Part shown: piece by piece, positions 1 through 64,000 of the stretch
Position numbering within the stretch: the stretch's first letter is position 1
Layout: each line of letters opens with the position of its first letter
NCBI RefSeq assembly: GCF_011193355.1
Contig: NZ_CP049780.1
Span: 6,664,634 to 6,728,633 of the forward strand
From: Streptomyces sp. JB150
GTDB lineage: Bacteria; Actinomycetota; Actinomycetes; Streptomycetales; Streptomycetaceae
Direction of reading: 5' to 3'
Length of the DNA: 64,000 bases
Made by a program: the position numbers and the translations under genes
Notes under the pieces: generated by a model
What the model was told of the DNA's origin: nothing
The model's input: only the letters and a program-made list of their open reading frames with translations
The model's database searches: none

Positions 1-71
1 CCGCAGGCGTGACCGCCGTGCCCGGCGTACCGGAAGCCCTCGCGTGGCTTGATCTCGACGGTCCGGGCTAA
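1..71 (+). CDS. C-terminal end of an unidentified protein (cut by window edge)
   Basis: The third forward frame is open from the window edge and ends with VPEALAWLDLDGPG and a TAA stop at 69-71. The G/C-rich third positions fit coding sequence. Only about 22 residues are visible, so no family can be assigned. The stop lies about 140 bases before the end of the convergent cobF gene. It could be chance, because stops are rare at this GC content. Confidence 0.35.
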   Translation, partial: AGVTAVPGVPEALAWLDLDGPG

Positions 72-208
72 CGCTCGGTCAGCCCACCGCGGGGCCACGA
101 TCACACCGCCGTGACCTGCCCGCATGCGGGGACGGTCTGCTCGGGTGCCGCCGGCGGCCCGCCCGGACGCCGCGGCTCCGGCGGTCCCGGCCCACCCGTT
201 CGCCGAGG

Positions 209-982
209 TCAGCTCCGCTCGGGATGGCGCCGCAGCAGATACGTGTCCATGATCCACCCCTTGCGCTCGCGGGCCTCGGCCCGCAGTCGCTCGATGCGGG
301 GCGCGGCCTCCGCGATGGGCCCGGAGACGGTGATCTCGTCCGGGGTGCCGAGATAGGCGCCCCAGTAGATGTGGATGTCCTGGTCGGCGTACTGCCGGAA
401 GGTCTGGTGGGCGTCCAGCATCACCACGACGTCGTCCACGCCCTCCGGGAACCCCTCGGCGAGCCGCCGCCCGGTGGTGATCTGCACGGAACCGGCCACC
501 CGGTTCAGCCCGGTGCGGTGCCGGGCGACCAGCGAGGACACACTGCTGATCCCGGGCACCACGTCGTAGTCGAACGCGACCGTGCCCCGCGCCAGCACCT
601 CCTCCAGGATGCCCAGCGTGCTGTCGTACAGCGACGGGTCGCCCCACACCAGGAACGCGCCGGTCTCGTCCTCGCCCAGCTCGTCGCGGACGAGCCGCTC
701 GTAGATGTCGGCGCGGGCGCTGCGCCAGTCGCCCACGGCCGGGGAGTACGCCGCGCCGCCCGCGCGCCGGTCCCGCTCGGGGTCGCGGGCCTCGACCACC
801 CGGTACGTGCCCTCCGGCAGGTGCGTCTCCAGCATGTCCCGGCGCAACCGGGTGAGGTCCGACTTCACCTCGCCCTTGTCGAGCAGGAAGAACACGTCCG
901 TGCCGCGCAGCGCCCGCACCGCCTGGAGGGTCAGCTGCTCGGGGTCGCCCGCGCCGATACCGATGACATGAATCTTTCGCAC
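209..982 (-). CDS. cobF: Precorrin-6A synthase (deacetylating)
   Basis: SAM-dependent C-1 methyltransferase of the aerobic cobalamin pathway; it methylates precorrin-5 and releases the extruded acetyl group as acetate. The 257-residue length is normal for CobF. The N-terminus IHVIGIGAGDPEQLTLQAV is the glycine-rich start of the CobF/tetrapyrrole methylase fold. LVWGDPSLYDST (about residues 111-122) and DYDVVPGISSVSSL (about 138-151) are the conserved SAM and substrate-pocket segments. The ATG at 982 starts directly at this fold. No other cob gene is adjacent, so the gene stands alone here. Identification is by motif memory and is strong. Confidence 0.92.
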   Translation of the reverse strand: MRKIHVIGIGAGDPEQLTLQAVRALRGTDVFFLLDKGEVKSDLTRLRRDMLETHLPEGTYRVVEARDPERDRRAGGAAYSPAVGDWRSARADIYERLVRDELGEDETGAFLVWGDPSLYDSTLGILEEVLARGTVAFDYDVVPGISSVSSLVARHRTGLNRVAGSVQITTGRRLAEGFPEGVDDVVVMLDAHQTFRQYADQDIHIYWGAYLGTPDEITVSGPIAEAAPRIERLRAEARERKGWIMDTYLLRRHPERS

Positions 983-1024
983 GCCCCGAGTCTGCCGTAC
1001 GCCACCGGCAGCGCCCCCGTGGGG

Positions 1025-1597
1025 TCACGTCCCGTACAGCCGGGGCGCCCGCGCCCGCGCGTCCACCACCACCGCCCCGCCGACCCCGATCCCGTCGGAG
1101 CCGTCCGCCCCCGCCTCGACGGCCTCCGCCAGCTCCCGCGCCCACGCCACGACACCCGCCAGATCCATCCCGTACGGCTCCGGCCGCCCGGAGGCCGCGG
1201 CCCACTCCTGCACCGCGCCCGCGCCCCGCCGCAGCAGCCGCGCGCCACCGGTGACATTGCCGCGGGCGGCGTGCGTCAGCCCCACGGCGAGCTGGGCCAG
1301 CCCCCGCCACAGCGCGCGTTCCTCGTCCGGCCCCGACTTCCAGGCGTCCTCGAACACCTCGTGCGCGTGGAACGGCTTTCCCGCGTCCAGCAGCGCCTGC
1401 GCCTGCGCCACGCTCTCCTCGGGCGTCCGCACGACCCCCTCCGGCTGCCGCTCCACGCCCTCGGCCCCGTACGGCAGCGGCCGGCCCAGCCCGTCGCGGG
1501 GCCGCGCGTTCCGCGCCCGCCCCTCCGCGTCCCGGTCCCGCGCCGCCGCGCCCGCCCGGCCCTCCGGCCCACCGCTTCCGTGTCCCGATCCACCCAT
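1025..1597 (-). CDS. DUF309 family protein
   Basis: About 190 residues if translated from the ATG at 1597 (MGGSGHGS). The open frame extends further upstream, but into the tRNA promoter region, so I prefer this start. After an Arg/Gly-rich, low-complexity N-terminus of about 60 residues comes the helical DUF309 core. It contains AGKPFHAHEVFEDAWK and ALWRGLAQLAVGLTHAARGN, the family's conserved H-x-H-E-x-x-E-x-x-W and A-x-G-x-x-H-x-x-R-G patterns. Biochemical function is unknown; the family is soluble and common in actinobacteria and cyanobacteria. The gene diverges from the tRNA-Pro gene. Confidence 0.8.
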   Translation of the reverse strand: MGGSGHGSGGPEGRAGAAARDRDAEGRARNARPRDGLGRPLPYGAEGVERQPEGVVRTPEESVAQAQALLDAGKPFHAHEVFEDAWKSGPDEERALWRGLAQLAVGLTHAARGNVTGGARLLRRGAGAVQEWAAASGRPEPYGMDLAGVVAWARELAEAVEAGADGSDGIGVGGAVVVDARARAPRLYGT

Positions 1598-1693
1598 ACG
1601 ACGATTGTCCCGCCCGGCCCTCTTCTCCGGTCCTCTTCGGCACCCCCTTCGGCCGTCCTTCGGCCCCCCTTCGGCTCCGCCGGGCCGGTGGGG

Positions 1694-1699
1694 TAAAGT
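1694..1699 (+). promoter_or_regulatory. -10 box of the first tRNA-Pro gene
   Basis: TAAAGT about 41 bases before the mature tRNA end would start transcription near 1706. The leader contains GATCACGCGG and ACCGCG, which also occur in the leader of the second tRNA-Pro gene. The -35 box is not convincing. Confidence 0.4.
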
Positions 1700-1740
1700 G
1701 CTGTCCGCGCGATCACGCGGTCCACCGCGGGACAGCGCAC

Positions 1741-1814
<74 letters not shown>

Positions 1815-1841
1815 CGAGGAGTCCGCTCCGTAGTCGCGGGT

Positions 1842-1878
1842 CAGGGCCCCGGTTCACTTCAGGTGAGCCGGGGCCCTG
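1842..1878 (+). terminator. Terminator downstream of tRNA-Pro
   Basis: Perfect 11-bp inverted repeat CAGGGCCCCGG / CCGGGGCCCTG, with the loop partly paired through TTCAC/GTGAG. It begins 28 bases after the tRNA. There is no U tract, as is usual in Streptomyces. Confidence 0.8.
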
Positions 1879-1996
1879 GCCATTTCCCGACCGTTTCCGG
1901 CACCCACCCGAGCCGCCCCGAGCGGATAAAGCCGCGAGCCCGGATGTGAGCACGGCTACTCATGCGCGCCACCACGGGCCGCGCGATCATGCACCC

Positions 1997-2395
1997 ATGA
2001 CCGACGCCCCTCCCACCTCGCGGCCCTGGCGCCCCTGGTCGCGCCGGACGAGCCCCGGAGCGGACCTCGCTCTCGCCATCCCGCTGTTCCTGCTGGAGAC
2101 CGGGTGGCTCGTGCTGGACCGGGTGTACGGCTACGGCCTGGAGGTCTGGGCGGCACAGGGCGAACAGACAGGCATCGACGCCGCCGCCCTGGCGCACATC
2201 GGGCGGCTGCGCGTCCTGCTGATCGCCGTACTCGTCCTGGCCCTTCTCGGGGCGCTCTTCCGTGCCCGCCGGACGGTGATCGTCCATCTGCTGGTGGCCC
2301 TCCTGGCGGGCGGCTCACTGATGGCCGCGCAGCACGAGCGGGACGAGAGCCGTCCCCCGCCCCCCGTGTGCGTCCGCCACGGCGCGGACTGCTGA
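1997..2395 (+). CDS. Small two-helix membrane protein, hypothetical
   Basis: 132 residues from the ATG at 1997. The open frame runs upstream through the tRNA terminator, so a later start is required. A polar, Pro/Arg-rich N-terminus (MTDAPPTSRPWRPWSRR) is followed by a hydrophobic stretch (DLALAIPLFLLETGWLVL), then LRVLLIAVLVLALLGALF and VIVHLLVALLAGGSLMAA. That gives two to three membrane segments. The C-terminus has two Cys (VCVRHGADC). It may belong to a Streptomyces-specific DUF family (DUF6234 comes to mind, not certain). No function can be inferred. Confidence 0.72.
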   Translation: MTDAPPTSRPWRPWSRRTSPGADLALAIPLFLLETGWLVLDRVYGYGLEVWAAQGEQTGIDAAALAHIGRLRVLLIAVLVLALLGALFRARRTVIVHLLVALLAGGSLMAAQHERDESRPPPPVCVRHGADC

Positions 2396-2416
2396 AGGGG
2401 CGCCGGCGGCACCGCG

Positions 2417-2785
2417 TCACCGAGCCGGGATCGGCTGGGTCAGGTTCACCGGGTTGCCGTCGGGGTCCTCGATGTGGGCGACGCGCTGGCCCCACGGCAT
2501 GTCGTCGGGGCCACCGCTGACCGAGCCGCCCAGAGCCTCCACCCGGCCCAGCGTCCGGTCGACGTCATCGACGGCGATGCTGAGCAGGATCCGGGGTGCC
2601 GCCCCGGTCGCCACGTCCGGCTTGGCCACCAGCCCGAGGTCGGTGTCGCCGATGCGCAGGCCGAGGTAGAAGACCGGTCCCTCCTCCGGCACTCGGAAGA
2701 TCTCCTCAGCGCCGAGCAACTCCCGGTAAAAGGCGAGCAGGACATCGTGGCGGGCGGTCAGAATCACCGGCTGGATGGTGGACAT
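2417..2785 (-). CDS. VOC (glyoxalase/bleomycin-resistance/dioxygenase fold) protein
   Basis: 122 residues, normal for a single-module VOC protein. It has two beta-alpha-beta-beta-beta halves; DVLLAFYRELLGAEEIFRV follows the first strand. The C-terminus ends HIEDPDGNPVNLTQPI, the usual closing motif with a metal-site Glu or Asp nearby. The class includes glyoxalase I, extradiol dioxygenases and antibiotic-binding proteins; the substrate is not evident. ATG at 2785 has AGGAG seven bases upstream. It is divergent from the MFS gene at 3051, sharing a 265-base promoter region in which I see no clear operator. Confidence 0.85.
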   Translation of the reverse strand: MSTIQPVILTARHDVLLAFYRELLGAEEIFRVPEEGPVFYLGLRIGDTDLGLVAKPDVATGAAPRILLSIAVDDVDRTLGRVEALGGSVSGGPDDMPWGQRVAHIEDPDGNPVNLTQPIPAR

Positions 2786-3050
2786 GGCACTCCTGTCGAG
2801 GACGTGGTGTGCCGGGTGGACCGTCCGGGGCCGGTGAACTCATCGGTGGGGAGCGTTCTGGCCGCTCGCGCGTCGACCGGGGGTGCCCCGCGGCCTTGCG
2901 CTCCGCGAACCCCCGTCACGTACTTACGGGATGCCGTGCACCGTACACGCATTCACGGGATGGGCATGCCCCGTGCTCTCGCGATGATCGTTGCGTCGGC
3001 AACGAGAGAGCGCTATCACGCCCTCGCCAGCGAGGGAAGGAAGAAGTTCG

Positions 3051-4283
3051 GTGACTCAACAATCAAGCTCTGTACCAGGTCTCGCGCCGGTCATGCCGGC
3101 GCCCGGGGCGCGCGTCGCGCGCAAGGCCGGTCTGATCGCCGGAATCATCCTTGTCTCGCTCAACCTGCGCCCCGCCATCACCAGTCTGGGGCCGCTGCTC
3201 CCGCAGATCGAGGAGGATCTGCGGCTGTCCGGTACCGGGGCGGGACTGCTGACCATGCTGCCGGTGCTGTGCCTCGGGGTGTTCGCGGGACTGGGGCCGG
3301 CGCTGCGGCACCGGTTCGGCGAGGACCGGGTGCTGCTGGGGTGTCTGCCGGTGCTGCTGGCGGGCATCCTGGTGCGGCTGCTGGAGCCCACGGCGCTGCT
3401 GTACGCCGGGACCGTGGTGATCGGCGGTGCCATCGCCGTGGCCAACGTGGTGCTGCCCAGTCTGATCAAGCGTGAGTTCCCGGACCGGGTACCGCTGATG
3501 ATGGCCACGTACACCATGGCCCTCACCTTCGGCGGTGCCGCCGCGGCCGGTGCGGTGATCCCGCTGGAGGACGTCGTCGGCACGGACTGGCGGGGGTCGC
3601 TGGGGCTGCTCGCCGTGCCCGTGGTGGTGGGGATCGTCGCCTGGCTGCCGTTCGGAATGCGGCGGGTCGCCGGCAGCGAGGGCCGCCGGGCCTCCGTCGG
3701 GCCGCTGCTGCGCGACCGGCTCGCCTGGCTCGTCACCGCCTTCGTCGGGCTGGAGGCCCTGCTCGCCTATGTGATCTTCGGGTGGCTGCCCGCCATCTGC
3801 GTCGACCGCGGGCTGAGCGAGGAGGCCGCCGGGTACATGATGTCGGCCATCACCTTCCTCCAGGCCGCCGGGTCCATGGTCGTGCCGTTCTTCGTCGACC
3901 GGGGCGGTCGCGGGCAGCGCGGCTTCTGTGTGGTCGTGGCGCTCGGCACCGCGGTCGGGCTGATCGGTGTGGTCGTCGCGCCCATGTGGACGATCTGGCT
4001 GTGGGCGCTGGTCCTCGGCATCATCGGCGGCGCCGCGTTCAGCCTCGCGCTGACCCTGATCGGGCTGCGCGCCGGTGACGGCGACAGCGCCGCCGGGCTG
4101 TCCAGCATGTCGCAGGGCGTCGGCTACGCGCTCGCCGCCGCCGGGCCGTTCGGCGTCGGCGCGCTGCACGACCTGTCCGGCGGCTGGGGCGTGCCCCTGG
4201 CCGTGCTGGTGGGGCTGTGTGTCCTGATGGCCGTCATCGGGCTCGGCGCGGGGCGGGACGCGACCCTCTCCCTCAAGCGCTGA
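3051..4283 (+). CDS. MFS transporter, CynX/NimT type
   Basis: 410 residues from GTG at 3051, which is preceded by a purine-rich ribosome site (GGGAAGGAAGAAG). A GTG 60 bases upstream is also in frame, but it has no better site. About twelve membrane segments are visible. The first carries SLNLRPAITSLGPLLPQIEEDL, the hallmark of the CynX/NimT (cyanate / nitroimidazole) branch of the major facilitator superfamily. RHRFGEDRVLLG is the loop 2-3 motif. It likely exports or imports a small organic anion; the substrate is unknown. No nearby gene indicates one. Confidence 0.85.
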   Translation: MTQQSSSVPGLAPVMPAPGARVARKAGLIAGIILVSLNLRPAITSLGPLLPQIEEDLRLSGTGAGLLTMLPVLCLGVFAGLGPALRHRFGEDRVLLGCLPVLLAGILVRLLEPTALLYAGTVVIGGAIAVANVVLPSLIKREFPDRVPLMMATYTMALTFGGAAAAGAVIPLEDVVGTDWRGSLGLLAVPVVVGIVAWLPFGMRRVAGSEGRRASVGPLLRDRLAWLVTAFVGLEALLAYVIFGWLPAICVDRGLSEEAAGYMMSAITFLQAAGSMVVPFFVDRGGRGQRGFCVVVALGTAVGLIGVVVAPMWTIWLWALVLGIIGGAAFSLALTLIGLRAGDGDSAAGLSSMSQGVGYALAAAGPFGVGALHDLSGGWGVPLAVLVGLCVLMAVIGLGAGRDATLSLKR

Positions 4284-4569
4284 TCCCCGCGGGGCGCGGG
4301 AGCGCCGGCCGTATCCGCCTTCGCTCCCCGTCCCCCCTGACCCTCGTCCCCCTGCCCCTTGTTCCTTGTCGCCTGTCCCTCGTCCCTGACCCTCGTCCCC
4401 CGGCCCCTTACTCCCGCCTGCACCTTTCACCTACACCTTTCGTCTTCGCCTTACGGCTGCACGTCTTCACACCCCTGAGAACCGTTCCGGCCGCGCAGCA
4501 CGCCCGCCCGACCCGGCGACGCCGTGCCGCCCGGCACCCGCTTGGTGACCATCCGATGGGAAAGAGAAG
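4284..4569. other. Pyrimidine-rich spacer with no gene seen
   Basis: The stretch from about 4325 to 4440 is strongly C/T-biased on the plus strand, with repeated CCCTCGTCCC and CCTTGTCC units. Frames through it are low-complexity shadows. It presumably holds the promoter of the operon starting at 4570, but I cannot place -35/-10 boxes with confidence. Confidence 0.5.
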
Positions 4570-5811
4570 ATGACATCTGCAGTTTCGTCCGACGTGGGCG
4601 TGGCCGGCCCGGCCGATCCCGTGGCCGTCGTCCACCGGCACCTGATCCGGGACGTCCCACCCGGCGCCCCCTCCGAACGGCCGCTGCCCGTGGTGGCCCG
4701 GCAGCGGGGGGCCCGGATCGAGACCCGGGACGGCAGGGTGGTGCTGGACGCCGCGAGCGGCGGGTTCGGCGGCGCTCACCCGCGGGTGCGGGCCGCCATC
4801 GCCGAGCAGGCCCGCCGGGTCGCGCTCTCCAGCCGCATCCTGGTCAGCCGTCCGCTGGCCGGGGCGGTGGCGGCGCTCGCGGAGTTCTGCCCGGGACCGC
4901 TGTCCGTGTCGTACCTGTGCAACAGCGGTGACGAGGCGCTGGACTCGGCGTTCAAGCTGGCCAAGGGCACCCACCCGGACCGTCCGTACGCGCTCGGCAT
5001 CCGCGGCGAGGACTACGGCGCGCTCAGCCACGGGCGTGCCCTGAGCCGGGGGAGTGCCGTGCTGCCGGGGGCGCCGCTGCGGCCCCGTACGGTTCCCGCG
5101 GACGCGCCGGAGGAACTGCTGGAGCGGGTCGACGAGTCGGTGGCGGCGGTGGTGATCGCCCCGGCGGCGCCCGGACGGCCGTTGCGCCGGCTGCCCCACG
5201 ACTGGTGGGTGGCGCTGCGGGAGCGCTGCCACCGCACCGGCGCGCTGCTCGTCCTCGACGAGCGCCGCACCGCCCCGGCGCGGCTCGGCCGCCCGCTCGG
5301 CACCGGTGCGCTCGGCATCTTCCCGGACGTCCTCGTGATGGGCGAGACGCTGGGCGCCGACGCGGTGCCCGTGGGCGTCTCGGTGATGACCCGGGCCGTC
5401 TACGACCGGGTCTACGGCCGCCGCAACCCCAGCCTGCACGGCTCCACGTTCGGCGCGAACCCGCTCTCGGCGACGGCCGTGAGCGCCGTACTCGACGCCG
5501 TGCACAGTGACGATCTCGCCGCCCGGCAGCGGGAGTTCGAGCAGGCCGCGCTCCGGCTGCGCGAGCAGCTGTCCGGCGCCGTCGAACTGCACGCGGACGG
5601 CTCCCTGCTGTGGGTGCGCACCCCGGACCCGGCCGCCGCCCGCACGCTCGCCGCCGAACTGGCCGCCCGGGACGTCCTGGTCCGCGAGCCGGCCGGTGAA
5701 CTGGTCACCCTCACACCGCCGTTGACCGCCGACCGGGAGGACACCGACCAGATCCTCCAGCGGCTCGCCGAGGCGCTGAAGGCGCTCGACACCGAGGAGG
5801 CCGGACGATGA
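4570..5811 (+). CDS. Class III aminotransferase homologue lacking the PLP lysine
   Basis: 413 residues with the fold-type-I class III layout: RIETRDGRVVLDAASGGFGG near residues 55-75, YLCNSGDEALDSAFKLAK near 117-134, and a small C-terminal domain. The active-site segments are degenerate. Where the family reads DExQTGxGRTG, this protein has DERRTAPARLGRPLG. Where it reads SKALxGG, this protein has MGETLGADAVPVG, which places Glu259 at or near the Schiff-base lysine position. It is therefore probably not a PLP transaminase and may be a regulatory or structural partner of the intact homologue that follows with a 4-base ATGA overlap. The ATG at 4570 has GAAAGAGAAG as ribosome site. The alignment was made by eye. 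Confidence 0.82.
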   Translation: MTSAVSSDVGVAGPADPVAVVHRHLIRDVPPGAPSERPLPVVARQRGARIETRDGRVVLDAASGGFGGAHPRVRAAIAEQARRVALSSRILVSRPLAGAVAALAEFCPGPLSVSYLCNSGDEALDSAFKLAKGTHPDRPYALGIRGEDYGALSHGRALSRGSAVLPGAPLRPRTVPADAPEELLERVDESVAAVVIAPAAPGRPLRRLPHDWWVALRERCHRTGALLVLDERRTAPARLGRPLGTGALGIFPDVLVMGETLGADAVPVGVSVMTRAVYDRVYGRRNPSLHGSTFGANPLSATAVSAVLDAVHSDDLAARQREFEQAALRLREQLSGAVELHADGSLLWVRTPDPAAARTLAAELAARDVLVREPAGELVTLTPPLTADREDTDQILQRLAEALKALDTEEAGR

Positions 5812-7190
5812 GCACCGCGACCGCGGTGACGGCCATGGACCGCCAGCAGGTCCTCACCACCCTGGGCCGCCACTGGAACCCCACCGCCGCGCTGATGCTG
5901 GCCGCGGCCAGCCGGCAGCTGGAGTCGCACGCCCGCGGCACCGAGGTGTTCGCCGAGGACGGCTCCCGCGCCCTGGACTTCGCCGGGAGCTACGGCGTCT
6001 TCCTCGTCGGCCACCAGAACGACGCGGTGCGTACGGCCGTCCTGGACGCCCTGGACACCGCGCCCGCCCTGGTGCCGGGCACCGTCCACCCCGCGACCGC
6101 CGACCTGTTCGGCCTGCTCACCGAGATCCTGCCGGCCGGGCTCACCGAGTTCTCGCTGGGCTGCTCCGGCGCGGAGATCTCCGAGATCGCCCTGCGCGCC
6201 GCCTATCTGGCCCAGCCCGGCCGGCGCAAGATCGTCATCGTGGAGGGCGGCTACCACGGCAAGACCCTCGGCGCCCTCACCGTGCTCGGCCAGCACGAGC
6301 ACCGCGACGACTTCACGCCCGCCGGCGAGGACCTGGTCGTCGTCCCGCCGGGCGACGCGCGAGCCGTACGGGAGGCCCTGCGGGGGCGCGACGTCGCCGC
6401 CGTCTACGTCGAACCGGTGCTCGGCGGGGCGTATCTGCGGGTGCCGCCCGCCGATTTCCTGCCCGAGGTGGCGCGGGCCTGCCGGGAGACCGGCACCCTG
6501 CTCGTCGCCGACGAGATCCAGACCGGGTTCGGGCGGACCGGGAAGATGTTCGCCGTCGAGCACTCCGGCGTCGAGCCCGACATCATGCTGCTGTCCAAGG
6601 CGCTGACCGGCGGGTTCGTGCCCGTCGCGGTGGTCGCCATGACCGAGGAGGTGCTGGCGCGGGCCCGCCGGTCCCCGCAGTGGTACCCCGGTGTCCTGGA
6701 CGGTACGGCCGTCTCCGCGCTGTCCATGGCCGCCGCCGCGGCCACCATCCGCGAGGTGCGGGACAGGAACCTGCCCGAGCGGGCCGAGACCGTCGGCCGG
6801 GCACTGCGCGAAGGGCTCGAGCGGGCGGTGCGCAGGCATCCGCGCCACCTCGTCGACGCCCCCGGCATCGGGCTGATGACCGGGCTGCGCACCCGCAACC
6901 CGTCCGTCGAGAACCTGATCTCGATGCAGATGGCCGCCCGCGGCATCCACCTCGGGCACTCCCTGAACGAGCAGATGGACCAGCCCGTCCTGCGCTTCTA
7001 CCCGCCGCTGACGGTGTCGGAAGCCGACATCGAGCGCGTCCTGAGCGCGCTCGACGAGTCGCTGACGTGGCTGGACCGGCGGCCGGCCTGGCTGATGCGC
7101 CGGATCACCTGGCTGCTGCGCCGCCAGTACCGGCTGCCGCCGCCGCTGGTGCTGAAGCTCATGCACTCCGACCTCGAAGTGAACTGGTGA
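5808..7190 (+). CDS. Class III (PLP-dependent) aminotransferase
   Basis: 460 residues. The protein keeps all family hallmarks: VFAEDGSRALDFAGSYG, the PLP phosphate loop around SLGCSGAEISEIALRAA, VADEIQTGFGRTGKMFAVE with the PLP-contacting Asp, and LLSKALTGGFVPVAV with Lys264 as the Schiff base. It should transfer an amino group to or from an omega-amino or keto substrate that cannot be named. The C-terminal 40 residues (LTWLDRRPAWLMRRITWLL and on) are unusually Trp/Arg-rich and amphipathic, which could mediate contact with a membrane or a partner. It is translationally coupled to the preceding pseudoenzyme. Confidence 0.9.
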   Translation: MSTATAVTAMDRQQVLTTLGRHWNPTAALMLAAASRQLESHARGTEVFAEDGSRALDFAGSYGVFLVGHQNDAVRTAVLDALDTAPALVPGTVHPATADLFGLLTEILPAGLTEFSLGCSGAEISEIALRAAYLAQPGRRKIVIVEGGYHGKTLGALTVLGQHEHRDDFTPAGEDLVVVPPGDARAVREALRGRDVAAVYVEPVLGGAYLRVPPADFLPEVARACRETGTLLVADEIQTGFGRTGKMFAVEHSGVEPDIMLLSKALTGGFVPVAVVAMTEEVLARARRSPQWYPGVLDGTAVSALSMAAAAATIREVRDRNLPERAETVGRALREGLERAVRRHPRHLVDAPGIGLMTGLRTRNPSVENLISMQMAARGIHLGHSLNEQMDQPVLRFYPPLTVSEADIERVLSALDESLTWLDRRPAWLMRRITWLLRRQYRLPPPLVLKLMHSDLEVNW

Positions 7191-7214
7191 CCGGGCCGAC
7201 AGAGGGGTTTCGAC

Positions 7215-7853
7215 ATGGAGATAGCCATCGCGGAGTCCGGCACGTCCGAGTGGTACGAGGCTCGGACGTTCGCCCAGAACAGCTACCGGAAGGTGTACGG
7301 GGCGACGACCGAGCCGAGACCGGACCGCTTCGTGACGGTCCGGGAGAGTGCCGGCGCACCGATCGTGGCCTGCGCGGGTCTGACCGGGCCGCGCCCCGGC
7401 GGGTTCTTCTCGGAGAACTACCTCGGGGACGCGGTGGAGCGTGTCCTGGCGTCGGTGGTGGAGGCCGCCCCCGAACGCGACGAGGTCGTCGAGGTGGGTC
7501 CGCTCGCGGGCTCCGGCGGGGCCGGGGGTGAGCTGATCCGGCTGCTGCCGATCATCGCCTGGTGCCAGGGGAAACGTTTCATCCTGGCCACGGTCACCGA
7601 CAAGGTGGAACGGTCCATGGCCGGCGCGGGCGTGCCGTTCCTGCCGCTGCGGCAGGCCACCACCGACTGGATGGACGACGCCGAGCGGGCCTCCTGGGGC
7701 ACCTACTACGACCGGTCGCCCACCACCGGCGTGGTGCCGCTCGACAGCATCGGACACCTGATCAACAGCCTGACCGGCCGCTACAACTTCGTCGAACTCG
7801 CCGTGCGGACCCTCGTCGGCACGGCCCGGGAGGTGTCCGGTGCGCACGCTTGA
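7215..7853 (+). CDS. Thermostable-hemolysin family (T_hemolysin) protein
   Basis: 212 residues. It matches the T_hemolysin domain, which I recall as related to the GNAT acyltransferase fold. Seen features are EWYEARTFAQNSYRKVYGA near the N-terminus, ACAGLTGPRPGGFFSENYL, VVEVGPLAGSGG, and the closing DSIGHLINSLTGRYNFVEL. The name comes from Vibrio delta-VPH; the operon setting here, between an aminotransferase and an AMP ligase, suggests an acyl- or aminoacyl-transfer role rather than a toxin (inference). There is no signal peptide. ATG at 7215 has AGGGG upstream. The 3' end overlaps the next gene by 14 bases. Confidence 0.82.
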   Translation: MEIAIAESGTSEWYEARTFAQNSYRKVYGATTEPRPDRFVTVRESAGAPIVACAGLTGPRPGGFFSENYLGDAVERVLASVVEAAPERDEVVEVGPLAGSGGAGGELIRLLPIIAWCQGKRFILATVTDKVERSMAGAGVPFLPLRQATTDWMDDAERASWGTYYDRSPTTGVVPLDSIGHLINSLTGRYNFVELAVRTLVGTAREVSGAHA

Positions 7854-9438
7854 GAAGAGCTTGACGTCCCTGGCCGAGGACGACCGCCCGCTGGTCGACG
7901 TCCTCGCCCCCGACGGCTCGGTGGCCCGCTCCTACTCCTACCGCCGGATCGTGGGCGCCGCCGCGGCCCTCGCCACCGACCTGCGCGCCCACCCCGTGCG
8001 CGAGCGCGAGGCCCGCCCGGCCGGCGATCCCACCGACCCCGCGCAGCTCCAGGTGGGCGTGGTCACCGCCAACGGGCCCGAGTTCCTGGTCGCGGACTTC
8101 GCGATCCTCGGCGCGGGCGGCGCCGAGGTGGTGGTGCCGCTGGCGTTCACCGCCGAACAGGCCGCCTCCCTGCTCGCGGACATCGATGTCTGCCTCGCCG
8201 ACGCGGCGGGCGCGGCACGGCTCGAGGAGTGGGGCCTGGCGCGGGTCCTGCCGCCCGACGCGCGGCTGCGGGTGCTCGACATCGACCGGGAGCCGGACGG
8301 CACGGACCCGCTCTTCCCGGATGCGCCGTCCCCCGACGCCGGCGAACGCCTCTGCAAGATCATCCACACCTCCGGCACCACCTCGCGCCCCAAGGGCGTG
8401 TGCATCCGCGAGGCCGCCCTCGACGAGCTGATCGGCTCCCTGCGCACGGCGATGCCGGACGGCGCCTACCGCCGCTATCTCTCCCTGGTCCCGATGAGCC
8501 TGCTCATCGAACAGGTCACCGCCGTCTACCTGGTGGTGTGCGACGGCGGCACGGTCGTCCTGCTGCCGCCCGAGGTCCCGCTCGTGGGCACCTCCTCGTT
8601 CGCCCCGCGCGCCGTGCTGCCGCACCTCCGCGCCGCGCGGCCCACCGCCCTCGTCGTCACGCCCGCGCTCGCCGAGGCCATGCTGACCGCGGCGGACGCG
8701 GCCCACGCCGACGGCCGCGACCCGGTCGCCGCGCTGTTCGGGCGGGGCGAGGCGCCGCTGGTGTGCTGCGGCGGCGCGCCCGTCGACGCCGACACGCTGC
8801 GCCGTCTCGACGCCCACGGGATCCCCGTCCACGAGGGCTACGGGCTGAGCGAGAACAGCTCCGTGGTCAGCTGGAACACGCCCGGCGCCCGCCGGTACGG
8901 CAGCGTCGGCCGCCCGCTCGCCCACGTCCGGGTGCGCACCGCGCCCGACGGCGAACTGCTGGTGAAGAGCACCTCGCTGTTCGCGGGCTACAAGGGCGGC
9001 GACGACCCGTCCGGGTGCGAGGTCGACGAGGACGGCTGGCTGCACACCGGAGACCTCGCCGACATCGAGGACGACGGCTACATCTGGATCAAGGGCCGCA
9101 AGAAGAGCGTCATCATCACCGCCGCGGGCCGCAACGTGGCACCCGAGTGGGTCGAGGCGCAGTACCGCTCCCACCCCGCCGTCCTGGCCGTCGCCGTCGT
9201 CGGCGACGGACTGCCCGCCCTGCACGGGCTGTTCCTCGTCGACCCGCGCGCCTCCCTGGACACCGTACGCGCCGAACTCGACGCGCTGGGCCGCGAACGG
9301 CTCTCCGACGTCGAACGCGTCGAGGTCGCCCACCTCGTCCCCGCGGACGAGTCCCTGCACGCCGAGTTCTTCACCGTCACCGGGCGGCCCCGCCGCTCCG
9401 CCGTCCTCTCGGCGGTCACGGCCGGCCGCTTCGGCTGA
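7840..9438 (+). CDS. AMP-forming acyl/aryl-CoA-type ligase (ANL superfamily)
   Basis: 532 residues from GTG at 7840, overlapping the previous gene. Core motifs: A3 IHTSGTTSRPKGVCI near residue 174, A5 GYGLSENSSV near 333, A7 LHTGDL near 401, and A8 GRKKSVIITAAGRNVAPEWVE. It should adenylate a carboxylic acid. The A10 region reads FTVTGRPRRSAV near residue 510, where the family has TGKxxR, so the adenylation lysine appears to be Arg. That may reduce first-step activity or favour a non-canonical role. No carrier protein is encoded next to it, so the acceptor could be CoA, an amine or the T_hemolysin protein. Confidence 0.88.
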   Translation: MRTLEKSLTSLAEDDRPLVDVLAPDGSVARSYSYRRIVGAAAALATDLRAHPVREREARPAGDPTDPAQLQVGVVTANGPEFLVADFAILGAGGAEVVVPLAFTAEQAASLLADIDVCLADAAGAARLEEWGLARVLPPDARLRVLDIDREPDGTDPLFPDAPSPDAGERLCKIIHTSGTTSRPKGVCIREAALDELIGSLRTAMPDGAYRRYLSLVPMSLLIEQVTAVYLVVCDGGTVVLLPPEVPLVGTSSFAPRAVLPHLRAARPTALVVTPALAEAMLTAADAAHADGRDPVAALFGRGEAPLVCCGGAPVDADTLRRLDAHGIPVHEGYGLSENSSVVSWNTPGARRYGSVGRPLAHVRVRTAPDGELLVKSTSLFAGYKGGDDPSGCEVDEDGWLHTGDLADIEDDGYIWIKGRKKSVIITAAGRNVAPEWVEAQYRSHPAVLAVAVVGDGLPALHGLFLVDPRASLDTVRAELDALGRERLSDVERVEVAHLVPADESLHAEFFTVTGRPRRSAVLSAVTAGRFG

Positions 9439-9539
9439 CACCCCACCGCCGCGCCGCTCCCGGCGACCGGCGCGGCAGCGCACATCTGGCAACTTCCCCT
9501 GCTGTGGAACGTTTCTGACTGACCATCAGAGGAGAAACC

Positions 9540-10457
9540 ATGATCGACCACGCGCGTGTGACCTCCTACGGCTCCGGCACCGGACTGCTCCTGACACCGG
9601 CCGAGCCCGGCACCACCCTCGCCGCCCTGCCGCGCGAGCAGGTGATCGGGGCGCTGCGGGAGGCGGGCTTCCTGCTGCTGCGGGGATTCGAGCCGGACCT
9701 GGAGCAGTTCTCGGCGTTCGTCGGCGCGCACTCGGAGCGGGTCACGCTGGACCCGGCGCGGACCTTCCACGGCGGGTCCACGGCGCAGAAGGTGGACGCC
9801 GGGTACGACGCGGTCGGGCTGCACCTGGAGAACGGCAACAGCCCGTTCGCGCCCACCCTCACCTGGTTCTTCTGCGAGAAGGCCGCCTCGTCCGGCTCGC
9901 AGACGACGGTGTGCGACGGCTACCGGGTGTGGGACGCGCTCAGCGACGAGGCCCGCGCCATGTTCCGGGAGCAGGACATCGTCTACAGCCGCCGGGTGGA
10001 GGAGGCCAAGTGGAAGGCGTTCACCGCGTTCCACCTCGGCAGCTCCGACGCGGCGTCGGTCACCGTGGACCAGCTGCGCGAGCTGGCCGGCGGACCCGGT
10101 GAGACCGTCATCGACCTGCTCGACGACGGCTCGATCCACTACGCCTACCGGGTCCCCGCCGCGCACGGCACCCTCTTCGGCGAGCGCCTGGCCTTCGCCA
10201 ACAGCATCCTCGGCCCCTCGAACCACTACGAGAAGCCGCGCATCACCTTCGCCGACGGCCAGGACATCCCCGTCCACATCATGAAGGAGGTCGAGACCGT
10301 CACCGAGGAACTGACCGAGGAACTCGACTGGGCCGACGGCGACGTCGCGCTGATCGACAACACCCGGGTCATGCACGGCCGCCGTGCCATCACCGACCCC
10401 GAGCGCACCATCTACAACGCGCAGAGCGACCTGGACCGCGTCCTGCTGGCCGCCTGA
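9540..10457 (+). CDS. TauD/TfdA-family non-heme iron(II)/2-oxoglutarate oxygenase
   Basis: 305 residues from ATG at 9540 with GAGGAGAAACC as ribosome site. The iron triad is visible: His95-x-Glu97 (GLHLENGNSP) and His279 (RVMHGRRA). The carboxylate ligand is Glu rather than the more common Asp, as in AsnO-type enzymes. GERLAFANSILGPSN and ITDPERTIYNAQSD lie in the C-terminal half, where the 2-oxoglutarate-binding Arg is expected. It should hydroxylate, desaturate or halogenate-like-oxidise an amino-acid-derived substrate; halogenation is unlikely because the carboxylate is retained. It is the last gene of the 4.57-10.46 kb operon, 101 bases after the ligase. Confidence 0.88.
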   Translation: MIDHARVTSYGSGTGLLLTPAEPGTTLAALPREQVIGALREAGFLLLRGFEPDLEQFSAFVGAHSERVTLDPARTFHGGSTAQKVDAGYDAVGLHLENGNSPFAPTLTWFFCEKAASSGSQTTVCDGYRVWDALSDEARAMFREQDIVYSRRVEEAKWKAFTAFHLGSSDAASVTVDQLRELAGGPGETVIDLLDDGSIHYAYRVPAAHGTLFGERLAFANSILGPSNHYEKPRITFADGQDIPVHIMKEVETVTEELTEELDWADGDVALIDNTRVMHGRRAITDPERTIYNAQSDLDRVLLAA

Positions 10458-10482
10458 CGCCCCACGGCCACGTCGGCCGTAC

Positions 10483-10525
10483 CGCGAAGTGCCGCCGGGA
10501 CCCGCGTCCCGGCGGCACCTTCGCG
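10483..10525. terminator. Bidirectional terminator between the TauD gene and the esterase gene
   Basis: CGCGAAGTGCCGCCGGGAC faces GTCCCGGCGGCACCTTCGCG around a 4-base loop, giving a stem of about 19 bp with one bulged C. It sits 25 bases past the TauD stop and 8 before the esterase stop. Confidence 0.88.
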
Positions 10526-10532
10526 TGGGCGG

Positions 10533-12113
10533 TCAGCCCCACAGGGGCAGCCTGCCCGGCTCGGGCAGCGAGTCCAGCAGCTCCCCGTCCCGCTCGCCGC
10601 CCACCACCCGCACGACCGGGTCCTCCCGGCGGTACGGCCGCCAGTCGGCCGCCGGGATCCCGGAGCGCACGAACTCGCCCCACAGGCCCCGCACCCGCAC
10701 CCGCAGCGCGGCCATCTGCTCCTGGTCCGCGTCGGCGAAGATCGGGGCGCGGCGGGCCTCCGCGCGGCCCAGCAGGAACGGGATCTCCACGCAGTGGCAG
10801 GCGCGCAGGGCCGCGTTGCCGCCCGGCACCCGCCAGTCGAACCGGAACAGCCGCACGGTCGCGCCCCACTCCTGCGCGAGGCCGGCGAACCGCTGCGTGG
10901 GCGCGGTGAAGAACGCGTCCGTCTTCAGCTCCTCGAACGCGACCGGCGGCGTCACACCCGCGGAGTAGTGCCGCAGCGCCTCCTCGGCGCGGGCGCCGAA
11001 CACCGCGGCGAACTCCGCCGCGACCTCTTCCCGCGTCATCCGCGCCGTCGCCGGGTCCTTGCCGTACCACAGGGCGCACTCGTGCCGCGTGACGCCCATG
11101 AGGAGGTCGAGCCCGTCTCCGGGCGGCGAGTCGCGCAACGCGCGCGGCAGATCGGCCGGGACGACGGTGCCGTCGGCGACGAGCTGGAACGGCGGCCGTA
11201 CGTCACCGCGCGGACGGGGCAGGGTGAGCACGTGCCGCTGGGCCCGAAGCAGCCGTTCGGCCGACACCGACCGCGGGTCCTCGCCGTCCAGCGCGGCCAG
11301 GAACGCGTCCGCCGTGCGCGCCGCCTCCTCGCGGGTCAGCGGTTCCATGCCGAGGGGCGCGCTGTGCAGCGCCGCGCGGCGGAACAGCGGGCGCACCTGC
11401 GGCAGCGCCAGGAGCGCCGCGAGGGACTGGCCGCCGGCCGACTGGCCGATCACGGTGATCCGGCCGGGGTCGCCGCCGAAGGCGTGGATCTCCCGTTTCA
11501 CCCAGCTCAGCGCCGCGATCTGGTCGAGGAGCCCGGCGTTGGTGACATGGGTGGTCCCCGGTGCCGTACGGAACGACAGGGAGGTGCCCGTGCCCTCCAC
11601 GGTGGCCGGCCCGGCCCACGACGGGGCGAGGAAACCCAGCGCGCCGAGGCGGTAGTTGACCAGGACGACGACGATGCCCTCCTGCGCCGCCAGCTCCGCG
11701 CCGTCGTAGCGCGGCAGGTCCGCCCCGCCGGTCAGGAAGCTGCCGCCGGGCAGCCACACCAGGACGGGGCGGCGGCCGGCCCCGTTCACCGGGGCCCAGA
11801 CGTTCACCGTCAGACAGGCCTCCGTCTGCGGTGGGTCGACCGGGTCGCCCATCAACGCCGCGAACGGCGACGGCAGTTGCGGCGGCACCGTGCCCACCGC
11901 GCGGTCGGCGCGCAGCGGTTCGCGCCAGCCGGGGTGGGGGCGCGGCGGGCCGAAGCGGTCCGGGCCCACGGGCGGGGCCGCGTACGGCACTCCCCGGTAC
12001 GCCGCCACGCTGTGGCCGGGTCCCTCCAGCCGGCCGACGACGGGACCGTCCGACACCTCGGTCCGGACCGTCCCGGTCCGGGTGGCCGCCGGGGCGGCGT
12101 CAGCAGCGCGCAT
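10533..12113 (-). CDS. Type B carboxylesterase / para-nitrobenzyl esterase
   Basis: 526 residues, typical of the bacterial type B family. AYRGVPYAAPPVGPDRF near residue 40 and EACLTVNVWAP near 97 are conserved. The nucleophile elbow is VIGQSAGGQS near residue 221. The triad acid likely lies in TRHECALWYG and the His in ACHCVEIPFLLG. It hydrolyses carboxyl esters in the cytoplasm; no signal peptide is seen. ATG at 12113 has GAGG six bases upstream. It follows a LuxR-family regulator in the same direction with a 39-base gap, so the two may be co-transcribed. Confidence 0.92.
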   Translation of the reverse strand: MRAADAAPAATRTGTVRTEVSDGPVVGRLEGPGHSVAAYRGVPYAAPPVGPDRFGPPRPHPGWREPLRADRAVGTVPPQLPSPFAALMGDPVDPPQTEACLTVNVWAPVNGAGRRPVLVWLPGGSFLTGGADLPRYDGAELAAQEGIVVVLVNYRLGALGFLAPSWAGPATVEGTGTSLSFRTAPGTTHVTNAGLLDQIAALSWVKREIHAFGGDPGRITVIGQSAGGQSLAALLALPQVRPLFRRAALHSAPLGMEPLTREEAARTADAFLAALDGEDPRSVSAERLLRAQRHVLTLPRPRGDVRPPFQLVADGTVVPADLPRALRDSPPGDGLDLLMGVTRHECALWYGKDPATARMTREEVAAEFAAVFGARAEEALRHYSAGVTPPVAFEELKTDAFFTAPTQRFAGLAQEWGATVRLFRFDWRVPGGNAALRACHCVEIPFLLGRAEARRAPIFADADQEQMAALRVRVRGLWGEFVRSGIPAADWRPYRREDPVVRVVGGERDGELLDSLPEPGRLPLWG

Positions 12114-12152
12114 GGTTCCTCTGTCTCCCTGTCGCTGTCGGGTTGGGTGGTG

Positions 12153-15100
12153 TCACTTCGAGGTGGGCGCCGGGACCTGCGCGGAGGGACTGTGCGCCAG
12201 CACGTACCGGGCCAGCTCCACCCGCCGCGACACGCCCAACTTGGCGAAGGCGCGGCGCAGATGGGAGTCCACCGTGTGCGCGGACACCGCCAGCCGCTGG
12301 GCGGTCTCCCGGTTGGTCAGCCCCTCGGCGACCAGCCGGACGACCCGCACCTCGGACGGGGTCAGGCTGTCCCAGTCGCCCGCCGCGCCGTCCGCCGGCC
12401 GCGGCGCGGTCCGCGCCGCGGAACCGGGTCCCGGCCGGCGGCCCGCGGGCACGTCCCGGAGGCTTCCCGGTGCCGCCAGGCCGCCACCGGGTCCACGTGC
12501 CGCCGGGCCGCCTCCGGGTCCGCGAGCCACCAGGCCGCCACCCGGTCCGCGTGGCGCCAGGCCGCCACCGGCTCCTGGCCCTGCCCGGCCCGCTCCGGGT
12601 GCCACCCGGCCACCACCGGGCCCCGGTCCGCCGCTTCCCGGCCCCGGCCCGCGGTCTCCGGGCGCCGGCCTGCCGATGCCGGGTCCCGGCGCGCGGCCCG
12701 CGGGCGCGTCCCGGCCGTCATCGGGGGTGCGCCGGTCCCCGCCGGGGACGTCCCGGACGATCCCGCCGCGTGCCGGCCGCGTACGGTGCCGCACGCGCTG
12801 CGCGCCCAGGCCCGCCCCGGCGGCCACGTAGATGCGCTGCGCCTCCTGCAGCATCTCCGCCGCGCGCAGCGGCTCGCCCTGCGCGCGGGTGGCGTCGGCC
12901 GCGTCCTCCAGCGCGGAGGCCAGCGCCAGCGGGTGGGACCCGCCGCGGAACGCCCGCACCGCCCGGTGCAGCGGCGCGGCGAGCCCCCGGTACAGACCCT
13001 GGGCGTGCAGCGCGGCGCCGGTGAGCGGGGCGACGGCGGGGTTGCGCCGGGCGAGCCGGCGGGCCAGGTCGGCGGCCTCCGCCGCCTGCTCGTGGGCGCC
13101 GGCCCGCAGCGCGATCCGCACCAGCAGCGGCAGCGCCAGCGGATCGGCGGCCAGGAACCAGAGGTGCCGCCCCGGGTCGTCCCACACGTCCGCCAGCCGC
13201 CGTACGGCCGCCTCCGGGTCGCCCGCCGCGTCGAGGTGCAGCGCGGCCGCGAACGCGCAGAGCCCGCCGAACGGACCGGGCGGCGTGCCCGTGGGCGGAT
13301 CCAGGTGCGCGGCGGCCCGCTCCAGGTCCCCGCGCACGGTCGCCACCACCACCAGCAGGGCGCGCAGCGCCGCCCGCGTGCCGGCGTCCGCGAACCGCTC
13401 GCAGGCCTCCAGACCGGCCCCCGCCTCCTGCTCGGCGTCCTCCAGCCGCCCGCAGTGCCACAGCTGCACGGCCCGCGCGAGATGCCAGCGCGGAGCCGCC
13501 CACACCCAGCCCTGCTCACCGGTGTCGTCCCGCCACGCCTTGAGCACCTCGGCGGCGTCCAGCGGGCGCCCCGCCGCGCTGATGATCAGGGCCGGCACCG
13601 CCCGCTCCCAGCCGAAGCTGCGCTCCGTGCCCTGCGTCCCGGCCGCGACCGCCTCCTCCGCCAGCCGCAGCGCCTCCGCGACGTCGCCGGCGCGCTGGGC
13701 GCACAGCGCGAGCAGCGCCGTGCCCAGGGTCACGGAGGCCCCGTCCCCGCTCCGCCGGGCGGTGTCGACGGCGGCGCGGGCCAGGGCGGCGGCGCGGGCG
13801 GTGTCGTCCCCGGAGTACGCCAGCAGGCAGCGGGACTCCAGCAGCGCGAACCAGGCCTGCCGGCGGGCGGGCGGAGGGCTGCCCTTCGCGACCCGCCGCA
13901 GATGCCGCAGCGCGTCGTGGAAGTGGCCCAGGCGCAGCAGCACCTCCACCAGCTCCGCGAACGCCACGGCCTCCGCGTCGGTCTCCCAGCCCGCCGCGGC
14001 GAGCGCCGCGTCGAGCAGCCGCTGCGCCGCGCCGGTCCGCCCGGTGGCCAGCAGCAGCCGTACGGCCGTCTTCACCGGCCCGGCCGCGACCGGCTCGTAC
14101 CGGCGCAGCTGGGCCACCAGCGCCCGCGGCAGGTCCTCCCGCTCGCGGGACGGCACCGCGTCCTCGTGCCGCAGCAGCCACTCGAGCTGGGCCACGCCCT
14201 GCTCCAGGTCCTCCGGCGTGCCGGAGAGGATCAGATGCCCGACGCTCCGCGGGCAGGGCCGGTCCTCCGCCGCGCACAGCCGCGCCGCCTCCGCGTGCAG
14301 CGCGCGCCGCACCGGGCCGAGCAGACTGTCGTGCAGCGCCCGGTGGACCAGCGGGGCGCGGAAGCGGAACGCGGTGCCGTCGTCCGCGAGCAGGCCCGCC
14401 GCCGCGGCCTCCTGCGCGGCCGTCGCCAGCTCCATCGTCGACCGGCCGGTCAGCGCCGCGGCGTCCGGCAGCGAGAACCGCCGCCCCAGCACCGCGCCGA
14501 CCTGTAACAGCTCCCGCGTCTGCTGGGAGATCCCGGACAGCACCGGCGCGGTCGCCCGCGTCAGATCGGCGGGCGGATGCCCGCCCAGCACCCGCACCAC
14601 GCCGTCCTCGGCCCGGATCCGTCCCTCTTCCCGCAGCAGGTGGACCAGGCGCTCGATGAGGGACGGGTTGCCGCCCGCCGAGGCCACCACGCGCCGGACG
14701 TCCTCGGGCCGTGCCGCGCCCAGCAGGCCGGCCGCCAGCTCCCCGGCCGCCGACTCGTCCAGCGCGGACAGCGTCACCACCTCGCCGTGCGCGGCCAGCA
14801 GCCGGTCCAGCGCGTCCCGGGTGGGCGGTACGACGGGAAAGTCGGCGTAGGCGGCCAGCCACAGCACGGGCAGCCCGGCGAGGCGGGGCAGCAGGGTCTC
14901 CAGCGCGGCGAGGGTCAGCTGGTCCGCCCACTGCAGATCGTCCAGGACGATCACCAGCGGGCGGTCGGCCGCGCGCCGCTCGATCAGCCGGTGCAGCAGC
15001 CCGATCAGCCGGCTCCAGTGCGTCGGCCGGTCGGCGAACGCGGCCAGCGACTCCGCCTGCACGGCACTGATCACGGGACGCGGCCCGGCGCTCAGCGCGG

Positions 15101-15341
15101 TGAGCAGTGGCGCCATCGCGGAGTGCTGGTCGAGCCGGGCGAGCCGGGTCGTCGCCACGGTCATCCCGCGCCGCGCGGCCTGTTCGGCGGCGGCGCTCAG
15201 GAGCAGGGACTTGCCCGACCCGGACGGCCCGTGGAACACCAGCAGGGCACCGCTGCCCGCCGCCGCCCTGTCCAGCGCGCGGCGCACGGCCGCCCGTTCC
15301 CGCTCACGCCCGACGAGTCGCTGGTCCCCAGGTGCCGGCAT
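12153..15341 (-). CDS. Large ATP-binding LuxR-family (LAL) transcriptional regulator
   Basis: 1062 residues. An AAA/STAND-type ATPase at the N-terminus has Walker A VFHGPSGSGKSLLL near residue 40 and Walker B LVIVLDDLQWAD near 145. A long Ala-rich helical, TPR-like region follows to about residue 870. The C-terminus is a LuxR (GerE) helix-turn-helix (SLTPSEVRVVRLVAEGLTNR, HTVDSHLRRAFAKLGV). Between helical region and HTH sits a Gly/Pro/Arg-rich linker of about 120 residues with four 9-residue repeats. LAL proteins often activate secondary-metabolite clusters; the neighbouring esterase and aro/phz genes are possible targets. ATG at 15341 has GGGAGGAAG upstream. Confidence 0.9.
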   Translation of the reverse strand: MPAPGDQRLVGRERERAAVRRALDRAAAGSGALLVFHGPSGSGKSLLLSAAAEQAARRGMTVATTRLARLDQHSAMAPLLTALSAGPRPVISAVQAESLAAFADRPTHWSRLIGLLHRLIERRAADRPLVIVLDDLQWADQLTLAALETLLPRLAGLPVLWLAAYADFPVVPPTRDALDRLLAAHGEVVTLSALDESAAGELAAGLLGAARPEDVRRVVASAGGNPSLIERLVHLLREEGRIRAEDGVVRVLGGHPPADLTRATAPVLSGISQQTRELLQVGAVLGRRFSLPDAAALTGRSTMELATAAQEAAAAGLLADDGTAFRFRAPLVHRALHDSLLGPVRRALHAEAARLCAAEDRPCPRSVGHLILSGTPEDLEQGVAQLEWLLRHEDAVPSREREDLPRALVAQLRRYEPVAAGPVKTAVRLLLATGRTGAAQRLLDAALAAAGWETDAEAVAFAELVEVLLRLGHFHDALRHLRRVAKGSPPPARRQAWFALLESRCLLAYSGDDTARAAALARAAVDTARRSGDGASVTLGTALLALCAQRAGDVAEALRLAEEAVAAGTQGTERSFGWERAVPALIISAAGRPLDAAEVLKAWRDDTGEQGWVWAAPRWHLARAVQLWHCGRLEDAEQEAGAGLEACERFADAGTRAALRALLVVVATVRGDLERAAAHLDPPTGTPPGPFGGLCAFAAALHLDAAGDPEAAVRRLADVWDDPGRHLWFLAADPLALPLLVRIALRAGAHEQAAEAADLARRLARRNPAVAPLTGAALHAQGLYRGLAAPLHRAVRAFRGGSHPLALASALEDAADATRAQGEPLRAAEMLQEAQRIYVAAGAGLGAQRVRHRTRPARGGIVRDVPGGDRRTPDDGRDAPAGRAPGPGIGRPAPGDRGPGPGSGGPGPGGGRVAPGAGRAGPGAGGGLAPRGPGGGLVARGPGGGPAARGPGGGLAAPGSLRDVPAGRRPGPGSAARTAPRPADGAAGDWDSLTPSEVRVVRLVAEGLTNRETAQRLAVSAHTVDSHLRRAFAKLGVSRRVELARYVLAHSPSAQVPAPTSK
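12479..12586 (-). repeat. Four in-frame 27-bp tandem repeats in the LAL regulator
   Basis: GGCCGCC units begin at 12479, 12506, 12533 and 12560, exactly 27 bp apart. They encode a degenerate nonapeptide of the form GGGLxARGP. The repeat lies in the flexible linker before the DNA-binding domain. Confidence 0.8.
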
Positions 15342-15429
15342 GGAGCGCTTCCTCCCTGTCTCGCCGCCTCACACGTGCCCGCCGTCGCCGCCGCGGCCGC
15401 GGCTGCCGCCGCTGCCGCCGTACGCGTGG

Positions 15430-16179
15430 TCAGCCCCCGGGCCGTGCCCGGTCCCGGCCACGGGGGTCCGCCGCCGGCCCCGGCCGGCCGGCGCGCACCG
15501 CCAGCAGTCCTTCCAGGGCGTGCAGACTCGTCTGGACGACATGCCGCGCCGCCGCGGCGGCGGCCTCGGAATCCTGGTCCTCGATGGCCTGGACGAGCGC
15601 TTCGTGGGCTTCGATGCCGCACTCCAGGTACGTGTCCTCACCCGCGAACAGATCCAGGCTCTCCTGCAGCCGCCCGACGAAGAACCGGTAGCACTCGGCG
15701 AGGGTGACGTTGTGCGCCGCCTCCACGACGGCCAGGTGCAGCGCGGCGTCCCGCCGGCCGAACTCCGCGTCGTCCCGCCCGGCCGCCTCCCGCCGCGCCC
15801 GCAGCAGCTCCCACAGCCGCGCCATGTCCTGCGGCGTGCGGCGCCGGGCCGCCGAGTGGGCCGCCTGCACGTCGAAGCAGAGCTGCACCTCGAACACGTC
15901 GCGCACGTCGGCCAGTTCGATGCTCTGCAGCATGGGCGCCGGGTCGGACACCGACCGCACGAAGACGCCCTTGCCGCGCTGCGCCCGCAGCATCCCGGTG
16001 TGCACCAGCGCGCTGACGGCCTCCCGGATGGTGGGCCGGCTCACGCCCAGCTCGGCCGCCAGTTCCGTCTCCGACGGGATGCGCGAACCGATGGGCCAGG
16101 TGCCGTCGGCCAGCTCCTTGTGGAGCAGCGCGATGACCTCACGGGCCGTCGAGGGCCGGGCGATCGGGCGCAGAGGCAT
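15430..16179 (-). CDS. FadR-type (FCD) GntR transcriptional regulator
   Basis: 249 residues from ATG at 16179, which has GAGGGGG eight bases upstream; the longer open frame would run through the operators. The N-terminal winged helix reads PIGSRIPSETELAAELGVSR and PTIREAVSALVHTGMLRAQRG. The C-terminal FCD domain has the metal-site pattern FGRRDAALHLAVVEAAHN, then ECGIEAHEALVQAIEDQD and ARHVVQTSLHAL. The ligand is usually an organic acid or sugar acid. Two matching palindromes lie just upstream, suggesting autoregulation. The Arg/Gly/Pro-rich tail (RAGRPGPAADPRGRDRA) looks like unstructured extension. Confidence 0.9.
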   Translation of the reverse strand: MPLRPIARPSTAREVIALLHKELADGTWPIGSRIPSETELAAELGVSRPTIREAVSALVHTGMLRAQRGKGVFVRSVSDPAPMLQSIELADVRDVFEVQLCFDVQAAHSAARRRTPQDMARLWELLRARREAAGRDDAEFGRRDAALHLAVVEAAHNVTLAECYRFFVGRLQESLDLFAGEDTYLECGIEAHEALVQAIEDQDSEAAAAAARHVVQTSLHALEGLLAVRAGRPGPAADPRGRDRARPGG

Positions 16180-16206
16180 AGGGCAGCCCCCTCGTGGAAT
16201 CCTGGG

Positions 16207-16250
16207 TTGTCTGACAACTGACGTCAGGCTAGTCAACGGTTGTCGGACAC
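16207..16250. promoter_or_regulatory. Pair of FadR/GntR-type operators
   Basis: TTGTCTGACAA (16207-16217) is a perfect palindrome around one base. TTGTCGGACAC (16240-16250) is a near copy. Both fit the FadR-family pattern TnGTnnnACnA. The centres are 33 bp apart, about three helical turns, so the sites face the same side. They lie 28-71 bases upstream of the GntR start codon. Confidence 0.75.
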
Positions 16251-16335
16251 CACAAGTTCGGCTCCGGCCAAGGGGGTTGGGGAACGCGCCATATACGGCA
16301 CGCGAGGCGGCGGCGCTCGCCTCGCCGTGCCGCCG

Positions 16336-16851
16336 TCATGCGTGCTTCAGCTCCAGCGCGTCGAGGACGGCTCGCGCGACCTCGGCGGGGGTGCGGCCGT
16401 CCGTGGCGACCATCGCGCGGGCGACCTCGGTGTAGAGGGGCCGGCGGGCCTCCGCCAGCGCCCGCCACCGCTCCTGCGGGTCGACCGCGAGCAGGGGCCG
16501 GGTGGTGTCGGGGCCGATGCGCCGGGCCGCTTCCCCGGCCTCCATCGTCAGGTACACCACCCGCTGCCCGGCGAGCAGCGCGCGTGTGTCCGGGTCGAGG
16601 ACCGCGCCGCCGCCGAGCGCCAGGACGCCGTCGTGCCCGGCGAGCGCCCGGCGCACGGCCCGCTTCTCCAGGGCGCGGAAGTGGGGTTCGCCCTCGGTGG
16701 CGAAGATGTCGGCGATGGCGCGTCCCTGCTCGGCGACGATGTCGTCGTCGGTGTCCCGGTAGCCCACCCCGAGCCGCTCGGCGAGAAGCCGCCCGACGGT
16801 GGACTTGCCCACGCCCATCGGACCGACGAGGACGACCAGCGGCCCCGTCAT
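16336..16851 (-). CDS. aroK: Shikimate kinase
   Basis: 171 residues; phosphorylates shikimate O-3 with ATP in the cytoplasm. Walker A is [20 protein letters not shown] near residue 8. [18 protein letters not shown] carries the shikimate-binding Asp, and [16 protein letters not shown] the Gly-rich segment. [23 protein letters not shown] is the lid with catalytic Arg. The start overlaps the end of aroC by four bases (ATGA). The aroA-aroC-aroK order without aroB or aroQ differs from the usual primary arrangement and fits a set dedicated to the cluster (inference). Confidence 0.95.
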
Positions 16852-18032
16852 CGGACCGGGAGATGGTCGAGGTAGGAGGTGACGTTGCGGCGGGTCTCGG
16901 AGACGCTGTCACCGCCGAACTTCTCCGCCACCGCGTCCGCCAGCACCAGCGCGACCATCGCCTCGGCGACGATCCCCGCGGCCGGCACGGCGCAGACGTC
17001 GGAGCGCTGGTGGTGGGCGGCGGCGGCCTCCCCGGTGACCACGTCCACCGTCTTCAGCGCGCGCGGGACGGTCGCGATCGGCTTCATCGCCGCGCGCACC
17101 CGCAGCAGCTCACCCGTGGTCAGGCCGCCCTCGGTGCCACCGGCCCGCCCGGAGACGCGCCGGATGCCCTCCGGGGTGCCGACGATCTCGTCGTGCGCCT
17201 TGGAGCCGGGCACCCGCGCCAGCTCGAAACCGTCACCGACCTCGACGCCCTTGATCGCCTGAATGCCCATCAGGGCGGCGGCCAGGCGCGCGTCCAGACG
17301 CCGGTCCCAGTGCACGTGCGAGCCGAGGCCCACCGGCACGCCGTACGCCAGCACCTCCACCACACCGCCGAGGGTGTCGCCGTCCTTGTGGGCCTGGTCG
17401 ACCTCCGCCACCATCGCCTTCGACGCGTCCGCGTCCAGGCACCGCACCGGGTCCGCGTCCAGCCGCTCCACGTCCGCGGGCGTCGGGTACACCCCGTACG
17501 GCGCCTTGGCGGAGGCCAGTTCCACCACGTGCGAGACGATCTCGATCCCGGTCGTCTCCTTCAGGTACGACCGCGCCACCGCGCCCAGCGCCACCCGCGC
17601 CGCGGTCTCCCGCGCCGAGGCACGCTCCAGGATCGGCCGCGCTTCCTCGAAGCCGTACTTCTGCATGCCCGCCAGATCCGCGTGACCGGGCCGCGGCCGG
17701 GTCAGCGGCGCGTTGCGCGCCAGCCCCGCCAGCACCTCCGGGTCGACCGGATCGGCCGCCATGACCTGCTCCCACTTCGGCCACTCGGTGTTCCCGACCA
17801 TGATCGCCACCGGGGAACCCAGCGTCAGGCCGTGCCGGACACCACCGAGGAAGGTGACCTCGTCCCGCTCGAACTTCATCCGCGCACCGCGCCCATGGCC
17901 GAGCCGCCGCCGCGCCAGGTGATCCGCCACCATCTCCGTGGTGACCGGCACACCGGCCGGCAGGCCCTCAAGGACCGCCACCAGCGCCGGGCCGTGGGAC
18001 TCTCCTGCGGTCAGCCACCGCAACCTGCTCAA
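16848..18032 (-). CDS. aroC: Chorismate synthase
   Basis: 394 residues, the normal size; converts EPSP to chorismate using reduced FMN. The start [20 protein letters not shown] contains the first signature [24 protein letters not shown] is the second. [19 protein letters not shown] and [16 protein letters not shown] are the conserved FMN and substrate segments. ATGA overlaps link it to aroA upstream and aroK downstream, a translationally coupled trio. Confidence 0.97.
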
Positions 18033-19330
18033 CGGTGCTCCTCACTGCTCGCGGTGATCTCGGGAAACAGCCGCCGGAACTCGGCGTGGAACCCGGGGAA
18101 GGTCTTGGCCACACAGCCCGGGTCGTCCAGCTCCAGCGGGACGCCGGAGCCGAGGGCGAGGACCGAGAAGGACATGGCGATCCGGTGGTCCCGGCGGCAG
18201 GCGATCCGGGCCGGGGCCGGGCGGCCGGGGTGGACGGTGATCCGGTCGGCCCCCTCCTCGACCCGGATGCCGCAGGCGCGCAGATTGGCCGCCATGGCCT
18301 CGATCCGGTCCGACTCCTTCAGCCGGGCGTGGCCGATGCCGCGGATGGTCACGGGGGCGTCGGCGAGGGGCGCGATCGCCGCCAGCGTCATGAAGGTGTC
18401 CGAGATCTCGCCCATGTCGACGTCGAAACCGCCGCGCAGCGGCCCGCCGCCGCTCACGGTGGTGGCGCCGGCCCCGACACTCACCCGCGCCCCCGTCTTC
18501 GCCAGCACGTCCACGAAGCGCAGATCGCCCTGGAGGCTGCCGGTGCCGAGACCCGGCACGGTGACGGCGCGCCCGGTGACCGCGGCGGCCGCGAAGAAGT
18601 ACGACGCCGTGGACGCGTCCGGCTCGATGGCCAGGTCCGTGGGGCGGTAGCGGCCGGGCAGGACGCGGATGCGGTCCGCCGAAGTCTCGACCTGCGCACC
18701 GTAACGGCGCATCAGCGCCAGGGTCATGTCGACGTACGGGCGGCTGACCAGCGAGCGGGCGTCGGCCTCCAGGCCCTGCCGCATCAGCGGCGCCGCCATC
18801 AGCAGTCCGGACAGGTACTGGCTGCTCATGCCGGAATCGACGACGATGCGACCGCCGTCCAGCCCGGCCGCGGTCACCTCGAACGGCAGGGCGTCCGGCG
18901 CGGCCCGGCCCTCCTCGGCCGCCCGTACGGTGGCGCCGAGCTCGCCGAGGGCGTCCAGCAGGGGCCGCAGCGGCCGGGCGCGCAGCTGCGCGGAGCCGTC
19001 GAAGCGGAACGTGCCGTCGCCGGTCGCGGCGAAGGGCGGCAGGAAGCGGGCCGCCGTACCGGCGTCGGCGCACCAGACGCGCGCCGCCGCCTGCCCGGCC
19101 GGGCCCCGGCCGGTGCCCGTGACGTCCCAGTAGGCGTCCTCCGGACCGGCGTCCACGGTGAGGCCGAGGTCGGTGAGCGCGGTGCGGAAGGCCAGGGTGT
19201 CGTCGCTGACCAGGGGCGCCCACAGGCGGCTGGTGCCGGGCGCCGCCGCGGCGAGCAGCAGCGCGCGGTTCGTCAGGCTCTTGGATCCGGGAATGCGGGC
19301 GGTGCGGGGGAGCGGGGCGTCCGGGGGCAT
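18029..19330 (-). CDS. aroA: EPSP synthase (3-phosphoshikimate 1-carboxyvinyltransferase)
   Basis: 433 residues. It joins shikimate-3-phosphate with phosphoenolpyruvate. [15 protein letters not shown] near residue 14 is the substrate-binding signature. [20 protein letters not shown] (about 89-108) takes the place of the usual L-G-N-A-G-T motif; it resembles actinobacterial Aro[21 protein letters not shown] near 323 is the second signature. [15 protein letters not shown] follows near the C-terminus. It lies 172 bases after phzE, behind a strong hairpin. Confidence 0.94.
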
Positions 19331-19462
19331 GGGCAGGTCGTCCTATCAGGCGAACTGACGGGTGGGATGTCGGTCGGGACGTCGTTCGGGACGTCGGGGG
19401 TCGGGGGACGTGCCGGGTGCGGTGCCGGTGAGCAGCCGGGGGCGGTGGCGGGTGACATCGCC

Positions 19463-19498
19463 CGCGGGCCGGCCGGCGCGGTGGCCGGCCGGCCCGCG
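19463..19498 (-). terminator. Strong hairpin just after phzE
   Basis: CGCGGGCCGGCC pairs perfectly with GGCCGGCCCGCG, extended by two more pairs, around a loop of about 8 bases. It starts 4 bases past the phzE stop on the minus strand. It could stop or attenuate transcription before aroA. I see no separate aroA promoter in the remaining 130 bases, which instead carry short GGGACGTCG repeats. Confidence 0.65.
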
Positions 19499-19502
19499 TG
19501 GT

Positions 19503-21413
19503 TCACAGCCGGGCGCCCAGCACCTCGCTCATCAGGGTGCCGACGATGCGCACGCCGTCCTGGGTGAGCACCGACTCGGCGTGGAACTGCATCGAGGCGA
19601 AGTGCGGGCCGCGCAGGGCGTGCACCTCACCGGTCCCCGGGTCGCGGCTCACCTCCACCACGCCGACGCCCGGGCAGTCGGCCTTGTCCTCGGCGCTGCG
19701 CGCGGCGAACGTGTTGTAGAAGCCGACCCGTTCACGGGAGCCGAACAGGTCGATCTCGTGCTGCACGCCCTGGTTGGGCACCTCCCGCCGCACCAGGGGG
19801 AGGCCGAGCCGCATGCTCAGCACCTGGTGGCTGAGGCACACGGCGAGGAACGGCCGCCGCTCGGCGAGCAGGGTGTCGATCGCCGAGCGCAGATGGGCGA
19901 TCTTGGGGTGGCCGGTGTCGCGCGGGTCGCCGGGCCCCGGGCCCATGACGACGAGGTCGTGCCCGTCGAAGGAGTACGGCTCGTCGAAGCGGCGGACCGT
20001 CACGTCGAGGCCCAGCGAGCGGAGCTGGTGGTCGATCATCGAGGTGAAGGTGTCCTCGGCGTCCACCACCAGCACCCGGCTGACCGGCAGATCCGGTGCG
20101 GTGCGGGTCCGGTCGGCGTCCCCGGCCAGCCAGAAGCCGGCGAGCGAGGTGTTGCGCCGCTCCAGCGCGGCCCGGACGTCCGGGTGGTCGCCGAAGCGCA
20201 CGGCGGCGGAGGGCGCCCGGTCCGCCGGGGCGTCGGTCTGGAGCGCGGCGAGCAGTCCGGCCGCCTTCGCCCGGGTCTCGGCCACCTCGGACTCCGGCCG
20301 GGAGTGGCGGACGAGGGTGGCGCCGACGCCGATCCGCACCCGGCCCGTGGCGTCGATGTCGGCGGTGCGGATGAGGATGGACGAGTCCAGGGCATGGCCG
20401 CCCCGCGCGTCCCGGCCGATGAGGGCGACGACGCCGCTGTAGTAGCCGCGGCCCTCCGGCTCGTAGCGGCTGATGACCCGGCAGGCGCTCTCCAGCGGGC
20501 TGCCGGTGACCGTCGGGGCGAACATCGACTCGCGCAGGATCTCGCGCGGATCGCGGGTGCTGCGGCCCTCGATGAAGTACTCGGTGTGCGCGAGCCGGGC
20601 CATCTCCTTGAGGTACGGCCCCACGACCCGGCCGCCCGAGTCGCAGATCCGGGCCATCATCTTCAGCTCCTCGTCGACGACCATGTACAGCTCGTCGGCT
20701 TCCTTGCGGTCGGCGAGGAAGTCCAGCACCTCGGGCAGGGCGGGGCCCGTGGACGGATAGCGGTAGGTGCCGCTGATCGGGTTCATCACGGCGGTGCCGT
20801 CCGAGAGGCTGACGTGCCGTTCGGGGGTCGCCCCGACGAAGGTCCGGTCGCCGGTGTGGACGACGAACGTCCAGTAGGCGCCGGACTCGCCGCGCAGCAG
20901 CCGGCGGAAGAACGACAGCGCGCTGTGCGGGGTGTAGCCGGTGATGTCGGCGACGAAGGAGCGCTTGACGACGAAGTTGGCGCCCTCGCCGGTGCCGATC
21001 TCGTCGGCGATGACCCGGCGGACCGTTTCGGCGTAGGTGTCGTCGTCCACGTCGAAGTGGCCGCCGGTCAGCTCGATCGGCGTGTCCGGGAGCCGGCGCA
21101 GCACCTCGTCGAGGGGGAGCGGGGCCTGGTCGGTGACGGTCATCGCGATCAGCGGTTCGCCGTCGTCGGGGGCGGCGAAGCCGCGTTCGGCGATCTGCCG
21201 GTAGGGGATGAGGGTCAGCAGCTCGTGCCGGGGGCCGGCGGCGGGCCGCGGGTGCTCGGGGAGCGGCAGGTCGGCCAGGGTCCGCGGGGTGGAGATGTCG
21301 CCGAGCAGGACGTCCACGGTGCCGCGGCCGGCGGTCTCCGGGCGGTACAGCAGGGCGAAGGCGGGCGGGTGCGGGGCGAGCACCCGGGCGAGGAGGTCGG
21401 CGGGCGCGGTCAT
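19503..21413 (-). CDS. phzE: 2-amino-2-desoxyisochorismate (ADIC) synthase, PhzE type
   Basis: 636 residues; a fused anthranilate-synthase-like protein that makes ADIC from chorismate and glutamine without pyruvate loss. The N-terminal chorismate-binding half has [28 protein letters not shown] and [14 protein letters not shown], and [20 protein letters not shown]. The C-terminal class I glutamine amidotransferase begins [18 protein letters not shown]. It has the nucleophile Cys in [12 protein letters not shown] near residue 526 and the His/Glu in MQFHAES near 609. [20 protein letters not shown] is typical of PhzE rather than TrpE/G or PabAB. ATG at 21413 overlaps the phzD stop. Confidence 0.93.
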
Positions 21414-22069
21414 GCGGCCGCTCCCGCCGTCGTGCGGGTGCCGAGCTGGGTGAGGACCGTGCCGGTGGTGGTGACGACGGCGCAGCGCTGGGCGGCGTAG
21501 TCGACGGCCAGCCGGTGGTACTCGGCGGAGAAGTCCCCGACCGCGTCGGCGACGAGGAACGGACGGATGTCGTGGGTGAAGGCCTCGACGGCGGTCATCA
21601 GCACCCCGACGTGCGCGTACACGCCGCACACGATGAGCTGGTCGCGGCCCAGTTCGCGCATCCAGTCCAGCAGTCCGGAGCGGAAGAAGGCGCTGTAGCG
21701 CCACTTGGTGAAGACGCGGTCGTCCGGGCCCGGCGCCAGCGGCTCGACCACCTCGCGGTCCGCGGGGTCGACGCGCATGCCGGGACCCCAGAAGTCCTTG
21801 AGCAGGCCGCGCTGTTCCTCGGTCATGCCGCCGGGCTGCGCGGTGTACGCGACCGGCACGCCCGCCGCGACGGCGCGTTCGCGCAGCAGCGCGGCGTTGC
21901 TCACCAGCGGGTCGCGCAGGGACGCGGGGAACGGGCGCAGGAAGTAGCGCTGCATGTCGTGGACGAGCAGCACCGCACGGTCCGGGTCGGCGGACCACTG
22001 GGCGGTGTTGCGGGGCAGGTCGTCCGCCGACGGCAGCGGATACGGCTCGATGGGGGGTATGCCCGCCAT
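21410..22069 (-). CDS. phzD: Isochorismatase-family DHHA-forming hydrolase, PhzD type
   Basis: 219 residues; hydrolyses the vinyl ether of ADIC to give 2,3-dihydro-3-hydroxyanthranilate and pyruvate. [13 protein letters not shown] matches PhzD openings. Asp38 ([10 protein letters not shown]) and Lys122 (TKWRYSAF) fall exactly at the positions known for phenazine PhzD. The usual isochorismatase Cys is absent (CGVYAHVGV), as expected for this branch. [20 protein letters not shown] is strongly conserved. ATG at 22069 has GGAGAGGAAAG; the open frame upstream is ignored. It overlaps phzE by four bases. Confidence 0.94.
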
Positions 22070-22321
22070 GTCTTTCCTCTCCTCGGGCAGGGGCCGTGGG
22101 CCCAGGGCGAAGGGCTGTGGGGTGGCCGGCGGGGGCCGGGACCGGGGGCCGGGCCGCACGGCCGGGGGCGGTGGCCGGCGCGGCGACCGTGCGACTCGGG
22201 CGACGGCGTACGGCTCGGGCGTCCGCGTGCGGTCCGGGGCGCGGCGTACGGCTCGGGGGCCGGCGTACGGTCCGGGCGTCGGCGTACGGGCCGGGCTGCG
22301 GCCCCGCGCGGCCGTACGGGG
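22070..22321 (-). repeat. Degenerate GC-rich repeats between phzC and phzD
   Basis: A 252-base gap inside the phz operon. From about 22205 to 22320 the unit GGCGTACGG(Y)YCGGG recurs four to six times at intervals of roughly 18-35 bases. No gene is seen. The gap could weaken coupling, act as an RNA structure, or be slippage debris. Confidence 0.6.
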
Positions 22322-23524
22322 CTACGCCGCGGCCGGCTGGGTGCCGCGGCCGGTCAGCCACCAGGCCGAGACCACGGACAGGGCCTGGGCCGGGTTGAGC
22401 CGCGGGTCGCAGAAGCTCGTGTAGCGCTCGCCGACGAGACCGACCTCGGAGGCGTCGCGGACGCACTCGGTGACGTCGTCGGGGGTGGTCTCCAGGTGGA
22501 GTCCGCCCGCGACACCGCCCGCCGCGGCGACCGCGTGCTGGAACTCGTCCACCTCGCGGGTGACCGTCTCGACGTAACGGGACTTGAGGCCGTCGGGTGT
22601 GCTGACCGTGTTGCCGTGCATGGGGTCGGTCAGCCAGATCACCGGGTGTCCGGCGGCGCGTACGGCGGCCACCAGCGAGGGCAGTCGCTCGGCGACCGTC
22701 CCCGCGCCCATCCGGGCGATGAGGGTGAGCCTGCCGGGCTCGCGACGGGGGTCGAGAAGCTCGCACAGGGCCAGCAGTTCGTCCACCGTCATACCGGGGC
22801 CGACCTTGCACGCCACCGGGTTGACGACCTCGGCGAGCAGGGCGACGTGGGCGCCGTCGAGCTGCCGGGTCCGCTCGCCGATCCAGGGCCAGTGCGTGGA
22901 GGTGAGCAGCAGCCGCCCGTCCTCCTGCCGGCGCAGCATCGGCACCTCGTAGTCCAGCAGCAGCGCCTCGTGGCTGGTCCACACGGGAGCGCCGATGCGG
23001 GCCGTGCCGGGGGCGCCGAGCCAGCCGAGGTACCCCATGGCGTCGCGGGCCGCCTCGTAGCCGGACAGCAGCCGCTGCGGGTCGGGGCGGCGCGCCTCGG
23101 GGTCGGGCTCCGGACTGTTGACCATGTGGCCGCGGTAGACCGGCAGTTCCCGGTCGCCGACCCGCTCGGTCGGACGCGACCGGGGCTTGCCGAACTGGCC
23201 GGCCAGCCGGCCGACGCGGACCACCGGCAGGCAGGTGTCCATCTCCAGTGACCCGGCGAGCAGGTTCAGCAGGCCCGCCTTGCGCGCGACATAGCCGGGG
23301 GTGCACTCGGCGGTGTCCTCGGCGCAGTCGCCCGCCTGCACCACGTGGGCCTCACCCGCGGCCACCCTGGCCAGCATGGAGTGCAGGGTGCGCACGTCCT
23401 CGGCGCCGACGAGCGGGGGCCGCGCGGCGAGTTCCTTGCGCACCCGCAGCAACTGCTCCTCGTCCTCCCACGGTGGCTGCTGCAACGCCTGTTCATATCG
23501 AATATCGAGCAGAGCGTTGTCCAC
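22322..23524 (-). CDS. phzC: Class II 3-deoxy-D-arabino-heptulosonate-7-phosphate synthase, PhzC type
   Basis: 400 residues from GTG at 23524, which has GGAG seven bases upstream; a TTG start 12 bases earlier is less likely. It condenses PEP and erythrose-4-phosphate, feeding the shikimate pathway. Class II features: [35 protein letters not shown] with the metal-binding Cys, [30 protein letters not shown] and [26 protein letters not shown] and [15 protein letters not shown] complete the site. It is first in the phzC-phzD-phzE unit, and upstream repeats look like an activator site. Confidence 0.93.
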
Positions 23525-23682
23525 TGGTTTCTCCAATCGCGATGAGGCGTAGGCGACACGGGACGCAAGAGAGTGAAGAAGAAAGCCGGGGGAAGGGGTC
23601 CGGGAGAGCGGACCGAAAGCCGGAATTCCCCGGGCGTCACCGATCGTCCGACGGAATCCGCGGCGTCACCAACAACGTGGGC

Positions 23683-23735
23683 GGTAGTCCGTCAGGTGAC
23701 GCGGAATCCGTCAAGTGATCGTCGATCTGTCAGGT
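23683..23735 (-). promoter_or_regulatory. Three direct repeats upstream of phzC
   Basis: On the minus strand ACCTGACAGATCG (from 23735), ACTTGACGGATTCC (from 23716) and ACCTGACGGACTACC (from 23697) recur at an exact 19-bp period. The same motif forms a five-copy array before the CAR gene. Orientation relative to transcription is the same in both. This suggests a shared activator. The array lies 160-210 bases before the phzC start. Confidence 0.65.
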
Positions 23736-23858
23736 CGGCGCGCACCGTGCCGTAGGCCGGCCGCAGCGTGCCGGTCGAATTCCCGTGAAGTTCCCGGTAC
23801 TCGCGCGTATGCGGGGGAAGACGCGAAAGGACCGGCGGAACGGACGCTCAGGCTGGGG

Positions 23859-25064
23859 TCACCGAGCGTTGCGGGCGAGGGCGACGACCGCGTGCGCGGC
23901 GGAGGCCAGGGTGACATGGCGGTGCCAGCCGCCGAAGGATCGCCCGGAGTAGTCCCGGATGCCCACCCGGTCGGCGATCTCCGCGAAGTCCCGGTCGACG
24001 CGGTCGGCCAGCTTGCTCAGCCGCACCAGGGTGGCGGGCGCCGTGGTGCTGAGGTTGGTCAGCCACAGCTTGGCGGGCCAGTGCCCGTTCTCGTCGCCGA
24101 CGCCGAGGAGCATCACCTCGCCCGGCCCGGAGTCCGGTCGCGGCTGGTTCGGCAGCCCGACGCGTACCGTGGCGGCCCAGTGGGTCCGGGGCGCGGTGCC
24201 CGGAGCGTGGCCCCCGGCCACCACGGGCCGGCGCAGACCCCTGGCCGTGATCATGATCTGTTCGGCGGTCAGCGGCTCCCGGCCGGCGCCGGGCACGGCT
24301 GGGTCCGCCACGGTGAGCGGCTGGTCCTCGCAGACGCTCACCAGCAGGGGCAGACCCGCGGCGTGCAGCCGCTCGAAGATGGGGACGGCGTGCACCTCGC
24401 ACGAGTCGAGCACCAGCGGCCGCACCGGCAGCCGCCAGCGCGTCACCGCGTCCTGGCAGGCCTGGACCACGCATTCGCTCATCGTCTCCGCGGGCACCCC
24501 GTCGGGGATGGCCACCTGGCTGCGGCGCAGTTCGTCCTGGAGCCAGGTCCGCGGCAGGTGGAGGCGCCAGTTGACCGGGGCGCTCATGTGGTCCGACGCG
24601 GCCCACACGCCGATCGCGCGCTGGGCGTTGAGGACCTGGCCGAGGGTGGGGAAGAAGTGCTTGTCCACGCCCACCGAGTGCCGTCCGGTCTTGGGGATGA
24701 TGACCGGCTGGACCACCCAGGCCCGCGGCGGGGCGACATTGATCCAGTGGCGGGCGAGCGCCTGGCGGACGGGCTTCCAGTCCCAGGTCGAGGACGAGAT
24801 GAAGTGGTGGAGGTTCTGTTCCGAGACCTGTTCGCCGAGCAGCGCCGCGATGTTGCGTATGGACTTCCGGCCCTGTGTCTCCAGCAGACCGCGGAGGTAC
24901 TGCATGGCCTTTCTGCATTGGTCGCTTCTGGAGAGCGAGGCGAAGAGGACCGAGGAGATCTCGGTGAGGACTGCGTCATGGGAGCCGGGTGGAAGGGGGG
25001 TGGGGGGTGTCCCTCGTTGTGCGGTCGTGGGGCGCAGGTCGAGGCTGAGCATGAAACTCCTCAA
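23859..25064 (-). CDS. IS701-like transposase-derived protein with degraded DDE triad (copy 1)
   Basis: 401 residues, intact. IS701-family layout: RKSIRNIAALLG, SEQNLHHFISSSTWDW near residues 81-96, RAWVVQPVIIPKTGRHSVG near 114-132, and SGRSFGGWHRHVTLASAAH at the C-terminus. The first catalytic Asp position, normally an Asp after WVV/WVI, is Gln119. The Glu of the family's EGRSxxGWHxH is Ser373. Strand cleavage is therefore unlikely. No terminal inverted repeats or target duplication were found. It looks like a domesticated protein, perhaps DNA-binding. A TTGACA at 25181-25176 (minus strand) may be its -35 box. Confidence 0.82.
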   Translation of the reverse strand: MRSFMLSLDLRPTTAQRGTPPTPLPPGSHDAVLTEISSVLFASLSRSDQCRKAMQYLRGLLETQGRKSIRNIAALLGEQVSEQNLHHFISSSTWDWKPVRQALARHWINVAPPRAWVVQPVIIPKTGRHSVGVDKHFFPTLGQVLNAQRAIGVWAASDHMSAPVNWRLHLPRTWLQDELRRSQVAIPDGVPAETMSECVVQACQDAVTRWRLPVRPLVLDSCEVHAVPIFERLHAAGLPLLVSVCEDQPLTVADPAVPGAGREPLTAEQIMITARGLRRPVVAGGHAPGTAPRTHWAATVRVGLPNQPRPDSGPGEVMLLGVGDENGHWPAKLWLTNLSTTAPATLVRLSKLADRVDRDFAEIADRVGIRDYSGRSFGGWHRHVTLASAAHAVVALARNAR

Positions 25065-25177
25065 TTACCGGTCCTACCCGTGCTGTGGCACGTGATCGCA
25101 GGGGGGTGCTCGGTGGAGCCCGCACAGAGGGTAAGGGGCTGTGGGGTGCATGAGTCATGACCGACCGGGCGAGAGTG

Positions 25178-26389
25178 TCAAGTTACCGGATGGTAGTCCC
25201 GTTGGCCGGGTGACATCCTTCCGGAATCCGGCACGGCGGTCCCGCCGCCCTGGCGCGCGGCGGGCCGCTCCGCGTCCTCGCGCGCCCAGGCGGCCACCAG
25301 ATGGGCGACGGAGGCCAGGGTGATGTGCCGGTGCCAGCCGGGGAACGACCGCCCCGCGAAGTCCCGCAGACCGACGTCGTCGGAGACCTCGGAGAAGACC
25401 CGGGCGACCACGCCGGGCAGCCGGGTGAGCCGTAACGCCGGCACCAGACGGGAGGCGTCCAGGTTGGTCAGCCACAGCCTGCGGTCGACGCGCCGGCCGG
25501 GACGCCACTCCACCAGCAGGGTCATCGCGTCCCGCGGGCAGCGCGACATCAGCACGGGCACCGCCATGGCCGTCGTGCAGCCGTCGCCGGGGTTCGCGCG
25601 CTGCCGCAACTGCGGCAGAGATTCGGCCAGTTCCCCCGCGCTGCGCAGCAGATTGCCGTAACTGGGCAGCTCCGACCGGTCGATGCGGGCCGGTGCCGTC
25701 GCACTCGTGCGCACCACGAACGGCAGGCCGGTGGACAGCAGGAAGCGCGCGACCGACACGCCGTCCAGCTCCGCGACGTCCACCACCACCGGCAGCCGGG
25801 TCATCCCCGCGATGTCCAGCAGCCCGGTCACGGCCCGCCGTACGCACTCCTCGACCGTGCCCAGCGCGGCGTCCTCGGGGACACCGGCCCGCCGCCGGAG
25901 CGGGTCGGCCAGCCAGCGGTCGGACAGGCGCAGCTGCCAGTCGACGGGCACCGCCGTGCGCTCCGACGCCAGCCAGGTCCCCACGGCCTGCTGGCCGTTG
26001 ACGGTGCCCAGCGCGGTGGACTGCGGGTCGGTGCCGACGGAGTACGGACCGGCCTTGGGGATCAGCGTGGTGTCGATCACCCACGCCTGCGGGGCCAGGG
26101 TCCGCTGGGTCTGCCGGGCCAGGGCGTGCCGGATGGGCAGCCAGTCCCAGGGCGAGGTGGTGATGAAGTGGTGCACGCTCTGCTGCGCCGCCGCACCGTC
26201 GAACCGCGCCGCGAGGTTCCGCAGCGTCTTGCGTCCCGGCACGGAGAGCAGCCCGCGCACGTACTGCTCGGCCTTCAGCCGCTGCCCGTTGCGATGCAGT
26301 GACCCGAACAGCTGCCGGCAGGCCTCCGCGTCCAGAGCCGCCGCCGGGCACGCGCCCGCCGCGTCGCCGTGCTCGCCGAATCTCTCCAA
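25178..26389 (-). CDS. IS701-like transposase-derived protein with degraded DDE triad (copy 2)
   Basis: 403 residues, intact, paralogous to the next gene downstream but clearly diverged. RKTLRNLAARFDGAAAQQ, VHHFITTSPWDWLPI and AWVIDTTLIPKAGPYSVGT (Asp106 present) are IS701-like. The C-terminal motif reads FAGRSFPGWHRHITLASVAH, so the catalytic Glu is Ala345. An unrelated polar tail of about 40 residues follows. A 26-bp palindrome resembling a butyrolactone-receptor operator sits 20 bases upstream, which suggests regulated expression rather than parasitic spread. Confidence 0.82.
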   Translation of the reverse strand: MERFGEHGDAAGACPAAALDAEACRQLFGSLHRNGQRLKAEQYVRGLLSVPGRKTLRNLAARFDGAAAQQSVHHFITTSPWDWLPIRHALARQTQRTLAPQAWVIDTTLIPKAGPYSVGTDPQSTALGTVNGQQAVGTWLASERTAVPVDWQLRLSDRWLADPLRRRAGVPEDAALGTVEECVRRAVTGLLDIAGMTRLPVVVDVAELDGVSVARFLLSTGLPFVVRTSATAPARIDRSELPSYGNLLRSAGELAESLPQLRQRANPGDGCTTAMAVPVLMSRCPRDAMTLLVEWRPGRRVDRRLWLTNLDASRLVPALRLTRLPGVVARVFSEVSDDVGLRDFAGRSFPGWHRHITLASVAHLVAAWAREDAERPAARQGGGTAVPDSGRMSPGQRDYHPVT

Positions 26390-26408
26390 GACCGCCCCCC
26401 CGAGTCAG

Positions 26409-26434
26409 AGAAACAGGACCGACGTCCTGTTTCT
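26409..26434. promoter_or_regulatory. ARE-like 26-bp palindrome before the IS701-like gene
   Basis: AGAAACAGGAC, CGAC, GTCCTGTTTCT: 11-bp arms match perfectly around four bases. Size and A/T-outer, G/C-inner design fit the autoregulatory elements bound by ArpA/ScbR-type repressors, and such a repressor gene ends 63 bases away. It lies 20 bases from the start codon at 26389, where binding would block transcription. Confidence 0.72.
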
Positions 26435-26496
26435 TTATAAGGGGAGCCGCCCGGGTACCGACATGTTTGCGCCACTTGACGGCAGACCGGCCACTC

Positions 26497-27141
26497 TCAA
26501 GGCGACAGCCGGGCGGCGGTGCGCCCGGAGACCAGGGCCGCGGCGCGGTGCGGAGAGGTGTCCAGCTTCGCCAGCACGCCCGAGTGCGCGACGTTGGGCA
26601 GGATCAGCTCGAGGAACGAGGAGATCTCCTGGGGCAGGCCGCCGTCGGGCAGCGTCTCGGTGATCAGATGGATGCCCGTCCAGGCCCCGGCCAGCAGCCG
26701 TGCCACCTCCGGCGGTTCGACATGGTCGAGCAGTTCACCCCGCTCCTTGGCCTCGGCCAGCAGCGACTCGCCCGCGCCCACCCACTGGGGCCACCGGCTG
26801 CCGAGCAGCCGGCGCGCCCTGAGGTCCACCGACAGCCGGACGGCCGCCCCGAGCAGCGGGTCCTCGGGCAGCCGGACGGCGAGCAGCAGCGCCAGGTCCA
26901 CCCATTCCTGCAGCTTCAGGGCCTGCGCCGGCACCCGGTCCAGCGCCGCCGCCTCGTCGAGGACGGCCCGCGCCAGCTGTTCCTTCGAGGCGAAGTGGAA
27001 GTACAGTCCGCCGCGGGTGAGCCGGGTGCGCTCGATGATGCCGCCGATCGTGGTGGCGTCGTACCCGTACTCGTTGAACAGCTCGGCGGCTGCCTCCAGG
27101 ATCAACCTCCGGGTGTGCACCGCTCGTTCCTGCCTCCCCAC
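26497..27141 (-). CDS. TetR-family regulator, ArpA/ScbR (gamma-butyrolactone receptor) type
   Basis: 214 residues from GTG at 27141, preceded by GGGAGG at ideal spacing; a longer frame reaches 27348 but has poor sites. The N-terminus GRQERAVHTRRLILEAAAEL and the HTH GYDATTIGGIIERTRLTRGG, LYFHFASKEQL are the ArpA/ScbR signature. The C-terminal domain has LKLQEWVDLALLLAVRLPED and ILPNVAHSGVLAKLD, shared with the regulator at 37253. Such proteins bind AREs and are released by butyrolactone-type signals, or act as pseudo-receptors binding antibiotics. No AfsA-type synthase is in the window. Confidence 0.88.
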   Translation of the reverse strand: MGRQERAVHTRRLILEAAAELFNEYGYDATTIGGIIERTRLTRGGLYFHFASKEQLARAVLDEAAALDRVPAQALKLQEWVDLALLLAVRLPEDPLLGAAVRLSVDLRARRLLGSRWPQWVGAGESLLAEAKERGELLDHVEPPEVARLLAGAWTGIHLITETLPDGGLPQEISSFLELILPNVAHSGVLAKLDTSPHRAAALVSGRTAARLSP

Positions 27142-27199
27142 GCAGCGCCTCCCGCAACGCCCCAAACCCGGACCCGGGTTCCACTTCTTCATGGCCAAA

Positions 27200-27209
27200 A
27201 CCGAACGGT
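27200..27209. promoter_or_regulatory. Possible ARE core upstream of the first receptor gene
   Basis: ACCGAACGGT is a 10-bp palindrome about 59 bases before the GTG. ACCG-nn-CGGT is the inner core of many AREs, but the outer arms do not match well. Autoregulation is plausible only. Confidence 0.35.
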
Positions 27210-27363
27210 GATCCGGTACTTTAACACCGCACGAAGTGTACGGCTCGGAATACCGGCGTGGGGCCGGAACGGTCGCGGTCACACGACACGGCCCCGCGGG
27301 CCTGCCCCCGGGAGAGGGGACCGGTCCGCGGGGCGGGAGTGTCCGCACGCCGCTGCGTGGCCG

Positions 27364-28863
27364 TTACTGCGCGGCCGCGACCTTCTCGGCCTCCGCGGCC
27401 GGCTGCTCCTTCGGCACCCAGCGCAGGGCGAGCACGCCCAGGGCCAGGCAGAGCAGGCTCGCCACGCCGATCGCGACGTGCATACCGTTCAGGAAGGCGT
27501 CCTTGGCCTCCGCGATCGTGCCCGCGGTCAGGCCCGGCTTGTCCAGCGTCTCGTTCAGCGTGCCCGCCACGTCGGGGCCGGTCAGCCGGAACCAGAGGGC
27601 GGCGAGCGAGCCGAGCAGGGAGATGCCCAGCGCGTTGCCCAGCTCGTTGCTCATCTCGGCGAGCGAGGCCGCCGACCCGGCCCGCTCGGACGGCACCGCC
27701 GCGACGGCGGTGTCCGCGACCAGGCTGAAGGAGAAGCCGTAGCCCACGCCGGTGACGACGGAGGAGGCGATGAACGCCGCCACCCCGTGCTCGGTGGTCG
27801 TCAGCAGCAGAAGCAGCAGGCCGACGCCCATGAAGAAGTGCGAGGCGATCAGCGCCGACCGCATGCCGATCCGCTCGACCACGCCGCTGGCCCCGATGCA
27901 CGCGGCGGTCAGGACGGCCGCGCCGGGGAGGACCAGCAGGGCCGCCGTCAGCACGGTGTAGCCGAGGACCGACTGGAGGTACACGCCGGTGAGGTATCCG
28001 GCGGCCGCCCACGCGACCAGCGACAGCAGGCCGGTGAGGATGGCCACGGTGAACACGTGGTCCTTGAAGAGCCGCAGGTCGACGAGCGGGTACTCCAGCG
28101 TGAGCTGCCGGCGCACGAACCACGTCAGGATCGCCAGGCCGACGACACCGGTGACGGCCTGCGTCGACGAGAAGCCCTCCGCCGCGGCCGACTTGACCGC
28201 GTAGACGACCAGCAGGATGCCGACGGCCGACAGGACGACGCTGAGGGCGTCCACCCGGCCGGGGTTGGTGGTGCGCACCTCCTTCAGCAGCACCGGCGCG
28301 AAGGCGAGGAACAGCACCACGACGGGGATGTTGATGAGGAAGACGACACCCCAGTCGAACCGGCTCAGCAGCAGACCGCCGAGGACGGGACCGACGGCGA
28401 ACCCGGCGGCGAAGGTCGCCGCGAAGATGCCGATGGCCTGGGAGCGCTGCCTCGGGTTGTGGAAGAGGCTGCTGATGATCGCCAGGCCGGAGGGCAGCAG
28501 CGTCGCGCCGCCGAGACCCATCAGCGCGCGGCAGGCGATGAGCACTTCAGGGTTCGGGGAGAACGCCGCGCCGACCGAGCCGAGACCGAACACCAGCGCG
28601 CCGCTCAGCAGGAACTTGAGCCGGCCGTAGCGGTCGCCGAGGTTGCCGAAGGCGATGAGCAGGGACGAGACCACGAAGCCGTAGATGTCCAGGATCCACA
28701 GAGCCTGATCGGTACTCGGTGTGATCGCGGACGTGATGCTCGGCATCGCGAGGTACAGGACGGAGCCGTCCATCGCGACGAGTGCGACCGGGCCGAGCAC
28801 GATCAGGAGGCCGAGCCAGGCCCGCCGGTCGGCACGCTCCGCGACTAAGTCGAGGGAGGTCAC
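27364..28863 (-). CDS. MFS drug exporter, DHA2 family (EmrB/QacA type, 14 helices)
   Basis: About 499 residues from GTG at 28863 with GGAAAGG upstream; an ATG 48 bases earlier has no ribosome site. Fourteen membrane segments are predicted by eye. VLGPVALVAMDGSVLYLAMPSI is helix 1. NLGDRYGRLKFL is motif A and PVLGGLLLSRFDWGVVFLIN is the motif C region typical of antiporters. It is the probable export and self-resistance pump of the cluster. It diverges from a TetR gene, with five tandem operators between them. Confidence 0.9.
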   Translation of the reverse strand: MTSLDLVAERADRRAWLGLLIVLGPVALVAMDGSVLYLAMPSITSAITPSTDQALWILDIYGFVVSSLLIAFGNLGDRYGRLKFLLSGALVFGLGSVGAAFSPNPEVLIACRALMGLGGATLLPSGLAIISSLFHNPRQRSQAIGIFAATFAAGFAVGPVLGGLLLSRFDWGVVFLINIPVVVLFLAFAPVLLKEVRTTNPGRVDALSVVLSAVGILLVVYAVKSAAAEGFSSTQAVTGVVGLAILTWFVRRQLTLEYPLVDLRLFKDHVFTVAILTGLLSLVAWAAAGYLTGVYLQSVLGYTVLTAALLVLPGAAVLTAACIGASGVVERIGMRSALIASHFFMGVGLLLLLLTTTEHGVAAFIASSVVTGVGYGFSFSLVADTAVAAVPSERAGSAASLAEMSNELGNALGISLLGSLAALWFRLTGPDVAGTLNETLDKPGLTAGTIAEAKDAFLNGMHVAIGVASLLCLALGVLALRWVPKEQPAAEAEKVAAAQ

Positions 28864-28907
28864 GGGGGCAACCTTTCCAGGAGAAGGTGCGAAGAGGTTC
28901 GAACGCT

Positions 28908-29018
28908 GCATACGGCGTACGCGAATTGCCCGGCGTACGTCGTACGCGATCAGGATGCGTACATAGTACGCGAGAGGTGGCGTACATCGTACGCGAATTC
29001 TGTGCGTACGTCGTACGC
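28908..29018. promoter_or_regulatory. Five tandem palindromic operators between exporter and TetR gene
   Basis: The 15-bp palindrome GCGTAC-N3-GTACGC starts at 28908 (one mismatch), 28933, 28957, 28980 and 29004. Spacing is 23-25 bp, a little over two helical turns. The last copy covers the expected -35 zone of the TetR gene. The array is the likely binding platform of the divergent TetR protein. Confidence 0.88.
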
Positions 29019-29029
29019 AAGCTGCCGGT

Positions 29030-29035
29030 TATACT
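29030..29035 (+). promoter_or_regulatory. -10 box for a leaderless TetR transcript
   Basis: TATACT ends six bases before the ATG at 29041, so transcription should begin at the start codon. The -35 zone falls inside operator five. No ribosome site precedes the ATG. Confidence 0.6.
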
Positions 29036-29040
29036 ACCCC

Positions 29041-29694
29041 ATGGCCATCAAGACACAAGGCAGGCAAGTGAGTTCACCGAGCCTGTCGCGCGGCGCGATC
29101 GTGGCGGCCGCCATGCGCATCGCCGATGCCGAAGGGGTCGCCGCGCTCTCGATGCGACGCCTCGCGGCCGAGCTCGACTCGGGCGTCATGTCGCTGTACC
29201 GGCATGTCGCGAACAAGGACGCGCTGCTCACCGCGATCACCCAGGCGGCATGCGACGAACACCCCTACCCCGAACCCGCGCCGCCGGACTGGCGGGAGGC
29301 GATGCGGCTCGCGGCGCGACTGGACTGGGAGGTGTACTGCCGTCATCCCTGGGCGCTGGTCACCTCGAGCTCCGCCCGGCACTTCTCCGACACCACGTGC
29401 CTCGACTGGATGGTGGACGCGCTCGCCGGTCTCACCGACGACCCCGACCTGGCGCGGTCCTTCTCGATCGCCGTGTGGTCGTACGTCCAGGGCGTGTGCA
29501 TCCAGCACCTGTCGCAGCAACTGCTGCCCGGCGCGGGCAAGCCGGAGCAGTCCCCGCTGCGGGCCACGGAGGAGGACTTCGAGACGGGGCTGGAAACCCT
29601 GCTCGACGGGATGGAGCAGCGCGCGCTGCGGGCCGGGTCGAACCGGGCCGAGCCCGTCCTTGTGCGCACCTTCCCGGTCGTCGCGGGAGGCTGA
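29041..29694 (+). CDS. TetR-family regulator of the divergent exporter
   Basis: 217 residues. HTH: SRGAIVAAAMRIADAEGVAA, LSMRRLAAELDSGVMSLYRH, VANKDALLTAITQAA. The C-terminal ligand domain (DWREAMRLAARLDWEVYCRH and on) resembles the TetR class with actinobacterial drug-efflux targets. ATG at 29041 is preferred over the in-frame 29002 start, which lies in an operator. The gene is likely leaderless and autoregulated. Its ligand is probably the exported product or an intermediate (inference from the divergent pump). Confidence 0.88.
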   Translation: MAIKTQGRQVSSPSLSRGAIVAAAMRIADAEGVAALSMRRLAAELDSGVMSLYRHVANKDALLTAITQAACDEHPYPEPAPPDWREAMRLAARLDWEVYCRHPWALVTSSSARHFSDTTCLDWMVDALAGLTDDPDLARSFSIAVWSYVQGVCIQHLSQQLLPGAGKPEQSPLRATEEDFETGLETLLDGMEQRALRAGSNRAEPVLVRTFPVVAGG

Positions 29695-29760
29695 CCGGGA
29701 CACCCGCTGCCCGGCCGGCACCTCGGGTGTCCGTCCGGGAGCGGGGTCGTTTGGCACGGT

Positions 29761-30573
29761 ATGACGACCACCCATGCGATGAACACCAGGCGCAACGAAC
29801 GACCGGCCACCGCCGCCGACCTGGCCCCGCTCGCCTTCGCCGGATACGCCCACTTCACCGCGATGCAGGTGCGCGCCGGCCGGGTGCGCGGCCTCGACCT
29901 GCACCTGCAACGGCTGCGGCACGGCTCGGCCGAACTGTTCGGCCGGGCCCTGCCCGACGAGCGGGTGCGGTCCTGGCTGCGCGCGGCCCTGGCCGACGCC
30001 CCGGCCGACCTCTCACTGACGGCCACCGTCTACTCACCGTCCGGCGAGTTCACCGTGGCCGCGCCCGGCGAGGAACCCGAACTCCTCGTCCGTACCGGAC
30101 CGCCGGCCACCGGCCCCCGGGGTCCGCTGGCACTGGCCGAGGTGGAGCACGAGCGGTTCCTGCCCCGGGTGAAACACGTGGGCGAGCCGGCCAAGACCTA
30201 CTTCCTGCGGCGGGCCGCCGGCCAGGGGTACGACGACGTCGCCTTCACCGACCGCCGGGGCCGGCTGAGCGAGGCCTCGATCTGGAACCTGGCCTTCTGG
30301 GACGGCTCCTGCGTGGTGTGGCCGGTGGCCGAGATGCTCGGCGGAGTCACCATGGGGATCGTCCGCCGGCAGCTGGAGCGCCTCGGGGTCCCCCAGCGCG
30401 ACCGGGAGATCAGGGCCGCGGACCTGCCCGGCCTGGCGGGCGCGGCCGTCATGAACTCCTGGACACCCGGCGTCGCGGTCCACCGCATCGGCACCGCGCA
30501 CCTGCCCGATGCCCCGGACTTCCTGGCCCTGCTGCACCGCGCCTACGAGGCCGAACCGCTCGTGGCCCTGTAG
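29761..30573 (+). CDS. Class IV aminotransferase / aminodeoxychorismate lyase-like protein
   Basis: 270 residues. Fold-type IV PLP enzyme: AGRVRGLDLHLQRLRHGSAE near residues 39-58, catalytic Lys in PRVKHVGEPAKTYFLRRAAG, Glu in RRGRLSEASIWNLAFWDG, and GGVTMGIVRRQLERLG for phosphate binding. AVMNSWTPGVAVHRIG replaces the T-N/S-S motif region. It could release pABA from aminodeoxychorismate or transaminate another substrate. In a chorismate-based cluster either is plausible. No ribosome site precedes ATG 29761; a second ATG at 29779 is possible. Confidence 0.85.
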   Translation: MTTTHAMNTRRNERPATAADLAPLAFAGYAHFTAMQVRAGRVRGLDLHLQRLRHGSAELFGRALPDERVRSWLRAALADAPADLSLTATVYSPSGEFTVAAPGEEPELLVRTGPPATGPRGPLALAEVEHERFLPRVKHVGEPAKTYFLRRAAGQGYDDVAFTDRRGRLSEASIWNLAFWDGSCVVWPVAEMLGGVTMGIVRRQLERLGVPQRDREIRAADLPGLAGAAVMNSWTPGVAVHRIGTAHLPDAPDFLALLHRAYEAEPLVAL

Positions 30574-30694
30574 CGCGCGACGCCACCCTGGGAGCGGGGC
30601 ACACGACGGGGTGCCGGTGCCCAGGCAGGCCTGTCCTTGTGAGGGCGACGCGAGGTGCGGGCACCACGAGCCGGCGGACCCCCTGGCGACACCC

Positions 30695-31438
30695 CTATGG
30701 GACGCAGCAGACTTCCCGCCCGGCCGGGGCGGTGGCGCAGCCCTCGGAGACCGGCCAGTCGTCGAACCGCCAGTCCGGCGCGGGCGGTTCGACGGCCAGG
30801 GCGACGCCGCTGCCCGTCGGGTCGATCCGGTCGCGCACGCCCTCCGCGGTGAGCTGGGGCAGCACCAGCCGCCAGAACGGGGTCATCGCAGACGCGGACG
30901 GCGGGCAGTTCCGGCCCCGCTCCAGCCCTTCCACCCCCGCCGTCACCGCCGTCACGGTGGCGACCACCTCGTCGATGTCCACGCCGGGGGCCAGACTGCC
31001 CTGGTGCCGGGCGGCCGTGAGCAGCCCGCGCACCCGGTCGCGCCACAGCGGCCACAGAACCGAGCCGCTGCCCCAGGCGGCGTCGTGCGCCAGACCGAAA
31101 CCGGCCCTGAGCACGGGGTCCTGGCAGACGCGCCGGACCAGCCGGTGCGAGATGTCCACCAGCAGCTGGAGCGGCGCGTGCTGCGCGTGCTGCGCGTACT
31201 GGGCGTGCTGGGCGTGCGGATCCGGCGCGGTGATACGGCACAGGATCTCGGCCGCGGCCGACTCCACGGCCTCGCCCAGGGCCCGCTTGTTGCGGAAGTG
31301 GAAGTGCAGCGCACCCTGGCTCACCCCGGCCAGGGCGCAGATCTGTCCGATCGAGGATCCCGCGAAGCCCGACCGGCCGAAGACCTCGGCGGCGGACTGG
31401 ATCAGTTGACGACGCGTCTTTGCGGCACGGTCCTGCAT
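30695..31438 (-). CDS. TetR-family regulator with an Ala-Gln-His repeat
   Basis: 247 residues from ATG at 31438 (MQDRAAKTRRQL); the upstream open frame lies in the divergent promoter. HTH: LIQSAAEVFGRSGFAGSSIG, QICALAGVSQGALHFHFRNK, ArpA-like in the GALHFHF part. After the first helices of the ligand domain comes AQHAQYAQHAQHAP (about residues 75-90), encoded by near-perfect 9-bp repeats. The C-terminus is extended (PAPDWRFDDWPVSEG). It diverges from the quinone oxidoreductase gene and may repress it. Confidence 0.86.
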   Translation of the reverse strand: MQDRAAKTRRQLIQSAAEVFGRSGFAGSSIGQICALAGVSQGALHFHFRNKRALGEAVESAAAEILCRITAPDPHAQHAQYAQHAQHAPLQLLVDISHRLVRRVCQDPVLRAGFGLAHDAAWGSGSVLWPLWRDRVRGLLTAARHQGSLAPGVDIDEVVATVTAVTAGVEGLERGRNCPPSASAMTPFWRLVLPQLTAEGVRDRIDPTGSGVALAVEPPAPDWRFDDWPVSEGCATAPAGREVCCVP

Positions 31439-31642
31439 GACGTTGCGCACTCCGGAAGAGGGAGGAAGAGGAGTGGTGGGCGAGGAGCGGTGACCCGCAC
31501 GCGGACGTGCCGGGCGGCGACGCCGGGCACCGGACACAGAGGACCCGCGGGCGCACGTCCCCGTGCACCGCTTCACTCTTACCACGTCACCAAGAAGAGA
31601 TGGACGGCACGTTACCGACCCTGGCGGAATATCGTACCTGTC

Positions 31643-32551
31643 ATGATCGCCATCCAGTTCGACCGCTTCGGCGGTCCGGAAGTGCTCGCCGCCGTCGATG
31701 TCCCCGCCCCGCGGCCGGGACCGGACGAAGTACTGGTCACCGTCGAGGCCGCCGGAGTGAACTACGCCGACACCCACCAGGTGGACGGCTCCTACCTCGC
31801 CGCCGACCAGTTGCCGTACATCCCCGGCAGCGAGGTCGTCGGCCGTACCGAGGACGGCAGACGCGTACTGGCCCGCGTCTCCCACGGCTACGCCGAACAG
31901 GCCGTGGCGAAGCGGTCCGCGCTCGTGGAGATCCCCGACGACCTGGACGCCGGGGCGGCCCTCGCCCTGCTGGTGCAGGGCCTGACCGCCTGGCACCTGC
32001 TGCGGACCGCGGCCCGGCTGCGCTCCGGGGAGACCGTGGTCGTGCACTCCGCGGCCGGCGGTGTCGGGAGCCTCGCCGTGCAGCTGGCAAGGGAGTTCGG
32101 GGCCGGACGGGTCTGGGCGCAGACCTCCTCGCCCGGGAAACGGCAGCTCGCCCTGGATCTCGGCGCCGACGCCGTCGTGGACCACCCGCTGCCCGAGCGG
32201 GCCGACGTGATCCTCGACGCGGTCGGCGGTGAGCTGTTCGACCGCGCGCTGGACTCCCTGGCCTCCGGCGGCCGCCTCGTCACCTACGGCAACTCGGCGC
32301 GCACCGGCTTCACCCCCGTCGACCCGGCTCGCCTCAGCCGGCTGAACGCCGCCGTCGTCGGCTTCTGGCTGCGCCCCACGCTGGCCCAGCCGGGTGCCTT
32401 CACCGAACCCCTGCGGGAACTGCTGGACCTGACCGCGCGCGGCCGGCTCAAGCCGGTGGTGCACCCGGCCTACCCGCTGACCGAGGCCCGCCGGGCCCAC
32501 GAGGATCTGCTGGCCCGGCGCACCACGGGCAAGGTGCTGCTGCGTCCCTGA
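31643..32551 (+). CDS. NADPH:quinone oxidoreductase-like MDR protein
   Basis: 302 residues from ATG at 31643; the long upstream frame covers another gene and is rejected. Zinc-free medium-chain dehydrogenase/reductase: IQFDRFGGPEVLAAVDVPAP, EVLVTVEAAGVNYADTHQVD, nucleotide loop VVVHSAAGGVGSLAVQL, closing RRTTGKVLLRP. It reduces quinones or enones with NADPH. In this cluster it might reduce a cyclohexadienyl or enal intermediate (inference). TATCGT seven bases before the ATG could give a leaderless transcript. Confidence 0.88.
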   Translation: MIAIQFDRFGGPEVLAAVDVPAPRPGPDEVLVTVEAAGVNYADTHQVDGSYLAADQLPYIPGSEVVGRTEDGRRVLARVSHGYAEQAVAKRSALVEIPDDLDAGAALALLVQGLTAWHLLRTAARLRSGETVVVHSAAGGVGSLAVQLAREFGAGRVWAQTSSPGKRQLALDLGADAVVDHPLPERADVILDAVGGELFDRALDSLASGGRLVTYGNSARTGFTPVDPARLSRLNAAVVGFWLRPTLAQPGAFTEPLRELLDLTARGRLKPVVHPAYPLTEARRAHEDLLARRTTGKVLLRP

Positions 32552-32639
32552 CCGCGGCGGGTCTGCGCCCGGCGCAGCGGCCGGATCCCGCGGCCGGCCG
32601 GGCACACCGCGACATGGCGAACACGTCGACCGGCGCCGG

Positions 32640-32740
32640 ACTTGACGGATCCCACCGACCGACCCGACGGACCTTCCCCCGCGACTTGACGGATCGTCCG
32701 CGCAACCTGACGGATCGTCGTCGCGACCTGACAGATCGTC
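32640..32740 (+). promoter_or_regulatory. Five direct repeats upstream of the CAR operon
   Basis: ACTTGACGGATCC (32640), ACCCGACGGACC (32662), ACTTGACGGATCGTC (32684), ACCTGACGGATCGTC (32705) and ACCTGACAGATCGTC (32726) occur with periods of 22, 22, 21 and 21 bp. All face the downstream operon and lie on one side of the helix. The array resembles activator (for example SARP-like) landing sites. TAGCAT at 32774-32779 is a candidate -10 box. The same motif precedes phzC. Confidence 0.8.
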
Positions 32741-32932
32741 GGTGGATCACTCGGGGATCGCGTGCACCGTGCCTAGCATCGGGTGAGAGCTGGAAACGGC
32801 ACGGGCCGATCCGCACCGGCGGCCCGCGAGACCCGCGACGCCGCCCGCTCGGGCACCCGGACGTCGCGCGCCCCAGCCGTCACGCTTCCCCAGCCCTGAA
32901 GTCGGCCCACCATGCGACGCGGAGACCCAGAA

Positions 32933-35900
32933 ATGCGACTTGCCCAGGTGGTGGCATCCGTCATGGAGCGCCACGCGGACCGGCCCGCCATCGGCGAACG
33001 TGTGAAGGAGTACGCCCGGGACGCCGAGACGGGCCGGACCGTCATCCGGCTGCTGCCCCGTTACGAGACGACCAGCTACCGCGACCTGTGGGCGCGGGTC
33101 CGCGCCGTGGCGGGCGAGTGGCACCACCACCCGGAACACCCGCTGAGGGCCGGCGAGCGCGTCGCCATCCTCGGCTTCACCAGCCGCGACTACACGACGA
33201 TCGACCTCGCCTGCATCCACCTCGGGGCCGTGACCGTCCCGCTGCAGACCAGCGCCGCGCCGGCCCAGCTGAGGTCGATCCTCGCGGAGACCGAGCCGTT
33301 CGTCGTGGCCACCAGCCTGGAGCGGCTCGACGCCGCCGTCGACCTCATACGCGACAACGCGTCGGTGCGGCGGGTGGTGGTCTTCGACTACCACCCGGAG
33401 GCGGACGACCACCGCGAGAGCTACGCCGCGGCCCGCGCGCGCCTGGCCGAGACCCGCCCCGGCGTCGTCGTGGACTCCCTCACCGACCTCGTCGAGCGGG
33501 GCACCGCCCTGCCCGAGGCCCCGCTGTACGCGGCGCCCGACGGCGAGGACCCGCTGGCGATGCTCATCTACACCTCCGGCAGCACCGGCACCCCCAAGGG
33601 CGCCATGTACACCGAACGGCTGGCCGGCGCCATGTGGGGCGGCGCCTGGGCGAAGCTGTTCGACGAGAGCTACGCGGTCACCTTCCACTACATGCCGATG
33701 AGCCATGTCGCCGGGCACTCCTCGCTGAAGGCCACCATGGTGCGCGGCGGCACCAGCTACTTCACCGCGAGCAGTGATCTGTCGACGTTCTTCGAGGACA
33801 TCGCCCTCGCGCGCCCCACCGAGCTGTCCCTGGTGCCGCGGGTGTGCGAGATGCTCCACCAGCGGTTCCGCAGCGAGGTCGACCGGCGGGTCGCCGCCGG
33901 CGCCGACCGCGAGGCGGCCGAGGCCGAGGTGCGCACCGACATCCGCGAGAACGTCCTCGGCGGCCGGGTCACCTGGGCCAGCTGCAGCTCCGCCCCGCTG
34001 TCCGCCGAACTCACCGCGTTCACCGAGTCGTTGCTGGGCCTTGAGTTGCACAACGTCTACGGCTCCACGGAGGCCGCCGGCGTGTCCGTCGACGGCGTGC
34101 TGCTGCGCCCGCCGGTCACCGACTACAAGCTCGCAGACGTGCCCGAACTCGGCTACTTCCGCACCGACTCGCCGCACCCGCGCGGCGAGCTCCTGCTGAA
34201 GACCGACGCCATCATCCCCGGCTACTACAAGCAGCCCGAGCTGACCGCCGCACTCTTCGACGAGGACGGCTACTACAAGACCGGCGACATCGTCGCGGAG
34301 CTGGGCCCCGACCGGATCGCGATCGTGGACCGCCGCAAGAACGTCCTGAAGCTGTCGCAGGGCGAGTTCGTGGCCACCTCCCGGCTGGAGGCCGTCTTCG
34401 CGGCGAGCCCGCTGGTGCGGCAGATCTTCGTGTACGGCAACAGCGAGCGCTCCTACCTGCTCGCCGTGGTCGTCCCCACCCCCGACGCGCAGCGCGAGTT
34501 CGGCGCGGACGAGCGGGAGCTGAAGCGGCGGCTGAGCGTGTCGTTCCAGGACCTGGCCAAGGAGGCCGGGCTCAACTCGTACGAGATCCCCCGTGACGTC
34601 CTCATCGAGACGGAACCGTTCAGCCAGGCCAACGGCCTGCTCTCGGACCACCGCAAGCTGCTGTGGCCACGGCTGGTGGAGCGGTACGGCGAGCGGCTGG
34701 AACAGCTCTACGCCGAGACCGCCCGCCGCGAGGACGAGGAGCTGCGGGAGATCCGCCGCTCGGGCGCTAACCGGCCGGTGCTGGAGACGGTGCAGCGGGC
34801 CGCGCGGGCGCTGCTGGCCGGAACGGCCGCCGAGGTGAGCCCCGGCGCCCACTTCCGCGACCTGGGCGGCGACTCGCTGTCCGCGGTGTCCTTCGCCAAC
34901 CTGCTGCAGGAGACCTTCGGCGTCCGTGTGCCGGTCGACATGGTCATCAGCCCGGCCTACGACCTGCGGCACCTCGCCGAGCACATCGAGGCCAGGCGCG
35001 GGGAGTCCGCCGACCGGCCCACCTTCGCCTCCGTGCACGGCGCGGACTCCACCGAGGTGTACGCCAAGGACCTCACGCTCGACCGGTTCATCGACGCGCG
35101 CACCCTCACCGACGCGGCGGCGCTGCCCCGGCCGCAGGGGGCGCCGCGGACCGTGCTGCTGACCGGGGCGAGCGGCTATCTCGGCCGGTTCCTCGCCCTG
35201 CAGTGGCTGGAGGAACTACCGGCCGGCGGCCGGCTGATCGCGCTGGTGCGCGGCAAGGACGCCGAGGCGGCCCGGCGCCGCCTGGACGCCGCCTTCGACA
35301 GCGGCGACCCGGAGCTGGTCCGCACCTACGAGAAGCTCGCCGCGGACCGTCTGGAGGTGATCGCGGGCGACATGGCCGAGCCGCGGCTCGGGCTGGACCA
35401 GGCCACCTGGGACCGGCTGGCCGACGAGGTCGACCTGATCGTCCACGCGGGCGCCCTGGTCAACCACGTGCTGCCGTACCCGCACCTGTTCGACGCCAAC
35501 GTGGTCGGCACCGCCGAGCTGATCCAGCTGGCGCTGACCCGCCGGATGAAGCCGGTCACGTACATCTCCAGCGTCGCCGTCGCCACCGCCCGCCCGGGAC
35601 AGCCCGCGCTCGACGAGGACTCCGACGTCCGCGAGGCCATGCCGGCGCTGCCCGTCGACGGGGGCTACGCCGGCGGTTACGCCGCCAGCAAGTGGGCCGG
35701 TGAGGTGCTGCTGCGGGAGGCGCACGACCTGTGCGGGCTGCCGGTGACCACGTTCCGGTCCAACATGATCCTGGCGCACAGCCGGTACGGCGGACAGCTG
35801 AACGTCCCCGACATGTTCAGCCGGCTGCTGTTCAGCGTGCTCGCCACCGGCATCGCGCCGCGCAGCTTCTACCGCGCCGACGGCGCGAGGGCCCACTACG

Positions 35901-36355
35901 ACGGTCTGCCCGTCGACTTCACGGCCGCCGCCGTCGTCGCGCTCGGCGGCCGCGACGGGGCGACCGACGAGTACCGGACGTTCAGTCTCGTGAACCCCCA
36001 CGACGACGGTGTCTCCCTCGACACCTTCGTCGACTGGCTGACGGAGTCCGGGCACCGCATCGAACGGGTCGAGGACTACGCCGACTGGTACGTCCGGTTC
36101 GAGGCGGCGATGCGCGCCCTGCCCGAGGACCAGCGGCAATACGCCGCGCTGCCCATCCTGCACGGCTTCAAGGAGCCCGAGGAGCCGGTGCCCGGATCGG
36201 TCATCCCCTCCGAGCGGTTCCGCGCGGCGGTGCGGACCGGCGGGATCGGCGCCCACCAGGACATCCCCAGCCTCTCCCGCGATCTTGTCGCGAAGTACGC
36301 GGCGGACCTGAGGGCACTGGCGCGGCCTGTGGTAGGCACACGCCATGAACAGTGA
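32933..36355 (+). CDS. Carboxylic acid reductase (A-T-R, CAR family)
   Basis: 1140 residues from ATG at 32933, which has GGAG eight bases upstream; ATG 32912 is an alternative. It activates an acid with ATP, loads it on a phosphopantetheine arm and reduces it to the aldehyde with NADPH. Adenylation domain: [16 protein letters not shown] near residue 208, [19 protein letters not shown] near 448. Carrier: [13 protein letters not shown], Ser near 646. Reductase: [16 protein letters not shown] near 742 and the YxxxK pair in [11 protein letters not shown] near 916. It needs a phosphopantetheinyl transferase, not seen here. It overlaps the SDR by 11 bases. Confidence 0.94.
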
Positions 36356-37109
36356 TCTCCTCGCCGGGAAAGTCGTCCTGATCACCGGAGCGAGCAGTGG
36401 CATAGGCGCGGCCGCGGCACAAGTGTTCACCCAGGAGGGGGCGACGGTCGTGCTCGCCGCCCGCCGGGTGGACCGGCTGGCGCGGCTCACCGGGGAACTG
36501 CGGGCCAAGGGTGCCGAGGCCGCGTACGTGAGCTGCGACGTCACCGTCGTCGACGACGCGGCCCGGGCCGTCGAGTTCGCCGTCACCGAGTACGGGCGGC
36601 TGGACGGGGCGTTCAACAACGCCGGCATCGGCGGGGACCGCACTCCGCTGCACCTGATGACCGACGACGTCTACGACACCGTCATGGACGTCAACGTCCG
36701 CGGCGTGTGGAACTGCCTGCGCCATGAGATCGCGGCCATGCTGCGGCACGGCGGGGGCGCCGTCGTCAACAACTCCAGCGTGGCGGGGCTGGTCGCGATC
36801 CCCGCGGCCGCCCCCTACGTCGCCGCCAAGCACGCGGTGGTCGGCCTGACCAGGGCGGCGGCCGACGAGTACGCCCAGCAGGGCATCCGGGTGAACGCCA
36901 TCGCCCCCGGCACCACGCGCAGCGAGATCACCGAGGACTGGTTCCGGCGCAACCCGGGCCTGGAGCAGACGGTCAACGCGATGACCCCGCAGGGCCGTAC
37001 GGCCGATCCGGAGGAGATCGCCGCCGCCGCGGCGTGGCTGCTGAGCGACCGCTGCCCGTTCCTGACCGGAACGGTGCTGCCCGTCGACGGCGGCTTCGTC
37101 AACCAGTGA
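36345..37109 (+). CDS. Short-chain dehydrogenase/reductase, candidate DHHA dehydrogenase
   Basis: 254 residues, classical [19 protein letters not shown] binds NAD(P), FNNAGIGG is the NAG motif, NNSSVAGL holds the catalytic Ser and [11 protein letters not shown] the Tyr/Lys. The close PVDGGFVNQ is typical. Coupled to the CAR. Enzymes of this type aromatise DHHA to 3-hydroxyanthranilate in other pathways; that role fits the phzCDE genes but is inference. Reducing the CAR aldehyde product is the alternative. Confidence 0.88.
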
Positions 37110-37128
37110 CGGACGCCCGCCGCGGTCC

Positions 37129-37163
37129 GCGGAGCCGGAGAATCCCCCCGTCTCCGGCTCCGC
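37129..37163 (+). terminator. Terminator after the CAR-SDR operon
   Basis: Perfect 13-bp inverted repeat GCGGAGCCGGAGA / TCTCCGGCTCCGC with a 9-base C-rich loop, 20 bases past the SDR stop. Confidence 0.88.
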
Positions 37164-37181
37164 GCACCGGACTTGGTAACA

Positions 37182-37197
37182 TACCGAACCTTCGGTA
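37182..37197. promoter_or_regulatory. ARE-like operator before the second receptor gene
   Basis: TACCGAA-CC-TTCGGTA is a perfect 16-bp palindrome with partial outer symmetry (ACA left, GGA right). It matches the ACCG..CGGT core of ArpA/ScbR elements. It lies 55 bases before the GTG at 37253, suiting autoregulation or cross-regulation by the receptor at 26497. Confidence 0.78.
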
Positions 37198-37252
37198 GGA
37201 CTTGATGTGATCAGCGTTCCCTGGACGTGGGGGCGAGTCTGGGGGCGGCCGA

Positions 37253-37891
37253 GTGGCGCGGCAGGAGCGTGCGATCCGCACGCGTGATTCCATTCTCGAG
37301 GCCATGGCGAGCCTGTTCATCGAGGTCGGTTACGAGGCCGCCACCATCGCGGCGCTGGTGGAGCGGACCGGGCTGACCCGCGGCGCCCTCTACTTCCACT
37401 TCCCGACCAAGGAGGCCATGGCGCACGGGGTGCTCGCCCGCGCGGTGACCCGCGAGGGGATCATCCCGCAGACGTACAAGCTCCAGGAGTGGGTGGACCT
37501 CGGACTGCTGCTCGCCTACCGGCTGCCCAGGGAGCCGATGCTGCGGGCCGCCGTCCAGCTGTCCGTCGATCCGCGGGCGCGCGGCCTGTTCGGGACCCGC
37601 TGGCCCGACTGGATCGACGTCGGCCGGGATCTGCTCGTCGAGGCCAAGAGGCGCGGCGAGTTGCTGCCGCACGCGGTCCCCGAGGAGATCGCACGGCTGA
37701 CCGTCGGCGCCTGGACCGGGGTGCAGCTGGTGACCGAGGCGCTGCCGGACGGGCTCGGCCTGGCCGAGGAGATCTCCCGCCTCTACCAGCTCATCCTGCC
37801 CAACGTGGCCAGCGTCGGCGTCCTCGCCAAACTCGACGCCTCGGCCTACCGCGCCGAGCGGCTCCTGGCGTCACAGCAGCAGGCGTCCTGA
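37253..37891 (+). CDS. TetR-family regulator, ArpA/ScbR (gamma-butyrolactone receptor) type, second copy
   Basis: 212 residues from GTG at 37253. ARQERAIRTRDSILEAMASL, GYEAATIAALVERTGLTRGA and LYFHFPTKEAMAHGVLARAV form the HTH. YKLQEWVDLGLLLAYRLPRE and LPNVASVGVLAKLDASAYR match the first receptor closely. ScbR-like clusters often hold a true receptor and a pseudo-receptor; which is which cannot be told here. It lies at the right edge of the aromatic cluster, with the first copy in the middle. Confidence 0.9.
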   Translation: MARQERAIRTRDSILEAMASLFIEVGYEAATIAALVERTGLTRGALYFHFPTKEAMAHGVLARAVTREGIIPQTYKLQEWVDLGLLLAYRLPREPMLRAAVQLSVDPRARGLFGTRWPDWIDVGRDLLVEAKRRGELLPHAVPEEIARLTVGAWTGVQLVTEALPDGLGLAEEISRLYQLILPNVASVGVLAKLDASAYRAERLLASQQQAS

Positions 37892-37922
37892 AGCGCTTCC
37901 GCTCGGGGCGCACTTCACCCGC

Positions 37923-38684
37923 TCACGTCCGCAGCAGCAGCCGGAAGTCGAAGGCGTAGCGCGAGGCGCGGTAGACGTGGGTGCCGTACTCGACGGGGCG
38001 GCCGGTGTCGTCGTAGGCGGTGCGCCGCATGGTGAGCAGGGCCGCGCCCGCGGGTTCGTCGAGGAGGGCCGCTTCCGCCGGGGTGGCGCAGCGGGCGCCG
38101 ACGGTCTGGTGGGCGCTGCGCGGGCTGCGGCCCGCGGCGCGCAGCAGGCGGTAGAGGCCGGTCGTCTCCAGCCGGGCGGTGTCCGGGCCGGGCAGGTCCG
38201 CCGGCAGGTGGTTGCGGAGGAAGGCCACCGGCCGGCCGTGGGTGAGCCGCAGCCGCTCCAGGACGACGACCTCGGTGCCCTCGGGAACGCCGAGCGCGGC
38301 GGCCGCGTCGGCGGGTGCGGGGACGCGTTCGTTGCGCAGCACGCGGGTGGCCGGATCCTGTCCCGCGGCGCGCAGGTCGTCGTACAGGCTGCTCAGTTCG
38401 AGCGGGCGCCGGACCTGGGTGTGCACCACCTGGGTGCCCACCCCGCGGCGGCGCACCAGCAGTCCCTTGTCGACCAGTGACTGGATGGCCTGACGGACCG
38501 TCGGCCGGGACAGTCCGAGCCGGGCGGCGAGGCCGGTCTCGTTGCCGAGCAGGTTCCCGGGGGCGAGCGCCCCCTGCTCGATCGCCTCCTCCAGCTGCCG
38601 GGCGAGCTGGTGGTAGAGGGGGACCGGGCTGGTGCGGTCGAGGGTGAGGCGCACGGCATCGAGTGCGGAGACGGTGCTCGCCAC
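37923..38684 (-). CDS. GntR-family regulator, HutC/UTRA type
   Basis: 253 residues from GTG at 38684 with an ideal GGAGGT; a longer frame to 38900 crosses the operator region and is rejected. Winged helix: PVPLYHQLARQLEEAIEQGA, LAARLGLSRPTVRQAIQSLV, GLLVRRRGVGTQV. The UTRA sensor includes LYDDLRAAGQDPATRVLRNE and DDTGRPVEYGTHVYRASRYA. It usually senses sugar phosphates or related metabolites. It diverges from the sugar ABC operon and likely represses it. Confidence 0.92.
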   Translation of the reverse strand: MASTVSALDAVRLTLDRTSPVPLYHQLARQLEEAIEQGALAPGNLLGNETGLAARLGLSRPTVRQAIQSLVDKGLLVRRRGVGTQVVHTQVRRPLELSSLYDDLRAAGQDPATRVLRNERVPAPADAAAALGVPEGTEVVVLERLRLTHGRPVAFLRNHLPADLPGPDTARLETTGLYRLLRAAGRSPRSAHQTVGARCATPAEAALLDEPAGAALLTMRRTAYDDTGRPVEYGTHVYRASRYAFDFRLLLRT

Positions 38685-38750
38685 GGGGACACCTCCGGTG
38701 GGCGGTCGGTCACCAGGTGTAGACGGCGGGCGCGACCCTTGTCCATCATT

Positions 38751-38760
38751 TGTACTTACA
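38751..38760. promoter_or_regulatory. Candidate GntR operator
   Basis: TGTA-CT-TACA palindrome in the 233-base region between the GntR gene and the ABC operon. Two TTGACA boxes follow at 38787 and 38798 as possible -35 elements for the ABC operon. No clear -10 box is seen. Confidence 0.5.
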
Positions 38761-38917
38761 TTCGGACCTGTTTGTGAAATGATGTCTTGACAAAGTATTG
38801 ACAGGGGGCGTGCCAAGGGATGGAATCCGGTCTCAACGCAAGAGCCGCGAGGCCTCGACGCAACAGCCGCAAGGCAAGAGCCGTGCTTCCCCCGTCGCAC
38901 AGTGAGGTGCAGGAAAG

Positions 38918-39949
38918 ATGGACCGCACTCCTCGGGACCGCTCGTCCCGCTCCCGCAGCATCACCTCCGCCCTGGCCGTGGCAGCGGCAGCGGCCCTGGT
39001 CCTCGCGGGCTGCTCCAGCAGCTCCGGCGGCAAGAAGGCCGAGGAGCCGGCGGCCGGGGGCGCCGCCGCGGGCAAGGCCGGCACACCCCGGATGACGGTC
39101 GCCCTGATCACCCACCAGTCGCCCGGCGACACCTTCTGGGACATCGTCCGCAAGGGCGCCCAGACCGCCGCCGACAAGGACAACGTCAAGCTCGTCTACT
39201 CGGCCGACCCCAACGCCGGCAACCAGGCCAACCTGGTGCAGAACGCGATTGACCAGAAGGTCGACGGCATCGCGATCACCCTCGCCAAGCCCGACGCCCT
39301 CAAGGACGTGATCGCCAAGGCGAAGGCCGCCGGGATACCCGTGGTCGGCCTCAACTCCGGGGTCAGCGAGTGGCAGAAACTCGGCCTCATGCAGTTCTTC
39401 GGGCAGGACGAGAACGTGGCCGGCGAGGCGCTCGGCAAGCGGCTGAACGAGACCGGCGCGAAGAAGGCCGTCTGCGTCATCCAGGAACAGGGCAACATCG
39501 GCCTCACCCAGCGCTGCGACGGCGTGAAGAAGACCTTCTCCGGCGACACCGAGACCCTCTACGTCAACGGCACCGACATGCCCTCGGTCAAGTCCACGAT
39601 CAGCGCCAAGCTCAAGGAGGACGACGCCATCGACTACGTCGTCACCCTCGGCGCCCCGTTCGCGCTCACCGCCGCGCAGTCCGTGTCCGAGTCCGGCAGC
39701 GAGGCCAGGATCGCCACCTTCGACCTCAACAAGCAGCTCACCGGCGCCATCAGCGACGGCTCCATCGAGTTCGCCGTCGACCAGCAGCCCTACCTCCAGG
39801 GTTACCTCGCGGTCGACTCCCTGTGGCTCTACGAGAACAACGGCAACTACAGCGGCGGCGGCGAGCAGCCGGTGCTCACCGGACCGGCCTTCGTCGACAA
39901 GTCCAACGTCGAACAGGTCGCGCAGTTCGCCGCGAAGGGCACCCGGTGA
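38918..39949 (+). CDS. Sugar ABC transporter substrate-binding lipoprotein
   Basis: 343 residues. Signal peptide with basic start (RDRSSRSRS), hydrophobic core and lipobox LVLAGC, so Cys32 would be lipidated and the protein tethered outside the membrane. Type I periplasmic-binding fold: TVALITHQSPGDTFWDIVRK, AIDQKVDGIAITLAKPDALK, AGIPVVGLNSGV, and TFDLNKQLTGAISDGSIEFA. This is the ribose/inositol-type family (RbsB-like). ATG at 38918 follows CAGGAAAG. First gene of a four-gene operon. Confidence 0.93.
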   Translation: MDRTPRDRSSRSRSITSALAVAAAAALVLAGCSSSSGGKKAEEPAAGGAAAGKAGTPRMTVALITHQSPGDTFWDIVRKGAQTAADKDNVKLVYSADPNAGNQANLVQNAIDQKVDGIAITLAKPDALKDVIAKAKAAGIPVVGLNSGVSEWQKLGLMQFFGQDENVAGEALGKRLNETGAKKAVCVIQEQGNIGLTQRCDGVKKTFSGDTETLYVNGTDMPSVKSTISAKLKEDDAIDYVVTLGAPFALTAAQSVSESGSEARIATFDLNKQLTGAISDGSIEFAVDQQPYLQGYLAVDSLWLYENNGNYSGGGEQPVLTGPAFVDKSNVEQVAQFAAKGTR

Positions 39950-41025
39950 TGAGCACGACCCCGCAGGCCGCGCCGCCGGTGACCACCCCACCGGCCCCCG
40001 GCTCCCGGCAGACCGACGGGCGCACCGCCCGGCGCCCGCCCGCGCTGCGCCTGCTCGCCCGCCCGGAGGTCGGCGTCTTCCTCGGCGCCGTCGCCGTGTT
40101 CGTGTTCTTCCTGGTCGCCGCGCCCGCGGTGCGCGACGGCAGCTCGATGGCGAACATCCTCTACCAGTCGTCCACCATCGGGATCATGGCCCTGCCGGTG
40201 GCGCTGCTGATGATCGGCGGCGAGTTCGACCTGTCGTCCGGCGTCGCGGTGATCACCTCCGCGCTCACCGCCAGCATGATCAGCTACCAGCTCACCATGA
40301 ACGTCTGGGTCGGCGTGATCGCCGCACTCGTCGCCTCCCTCGCGATCGGCCTGTTCAACGGCTGGATGCTGGTGCGGACCGGACTGCCGAGCTTCCTCGT
40401 CACCCTCGGCACCTTCCTGATCCTCCAGGGCGTCAACCTCGCCGTCACCAAGCTGATCACCGGCAACGTCGCCACCGACGACATCAGCGACATGGACGGC
40501 TTCGGCCAGGCCAAGGCGCTCTTCGCCTCCTCCTTCGACGTCGGCGGCGTCCAGGTGAAGATCACCGTCGTGTGGTGGCTGGTCTTCGCCGCCCTCGCCA
40601 CCTGGGTCCTGCTGCGCACCAGGTACGGCAACTGGATCTTCGCCGTCGGCGGCAACAAGGACAGCGCCCGCGCCGTCGGCGTCCCGGTCACCTTCACCAA
40701 GATCTCCCTGTTCATGCTGGTCGGCTTCGGCGCCTGGTTCGTCGGCATGCACCAGCTGTTCTCCTTCAACACGGTGCAGTCCGGCGAGGGCGTCGGCCAG
40801 GAGCTGATCTACATCGCCGCGGCGGTGATCGGCGGCTGCCTCCTCACCGGCGGCTACGGCTCCGCGATCGGCCCGGTCTTCGGTGCTTTCATGTTCGGCA
40901 TGGTGCAGCAGGGCATCGTCTACGCCGGCTGGAACCCCGACTGGTTCAAGGCCTTCCTCGGCGTGATGCTGCTCGGCGCCACCCTGATCAATCTGTGGGT
41001 CCGCAGGACCGCGACCCGGAGGTAG
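39949..41025 (+). CDS. Sugar ABC transporter permease (RbsC-like)
   Basis: 358 residues from ATG at 39949, whose A is the last base of the preceding stop (TGATG). An in-frame extension upstream overlaps the lipoprotein gene and is rejected. About eight to ten membrane helices. GIMALPVALLMIGGEFDLSS and GRP-type loop NKDSARAVGVPVTFTKI, with ELIYIAAAVIGGCLLTGGYG, identify the BPD_transp_2 family. It forms the channel with the ATPase and lipoprotein next to it. Confidence 0.94.
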   Translation: MSTTPQAAPPVTTPPAPGSRQTDGRTARRPPALRLLARPEVGVFLGAVAVFVFFLVAAPAVRDGSSMANILYQSSTIGIMALPVALLMIGGEFDLSSGVAVITSALTASMISYQLTMNVWVGVIAALVASLAIGLFNGWMLVRTGLPSFLVTLGTFLILQGVNLAVTKLITGNVATDDISDMDGFGQAKALFASSFDVGGVQVKITVVWWLVFAALATWVLLRTRYGNWIFAVGGNKDSARAVGVPVTFTKISLFMLVGFGAWFVGMHQLFSFNTVQSGEGVGQELIYIAAAVIGGCLLTGGYGSAIGPVFGAFMFGMVQQGIVYAGWNPDWFKAFLGVMLLGATLINLWVRRTATRR

Positions 41026-41031
41026 CCACCC

Positions 41032-41910
41032 ATGACCACCGCGACCGAGACCCCCCTCGTCGAACTGCGCGCGGCCGGCAAGTCGTACGGCAACATCCGC
41101 GCCCTGCACGGCGTCGACCTGACCGTCCGGCCGGGCAGGGTGACGTGCGTGCTCGGCGACAACGGCGCCGGCAAGTCCACCCTCATCAAGATCGTCTCCG
41201 GGCTGCACCAGCACACCGAGGGCGAGTTCCTGGTCGACGGCGAACCGGTCCGCTTCTCCACCCCGCGCGAAGCCCTCGACCGGGGCATCGCCACCGTCTA
41301 CCAGGACCTCGCGACCGTCCCGCTGATGCCGGTGTGGCGGAACTTCTTCCTCGGCTCCGAGATCACCAAGGGGCCCTGGCCGGTCCGCCGCCTCGACATC
41401 GAGACGATGAAGCGGACCGCCGACGAGGAACTGCGTGCCATGGGCATCGTCCTCGACGACCTCGAACAGCCCATCGGCACCCTCTCCGGCGGCCAGCGCC
41501 AGTGCGTCGCCATCGCCCGCGCCGTCCACTTCGGCGCCCGCGTCCTCATCCTCGACGAGCCCACCGCCGCCCTCGGCGTCAAGCAGTCCGGGGTGGTGCT
41601 GAAGTACATCGCCGCCGCCCGCGACCGCGGCCTCGGCGTCATCTTCATCACCCACAACCCCCACCACGCCTACCTGGTCGGCGACCACTTCAGCGTGCTC
41701 CGCCTCGGCACCCTGGAACTGTCCGCCGACCGCAGCCAGGTCACCCTGGAGGAGCTGACCAACCACATGGCCGGCGGTGCCGAACTCGCCGCCCTCAAAC
41801 ACGAACTCGCCCCGGTCCGCGGCGTCGACGTCGGTGAACTCCCCGACGAGCCCGGCCCCGAGGGCGCCCCCGCGTCCGCCCCCGCGCCCCGTTCGGAAGG
41901 AAACACCTGA
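41032..41910 (+). CDS. Sugar ABC transporter ATP-binding protein, single nucleotide-binding domain
   Basis: 292 residues. Walker [17 protein letters not shown] near residue 40, signature [15 protein letters not shown], Walker [13 protein letters not shown], switch His in [12 protein letters not shown]. Most RbsA-like proteins have two ATPase halves, but this one has a single domain, as in FrcA-type systems. The tail of about 30 residues is Pro/Ala-rich. It starts 6 bases after the permease. Confidence 0.94.
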
Positions 41911-41911
41911 C

Positions 41912-42814
41912 ATGGCCCCTGTGCTCGACCGCATCCGGGTCGGCTCCGCCCCCGACTCCTGGGGCGTCTGGTTCGCCGACGACCCGCGCCAGGTGCCCTG
42001 GGACCGCTTCCTCGACGAGGTCGCCGAGGCCGGCTACTCCTGGATCGAACTCGGCCCGTACGGCTATCTCCCGACCGACCCGGCCCGCCTCACCGACGAG
42101 GTGGCCAAACGGAACCTGAAGGTCTCCGCGGGCACCGTCTTCACCGGCCTGCACCGCGGCCCCGCCGTCTGGGACGCCACCTGGGAGCACGTCGCCCAGG
42201 TCGCCGCCCTCACCCAGGCGATGGGCGCCAGGCACCTCGTCGTCATCCCCTCCTTCTGGCGGGACGACAAGACCGCCGAGATCCTGGAGCCGCCGGAGCT
42301 GACCGGCGCGCAGTGGGCCTACCTGACCAAGGGCATGGAACGCCTCGGCCACGAGGTCAAGGAGACCTACGGCCTGGACATCGTCGTCCACCCGCACGCC
42401 GACACCCACATCGACACCGAGGCGCACGTCGAGCGCTTCCTCGACTCCACCGACTCCGACCTCGTCAGCCTCTGCCTGGACACCGGGCACTACGCCTACT
42501 GCGGCGGCGACAGCGTCAAGCTGATCGAGACGTACGGCGAGCGCATCGGCTACCTCCACCTCAAGCAGGTCGACCCGGAGATCCTGGCCGACGTCGTCGC
42601 CCACGAGATCCCGTTCGGGCCCGCCGTGCGGCGCGGTGTGATGTGCGAGCCGCCCTCCGGGGTGCCGGAGCTGGAGCCGGTGCTGACGGCCGCCCAGGCC
42701 CTCGGCGTGGAACTGTTCGCGATCGTCGAGCAGGACATGTACCCCTGCGAGCCGGACAAGCCGCTGCCCATCGCGGTCCGCACCCGCCGCTTCCTGCGCT
42801 CCTGCGGCGCCTGA
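41912..42814 (+). CDS. Sugar phosphate isomerase/epimerase, TIM barrel (IolE/IolI-like)
   Basis: 300 residues from ATG at 41912 with GGAAGGAAAC upstream. AP_endonuc_2/xylose-isomerase-like barrel: IRVGSAPDSWGVWFADDP, GYSWIELGPYGYLPTDP, metal ligands in DIVVHPHADTHIDTEAHVER, SLCLDTGHYAYCGGD and YLHLKQVDPEILADV, closing FAIVEQDMYP. Related to inosose dehydratase and inosose isomerase. With an RbsB-like transporter this suggests inositol or a related polyol (inference). Confidence 0.9.
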   Translation: MAPVLDRIRVGSAPDSWGVWFADDPRQVPWDRFLDEVAEAGYSWIELGPYGYLPTDPARLTDEVAKRNLKVSAGTVFTGLHRGPAVWDATWEHVAQVAALTQAMGARHLVVIPSFWRDDKTAEILEPPELTGAQWAYLTKGMERLGHEVKETYGLDIVVHPHADTHIDTEAHVERFLDSTDSDLVSLCLDTGHYAYCGGDSVKLIETYGERIGYLHLKQVDPEILADVVAHEIPFGPAVRRGVMCEPPSGVPELEPVLTAAQALGVELFAIVEQDMYPCEPDKPLPIAVRTRRFLRSCGA

Positions 42815-42834
42815 CGGCCCGCCCTCGCCGCCCG

Positions 42835-42855
42835 CCACCGCCCGCCCGGCGGTGG
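42835..42855 (+). terminator. Terminator after the sugar operon
   Basis: CCACCGCC / GGCGGTGG 8-bp stem with a 5-base loop, 21 bases past the stop. Confidence 0.65.
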
Positions 42856-42861
42856 TGCGGC

Positions 42862-43017
42862 TCAGCGGTGGTGCACGAACTCCGCCCCGTTGACGATCAC
42901 GCTGCCGCCGTCCGGGCCCACCCCGTCGTCCCCCTGCTCCGCCGCACCGTGCGGCACGCACCGGATGTGCAGCACCGGCACCGCACCGCCCGCCTGCCGG
43001 GCGGGCCGCACGTGCAC
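42862..43017 (-). CDS. Possible small protein of about 51 residues
   Basis: From GTG at 43017 with GGTGAGG nearby. It reads VHVRPARQAGGAVPVLHIRC and ends VIVNGAEFVHHR. Third positions are almost all G/C and the composition is protein-like (VPVLHIRC, VIVNGAEF). No family is recognised. The remaining part of the 42815-43175 stretch shows no other gene. Confidence 0.3.
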   Translation of the reverse strand: MHVRPARQAGGAVPVLHIRCVPHGAAEQGDDGVGPDGGSVIVNGAEFVHHR

Positions 43018-43175
43018 GACGCCCTCACCGGCCCGCGCGCGCGGAACGGGGTTCGGCCTGGGTGACGAGCGCGGCCTGGCGCGGCAGACCCCGCTCCAGC
43101 GCGCAATGAGGATTGTGGCAGCGTCGGCGCGGACCGCCGCGACCCGTTCGGCGGATCCCGCCCGCCCGGCGGCGC

Positions 43176-44145
43176 TCAGGCGGCGTCGTGCGCCCCCGGG
43201 CGCCGCCGTCCGCCCCTGGCCAGCAGCAGCCCGCCGCCCGCCGCGAGCACGCTCCCCGTGGCGGCCGACACCACCGGCACGGTCCACCCCACCGCGCGCA
43301 GCCGCGCGTTGTCCTCCTTCGCGCGGCTCACCGCGAACTCCTGGGTCGCCTCGGTGTGGGTGAGCCTCGGGACGTCGAGCAGCACCACGGCGTCCTTGCC
43401 GCCGCCCGGGGCGCGCAGCGTGCGGCGCGGGCCGAGCCGGGCGTACAGGGTGCGGCCGGTGGCCTGGTCGACGACCAGCCGGATGCCGTGGTTGGCGTAC
43501 CACTCCTCGGCGAGCACCTGTTCGGCGCCCGGCCGGCCGACCAGCGCGCCCGGCACCTGGCGGGTGCCGACCCTCGTCGGCGGGACGGTGCCGGTGAAGA
43601 CGTAGCCGCGGTGGCCGCGGATCTCCTCGGTGCCCCGGTAGGAGAGGGTGACCGTCGAGCCCAGCTGGCTGTCCCACCAGCTGTAGGGGCGCTTCTCCGC
43701 GCCGAACGGGAACTTCAGGTACGCCTCGCCCTCGTGGTACGGCTGCTCGTCGCAGCAGTTGGGCGGGCCGGTTGGTGGTGCGGTCGGTGACCCAGCGGTC
43801 GGTGGAGAAGTCCAGCGCGTCGTGCGGGTCGGCGGCGGGCAGCGACGCGTCCGTGTCGACGGTGGTCACGATGTCCCACACCGCGCGTCCGCTGCGCTCG
43901 CTGTCCGCCACGTCGCCGCGTACCCGCTGGGTGACGGTGATCCGCCGGTCGTGAAGCGTCTCGGCCGCACCGACGTCGAAGTAGCTGCCGGTGCCGGTGT
44001 AGACGGCCGTGACGTCGATGCCGACCGGGTTCGCCGCCGCGCGCGGCTTCACGTACCACACCAGCATCGGCGCGAGAACCAGCAGGAAGACACCCAGGCC
44101 CAGCAGGACCAGGGCGGGGGAGAGGGACGAGCTGCGACGGCGCAT
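43176..44145 (-). pseudogene. DUF3068 (PorA-family-like) membrane protein, frameshifted
   Basis: From ATG at 44145 (MRRRSSSLSPALV) the first frame gives a membrane anchor (LVLLGLGVFLLVLAPMLVWY), then VGIDVTAVYTGTGSYFDVGA and RWVTDRTTNRPA. Near 43760 the family sequence continues in another frame: NCCDEQPYHEGEAYLKFPF, SWWDSQLGSTVTLSYRGTEE, then PGALVGRPGAEQVLAEEW to a C-terminal helix (GSVLAAGGGLLLARGG) at 43176. The total of 970 bases is one more than a multiple of three, consistent with one extra base in the GGGCGGGCCGG run. It may be a real mutation or a sequencing slip. Confidence 0.82.
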
Positions 44146-44298
44146 CGGCACTCCGGCACTCCAGGGCTCCGGGGCGGCGCGGCCCCACGGTTGCGCAGAC
44201 CGTACGAGCGGCGGTACGGCACGTCTACGCATCCGCGTGACGCATGGGCGCCGTGACGGGGGTGTCGGTGGCGCAGGGCCCTCAGCGCCGGGGAGCTG

Positions 44299-44979
44299 TC
44301 ACGCCTCCTTCCGCCGCCGGTAGTGCCGCGCGACGCGGACCCGGTTGCCGCAGCGGGTGGGGGAGCACCAGCGGCGGCGCGGGTGCGCGGGCAGGAACAG
44401 CAGGACGCAGTCGTCGGCCGCGCACTGCCTGACCCGGGCGACCGCCGGATCGGCCAGCAGCGTGACGGCGGACTCCGCGAGCAGCGCGGCCAGCCGGACG
44501 CCGAGCGGTCCGGTGCGGCGCGGCGGCGCGACGACCGCCGTCCCGTCCCAGAACGGGACGCGCACCGCCGGGGCGGCGCGCTGGGCGTCGGCGAGTCCGC
44601 GCAGCGCGGCCTCGGGCGGCCGCCGCCCCGCCATCAGGGCGCGCAGCGCCGCCTCGATGTGGTCGCGCACGGCGTGCACCGGGGGGAGGTCGGCCTCGGT
44701 GAGGTGGAGGGGCAGGTCGGTCTCGGCGGGAGCGAGGGGCAGGCCGGCTTCGGTGGGGGAGAGGGGCCGGTCCGCTTCGGTGGGGGAGGGGGGAAGTCCG
44801 GCCTCGGGGGAGGCGGGGGCGAGCGCTTCCGGGCCCAGCCGGTCCGCCTGCCGGGTCAGCCAGGCGGCCAGTCCGTCGGGCGTGGCGAGCAGGTCCGTAC
44901 GGCTCGCGCCGGTCCCGAAACGGGTGTTGACGAGGTCGAGGGGCAGGGGCTCGCCGGTCGGCGGTTCGCTGGCGTACAC
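44299..44979 (-). CDS. CGNR zinc-finger (ABATE-domain) regulator
   Basis: 226 residues from GTG at 44979. N-terminal LDLVNTRFG and SRTDLLATPDGLAAWLTRQA are the ABATE stress-induced domain. The C-terminal zinc finger has Cys pairs in RQCAADDC and RRWCSPTRCGNRVRVARHYR. Between them about 45 residues repeat a degenerate 11-mer (TEADRPLSP, TEAGLPLAP, TEADLPP), which is unusual. It is a probable DNA-binding repressor of the divergent hydrolase gene. Confidence 0.88.
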   Translation of the reverse strand: MYASEPPTGEPLPLDLVNTRFGTGASRTDLLATPDGLAAWLTRQADRLGPEALAPASPEAGLPPSPTEADRPLSPTEAGLPLAPAETDLPLHLTEADLPPVHAVRDHIEAALRALMAGRRPPEAALRGLADAQRAAPAVRVPFWDGTAVVAPPRRTGPLGVRLAALLAESAVTLLADPAVARVRQCAADDCVLLFLPAHPRRRWCSPTRCGNRVRVARHYRRRKEA

Positions 44980-44983
44980 AGCT

Positions 44984-45014
44984 CTAATGCTACATAAAGC
45001 GATTGACGCATTAG
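44984..45014. promoter_or_regulatory. Operator CTAATGC-N17-GCATTAG
   Basis: Perfect 7-bp arms flank an A/T-richer spacer between the CGNR and hydrolase genes. The right arm overlaps the hydrolase -35 box. It is the likely site of the CGNR regulator. Confidence 0.65.
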
Positions 45015-45032
45015 AAGGCGTCGGCGTATGAC
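45003..45032 (+). promoter_or_regulatory. Promoter of the hydrolase gene (leaderless)
   Basis: TTGACG (45003-45008), 18-bp spacer, TATGAC (45027-45032). The predicted start point is 45039, the A of the ATG. No ribosome site precedes it. Confidence 0.6.
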
Positions 45033-45038
45033 TGACGC

Positions 45039-45968
45039 ATGACAGCCTCGGTGACCACGCCGCGCCTCAGCCCACCCGCCCGCACCGCACACCGGCACCT
45101 GGACGTCGACGGGGTCGACGTCTTCTACCGCGAGTCCCTGCCCGACCGCCCCGACGCACCCGTGCTGCTGCTCCTGCACGGATTCCCGTCCGCCTCCCAC
45201 CAGTTCCGGCGGCTCATCGACACCCTCGGCCGCCACTACCGGCTGATCGCCCCGGACTACCCCGGCTTCGGCCACACCCGCGCCCCCGACGGGTTCACCT
45301 ACTCCTTCGACCGCCTCACCGACGTCGTCGAGGGCTTCACCGCACGCCTCGGCCTGACCCGGTACGTCCTGTACCTCTTCGACTTCGGCGCCCCGGTCGG
45401 CCTGCGCCTCGCGCGGCGGCACCCCGAGCGGGTCGCCGGCCTCGTCGTGCAGAACGGCAACGCCTACCTCGACGGACTCTCCGACGCCGCCCGCGCGTTC
45501 ACCGCCCTCACCCCCGACACCCCCGGCGCCGAGCAGACCGTCCTGGACCTGTTCACCCTCCCCGCCACCCGCGCCCAGTACGAGGGCGGCACGGCCGACC
45601 CGGCGCTCGTCGCCCCCGAGGGCTGGCTGCTCGACCAGTACTTCCTCGACCAGCCGGGCCGCAAGCAGGCCCAGCTCGCCCTCGCCTACGACTACCGGAG
45701 CAACCTCGCCGCCTACCCGGACTGGCAGGCCTGGCTGCGCGCCCACCGCCCGCCGGCCCTCATCGTCTGGGGAACCCGTGACCCCTTCTTCACCCCCGAC
45801 GGCGCCCGCGCCTATCTGCGCGACCTGCCCGACGCCGAACTCCACCTGTTCGACACCGGCCACTTCGCCCTGGAGGACCACCTGCCCGAGATCGCCCCGC
45901 TGATCGCCGGCTTCCTCGACCGGGTCGGCGACGGGCCCGCCACTCCGGCCGGCCGGGAGGCCTCGTGA
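45039..45968 (+). CDS. Alpha/beta hydrolase with Asp nucleophile (dehalogenase/epoxide hydrolase-like)
   Basis: 309 residues. VLLLLHGFPSASHQFRRLID gives the oxyanion HGFP motif near residue 47. The nucleophile elbow reads LYLFDFGAPVGLRLA near 111, with Asp where esterases have Ser, as in epoxide hydrolases and haloalkane dehalogenases. PPALIVWGTRDPFF provides the acid region and LFDTGHFALEDH the His. Substrate unknown. The adjacent GNAT gene overlaps by four bases. Confidence 0.88.
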   Translation: MTASVTTPRLSPPARTAHRHLDVDGVDVFYRESLPDRPDAPVLLLLHGFPSASHQFRRLIDTLGRHYRLIAPDYPGFGHTRAPDGFTYSFDRLTDVVEGFTARLGLTRYVLYLFDFGAPVGLRLARRHPERVAGLVVQNGNAYLDGLSDAARAFTALTPDTPGAEQTVLDLFTLPATRAQYEGGTADPALVAPEGWLLDQYFLDQPGRKQAQLALAYDYRSNLAAYPDWQAWLRAHRPPALIVWGTRDPFFTPDGARAYLRDLPDAELHLFDTGHFALEDHLPEIAPLIAGFLDRVGDGPATPAGREAS

Positions 45969-47005
45969 TCATCCGCACCCTGACCGACGCCGACGCCGAC
46001 GTCGACCGCGTCCTGCCGCTGCTGCCCGCCGGCCGGATCGGCGTCTGGGCCGACGCCGACGCCTTCCGCGCACGGCTCGCCACCGGCGAGTACCGGCCCG
46101 AGTGGACCTGGCTCGCGGAACACGAGGACGGCGGCGAGCCGTGCGCCCTCGCCACCTGGTGGGGCGGCCCCGACGACCCCCTGCCCGCCGCCCTCGACGT
46201 ACTGAACGTCCGCGACGCGGAGGACTCCGGCGCGCCGGACGACGCCCCCGGCCCGGCGGACCCCCGCGCCCCGGAGGACCGTCGTGACACCGAGGCCGGT
46301 GACGACAGCCGTACGGTCCTGGCGGTCCGCCTGCTCACCGCCGCGCACTCCGCCTTCGCCGAGGCCGGGCTGGACAGCCCGCCGGACTACCACGTGCTGC
46401 TTCCGGGCGACTGGCGTGAGCGTTCCGAGGCGGTCGCCGCCCTCGGCTGGCGCCGGGAGGCCGCCCGCCGCGCCGGGCTCACCGCCTCCCTCGAACGGCT
46501 CCGTTTCGAGTGGACCCCCGAGACCGGCGTCCCCCGGCCCTCCGGCCGGCTGCGCTTCCGGGCCGAACCGGACGACGAGGTCTTCGTCGACCTGTTCCGC
46601 CGGGTCCTGGAAGGCACCCTCGACGCCGGGTCCCGCTCCGGCGCCGCGGCTCTGGGCGCCGAGCGGCAGGCCCGCAAGGACGTCGCCTTCTACCGCGACG
46701 AGATGCCCGGCGACCGCGCCTGGTGGCGGATCGCCGAGACCCCGCGCGGCCGGCCGGTCGGCTTAGCGCTGCCCTCCCGCAACACCAGCGTCCACGTCGT
46801 CGGCTACCTCGGCGTCCTGCCCGAGCACCGCGGCCGGGGCTACGCGGACGACCTCCTCGCCGAGACCACCCGCTTCCTCGCCGAGGAGGCCGGAGCGGAC
46901 GTCGTACGCGCCGACACCGATCTCGCGAACACCCCGATGGCCGCCGCGTTCGCCCGTCTCGGCTACCGCAACTTCGCCCGCCGCCTGGTGCTTTCGGCGC
47001 CCTGA
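45965..47005 (+). CDS. GNAT-family N-acetyltransferase
   Basis: 346 residues from GTG at 45965, overlapping the hydrolase stop. The C-terminal GNAT domain has YLGVLPEHRGRGYADDLLAE (acetyl-CoA pyrophosphate loop) and NTPMAAAFARLGYRNFARR. The N-terminal half is another degenerate GNAT-like fold with an acidic insert (AEDSGAPDDAPGPADPRAPE). Acceptor unknown. Likely co-expressed with the hydrolase. Confidence 0.86.
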   Translation: MIIRTLTDADADVDRVLPLLPAGRIGVWADADAFRARLATGEYRPEWTWLAEHEDGGEPCALATWWGGPDDPLPAALDVLNVRDAEDSGAPDDAPGPADPRAPEDRRDTEAGDDSRTVLAVRLLTAAHSAFAEAGLDSPPDYHVLLPGDWRERSEAVAALGWRREAARRAGLTASLERLRFEWTPETGVPRPSGRLRFRAEPDDEVFVDLFRRVLEGTLDAGSRSGAAALGAERQARKDVAFYRDEMPGDRAWWRIAETPRGRPVGLALPSRNTSVHVVGYLGVLPEHRGRGYADDLLAETTRFLAEEAGADVVRADTDLANTPMAAAFARLGYRNFARRLVLSAP

Positions 47006-47174
47006 GCGCGCAACCCCGCGCGGGTGACCGCCGTCCGGACGCGCTCGGCGGGCGGCCGGGCGGCCGGTGTGGAAGATTGCGGACTGAGGAGGCCGGGTGC
47101 GGGCTCGCTGTCCCCCACAAAGTGCTGCTCGGGTGCTCGCCCCCGGCCTCCCTCACCCGCCGCCCGCCACCCGG

Positions 47175-48179
47175 TCAGGCGGCGCGGACCTCGTCGACCG
47201 TCACCGGCCGGTGCTCGTGCAGCGACCGCGTGCACGCCTCGGCGATCCAGCCCGCCTCCAGGGCGTCCCCGATCGTGCACGGCGAGGGCCGGCTACCGGC
47301 CACGACCTCGGTGAACGCGGTGAGTTCGGCGCGGTAGGCGGCGGCGAAGCGGTCCATGAAGAAGTCGTGCGGGGGACCGGCCGGGAAGGCCGTCCCCGGC
47401 TCCACCGAGCGCAGCGGCAGCTTGTCCTCCAGACCGACCGCGATGGAGTCATCGAAGCCGTGCAGCTCCATCCGGACGTCGTAACCCCGGCCGTTGTGAC
47501 GGGAGTTGGACACGACCGCGAGCGTGCCGTCGTCCAGGGTGAGGACGGCGCCGGTGGTGTCCGCGTCGCCCGCCTCCCGGATGTAGCCGGCGCCCCGGTT
47601 GCCGCCGGCGGCGTACACCTCGGTCACCTCACGGCCCGTCACCCAGCGGATGATGTCGAAGTCGTGCACGGAGCAGTCCCGGAAGATGCCGCCGGAGGCG
47701 GCGATGTACGCGGCGGGCGGCGGCGCCGGGTCCAGGGTGGTCGACCGCACGGTGTGCAGCCGGCCCAGCTCGCCGCCGCGCACGGCGGCGCGGGCGGCGG
47801 CGAAACCGGCGTCGAAACGGCGGTTGTAGCCGATCTGCACCGGCACGCCGCTGTCCCGTACGGCCTCCAGCACCTCGACGCCCTCGCGCATCGTCCGGGC
47901 GACGGGCTTCTCGCAGAACACCGGGACGCCGGCCGCGGCCCCGGCCCGGATCAGCGCCGGGTGGGCGTCCGTCGCGGCCGCGATCACGATGCCGTCCACA
48001 CCGGCGGCGAACAGGGCCTCCGGCGAGTCCACGACCTCGCCGCCGAACCGCTCCGCGGCACTCTTCGCGGCGTCCGTGAACGGGTCGGTCAGCACCAGCG
48101 ACTCGACCACGTCGAGTCCGGCGAGGGTCTCGGCGTGGAAGGCGCCGATGCGGCCGAGGCCGAGGATTCCGATACGCAT
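47175..48179 (-). CDS. Gfo/Idh/MocA oxidoreductase, inositol 2-dehydrogenase-like
   Basis: 334 residues from ATG at 48179. Rossmann start RIGILGLGRIGAFHAETLAG, VFCEKPVARTMREGVEVLEA with the catalytic EKP Lys, IGYNRRFDAGFAAARAAVRG, and GIFRDCSVHDFDIIRWVTGR with the substrate-site Asp/His. This pattern is close to IolG. It oxidises a cyclitol or sugar with NAD+. It lies last in a minus-strand set with the SDR and PhyH genes. Confidence 0.9.
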   Translation of the reverse strand: MRIGILGLGRIGAFHAETLAGLDVVESLVLTDPFTDAAKSAAERFGGEVVDSPEALFAAGVDGIVIAAATDAHPALIRAGAAAGVPVFCEKPVARTMREGVEVLEAVRDSGVPVQIGYNRRFDAGFAAARAAVRGGELGRLHTVRSTTLDPAPPPAAYIAASGGIFRDCSVHDFDIIRWVTGREVTEVYAAGGNRGAGYIREAGDADTTGAVLTLDDGTLAVVSNSRHNGRGYDVRMELHGFDDSIAVGLEDKLPLRSVEPGTAFPAGPPHDFFMDRFAAAYRAELTAFTEVVAGSRPSPCTIGDALEAGWIAEACTRSLHEHRPVTVDEVRAA

Positions 48180-48325
48180 GGGGACTGCTCCTTGCGGGGG
48201 TGCGGAAGTGCGAGGGTGCGAGGGTGCGGGGTGCGAGGTCGGGATGAGGAGGATGAGCGGTTGCCGGGCGCGGGGTGCGGGGCGCGGGGTGCGGGGTTGT
48301 CGGGGGCGGGTCCGGGCGCGGGTCC
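48180..48325. repeat. G-rich short-unit repeats between dehydrogenase genes
   Basis: GTGCGAGG and GCGGGGTGC units recur from about 48200 to 48300 on the plus strand. No gene is seen; the spacer separates the Gfo/Idh gene from the SDR gene. Confidence 0.55.
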
Positions 48326-49093
48326 TCAGTCGAGGGCGCCGAGCACGTTCTGGTCCCAGTCGATCACCGATCCGGTGACCACGCCGGACCGGTCGGACAG
48401 CAGGAACACCACCAAGTCGGCGATCTCGTCGGGCTGCCCCAGCCGGCCCATCGGGAGCCGGGCGGCGGCCCGCTCCCGCCAGTCGTCGCCGGCGCCGTGG
48501 AAGGCCCGCTGCGTCGCGTCCTCGCCCTCGGTGGCCGTCCAGCCGATGTTCAGGCCGTTGATCCGGATCCGGTCCCAGCGGTGCGCGTGCGCCGCGTTCC
48601 GGGTGAGGCCGGCGAGACCGGCCTTCGCGGCGACGTACGGCGCGAGGAACGGCTGGCCGCCGTGCGCCGACGACGTGATGACGTTGACGATCGTGCCGGG
48701 CGCCCCGCGCGCCACCATGTCCGCGACGGCCGCCTGCATCGCGAAGAACGGCGCCCTGAGATTGACGGCGATGTGCCGGTCGAACAGCTCGGGCGTGGTG
48801 TCGAGCAGGGTGCCGCGGTCGGTGAGGCCCGCGGCGTTCACCAGGCAGTCGATCCGGCCGTACGCGTCGACGACCTCCGCCACGACCGACCTCGCCCGCT
48901 CGGCGTCGGCCAGGTCCGCCCGGATGAACCTCGCCCCGCCGCCCAGCTCCGCCACCAGCGCCTCGCCGGGCCCGGCGCGCCGCCCGGTGACGGCCACGGC
49001 CGCGCCCTCGCGGACGGCGGCCCGCGCGACGGCCGCGCCGACGCCCTGGCTGCCGCCGTTGACCAGGACGGCCTTGTCGTCGAGAAGTCCCAT
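48326..49093 (-). CDS. Short-chain dehydrogenase/reductase
   Basis: 255 residues. AVLVNGGSQGVGAAVARAAV (NGG in place of TGG), LVNAAGLTD, NVITSSAHGG with catalytic Ser, PYVAAKAGLAGLTRN with Tyr/Lys. GSVIDWDQNVLGALD closes. NAD(P)-dependent oxidation of a polyol or sugar is likely from context. It starts 16 bases after the PhyH stop. Confidence 0.9.
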   Translation of the reverse strand: MGLLDDKAVLVNGGSQGVGAAVARAAVREGAAVAVTGRRAGPGEALVAELGGGARFIRADLADAERARSVVAEVVDAYGRIDCLVNAAGLTDRGTLLDTTPELFDRHIAVNLRAPFFAMQAAVADMVARGAPGTIVNVITSSAHGGQPFLAPYVAAKAGLAGLTRNAAHAHRWDRIRINGLNIGWTATEGEDATQRAFHGAGDDWRERAAARLPMGRLGQPDEIADLVVFLLSDRSGVVTGSVIDWDQNVLGALD

Positions 49094-49108
49094 GCGTACG
49101 GGGTCCTT

Positions 49109-50269
49109 TCAGCTCTGGCGCCGCTCGGCGCGGGCCCGCAGCGCGTCCCGCAGCGCCTCGGGCGTCCAGGTCTCGCGCAGCGCTCGCCGGACGACGTCCG
49201 CCTGCGCGGGCGGGGCGAGTCCGGCGACCGGCGGGTCGAGGTCGAGGTCGGTGGGGAAGGGGTAGCCCTCGGCGCTCGCGGCGAGCACGCGGTCCAGCCA
49301 CGCCTCGTCCGCCCCCTCGGCGCGCCGCTTCAGCAGCACCGGATACACGGCGTTCACGATCGCCTCACGGTCGACCGTCTCCATGGCCCGCCCGAAGGCG
49401 GACGAGATCTGGAGGAGGTTGGCCATGCGCCGGATGCCGGCGGAGCGGTTGCGTCCGGCGGCGTGGAAGAGGGCCGGGCTGAAGAAGACGGCGTCGCCCA
49501 CGGCGAGCGGCAGCTGCACGTGGTGCGCGGCGAAGTACTCCCGGAACTCGGGGCGCCGCCAGGCCAGGTAGCCCGGCTCGTAGCGCTGCGAGTACGGCAG
49601 GTACATCGTCGGCCCGGACTTCACGGGCATGTCACGGTGCGCGACGGCGCCCTGCAGGGTGAGCACGGGGGAGAGGCGGTGGACGTGCGCCGGGTAGGCG
49701 GCCGCGGCCTCGTCGGAGAGGAAGCCCAGGTGGTAGTCGCGGTGCGGGGTCTGCGCCGCGCCGCCGGGGTTGACCACGTTGACCTGGGAGGTGACCTGGT
49801 AGCCGGGGCCGAGCCAGGCCTCGGCGACCAGGGCGAGCACGTCGTTGGCGTAGTAGTCGGCGAACGCCTCCGGGTCGTACAGCGCCGTCTTCTCCAGCGC
49901 GTTCCACACCCGGTCGTTGGCGCCCGGCGCGGCGAAGTGGTCCCCGGCCGCGGTGCCCGCGGCGCGCTGCCCGGCGATCAGCGCGTCGAACACCTCGCCG
50001 ACCCGCTCCACGACCGCCCGGTCCGGGAAGGCCCCGCGGAACACCACCATTCCGGGACCGTCGGTGAGCACCCGGACCAGCTCGGCCTGCAGGGCGCGAC
50101 GGTCGGGCCGGTCAGGGCGGTCACGGAGGCGTCCGGCGTCGTACACCGGCACGTTGAGTTCCACGGCGGCGGCGTGCGGCACGTCGGCGGGATCGGTGGT
50201 CCGCTCGACCAGCGCGCGGAACGCGCCGAGGTCGCAGTCGCGCGCGGACAGCCAGGGGGCAGCGGCCAT
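49109..50269 (-). CDS. Phytanoyl-CoA dioxygenase (PhyH) family oxygenase
   Basis: 386 residues. Iron(II)/2-oxoglutarate oxygenase with the HxD motif in QTPHRDYHLGF, distal His in FHAAGRNRSAGIRRMANLLQ and the 2-oxoglutarate Arg nearby. MVVFRGAFPDRAVVERVGEV and SGPTMYLPYSQRYEPGYLAW are family-like. It sits upstream of SDR and IolG-like genes, so a sugar- or cyclitol-linked substrate is possible. It diverges from a LacI-type gene. Confidence 0.88.
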   Translation of the reverse strand: MAAAPWLSARDCDLGAFRALVERTTDPADVPHAAAVELNVPVYDAGRLRDRPDRPDRRALQAELVRVLTDGPGMVVFRGAFPDRAVVERVGEVFDALIAGQRAAGTAAGDHFAAPGANDRVWNALEKTALYDPEAFADYYANDVLALVAEAWLGPGYQVTSQVNVVNPGGAAQTPHRDYHLGFLSDEAAAAYPAHVHRLSPVLTLQGAVAHRDMPVKSGPTMYLPYSQRYEPGYLAWRRPEFREYFAAHHVQLPLAVGDAVFFSPALFHAAGRNRSAGIRRMANLLQISSAFGRAMETVDREAIVNAVYPVLLKRRAEGADEAWLDRVLAASAEGYPFPTDLDLDPPVAGLAPPAQADVVRRALRETWTPEALRDALRARAERRQS

Positions 50270-50317
50270 CGTCGTCCTCTCGGTGCCGGTGACACGGCCG
50301 GCGAAGTGCTGTCATTC

Positions 50318-50329
50318 TTGTCCTGACAA
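50318..50329. promoter_or_regulatory. Operator TTGTC-CT-GACAA
   Basis: Perfect 12-bp palindrome midway between the PhyH and LacI-type genes, 49 bases from the PhyH start. Probable LacI-type site controlling both directions. Confidence 0.68.
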
Positions 50330-50393
50330 ACCCCTCGAACAACCAGCAGGAAGCCATCAAAAACCCCTCAAGCCGAAACCCGAGGAGCCGCGC

Positions 50394-51428
50394 GTGGGCC
50401 ACCCCTTCCCCCTCCGGGAGATCGCACGTCAGGCGGGGCTGAGCGAGGCCACCGTCGACCGCGTGCTCAACGGGCGCGGCGGGGTGCGCCCGAGCACGGC
50501 GCAGGAGGTGCACCGGGCCATCGCCGATCTGGACCGCCAGCGCACCCAGGTCCGGCTCGTCGGCCGCACCTTCATGATCGACATCGTGATGCAGGCGCCG
50601 GAGCGGTTCACCACCGCCGTGCGGACCGCGCTGGAGGCCGAACTGCCCGGACTGCACCCGGCGGTGGTGCGCTCCCGCTTCCACTTCCGCGAGACCGGCC
50701 CCGTCGGGGAACAGCTCGCCACACTGGACCGGATCGCCCGGCGCGGCTCGCAGGGGGTGATCCTCAAGGCGCCGGACGTCCCCGAGGTCACCGCGGCGGT
50801 CGCCCGGCTGTCCGCCGCGGGCGTCCCCGTGGTCACCCTCGCCACCGACCTGCCCGCCAGCGCCCGCGTCGGCTACGTCGGCATCGACAACCGCGCGGCC
50901 GGCGCCACCGCCGCCTACCTCATGGACCAGTGGCTGGGCGACCGTCCGGCACACGTCCTCACCAGCCTCAGCAGCGGCTTCTTCCGCAACGAGGAGGAGC
51001 GCGAGATGGGCTTCCGGGCCACCCTGCGCGCCCGCCGCCCCGACCGCACCCTCGTCGAGATCACCGAGGGCCAGGGCCTCGACGCCACCCAGTACGACCT
51101 CGTCCGCGCCGCCCTCGAACGGGACCCCGCGATCCGCGCGGTCTACTCGATCGGCGGCGGCAACGTCGCCACGCTCCGCGCCTTCCACGACCTCGGCCGC
51201 GAGTGCGCCGTCTTCATCGCGCACGACCTGGACCACGACAACACCCGCCTGCTGCGCGAGCACCGCCTGTCCGCCGTCCTCCACCACGACCTGCGCCACG
51301 ACCTGCGCGAGGCCTGCCACCTGATCATGCGGGCCCACGGCGCCCTGCCCCCCGCCGCCCCGCCCCTGCCGTCCCCCATCCAGGTGGTCACCCCGTACAA
51401 CACGCCGCCGCGGCCGGCGACGGGGTGA
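50394..51428 (+). CDS. LacI-family transcriptional regulator
   Basis: 344 residues from GTG at 50394 with GAGGAG upstream; the longer open frame overlaps the PhyH gene and is rejected. HTH: PLREIARQAGLSEATVDRVL, NGRGGVRPSTAQEV. The sugar-binding domain is Peripla_BP_4-like: RRGSQGVILKAPDVPEVTAA, GVPVVTLATDLPASARVGYV, IGGGNVATLRAFHDLG. It likely controls the divergent PhyH-SDR-Gfo/Idh genes. Confidence 0.9.
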   Translation: MGHPFPLREIARQAGLSEATVDRVLNGRGGVRPSTAQEVHRAIADLDRQRTQVRLVGRTFMIDIVMQAPERFTTAVRTALEAELPGLHPAVVRSRFHFRETGPVGEQLATLDRIARRGSQGVILKAPDVPEVTAAVARLSAAGVPVVTLATDLPASARVGYVGIDNRAAGATAAYLMDQWLGDRPAHVLTSLSSGFFRNEEEREMGFRATLRARRPDRTLVEITEGQGLDATQYDLVRAALERDPAIRAVYSIGGGNVATLRAFHDLGRECAVFIAHDLDHDNTRLLREHRLSAVLHHDLRHDLREACHLIMRAHGALPPAAPPLPSPIQVVTPYNTPPRPATG

Positions 51429-51439
51429 GCCGGGCGCAC

Positions 51440-52597
51440 TCACGCCCGCACCGGCACCCAGCCCCCGCCGCGCGCCGACGCGCTCATCGCGTCCAGCGCC
51501 GCCGCGCTGTGCACCGCGTCCGTCAGGGTGGCGCCGTACGGCCTGTCCTCGGCGATGGAGCGCAGGAAGCGGTACGCCTCGATGACCTTCAGGTCGTCGT
51601 AGCCCATCGCGTTGGCCGCGCCCGGCTGGAAGGCACCGAACTCGCCGTCGCCGGGGCCGGCGTACACCGTGCTGACGGGCTGGTCCTGGTAGGCCGTACC
51701 GCGGCTCACGCCCAGCTCGTTCATCCGGCGGAAGTCCCAGAACACCGCGCCCCTGGTGCCGTGCACCTCGAAGCCGTAGTTGTTCTGCTCGCCGACCGAG
51801 ACCCGGCAGGCCTCCAGGACGCCGCGTGCGCCGGAGGCGAAGCGCAGCAGGCAGCTCACGTAGTCCTCGTTCTCGACCGGCCCCAGCTCGCCGCCGACGG
51901 CACGGGCGTGGCCGGCGGTGGCGCCGGCGGGACGGGCCCGCTCGGGGATGAAGACGGCCGTGTCGGCGGTCAGCGAGTCGATGTCGCCGAGCAGGAAGCG
52001 GGCGAGGTCGGCGCCGTGCGAGGCGAGGTCGCCCAGTACGCCGCTGCCGCCGCGCTCCCGCTCGTAGCGCCAGGTCAGGGCGGATTCGGGGTGGGCGGCG
52101 TAGTCGCTGAAGAGGCGGACGCGGGCGTGCGTGACCGTGCCGATCTCGCCGGCGGCGATCAGGTCGCGGGCCGTCTCGACGGCGGGCGCGTTGCGGTAGT
52201 TGAAGCCGACCGCGCCCTGCACGCCGGCCCTGGCGACGGCGTCGGCCACCGCCCGGGCGTCCGCGGCCGACAGGCCCACCGGCTTCTCGATCCAGATGTG
52301 CTTGCCGGCCTCCGCCATCGCCACGCCGATCTCGCGGTGCAGGAAGTTGGGGGCGGTGATGCTCACGGCCCGCACGCGCGGATCGGCGGCCACCTCCCGC
52401 CAGTCCCGGGTCGTCGAGGCGAACCCGAACCGCGCGGCGGCCTCCTCCGCCCGGCCCGGCACGTCCTCGGCGACCGTCACCAGCCGCGGACGCAGGGGCA
52501 GCCGCGGATAGTGGTGCGGCACGCGCGCGTACGCCTGGGTGTGCACCCGGCCCATCCAGCCGAAACCGACGACGGCGACACCGAGCGAGTCGACCAT
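51440..52597 (-). CDS. Gfo/Idh/MocA oxidoreductase
   Basis: 385 residues from ATG at 52597. VAVVGFGWMGRVHTQAYARV binds NAD(P); WIEKPVGLSAADARAVADAV carries the EKP Lys; VGFNYRNAPAVETARDLIAA and GVLGDLASHGADLARFLLGD the substrate-site residues. Related to glucose-fructose or inositol dehydrogenases; substrate unknown. Head-to-head with a LacI regulator through paired operators. Confidence 0.9.
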   Translation of the reverse strand: MVDSLGVAVVGFGWMGRVHTQAYARVPHHYPRLPLRPRLVTVAEDVPGRAEEAAARFGFASTTRDWREVAADPRVRAVSITAPNFLHREIGVAMAEAGKHIWIEKPVGLSAADARAVADAVARAGVQGAVGFNYRNAPAVETARDLIAAGEIGTVTHARVRLFSDYAAHPESALTWRYERERGGSGVLGDLASHGADLARFLLGDIDSLTADTAVFIPERARPAGATAGHARAVGGELGPVENEDYVSCLLRFASGARGVLEACRVSVGEQNNYGFEVHGTRGAVFWDFRRMNELGVSRGTAYQDQPVSTVYAGPGDGEFGAFQPGAANAMGYDDLKVIEAYRFLRSIAEDRPYGATLTDAVHSAAALDAMSASARGGGWVPVRA

Positions 52598-52610
52598 GGG
52601 AACCCCTCTT

Positions 52611-52704
52611 TGGACCGTTCCATTTGCCTGGCGGCCCACCCTGAGCGGCATCTCACCCGACTGTCAACCCTTTGACAGACCGTGTCGCCGCGTGGAACGG
52701 TCCA
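52611..52704. promoter_or_regulatory. Paired LacI operators
   Basis: TGGACCGTTCCA (52611-52622) and its inverse TGGAACGGTCCA (52693-52704) flank the divergent promoters, 13 and 3 bases from the two start codons. Centres are 82 bp apart, close to eight helical turns, compatible with looping. TTGACA at 52672 lies between them. Confidence 0.82.
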
Positions 52705-52707
52705 TCC

Positions 52708-53712
52708 ATGCGACCGCCGACGATCCGCGACGTGGCCGACCGGGCCGGTGTCTCCAAGTCGCTGGTCTCGCTGGTGCTGCGCGGCTCAGAGCAGGTGCGG
52801 CCGGAGAAGCGGGAAGCCGTGCTGCGGGCCGCCCGGGACCTCGGCTACCGCCCCAACGCCGCCGCGCGCAGCCTCAGCGAGCGGCGCACCCGCACGGTGG
52901 GCGTCCTCCTGAACGACCTGCGCAACCCCTGGTTCGTCGACCTGCTCGACGGTCTCAACTCGCTGCTGCACGACCACGGCCTGCACATGCTGCTGGCCGA
53001 CGCCCGCCTCAACCGCCGGGCCGGCCAGGACCCGGCCGGTCCCCTGCTCGACCTGCGCGTAGACGGCCTGGTCGTGGTCGGCACGCTGCCCGACCCGGCG
53101 GCGCTCGGGGCGGCGGCCGAGCGGATCCCGGTGGTCGTGGCCGGCGCCCGCGAACCGGTGCCGGCCGGCGTCGACGTCGTGGCGGGCGACGACGAGCACG
53201 GCGCCCGCCTGGTCACCGAGCACCTCATCGGTCTCGGGCACCGCCGCATCGCCCACATCGCGGGCTACGGCGCCGTGGGGGAGCTGCGCCGGCGCGGCTT
53301 CGAGGCGGTGATGCGCGAGCACGGTCTCGCGGAGCGGGCGGTGGTGGAGCCCGGCGACATGACCGAGGAGGGCGGCTACCGCGGCACCGTCCGGCTGCTG
53401 AGCCGCCCGGAGCGGCCCACCGCCGTGTTCGCCGTCAACGACATCACCGCGATCGGCGCGTTGTCGGCGGCCGCGGAACTCGGCCTGCGCGTCCCGCGCG
53501 ACCTGTCCGTCGCCGGCTACGACAACACGAGCATCGCCCGGCTGCGCCACGTCTGGCTCACCACGGTCGACGACACCAGCCACGAGGTCGGCCGCCGTGC
53601 GGCGCGCTGTCTGCTGGACCGCTTCGAGCGGCCGGGCGGCGCGGGCCGCACCCACCTGGCCGGGCCGGCACTCGAGATCAGGGGCACGACCGCCGCACCG
53701 CTCACAGAGTGA
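52708..53712 (+). CDS. LacI-family transcriptional repressor
   Basis: 334 residues from ATG at 52708; an in-frame TTG at 52672 coincides with a -35 box. HTH: TIRDVADRAGVSKSLVSLVL, RGSEQVRPEKREAVLRAARD, then hinge YRPNAAARSLSERRTRTVGV. The effector domain includes DLRVDGLVVVGTLPD and AVNDITAIGALSAAAELGLR, with VAGYDNTSIARLRHVWLTTV. It likely controls the divergent Gfo/Idh gene through the paired operators. The 3' end overlaps the cupin remnant by 11 bases. Confidence 0.93.
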   Translation: MRPPTIRDVADRAGVSKSLVSLVLRGSEQVRPEKREAVLRAARDLGYRPNAAARSLSERRTRTVGVLLNDLRNPWFVDLLDGLNSLLHDHGLHMLLADARLNRRAGQDPAGPLLDLRVDGLVVVGTLPDPAALGAAAERIPVVVAGAREPVPAGVDVVAGDDEHGARLVTEHLIGLGHRRIAHIAGYGAVGELRRRGFEAVMREHGLAERAVVEPGDMTEEGGYRGTVRLLSRPERPTAVFAVNDITAIGALSAAAELGLRVPRDLSVAGYDNTSIARLRHVWLTTVDDTSHEVGRRAARCLLDRFERPGGAGRTHLAGPALEIRGTTAAPLTE

Positions 53713-54005
53713 TCGCGTACGCCTTGCGCAGCGTCTCGTGCACCGTCCACGTCGTACGGTCGCCCTCGCGCAGCACCGCCATGTCGCCCGGCCCGACCGT
53801 CAGCGTCGGCCCGCCCTCGACCTCGATCGACGCCGACCCGCTGATCACCACGAACAGCTCGTCCGCCTCGGTGTCGGTCACCACGCCCGGCGTGATCTGC
53901 CAGATGCCGCGCACCTGACGGCCGGCCGCCGACTCCCACACCACCTTCCCGGTCACCTCGGGCGTCCCAGACGATCTGCTCGGGGGCCAGCGCGCGAACG
54001 GACAC
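53702..54005 (-). pseudogene. Cupin-domain protein, frameshifted near its N-terminus
   Basis: GTG at 54005 opens SVRALAPEQIVWDA, then the family sequence moves to another frame: GTPEVTGKVVWESAAGRQVR, ADELFVVISGSASIEVEGG, VGPGDMAVLREGDRTTWTVH. The shift lies near 53960-53972. The local TGGGACGCCCG could derive from TGGGACGGGACGCCCG by loss of one GGGAC repeat. Cupin_3 (DUF861-like) proteins are about 100-115 residues, matching 304 bases plus 5. Could be a true loss or a sequence error. Confidence 0.72.
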
Positions 54006-54578
54006 TCCGTCGCGGCGGACGCCCGCGTCGCCACACGGCGGACACCTCCGGGTGCGCAGTGGATGACGTCGGCGACGCCGTGGATGACGCCTGCGACGCG
54101 GTAGGCGGGGGTGCTTGGCGTGCGGTGGGCGACGCCGGTCGTGCGGCGGGCGGAACTCGTGCGCGCCGCTCGGACCTGGTCAGGCGCCGAAAGGGCGACT
54201 CGTGGCGCGCGGCGGCCGCCTCGGCCGTGCCGGCCGGGGACCGTGCCCGCGCCGGGAGGGCGCCGCCGCGCGCGGTGGCCGAGCACCGTCGCGCCGGCCG
54301 AGCGGGCTCCCCGTCCCGCGGGCCGTATGGGCTCCCTGTCCTGCGGGCCGTATGGACTCCCCGTCCCGCGACCCGTCGGGCGCCCCGCCGAGCGCGCCGG
54401 ACGGGCACCCCTCTCACGCGCGCCGGACGGGCACCTTCTCACGCGCGCCGACGGGCACCCTCTCATGCGCGCCGGACCAGCGCCCCGTCACCCGCGCCAC
54501 GCGACTCCCTGCCGCGCCCCGACCGTCCCCCGCCTCACAACCGCGCCCCACCCCGGACGCCCCCCGACCCGACACCGC
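54006..54578. other. Low-complexity region with no convincing gene
   Basis: Several frames are open through these 573 bases, but all give Arg/Pro/Ala-rich, repetitive products. Imperfect direct repeats are visible: GACGCCGTGGATGACG-like units at 54060-54100, CCGTATGGGCTCC-like units at 54315-54375, and CGCCGGACGGGCACC-like units at 54400-54475. Confidence 0.5.
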
Positions 54579-55478
54579 TCACCCCCGCCGCCGCACCATG
54601 CTCACCGCGTTGGCGGTGACCACCGCGCCGATTCCGGCGTACTCCCAGCCGCCGAGGGCCTCGCCGAGGACGAGCCAGCCGACCAGTGCGGCCAGTACCG
54701 GGTTGACGCTCATGAAGAGGCCGAAGGTCTGGGCGGGGACGTGCCGCAGGGTCAGCAGGTCGGCGAGGTAGGGCACCGCGGAGGACAGCACCCCGGCGGC
54801 CACCGCGCAGCCCACCGCCGCCGCGCCCGGCGGCCGGTGCGCGACCACCAGCAGCCCGACCGGCAGGAACAGTACGGCCGAGACCCCGGCCGCGGCGGCC
54901 GCCCCCTGCGCGCCGGGCAGCCGGGTGCCGATCGTCCGGTTGAGCAGGATGTACGACGCCCAGCAGGCAGCCGCGAGCAGTCCCAGCCCCATCCCGAGGT
55001 AGTCGGCGGAGGGCCGCGGGCGCATCAGCACCACCACCCCCGCCGCCGCGAGCACCGCGCAGCAGGCGTCCAGCCGGCGCCGTACGGCGGCCAGCGCGAT
55101 GGTCAGCGGGCCCAGGAACTCCAGGGTCACCGCCAGCCCGAGGCCGATCCGGTCGACGGCGCTGTAGAGGCTGAGGTTCATCGTGCCGAACACCACGGCC
55201 AGCAGCAGCACCGGCCACCACTGCCGCCAGGTGAACTCCCGCAGCCGGGGCCGGGCGAGGGGCAGCAGGACGGCGGCGGCGACGTACTGCCGTACCGCGA
55301 CCACCCCGACCGGGCCGAGGACGGGGAACGCGAGGGCGCCCACGGCGGCGCCGGTCTGGTTGGACAGACCGCTGCCGAGCATGGCGGCGACGCCGGCCAG
55401 TCGCCGGCGCCCGGAGGAGAAGGCGTCGGGGGTGTCGGGGGACACGCCGTACCGACGCGACGCGGAAGCTGTGCGCAT
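54579..55478 (-). CDS. EamA/DMT-superfamily transporter (RhaT/YddG-like exporter)
   Basis: 299 residues from ATG at 55478; another ATG nine bases earlier is possible. Ten membrane helices as two EamA repeats: VFGTMNLSLYSAVDRIGLG, TLEFLGPLTIALA, then LGLLAAACWASYILLNRTIG, TFGLFMSVNPVLAALVGWLV and LGEALGGWEYAGIGAVV. Such proteins export amino acids or metabolites. It diverges from a LysR gene, its probable regulator. Confidence 0.9.
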   Translation of the reverse strand: MRTASASRRYGVSPDTPDAFSSGRRRLAGVAAMLGSGLSNQTGAAVGALAFPVLGPVGVVAVRQYVAAAVLLPLARPRLREFTWRQWWPVLLLAVVFGTMNLSLYSAVDRIGLGLAVTLEFLGPLTIALAAVRRRLDACCAVLAAAGVVVLMRPRPSADYLGMGLGLLAAACWASYILLNRTIGTRLPGAQGAAAAAGVSAVLFLPVGLLVVAHRPPGAAAVGCAVAAGVLSSAVPYLADLLTLRHVPAQTFGLFMSVNPVLAALVGWLVLGEALGGWEYAGIGAVVTANAVSMVRRRG

Positions 55479-55505
55479 GCACCGCATCGTGCGCGTGACC
55501 GGGAC

Positions 55506-55513
55506 TTGCGCAA
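55506..55513. promoter_or_regulatory. Possible LysR-type site
   Basis: TTGCGCAA palindrome with ATGCAT six bases later, in the 69-base gap between the divergent exporter and LysR genes. It fits a T-N11-A pattern only loosely. Confidence 0.4.
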
Positions 55514-55547
55514 AATGCATGGGACGCGCGATCCATACGCTGGACGC

Positions 55548-56402
55548 ATGGATGTGGAACTGCGTCATCTGCGCTGCCTCGTCGCCATCGCCGACGAGGG
55601 CTCCTTCACCGACGCCGCGCTCACGCTCGGCGTCTCCCAGGCGGCGGTCTCGCGGACGCTCGCCGCGCTGGAGCGCGCCCTCGGCGTGCGGCTGCTGCGC
55701 CGTACGTCCCGCGCGGTGACGCCGACGGCGGCCGGGCAGCGGGTGCTGGCGCACGCCCGGCGGGTGCTGGCCGAGGTGGACGACCTGGTCCGGGAGGCCA
55801 CGACCGGCCGGGACGAGCTGCGGATCGGCTACGCCTGGGCGGCGCTCGGCCGCCACACCCTGCCCTTCCAGCGCCGCTGGGGCGCCGCCCACCCGGAGAC
55901 CGGGCTGCACCTCGTGCGCGTCAACTCGCCCACCGCCGGGCTGCTGGAGGGCATGTGCGACCTCGCGGTGGTGCGCAGGCCGCTGGACGACCGGCGTTTC
56001 GACTCCGCGATCGTCGGCCTGGAGCGGCGGCTGTGCGCCCTGGCCGCCGACGACCCGCTGGCCCGGCGCCGCTCGGTGCGGCTGGCCGATCTCGCCGCGC
56101 GGGTGCTGCTGGTGGACCGCCGTACCGGCACGACCACCCCGGAGCTGTGGCCGCCGGACGCCCGTCCGGCGACCGAGGAGATCCACGACGTGGACGACTG
56201 GCTCACCGTCATCGCCACCGGCCGGTGCATCGGCGTGACCGCCGAGTCCACCGCGAACCAGTACCGGCGGCCCGGCGTGGTCTACCGCCCGGTGCGCGAC
56301 GCCGAGCCGGTCGCCGTACGCCTGGCGTGGTGGCGGGACGATCCGCACCCGGCCGGCCAGGCGGTCCTGGAACTGCTCACCGGGCTGTACCGCGGGCAAT
56401 GA
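55548..56402 (+). CDS. LysR-family transcriptional regulator
   Basis: 284 residues from ATG at 55548. HTH: ELRHLRCLVAIADEGSFTDA, LGVSQAAVSRTLAALERALG, LLRRTSRAVTPTAAGQRVLA. The effector domain has DELRIGYAWAALGRHTLPFQ, MCDLAVVRRPLDDRRFDSAI and the usual second subdomain. Likely activates or represses the divergent EamA exporter. Confidence 0.92.
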   Translation: MDVELRHLRCLVAIADEGSFTDAALTLGVSQAAVSRTLAALERALGVRLLRRTSRAVTPTAAGQRVLAHARRVLAEVDDLVREATTGRDELRIGYAWAALGRHTLPFQRRWGAAHPETGLHLVRVNSPTAGLLEGMCDLAVVRRPLDDRRFDSAIVGLERRLCALAADDPLARRRSVRLADLAARVLLVDRRTGTTTPELWPPDARPATEEIHDVDDWLTVIATGRCIGVTAESTANQYRRPGVVYRPVRDAEPVAVRLAWWRDDPHPAGQAVLELLTGLYRGQ

Positions 56403-56454
56403 GGCGGTGAGCCAATCAACCAAAGAGACGATCTGCTCCACCGTCTTCATCGGC

Positions 56455-56475
56455 GCCGCCGCGCTGCGCGGCGGC
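56455..56475 (+). terminator. Terminator-like hairpin after the LysR gene
   Basis: GCCGCCGCG-CTG-CGCGGCGGC, a perfect 9-bp stem, 53 bases past the LysR stop. Confidence 0.55.
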
Positions 56476-56563
56476 CGGCGGGCCACACCCGGCCGGCCCC
56501 GGCCGTCCCTGGCCGCCGGCCACTGACCCGCTGTCCCCGAACCGGCCCCTGTCGCGCATGAGG

Positions 56564-56569
56564 TAGGCT
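56564..56569 (+). promoter_or_regulatory. -10 box of the second tRNA-Pro gene
   Basis: TAGGCT about 38 bases before the mature tRNA. The leader shares GATCACGCGG and ACCGCG with the first copy. Confidence 0.45.
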
Positions 56570-56607
56570 TGACCTGCACGATCACGCGGAGACCGCGTGT
56601 CGGCCGC

Positions 56608-56681
<74 letters not shown>

Positions 56682-56688
56682 CACGGCG

Positions 56689-56722
56689 AAGGGCCCTCAC
56701 AGGCGAACCTGTGAGGGCCCTT
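56689..56722 (+). terminator. Terminator of the second tRNA-Pro
   Basis: AAGGGCCCTCACAGG / CCTGTGAGGGCCCTT with a 4-base CGAA loop, followed by TCTCTT. Perfect 15-bp stem, seven bases past the tRNA. Confidence 0.95.
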
Positions 56723-56723
56723 T

Positions 56724-56870
56724 CTCTTCCCCCGTGTTACTTCCCCCGTGGTGCTTCCCCGCGTTCCCCCGCTTTCCCCGTGCCCCCTTTCCCCGTCACC
56801 CCCCGTCCTCCCCCGTGCTCTTCCCCCTGTCGTTCCCCCGTGCCCTTCCCCCCCCCGTTCCCCCGTGACC
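56724..56870 (+). repeat. Polypyrimidine tract of TTCCCCCGTG-like units
   Basis: About ten copies of TTCCCC(C)GTG or close variants, with strong C/T strand bias. No gene is seen. A similar but unrelated tract lies at 4325-4440. Confidence 0.75.
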
Positions 56871-56876
56871 TGACGC

Positions 56877-56921
56877 GGTCGAACACGTCACCCCTCCCCC
56901 GAAGGGGTGACGTGCTCGACC
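56877..56921 (-). terminator. Terminator after the metalloprotease gene
   Basis: GGTCGAACACGTCACCCCT faces AGGGGTGACGTGCTCGACC, a 19-bp stem with one mismatch around a loop of about 7 bases, 55 bases past the protease stop. Confidence 0.88.
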
Positions 56922-56975
56922 GCTCCCCCGGTGCCGGACTGCGGTCTTGCCGTCCGTGTGCGCGGGCACGGACCG

Positions 56976-58061
56976 TCACCAGCACATGACGGCCGTCTCT
57001 CCCGAACCCCACGCCGAGTACAGGCGCACGCGGACGAAGTAGCGGCGGCCCTTGACGAGCCGGGCCCGGACGGTGGCGTTGGCGGGGGTGCCGCCGTCGT
57101 CGTGGGCGGTGAGGTAGCGCGGTTCGCCGTCGCGTTCCTCGAAGACCACGACGACGGTGTCGGCGGCGCCGAAGACCCCCACGCGGTACTCACGGGTCTC
57201 CGGCGGCTCGACGGTGAAGTCGGCCTGCCCGCCGGGCGCCAGACGCAGCGCCGCCGAACGGAAGGGCACCAGCGCGGGCGGGTCCCCGGTGCCGGCCGGC
57301 GGATACCAGCGCCGCGCGAACTCCTGGTCCGCGGTGGACAGCGTGCCCGGCGGATGCAGGCCCGCGCGGTACTGCTCCGGCTCCAGGATCAGCCCCGGCG
57401 GGAACGGGTACTCCATGATCGACTGCGGGTCCCAGACCGCGCCGTTCACCTCGTCCCGGTCCAGCTTGCGCAGTATGTTGACGTACGTCCGGTCCCGGCT
57501 CCAGAAGTTGGGCGGACCGGCCAGTTCCTCGTACACGGCCTCGTCGTCCCAGTGGATGCCGGCGCCCGGGTTCTGGTGCTCGTGCGTCATGCCCAGCGCG
57601 TGCCCGATCTCGTGCAGGACCGTCGCGCGCTCCCCGGGCGCGGTCAGGTCCCAGCCGAAGTTCATGGTGCGCTCGTGCAGGCCGGCCCGCAGGGCGTCCC
57701 GGCCCACGAGCGACCAGGAGCCGCCGCCGGGCTGGAAACCGATGCGCAGCTCGGCCTCCGACCGGTCGGTCACCTCCGTGAAGGTCAGTCCGATCCCGAG
57801 GTCCTGCCACTCGTCGAAGCACTCCCGGACCACGTCCTGCTGTTCCTTGGTGCCCGCCCACGGCACCCGCCGGGTCTCCCCGGTCCCCGGCACGGGGATC
57901 ACGGAGCCGTCGGTGTGGTCGGTGAAGAAGCAGTAGTGCAGCACCGTGTTGTTGACCCACATCCGGTGGCCCCGGACGAGCGCACCGATCCGCTCGGCGG
58001 CCAGCCCCGGCGCGAAGGCGGGGGCGGGCTGCTGCGCGAGGGAGCAGTAGCGTGCGGTCAT
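56976..58061 (-). CDS. Astacin-like (M12A-type) zinc metalloprotease
   Basis: 361 residues from ATG at 58061. Zinc site HEIGHALGMTHEH near residues 150-163 follows HExxHxxGxxHE, and SIMEY near 218 is the Met-turn. MWVNNTVLHYCFF near 35 is the start of the catalytic domain. The C-terminal 90 residues (LRLAPGGQADFTVEPPETRE to SGETAVMCW) look like a beta-sandwich PPC-type domain. No signal peptide or propeptide is evident, which is odd for a secreted family. The ribosome site is weak, so an upstream start is possible. Confidence 0.88.
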   Translation of the reverse strand: MTARYCSLAQQPAPAFAPGLAAERIGALVRGHRMWVNNTVLHYCFFTDHTDGSVIPVPGTGETRRVPWAGTKEQQDVVRECFDEWQDLGIGLTFTEVTDRSEAELRIGFQPGGGSWSLVGRDALRAGLHERTMNFGWDLTAPGERATVLHEIGHALGMTHEHQNPGAGIHWDDEAVYEELAGPPNFWSRDRTYVNILRKLDRDEVNGAVWDPQSIMEYPFPPGLILEPEQYRAGLHPPGTLSTADQEFARRWYPPAGTGDPPALVPFRSAALRLAPGGQADFTVEPPETREYRVGVFGAADTVVVVFEERDGEPRYLTAHDDGGTPANATVRARLVKGRRYFVRVRLYSAWGSGETAVMCW

Positions 58062-58156
58062 GGACCCAGAGTGCCGTCGCACCTGCCCCGGGCGCCTGAG
58101 TCGGGGTCTACTCAAGTGTCCCTGTATCAGGACTGAGTAGGGGCGCTCCTGTTGAC

Positions 58157-60574
58157 GTGATGACTGACGAACAGCACGCGAAGACCCTCCGGCTGCCCTG
58201 GCCGTTCACCGGCCGGGACGAGGAACTCGAACTGGTCCGCCGCTCCCAGGCGGCGGGCCGGCCCGGCATCGTGGTCACCGGCCCGGCGGGCGTGGGCAAG
58301 ACCCGACTGGTCACCGAGGCCGTACGCGGCACCGACTGTGCCCGCGCCACCGGCACCCCCGAGTCCCGTGGCATCCCCTTCGCCGCGTTCGCGCACCTGC
58401 TGCCCGAGTCCGTCACGCTGCACCGCGCGGTGCGCCTGCTCTCCGGGGTACGGCTGCTGCTGGTCGACGACGCCCATCTGTTGGACGACGCCTCCGCCGC
58501 CCTCGTCCACCAGCTCGCCGTGCACGGCCGCACCCGGCTGGTGGTCGTCGTCACCGACGGCGCCCCGGCGCCCGCCGCGATCGCCCGGCTGCGGACCGGC
58601 GAGCTGCTGCCCCGGCTCGCCCTGGCACCGCTGCCCGCCGAGGAGACCGCACGGCTCGTCGCCGCGGGCGCGGGCCGGGCGCTGGAACCGCTCACCGTGC
58701 GCCGGCTGCACCGGCTGTGCCGGGGCGATCTGCGGCTGCTGCGCGAACTGCTGGACGCGGTGCGCGACGACGGACTGCTCAGCCCCGTACCGGACGGCGG
58801 CATGTGGGCGTGGCGCGGCCCGGTGCCGGTCACCGCGGCCGTGCGCGAGCACACCGCGCCGGTCCTGGACCGCACGGACCCCGACGAGCGGGAGACCCTC
58901 GACCGGCTGGCCTTCGCCGAGCCCCTGGCGGCCGACTCCGGCACGTTCGACCTCAGCGTCCTCGAACGCCTGGAGGCGGCGGGCCTCATCCACCTCGACG
59001 AGCGCCACCACGTCCGGCTCGCCCACCCCCTCCACGGCCCGGTGCTGCGGGCCACAGCCGGCCGGCTGCGGGCCCGCAGGCTGGCCGGGACCCCCGACCG
59101 GTACGCCGCCGCGCTCGCCGCCGAGGCGGCCACGCTGACCCGCCGGATCGCCGCCGCGGACGTCCGGGCACTGCCCGCACCCGTGGGGGAGTGGCTGGCG
59201 GCGGAGAACCACCCGGTGCCGCCCGGCTACGCCGCCGTGCGCGCCCGCTACGCCCGGCTGCGCGGCGAGCTGACGGAGGCCGCGGCGTGGGCCCGCGAAG
59301 GCCTGCGGACCGCCGCGGACGACTCCGCCTGCCTCGGCGAACTCGCCCTGGCCATGGCCCAGTCGGGCGGCCCCGCGACGCCCCGGAACGCTGCCGGTCG
59401 GCGTACGGCACCCGGCCCGGTGCCGGCGGGTCCGGCGGCGGCGAGCGGCGTGGAGGAGAGGGCGGACGCGGGGTGGGACGTGACCGGCGCCGGTGTGCAG
59501 GGTGACGGTGCTCCGGGTGGTGACGTGCTCCGTGATGGCGCCTCTGGTGGCGGTGCCGCCGGTGGCGGTGCGCGGGGCGGTGGCGTCCTTGGTGGCGGCG
59601 TGCCCGGTGCCGGCCTCCCTGGTGGTGGCGTCCTCCGTGACGGCGTTCCCGGCGACAGAGTCCCTGGTGACGTGCTCCGCGATGGCGTGCCTGGTGGCGG
59701 AGTTGCCGGTGGCGGCGTCCCAGGCGACAGCGCCCCCCGTGGCGAGGTTCCTGGTGGCGGTGTCGTCCGCGACGCCGTCCTCAGCAGCGGTGTCCCCGGT
59801 GGGGGCGTCCCCGGTGGGGACGTCCTCGGCGGGGGCGTCCTCGGCGGGGGCGTCCTCGGCAACGGTGCCCTCGGCGGTGGATTCCCCGGCGACGGCGCCT
59901 CCAGCGACGGCTCCCTCGGCAGCGGCGTCCCCAGTGGCGGCGCTCCCGGCGACCGCGTCCTCGGAGACGATGCCCCTGGCAGGGGCGTCCCCGGCGGCGC
60001 TCCCCGCGACGTTGCCCCCAGCGACCGCGCCCCCGGCGGCAACGCCCCCAGCGGCCGCATCCCCGGGGACGACGTCCTCGCGCTGTACGAAGCCGTCCGG
60101 CGTGGTGACCCCGGGGCGGTGCTGGGGCGGCTGCCCGCCGGGAGTGTGTTCGCCGAGCACGCCGCCGCCCTCGCCCGTCGTGACGGGCCCGCCCTGGACC
60201 GGGTGGCCGCCCGTCTGGAGGAGCGCGGTCTGCTGCTGTTCGCCGCCGAGGCGTACGCCCAGGCCGTCTCCGCGCACCGCGACCCGAGCGCCGCCCGCAC
60301 CGCACGCACCCGGGCCGTCGCCCTGGCCCGCCGCTGCCCCGGCGCGCGCACGCCCGCCCTGTCGGGACTGGTGCTCGGTGAACTGACCACCCGGCAGCGG
60401 CAGATCGTGACCCTGGCCGCCGCCGGGCTGAGCAACCGGCAGATCGCCGAACGGCTCACCCTCTCCGTCCGCACCGTCGGCAACCACCTCTACAGCGCGT
60501 ACGCCCGCCTCGGCGCGAGCGACCGCGGCGCGCTGCCGTGGCTCGTGCAGCAGCCCGAGACCCGGTCCGCGTGA
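58157..60574 (+). CDS. LuxR-family ATP-binding regulator with an elastin-like insert
   Basis: 805 residues from ATG at 58157 (a second ATG follows). Walker A is VVTGPAGVGKTRLVTEAV near residue 37 and Walker B RLLLVDDAHLLDD near 97. The helical region is short and interrupted between about residues 441 and 638 by a Gly-rich segment of VPGGG, VLGGG and GVPGD units. The helical sequence resumes at DDVLALYEAVRRGDPGAVLG. The C-terminal LuxR HTH is LTTRQRQIVTLAAAGLSNRQ, IAERLTLSVRTVGNHLYSAY. Target genes unknown. Confidence 0.88.
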   Translation: MMTDEQHAKTLRLPWPFTGRDEELELVRRSQAAGRPGIVVTGPAGVGKTRLVTEAVRGTDCARATGTPESRGIPFAAFAHLLPESVTLHRAVRLLSGVRLLLVDDAHLLDDASAALVHQLAVHGRTRLVVVVTDGAPAPAAIARLRTGELLPRLALAPLPAEETARLVAAGAGRALEPLTVRRLHRLCRGDLRLLRELLDAVRDDGLLSPVPDGGMWAWRGPVPVTAAVREHTAPVLDRTDPDERETLDRLAFAEPLAADSGTFDLSVLERLEAAGLIHLDERHHVRLAHPLHGPVLRATAGRLRARRLAGTPDRYAAALAAEAATLTRRIAAADVRALPAPVGEWLAAENHPVPPGYAAVRARYARLRGELTEAAAWAREGLRTAADDSACLGELALAMAQSGGPATPRNAAGRRTAPGPVPAGPAAASGVEERADAGWDVTGAGVQGDGAPGGDVLRDGASGGGAAGGGARGGGVLGGGVPGAGLPGGGVLRDGVPGDRVPGDVLRDGVPGGGVAGGGVPGDSAPRGEVPGGGVVRDAVLSSGVPGGGVPGGDVLGGGVLGGGVLGNGALGGGFPGDGASSDGSLGSGVPSGGAPGDRVLGDDAPGRGVPGGAPRDVAPSDRAPGGNAPSGRIPGDDVLALYEAVRRGDPGAVLGRLPAGSVFAEHAAALARRDGPALDRVAARLEERGLLLFAAEAYAQAVSAHRDPSAARTARTRAVALARRCPGARTPALSGLVLGELTTRQRQIVTLAAAGLSNRQIAERLTLSVRTVGNHLYSAYARLGASDRGALPWLVQQPETRSA
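59480..60070 (+). repeat. Degenerate 15-bp repeat coding for elastin-like pentapeptides
   Basis: About 590 bases of GGTGGCGGYGTCC-like units keep the reading frame and encode G-G-G-V-P/L. The repeat is imperfect, so it is old or under drift, yet it contains no stop or frameshift. Confidence 0.82.
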
Positions 60575-60581
60575 CCGCGCG

Positions 60582-60617
60582 CCGGCCCCCGGGGCATGAC
60601 ACCACCCCGGGGCCCGG
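60582..60617. terminator. Bidirectional terminator between the regulator and the P450 remnant
   Basis: CCGGCCCCCGGGG / CCCCGGGGCCCGG, 13 positions with one mismatch, loop about 10 bases. Confidence 0.7.
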
Positions 60618-60635
60618 CACGTCACGGCCGGCGCG

Positions 60636-61220
60636 TCACCACCGCACGGGCAGCCGCTCCGGGACGCGCTTCATGAACCCGGTCCGCCACACCAGTTGCT
60701 CGACGGGCACGGCCAGGTCCAGCCACGGCGTGCGCTCCAGCAGGACGCGCAGCGCGACCTCGGCGTGCTGCTTGCCGAGCGCGGTCGCGGGCCAGTAGTG
60801 GCCGCCGGCGCCGAACGACAGGTAGGTGCCCGCGTTGGGCCGGTCCAGGCGGATCGCGTGCGGGTCGTCGTACTGGGCCGGGTCGTGGTTGGCGGCCTCG
60901 ACCAGGACCAGGACCAGCTCGCCCCGGCGCACGGTGACGTCACCGAGCCGTACGTCGTCGAGCGCGATCCGCGGCAGCCCGTCGGCGATGGACAGGTTGA
61001 CGCGCAGCAGCTCGTCGACGGCGGTGGGGACCAGGCCGGGCTCGGCGGCCAGCCGGTCCCGGACCTCCGGGTCGAGCAGCAGCGTCACGCACATCATCGT
61101 CAGCGCGCCCATGACCGAGATCACCCCGGCGCCGAACAGGGTCACGCCGACGGTGGCGAACATCCCGCCCGACACGTGCGCATGCTCAGGGGTGCCGCGC
61201 AGCCCGGCGAGTTCACCCAT
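60636..61220 (-). pseudogene. Cytochrome P450 remnant lacking the heme-ligand Cys
   Basis: 194 residues, about half a P450. It starts just before the I-helix (LFGAGVISVMGALTMMCVTL). The K-helix ExxR is present (VDELLRVN), as are DPAQYDDPHAIRLDRPN and the end FMKRVPERLPVRW. The heme loop reads FGAGGHYWPATALG; the family's Cys is Trp (codon 60792-60794) and the next Gly is Ala. With the N-terminal half missing, function as an oxygenase is excluded. Upstream sequence to 61462 shows no P450 N-terminus and no other gene. Confidence 0.82.
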
Positions 61221-61462
61221 CGATGACCCGGCAGTGAGAGGTGTACGGCCGCACGGTGAACATGTGGGTCGCGATGGTCGTCAAGAGGACGATCCCCTTG
61301 TCGAGCCACTAGTCCCATGGGGCCCCGTGCCCCAGGTGTGGCGGCTCAGGGGGAGAACTCAGCAAAGCTCCGGGCGTGACGCAGCATGATCGGCAAGTGA
61401 CTCAGCGATAGATATGGACGGTTGAACTCCGCACGGTTTCGGCCAAAGGGCGCGGCCCGCGG

Positions 61463-64000
61463 TCACGCCGCCCCGAACGCCGTGAACGCCCACCCCGTCG
61501 CCTGGTGCAGCGCGTCCCCCGGCAGGGCGGCACGCGCGTCGCGCAGCGCCTCCGCCAGCGACAGACCCGCCCCGAGGCCCTTGTGCAGGGCCAGCATCAA
61601 CGGCACCACCGCGGCGTCGTTCACCGGCGCGCTGCTCGCCACCACCCCCGCCGTGCCCAGCGGCAGCAACGCGGTGACCAGACCCAGCAGTTCGTCCGCG
61701 CCGACCGACGCCAGCCGGGCGGTGTCACAGCTGGACAGGATGATCCGGTACGGGCTGCGGGCCAGGCGCTCGAAGTCGTGGACGATCAGCGGCCCGTCCG
61801 CCATCCGCAGCGACGAGAACATCGGGCTGTCCGCGCGGAACGTGCCGTGCGCGGCGATATGGGCCAGCGCCGCCCCGTCCAGCTCCTGAAGGACACGCGG
61901 CACCCGCGCCTCCTCGTCCTCCAGCACCCGCGCCTCGGCGTACCGGTCGGCGACCTCCGGCACCTCCGCGCCACCGGTCGCCAGACCCGGCCCGCGCACC
62001 AGCACCTGGCGCCCGCCCGGCGGCGGCTCGGTCTCGCGGGCCCGCAGCCAGCTGCTCGCCGACGGCGACACGCTCACCACCCGCTCCCGCAGCGACGGCA
62101 GCAGCGCCCACGGCACCCGGTGCAGCCGCGCGGGCGGCACGATCACCACCGGCCCGGCACCCAGGTGGGCGGCGGCCGGACCGAGCAGCAGCTCCTCCAG
62201 CCGCCGGCCCGCCGCCTCCACCACCGGCAGCCGCCCCTCGGCCCCCGGATGGGCCAGCCGCCGCAGCCCGGCCTGCACGTGCTCGGCCTCGACCTCCGCC
62301 TCCGCCAGCAGCCCCGCCTCGAACCGCCGCACCCGGCCCCGCCCGCACAGCAGCACCTGCACCCGCCCGTCCAGCACCGCCAGCTCCACCAGCCGCGTCC
62401 CGCCCAGCCGGTCCAGCAGCCGGCCCACGTCGAACCGGTGCCCGTCACCCGGCGCGTCGCCCCGCATGTGCAGCGTCCGCGACCGCACCTCCCGCTCCAG
62501 CCGCCGCTGCTCACGCTCCAGCGCCGGGATCGGCCGGCCCTCCCAGCGGGCCGCCTCCGCGCGGGCCGCGATCTCACGGAACGCGGTCAGCCCGCTCATC
62601 AGCGCCGGATCGGCGGGCGGCCGGGTCGGCGGCGCCGACAGCACCGTCGCCCGCCAGCGCTCGCTCCACTCCAGCAGCCGCCGCGGCCCGCCCTCGTCCA
62701 GGCTCACCCGCTGCGCCAGCGCCGCCAGTTCGGCGCCCTGCGCGGTGGCCCGCGCCCGCAGCTCCGACGCGCCCAGTGTCATCCGGTGGTCGTCCAGCAC
62801 GTCCAGACCGCGCCGGCACGCCTCCAGCACCCCGCGCGCCGAACCCGCCGCCCGTGCCCGCAGCGCCTGCGCCGCCCACCCCGTCATCCGCGCCAGCGGC
62901 GGCCCGCCGCGCCGGCTGCGCGCGGCCACCGCCAGATGCCGTTCCGCGTCCGCCGTCCAGCCCAGGGCCAGCGCGATCCGGCCCGCCAGCAGCGACGCCT
63001 CCGGCGCGGCCGGCGCCCCGAACGACGCCAGCCGCTCGGCCACCGCGGCGGCGTCCGCGACCAGCCGCCCCGAGCTGCGCCCGGCGGCCACCCGCGCCTC
63101 GATCAGCACCAGCCGGGCATGCGCCTCCCACCAGGTGCGCCGCTGCCCCGAGAACAGCCGCACCGCCACCGCCGCGCGAGCGATCGCGGTGTGCGGATCC
63201 CCCGCGAGCCGCGCCGCGCGCGCCGCCGCCAGCAGCAGCTCCGCCTTGCGCGTGGACTGCCCGCCCATTCCGTCCAGCACCGCTATCGCCGCGTCCGCCT
63301 CCGCCAGCGCCTCCGGCGCCAGCCCCGCCGCCATCAGCACCTCGCAGCGGCGGATGTTCAGCATGAACGTCGGCGTGCCCAGCTTGGCGTACCGCTCCTC
63401 CGCCTCGTCCAGCAGCCGCAGCGCCGCCGGGATGTCCCCGGACCGGAACGCCGCCAGCCCCCGGCTCTCCACCGCGTCCGCCTTGTCGTGCTCCTGGCCG
63501 GTGGTCTCCCACAGCTTCTCCGCCGCCGTGAAGTCGGCGTCCGCCCGCTCCACCGCGCCCAGCGCCAGATGCACCGTCGCCCGCAGCGTCAGCGCCCGCG
63601 CCGTCCAGATCACGTCGTCCGCCTGCCGCAGCACGGGAATCGCCCGTCGCACGTCCTCCAGCGCCTCGCGGTGATGGCCGAGCACCCACCAGACGTACGC
63701 CCTGCGGTACCGCACCCGCGCCCGGGTGTGCCCCGTACCGCGCGCCACCCCGCGCTCGAACGCCGCGAGCCCCTGCCGGGTGCGCCCCGCGTGCACCAGT
63801 GCGACCCCGAGCGTGCCGAGGACGTCCGCCTCCCGCTCCGCCGAATCCGCGCGCGCCGCCAGATCGCGGGCACGCCGCAGGTGGTGCAGGGCGATCCGCA
63901 GATCGCCGAAGTCCCGCTGCCAGATGCCGATCACCTGGTGCGCCACGGATGCGTGCAGCGGTGCCGGGTCGGCGGCGAGCACCTCCCGCGCCCGGTCCAG
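61463..64000 (-). CDS. TPR-CHAT domain protein (N-terminus beyond window)
   Basis: At least 845 residues; the frame is open to the window edge and the first Met/Val at 63982 is probably internal. The N-terminal two-thirds are TPR-like helical pairs (DLRIALHHLRRARDLAARAD, GLAAFERGVARG, SGDIPAALRLLDEAEERYAK). The C-terminal CHAT domain is a caspase-like fold. Its catalytic pair is visible: His in LAHIAAHGTF and Cys in IILSSCDTARLAS. VVASSAPVNDAAVVPLMLAL follows. CHAT proteins act as proteases or scaffolds, some in defence or cell-death systems; no partner gene is visible on this side. Confidence 0.9.
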   Translation of the reverse strand: MDRAREVLAADPAPLHASVAHQVIGIWQRDFGDLRIALHHLRRARDLAARADSAEREADVLGTLGVALVHAGRTRQGLAAFERGVARGTGHTRARVRYRRAYVWWVLGHHREALEDVRRAIPVLRQADDVIWTARALTLRATVHLALGAVERADADFTAAEKLWETTGQEHDKADAVESRGLAAFRSGDIPAALRLLDEAEERYAKLGTPTFMLNIRRCEVLMAAGLAPEALAEADAAIAVLDGMGGQSTRKAELLLAAARAARLAGDPHTAIARAAVAVRLFSGQRRTWWEAHARLVLIEARVAAGRSSGRLVADAAAVAERLASFGAPAAPEASLLAGRIALALGWTADAERHLAVAARSRRGGPPLARMTGWAAQALRARAAGSARGVLEACRRGLDVLDDHRMTLGASELRARATAQGAELAALAQRVSLDEGGPRRLLEWSERWRATVLSAPPTRPPADPALMSGLTAFREIAARAEAARWEGRPIPALEREQRRLEREVRSRTLHMRGDAPGDGHRFDVGRLLDRLGGTRLVELAVLDGRVQVLLCGRGRVRRFEAGLLAEAEVEAEHVQAGLRRLAHPGAEGRLPVVEAAGRRLEELLLGPAAAHLGAGPVVIVPPARLHRVPWALLPSLRERVVSVSPSASSWLRARETEPPPGGRQVLVRGPGLATGGAEVPEVADRYAEARVLEDEEARVPRVLQELDGAALAHIAAHGTFRADSPMFSSLRMADGPLIVHDFERLARSPYRIILSSCDTARLASVGADELLGLVTALLPLGTAGVVASSAPVNDAAVVPLMLALHKGLGAGLSLAEALRDARAALPGDALHQATGWAFTAFGAA

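Follow-up and report, generated by a model that had tools for sequence, protein, structure and literature searches.

The phenazines and the antibiotics derived from 3-hydroxyanthranilate part ways at DHHA, which has been described as their branch point (PMC5958127). The locus considered here raises the question of what becomes of DHHA when the genes for its synthesis lie close to a carboxylic acid reductase (CAR). It is found in a 64,000-nt stretch of Streptomyces sp. JB150 (GCF_011193355.1, NZ_CP049780.1, positions 6,664,634-6,728,633 of the forward strand), referred to below as the window, and its features are collected in Table 1.

Table 1. Features of the locus, in positions of the window
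Feature	Position	Strand	Basis or remark
aroK, shikimate kinase, precursor supply	16336..16851	-	PF01202, 148 bits
aroC, chorismate synthase, precursor supply	16848..18032	-	PF01264, 388 bits
aroA, EPSP synthase, precursor supply	18029..19330	-	PF00275; TIGR01356 over cut-off
phzE, ADIC synthase (chorismate-binding and GATase)	19503..21413	-	PF00425, PF00117; start picked by eye
phzD, isochorismatase (ADIC to DHHA)	21410..22069	-	alignment with 1nf9
phzC, class II DAHP synthase	22322..23536	-	PF01474; start uncertain
DDE_5 'transposase' a, IS701-derived	23859..25064	-	PF13546
DDE_5 'transposase' b, second IS701-derived protein	25178..26389	-	PF13546
TetR1, TetR-family regulator	26497..27348	-	PF00440
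MFS2, MFS exporter of DHA2 type, core gene	27364..28911	-	PF07690; LfrA/QepA-like under cut-off
TetR2, TetR-family regulator, divergent from exporter	29002..29694	+	PF00440
Class IV PLP enzyme, PRK09266 subfamily, accessory	29761..30573	+	NF006734, 356 bits, cut-off 202
Quinone oxidoreductase, zinc type, accessory	31640..32551	+	PF13602, PF00107; start estimated
CAR, carboxylic acid reductase (adenylation - carrier - reductase)	32912..36355	+	NF041592, 1749 bits, cut-off 1300
SDR oxidoreductase, accessory, non-DhbA-type	36345..37109	+	PF13561; TIGR04316, 126 bits, cut-off 300
TetR3, TetR-family regulator, probable right edge	37253..37891	+	PF00440

On the minus strand, Pfam and NCBIfam models identify a block (16336-23536) for shikimate kinase, chorismate synthase, EPSP synthase, PhzE, PhzD and a class II DAHP synthase. 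The products of phzC, phzD and phzE share 62%, 70% and 67% identity, respectively, with their counterparts from P. aeruginosa PA7, PhzC scoring under the NCBIfam equivalog cut-off. Residues 1-206 of PhzD align with the P. aeruginosa-type enzyme (PDB: 1nf9), and the Asp that is replaced by Ala in entry 1nf8 is still Asp here. Inspection by eye indicates that PhzE retains the Cys and His motifs of the glutamine amidotransferase. These comparisons agree with the preliminary description, made from the window sequence, in which the three genes were reported as present and intact, and PhzD with PhzE is predicted to qualify as a DHHA-making pair. Counterparts of aroK (70% identity) and aroC (87%) also occur in the CAR locus of G077, and aroA is close to phzE in L005 and L007 as well.

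Phenazine clusters (phzA/B-C-D-E-F-G) likewise employ PhzC, PhzD and PhzE to convert chorismate to DHHA, but the window differs in what follows. PA7 queries for PhzB, PhzF and PhzG gave no match in the window (tblastn, E 1e-3), while those for PhzC, PhzD and PhzE did; a CAR and an exporter stand in the stead of the missing three. The absence of phenazine-forming genes noted in the preliminary description is thus upheld for the window. No PhzA/B (PF03284) was found in the whole genome of the strain, and the best PhzF-family protein (PF02567), at 1.07 Mb, is only distantly related (30% identical to PA7 PhzF over 217 of 278 residues). Among the ten genomes with the CAR and phzDE, one has PhzA/B, on a contig other than that of the locus.

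The plus-strand block (29761-37109) encodes the four proteins first described, namely a class IV aminotransferase, a quinone oxidoreductase of the zinc type, the CAR and an SDR, all of which match Pfam or NCBIfam models. The CAR is full-length, its closest solved chain is 5msc, and by eye it retains the adenylation motifs, the carrier Ser and YxxxK; on its domains and the curated cut-off it is assigned as a type I carboxylic acid reductase. Its neighbours recur less regularly in the stretches fetched around related CARs. The SDR was seen in four of ten linked genomes (78-81% identity in G028, G297 and G298); the quinone oxidoreductase was seen in three of ten loci (79-81% identity in G297 and G298), and the class IV PLP enzyme in four of ten. 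We accordingly class the aminotransferase and quinone oxidoreductase genes as accessory.

The interval separating the blocks contains a pair of DDE_5 'transposase' genes along with genes for a TetR regulator and an MFS exporter, which had gone unmentioned in the earlier account. 'Transposase' a is present in 7 of 10 CAR loci, and b adjoins it in G028, G297 and G298 as in the window. Neither has the catalytic DD and E of IS701 transposases: comparison with two annotated members showed the DD changed to QP or DT and the E to S or A. The exporter was also found in 7 of 10 CAR loci (63-84% identity in G185, G077, G202, G295, G441 and G296). Close matches to it in 24 other genomes were followed through one stretch each, several of them short, and CAR with phzDE accompanied it in three. 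TetR2 has counterparts in G077 and G185 (70-87%), and an AfsA gene lies near TetR1 in two relatives (L007 and L171).

A search for the gene set in other genomes, as the preliminary description had suggested, revealed that the pairing recurs. Taking a CAR of this lineage on the same contig as phzDE as the mark of a DHHA-CAR locus, such loci occur in the window and eight other genomes, with phzD-phzE within about 12 kb of the CAR; a tenth genome has the CAR and phzDE on separate contigs. The linked set comprises Streptomyces, two genomes of the genus Pseudomonas and one alphaproteobacterial MAG, and gene order is rearranged among the loci. The minimal form, seen in three proteobacterial operons, is TetR / phzD-phzE-MFS-CAR, with neither SDR nor PLP enzyme nor quinone oxidoreductase. 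In both Pseudomonas loci, the gene next after the CAR encodes a type I DAHP synthase, which is non-homologous to the class II type of the window. Several of the genomes are drafts, and two other CARs have short loci of 6.3 and 4.8 kb; a gene missing from a linked locus is missing from the fetched stretch, not necessarily from the genome. Viral contigs yielded no PhzE relative, and the 13 plasmid records with a CAR all fall below 60% identity. Transfer of the operon as one piece, in one event, was considered and not retained: PhzE falls in two groups (on a weak backbone) and the DAHP synthases are non-homologous, so that, with the CARs in one clade, reassembly is as likely as a single transfer.

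In the CAR tree, all linked CARs fall in one clade with support 100 (the unlabelled L195 and L196 are the Pseudomonas CARs, and L202 duplicates part of L172); G093, G120 and G156, which match only from about residue 640 onward, were excluded. Two of the 12 genomes of the clade are unlinked: in G012 the CAR adjoins a phzC and is separated from the phzDE loci by at least 0.4 Mb, and in G044 PabAB takes the place of phzDE. In twenty-six alignment columns, the ten linked CARs have almost fixed residues that are rare among 38 other CARs, and 15 of these columns are in the adenylation region, which includes a 13-residue stretch after the SH motif found in all nine linked CARs aligned. Going by motif positions, these near-private residues may lie in the substrate pocket. 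L172, a clade member beside a PabAB-type synthase, has all 11 of the carrier and reductase columns and 6 of the 15 adenylation columns (Fisher p 0.0024). It retains His269, which on its own is thus no marker of substrate. The type I CARs of 5msc and 5msp, presumably from Nocardia and Segniliparus, share the full adenylation-carrier-reductase build and the catalytic motifs with the window CAR, itself over the NCBIfam cut-off, but lack the near-private adenylation residues, and have Asp in RSDMILAH where the linked CARs have Asn or Ser. At this position (998 in 5msp by alignment count), to which we attribute a role in the reductase domain, nine linked CARs have Asn (7) or Ser (2); its loss was discarded as a mark of the clade, given that Asn is found in several unlinked CARs of Streptomyces as well. 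Taken together, the linkage, the single clade and the near-private residues support the view that the CAR forms one unit with the DHHA genes, and the diversion of DHHA to the CAR appears well supported on comparative grounds.

It could still be argued that the two blocks are unrelated loci which happen to be neighbours. Two transposase-like genes separate them in the window, and of 30 further Streptomyces genomes in which a CAR matched, 23 yielded wide flanks, four of them with phzDE (the count leaves out G030, G060, G105, G156, G233, G241 and G275, as well as a second CAR each in G066 and G175). Against this, nine of the 12 genomes of the CAR clade, from three lineages, carry phzDE within about 12 kb, and the transposase-like genes themselves recur in the loci without catalytic residues; we regard chance neighbourhood as very improbable and reject it on the recurrent linkage. 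Quite unlikely, too, is a hypothetical route in which reduced DHHA loses water or ammonia and the PLP enzyme acts as an aminodeoxychorismate lyase, giving 2-aminobenzaldehyde or 3-hydroxybenzaldehyde. The PLP enzyme does match aminodeoxychorismate lyase models weakly, and adjoins the CAR or TetR2 in the four loci that have it. It was, however, unseen in the minimal operons. Moreover, TrpE makes anthranilate directly, so that a pathway aimed at this acid would waste effort on a detour by way of PhzD.

The alternative that deserves most attention is oxidation of DHHA to 3-hydroxyanthranilate, by the SDR of the window or a distant DhbA, before the CAR forms 2-amino-3-hydroxybenzaldehyde. The usual substrates of CARs are aryl acids, which speaks for this route. 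Clusters for limazepine, caboxamycin, paulomycin and others share the PhzC/D/E-type route to DHHA, with a DAHP synthase, and use a DhbA-type dehydrogenase, the passages of PMC5958127 consulted mentioning no CAR; in the window locus, in contrast, no protein exceeds the DhbA (TIGR04316) cut-off. The SDR, to which the preliminary description had assigned the oxidation, reaches 126 bits against the 300 required, was placed in another SDR subfamily, and is unseen in the fetched stretches of six of ten linked genomes, including all three proteobacterial operons, which speaks against that assignment. DhbA over the cut-off is present in the window strain and G012, and in none of the other nine of 11 genomes searched, the three proteobacteria included. 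The only such gene of the window genome, at 130186, belongs to a second phzD-phzE locus, from which 3-hydroxyanthranilate could be supplied; cross-talk between loci has been described for caboxamycin (PMC5481532). SDRs under the cut-off are numerous in every genome searched, and these could also oxidise DHHA. Among the best 80 of 560 confirmed PhzE relatives, 40 loci have an SDR weakly like that of the window within 400 bases of phzD, and the sole member of the 40 that was scanned (L008) exceeds the DhbA cut-off. No SDR of this kind adjoins phzD in the fetched stretches of the CAR loci (the G028 contig begins at phzD). In favour of the route, the Streptomyces CAR-linked PhzEs sit among PhzEs whose loci include a DhbA-like SDR; the forks concerned have weak support, in a tree which omits the G185 PhzE and in which the class rule set L199 as 'other' despite its DhbA. 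On balance, the 3-hydroxyanthranilate route, with 2-amino-3-hydroxybenzaldehyde as its aldehyde, seems unlikely, and we favour direct reduction of DHHA over it.

We therefore return to direct reduction, and consider it reasonably probable that the genes form one biosynthetic locus for a reductive branch from DHHA, in which the CAR reduces DHHA, the MFS protein exports the product and accessory genes tailor it. The dedicated DAHP synthase, with EPSP synthase, chorismate synthase and shikimate kinase, would push carbon into chorismate. The CAR would adenylate the DHHA made by PhzD and PhzE and load it on the carrier domain, and then, with NADPH, might reduce it to 6-amino-5-hydroxycyclohexa-1,3-diene-1-carbaldehyde, some of which may be reduced further to the alcohol. 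The free aldehyde may be unstable. Export would employ the DHA2-type MFS protein, and further tailoring in the window strain might fall to the class IV PLP enzyme, together with the quinone oxidoreductase and SDR.

Related chemistry exists in part. In grixazone biosynthesis, GriC/GriD reduce an aminohydroxybenzoate-type acid to the aldehyde, starting from another precursor route and with another type of reductase. Oryzoxymycin is derived from DHHA and retains both the dihydroaromatic amino-hydroxy ring and the carboxyl group; we know of no CAR for it. To our knowledge, the natural substrates of CARs have seldom been established. No description of DHHA genes paired with a CAR was found in the open-access papers searched, and the recurrence in unrelated bacteria points to an undescribed small-molecule pathway. 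More tentatively, it is almost as likely as not that DHHA has a third fate, in which a CAR turns it into an exported, non-aromatic amino-hydroxy-cyclohexadiene aldehyde or alcohol, encoded by a portable unit of four to five genes in Streptomyces, Pseudomonas and an alphaproteobacterium. As it would carry an amine on a ring ready to aromatise, such a product is possibly aimed at PLP enzymes.

If true, a reductive DHHA branch would represent a new product class, testable with a handful of genes, an example of the recruitment of a CAR into secondary metabolism, and a candidate natural substrate for a CAR lineage. The L172 locus, with a close CAR relative near a PabAB-type enzyme, would furthermore offer a natural experiment on substrate choice by CARs.

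The gene content of the window is presented in the table, and the coordinates and gene calls of the preliminary description were right. PhzC, PhzD and PhzE share 62%, 70% and 67% identity (tblastn), respectively, with the proteins from P. aeruginosa PA7. PhzB, PhzF and PhzG of PA7 have no match within the window (tblastn), and a PF03284 search revealed no PhzA/B anywhere in the 7.32 Mb, single-contig genome of JB150, a congener of Streptomyces sp. JJ66. The closest PhzF-family protein of this genome is encoded 5.6 Mb from the window, and shares 30% identity with PA7 PhzF across 217 of its 278 residues. A separate gene set near the start of the window is possibly another biosynthetic cluster, and two tRNA-Pro genes about 55 kb apart lie one near either end.

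Gene content of the window and coordinates at related loci
Feature	Location	Strand
MFS, two class III aminotransferases, thermostable-hemolysin-family protein, AMP-binding enzyme, TauD-type dioxygenase	window 2991-10457	plus
aroK, aroC, aroA, phzE, phzD, phzC	window 16336-23536	minus
Two DDE_5 transposase-like genes, then TetR gene, DHA2-type MFS gene	window, beyond phzC	minus
The same two DDE_5 genes (IS701-derived, DD-less)	window 23859-26389	
TetR gene, class IV PLP enzyme, quinone oxidoreductase, CAR, SDR, TetR gene	window, after MFS gene	plus
tRNA-Pro (ggg)	window 1741-1815	
tRNA-Pro (ggg)	window 56608-56682	
CAR locus of genome G044	L172, about 598-11693	
AfsA-type gene	L007, 2316-3257	
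AfsA-type gene	L171, 11226-12167	

The preliminary description had proposed that DHHA is diverted to a CAR, and that the same gene set be sought in other genomes. A PhzE scan with one genome per species, in which the window genes were mapped onto the best 80 of 560 confirmed relatives, revealed 23 phenazine loci, 40 loci with a weakly similar SDR adjoining phzD, five CAR-associated loci and 12 others. For three of the five CAR-associated loci, those of Streptomyces sp. JJ66, Pseudomonas sp. Irchel s3h17 and a Magnetospira MAG, the fetched stretch itself contains the CAR; it is about 11 kb from phzE on the same contig in S. verrucosisporus, and on a different contig in Streptomyces sp. DH37. 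Exporter- and CAR-based searches across 295 Streptomyces genomes added G185, G077 and G028; of the stretches examined, 3 out of 24 around the exporter and 4 out of 23 around the CAR have a CAR accompanied by phzD and phzE (JJ66 is in both counts). In the genus Pseudomonas, the CAR was found in 2 of 149 genomes, both with adjoining phzD and phzE. CAR matches occur in 3 of 289 genomes from the class to which the Magnetospira MAG belongs; phz genes were found only in the MAG, the loci of the other two being short. Among 396 Actinomycetota genomes, 12 further ones have a CAR, at most 59% identical and outside the linked clade. In total, the CAR and phzDE recur in ten genomes, in nine of them on one contig, and both the locus and the diversion of DHHA to the CAR are well supported by this comparison. 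Titles and abstract starts of the open-access papers listed yielded no description of DHHA or PhzD/PhzE paired with a CAR, nor was the pairing found under 2-amino-3-hydroxybenzaldehyde biosynthesis or CAR with phenazine.

In a quick tree of 51 rows the linked CARs form one clade (13 rows, support 100), comprising the ten linked CARs, that of G012, and that of G044 together with its duplicate row. The two clade genomes (of 12) without linkage are G012, where the CAR adjoins phzC and the phzDE loci are elsewhere in the genome, and G044, whose CAR locus (L172) includes a PabAB-type aminodeoxychorismate synthase and a class II DAHP synthase, and is possibly a 4-aminobenzoate-type counterpart of the DHHA-CAR pathway. 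Set against 38 other CARs, the ten linked ones have 26 nearly private columns; 15 of these lie in the adenylation region and the remaining 11 in the carrier and reductase regions, with borders set by us. They include His269, Ser271 and Lys273, directly after the conserved SH motif, a stretch which probably corresponds to substrate-reading positions of adenylation domains. In the G012 CAR, 12 of the 15 adenylation columns and 9 of the 11 carrier and reductase columns are intact. The L172 CAR keeps His269 and has lost Ser271 and Lys273; it retains only 6 of 15 adenylation columns versus all 11 of the others (Fisher p 0.0024, a guide only, as columns share ancestry), the pattern that a substrate change or a swapped adenylation domain would leave. 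The aldehyde formed by the CAR may be reduced further: the Asp of the reductase of solved CARs is Asn or Ser in the linked CARs, though Asn also occurs in some unlinked ones, and one report on a fungal CAR describes alcohol formation as a side activity (PMC10168641). For proteins from G093, G120 and G156 (L189, L190, L166), the similarity to the window CAR (63-74% identity) is confined to its carrier and reductase half.

In published chorismate/DHHA clusters, DHHA is oxidised by a DhbA-type enzyme (PMC5958127; PMC5481532), and the SDR of the window had been proposed as the enzyme that gives 3-hydroxyanthranilate. This step is not well supported by the comparison. Proteins above the TIGR04316 cut-off for DhbA occur in only 2 of 11 genomes (JB150 and G012); the three proteobacteria are among the remaining nine, which have only weaker SDR matches, and the window SDR itself scores 126 bits, so that DHHA itself is likely the CAR substrate. 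The DhbA of JB150, at 130186, is inside a second phzD-phzE locus (L199, 122500-142400 of the genome) which probably makes 3-hydroxyanthranilate, and cross-talk from this locus is possible in JB150.

The DDE_5 proteins of the window are devoid of the catalytic DD and E seen in two annotated IS701 transposases, and the first shares 55-75% identity among CAR loci. Their short flanks showed no terminal repeats in a simple search. Similar genes are close to many other DHHA-type clusters; in Streptomyces the DD-less proteins are found at L007, L171, L191, L192, L112, L114 and L123. Among 37 aligned proteins none has the DD and at least five have the E, which is also missing from those of CAR loci. 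They look domesticated, and they perhaps constitute a regulator family. At two CAR loci, L007 and L171, AfsA-type (A-factor synthesis) genes adjoin the regulator gene TetR1, which suggests that a butyrolactone-type signal controls the locus.

In the three proteobacteria the gene order is TetR, then phzD-phzE-MFS-CAR, followed in both Pseudomonas loci by a type I DAHP synthase unrelated to the class II enzyme, PhzC, of Streptomyces. Some contigs end early; the MFS gene of the window lineage was seen in 7 of 10 loci, the class IV PLP enzyme and the SDR in four each, and the quinone oxidoreductase in three; in G028, a methyltransferase gene overlaps the CAR end. PhzE, PhzD, the CAR and the exporter therefore seem to be enough for a minimal pathway. 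The relative G017, whose genome gives no CAR match at 1e-150, keeps the regulator-exporter pair TetR2-MFS2 (81-83%) next to the same genes for a GntR protein and a transporter (72-88%); its 14.2 kb stretch L113 contains no phz genes, as if the exporter alone had been retained. The product and function of the DHHA-CAR locus are inferred. In the PhzE tree (88 rows, G185 left out), the CAR-linked PhzEs fall into two groups, one from Streptomyces (6 rows, support 98) and one proteobacterial (3 rows, support 99), on a weak backbone. A single origin is possible, but a CAR partnered with two groups of PhzE and with DAHP synthases of two kinds fits repeated assembly of the pathway.
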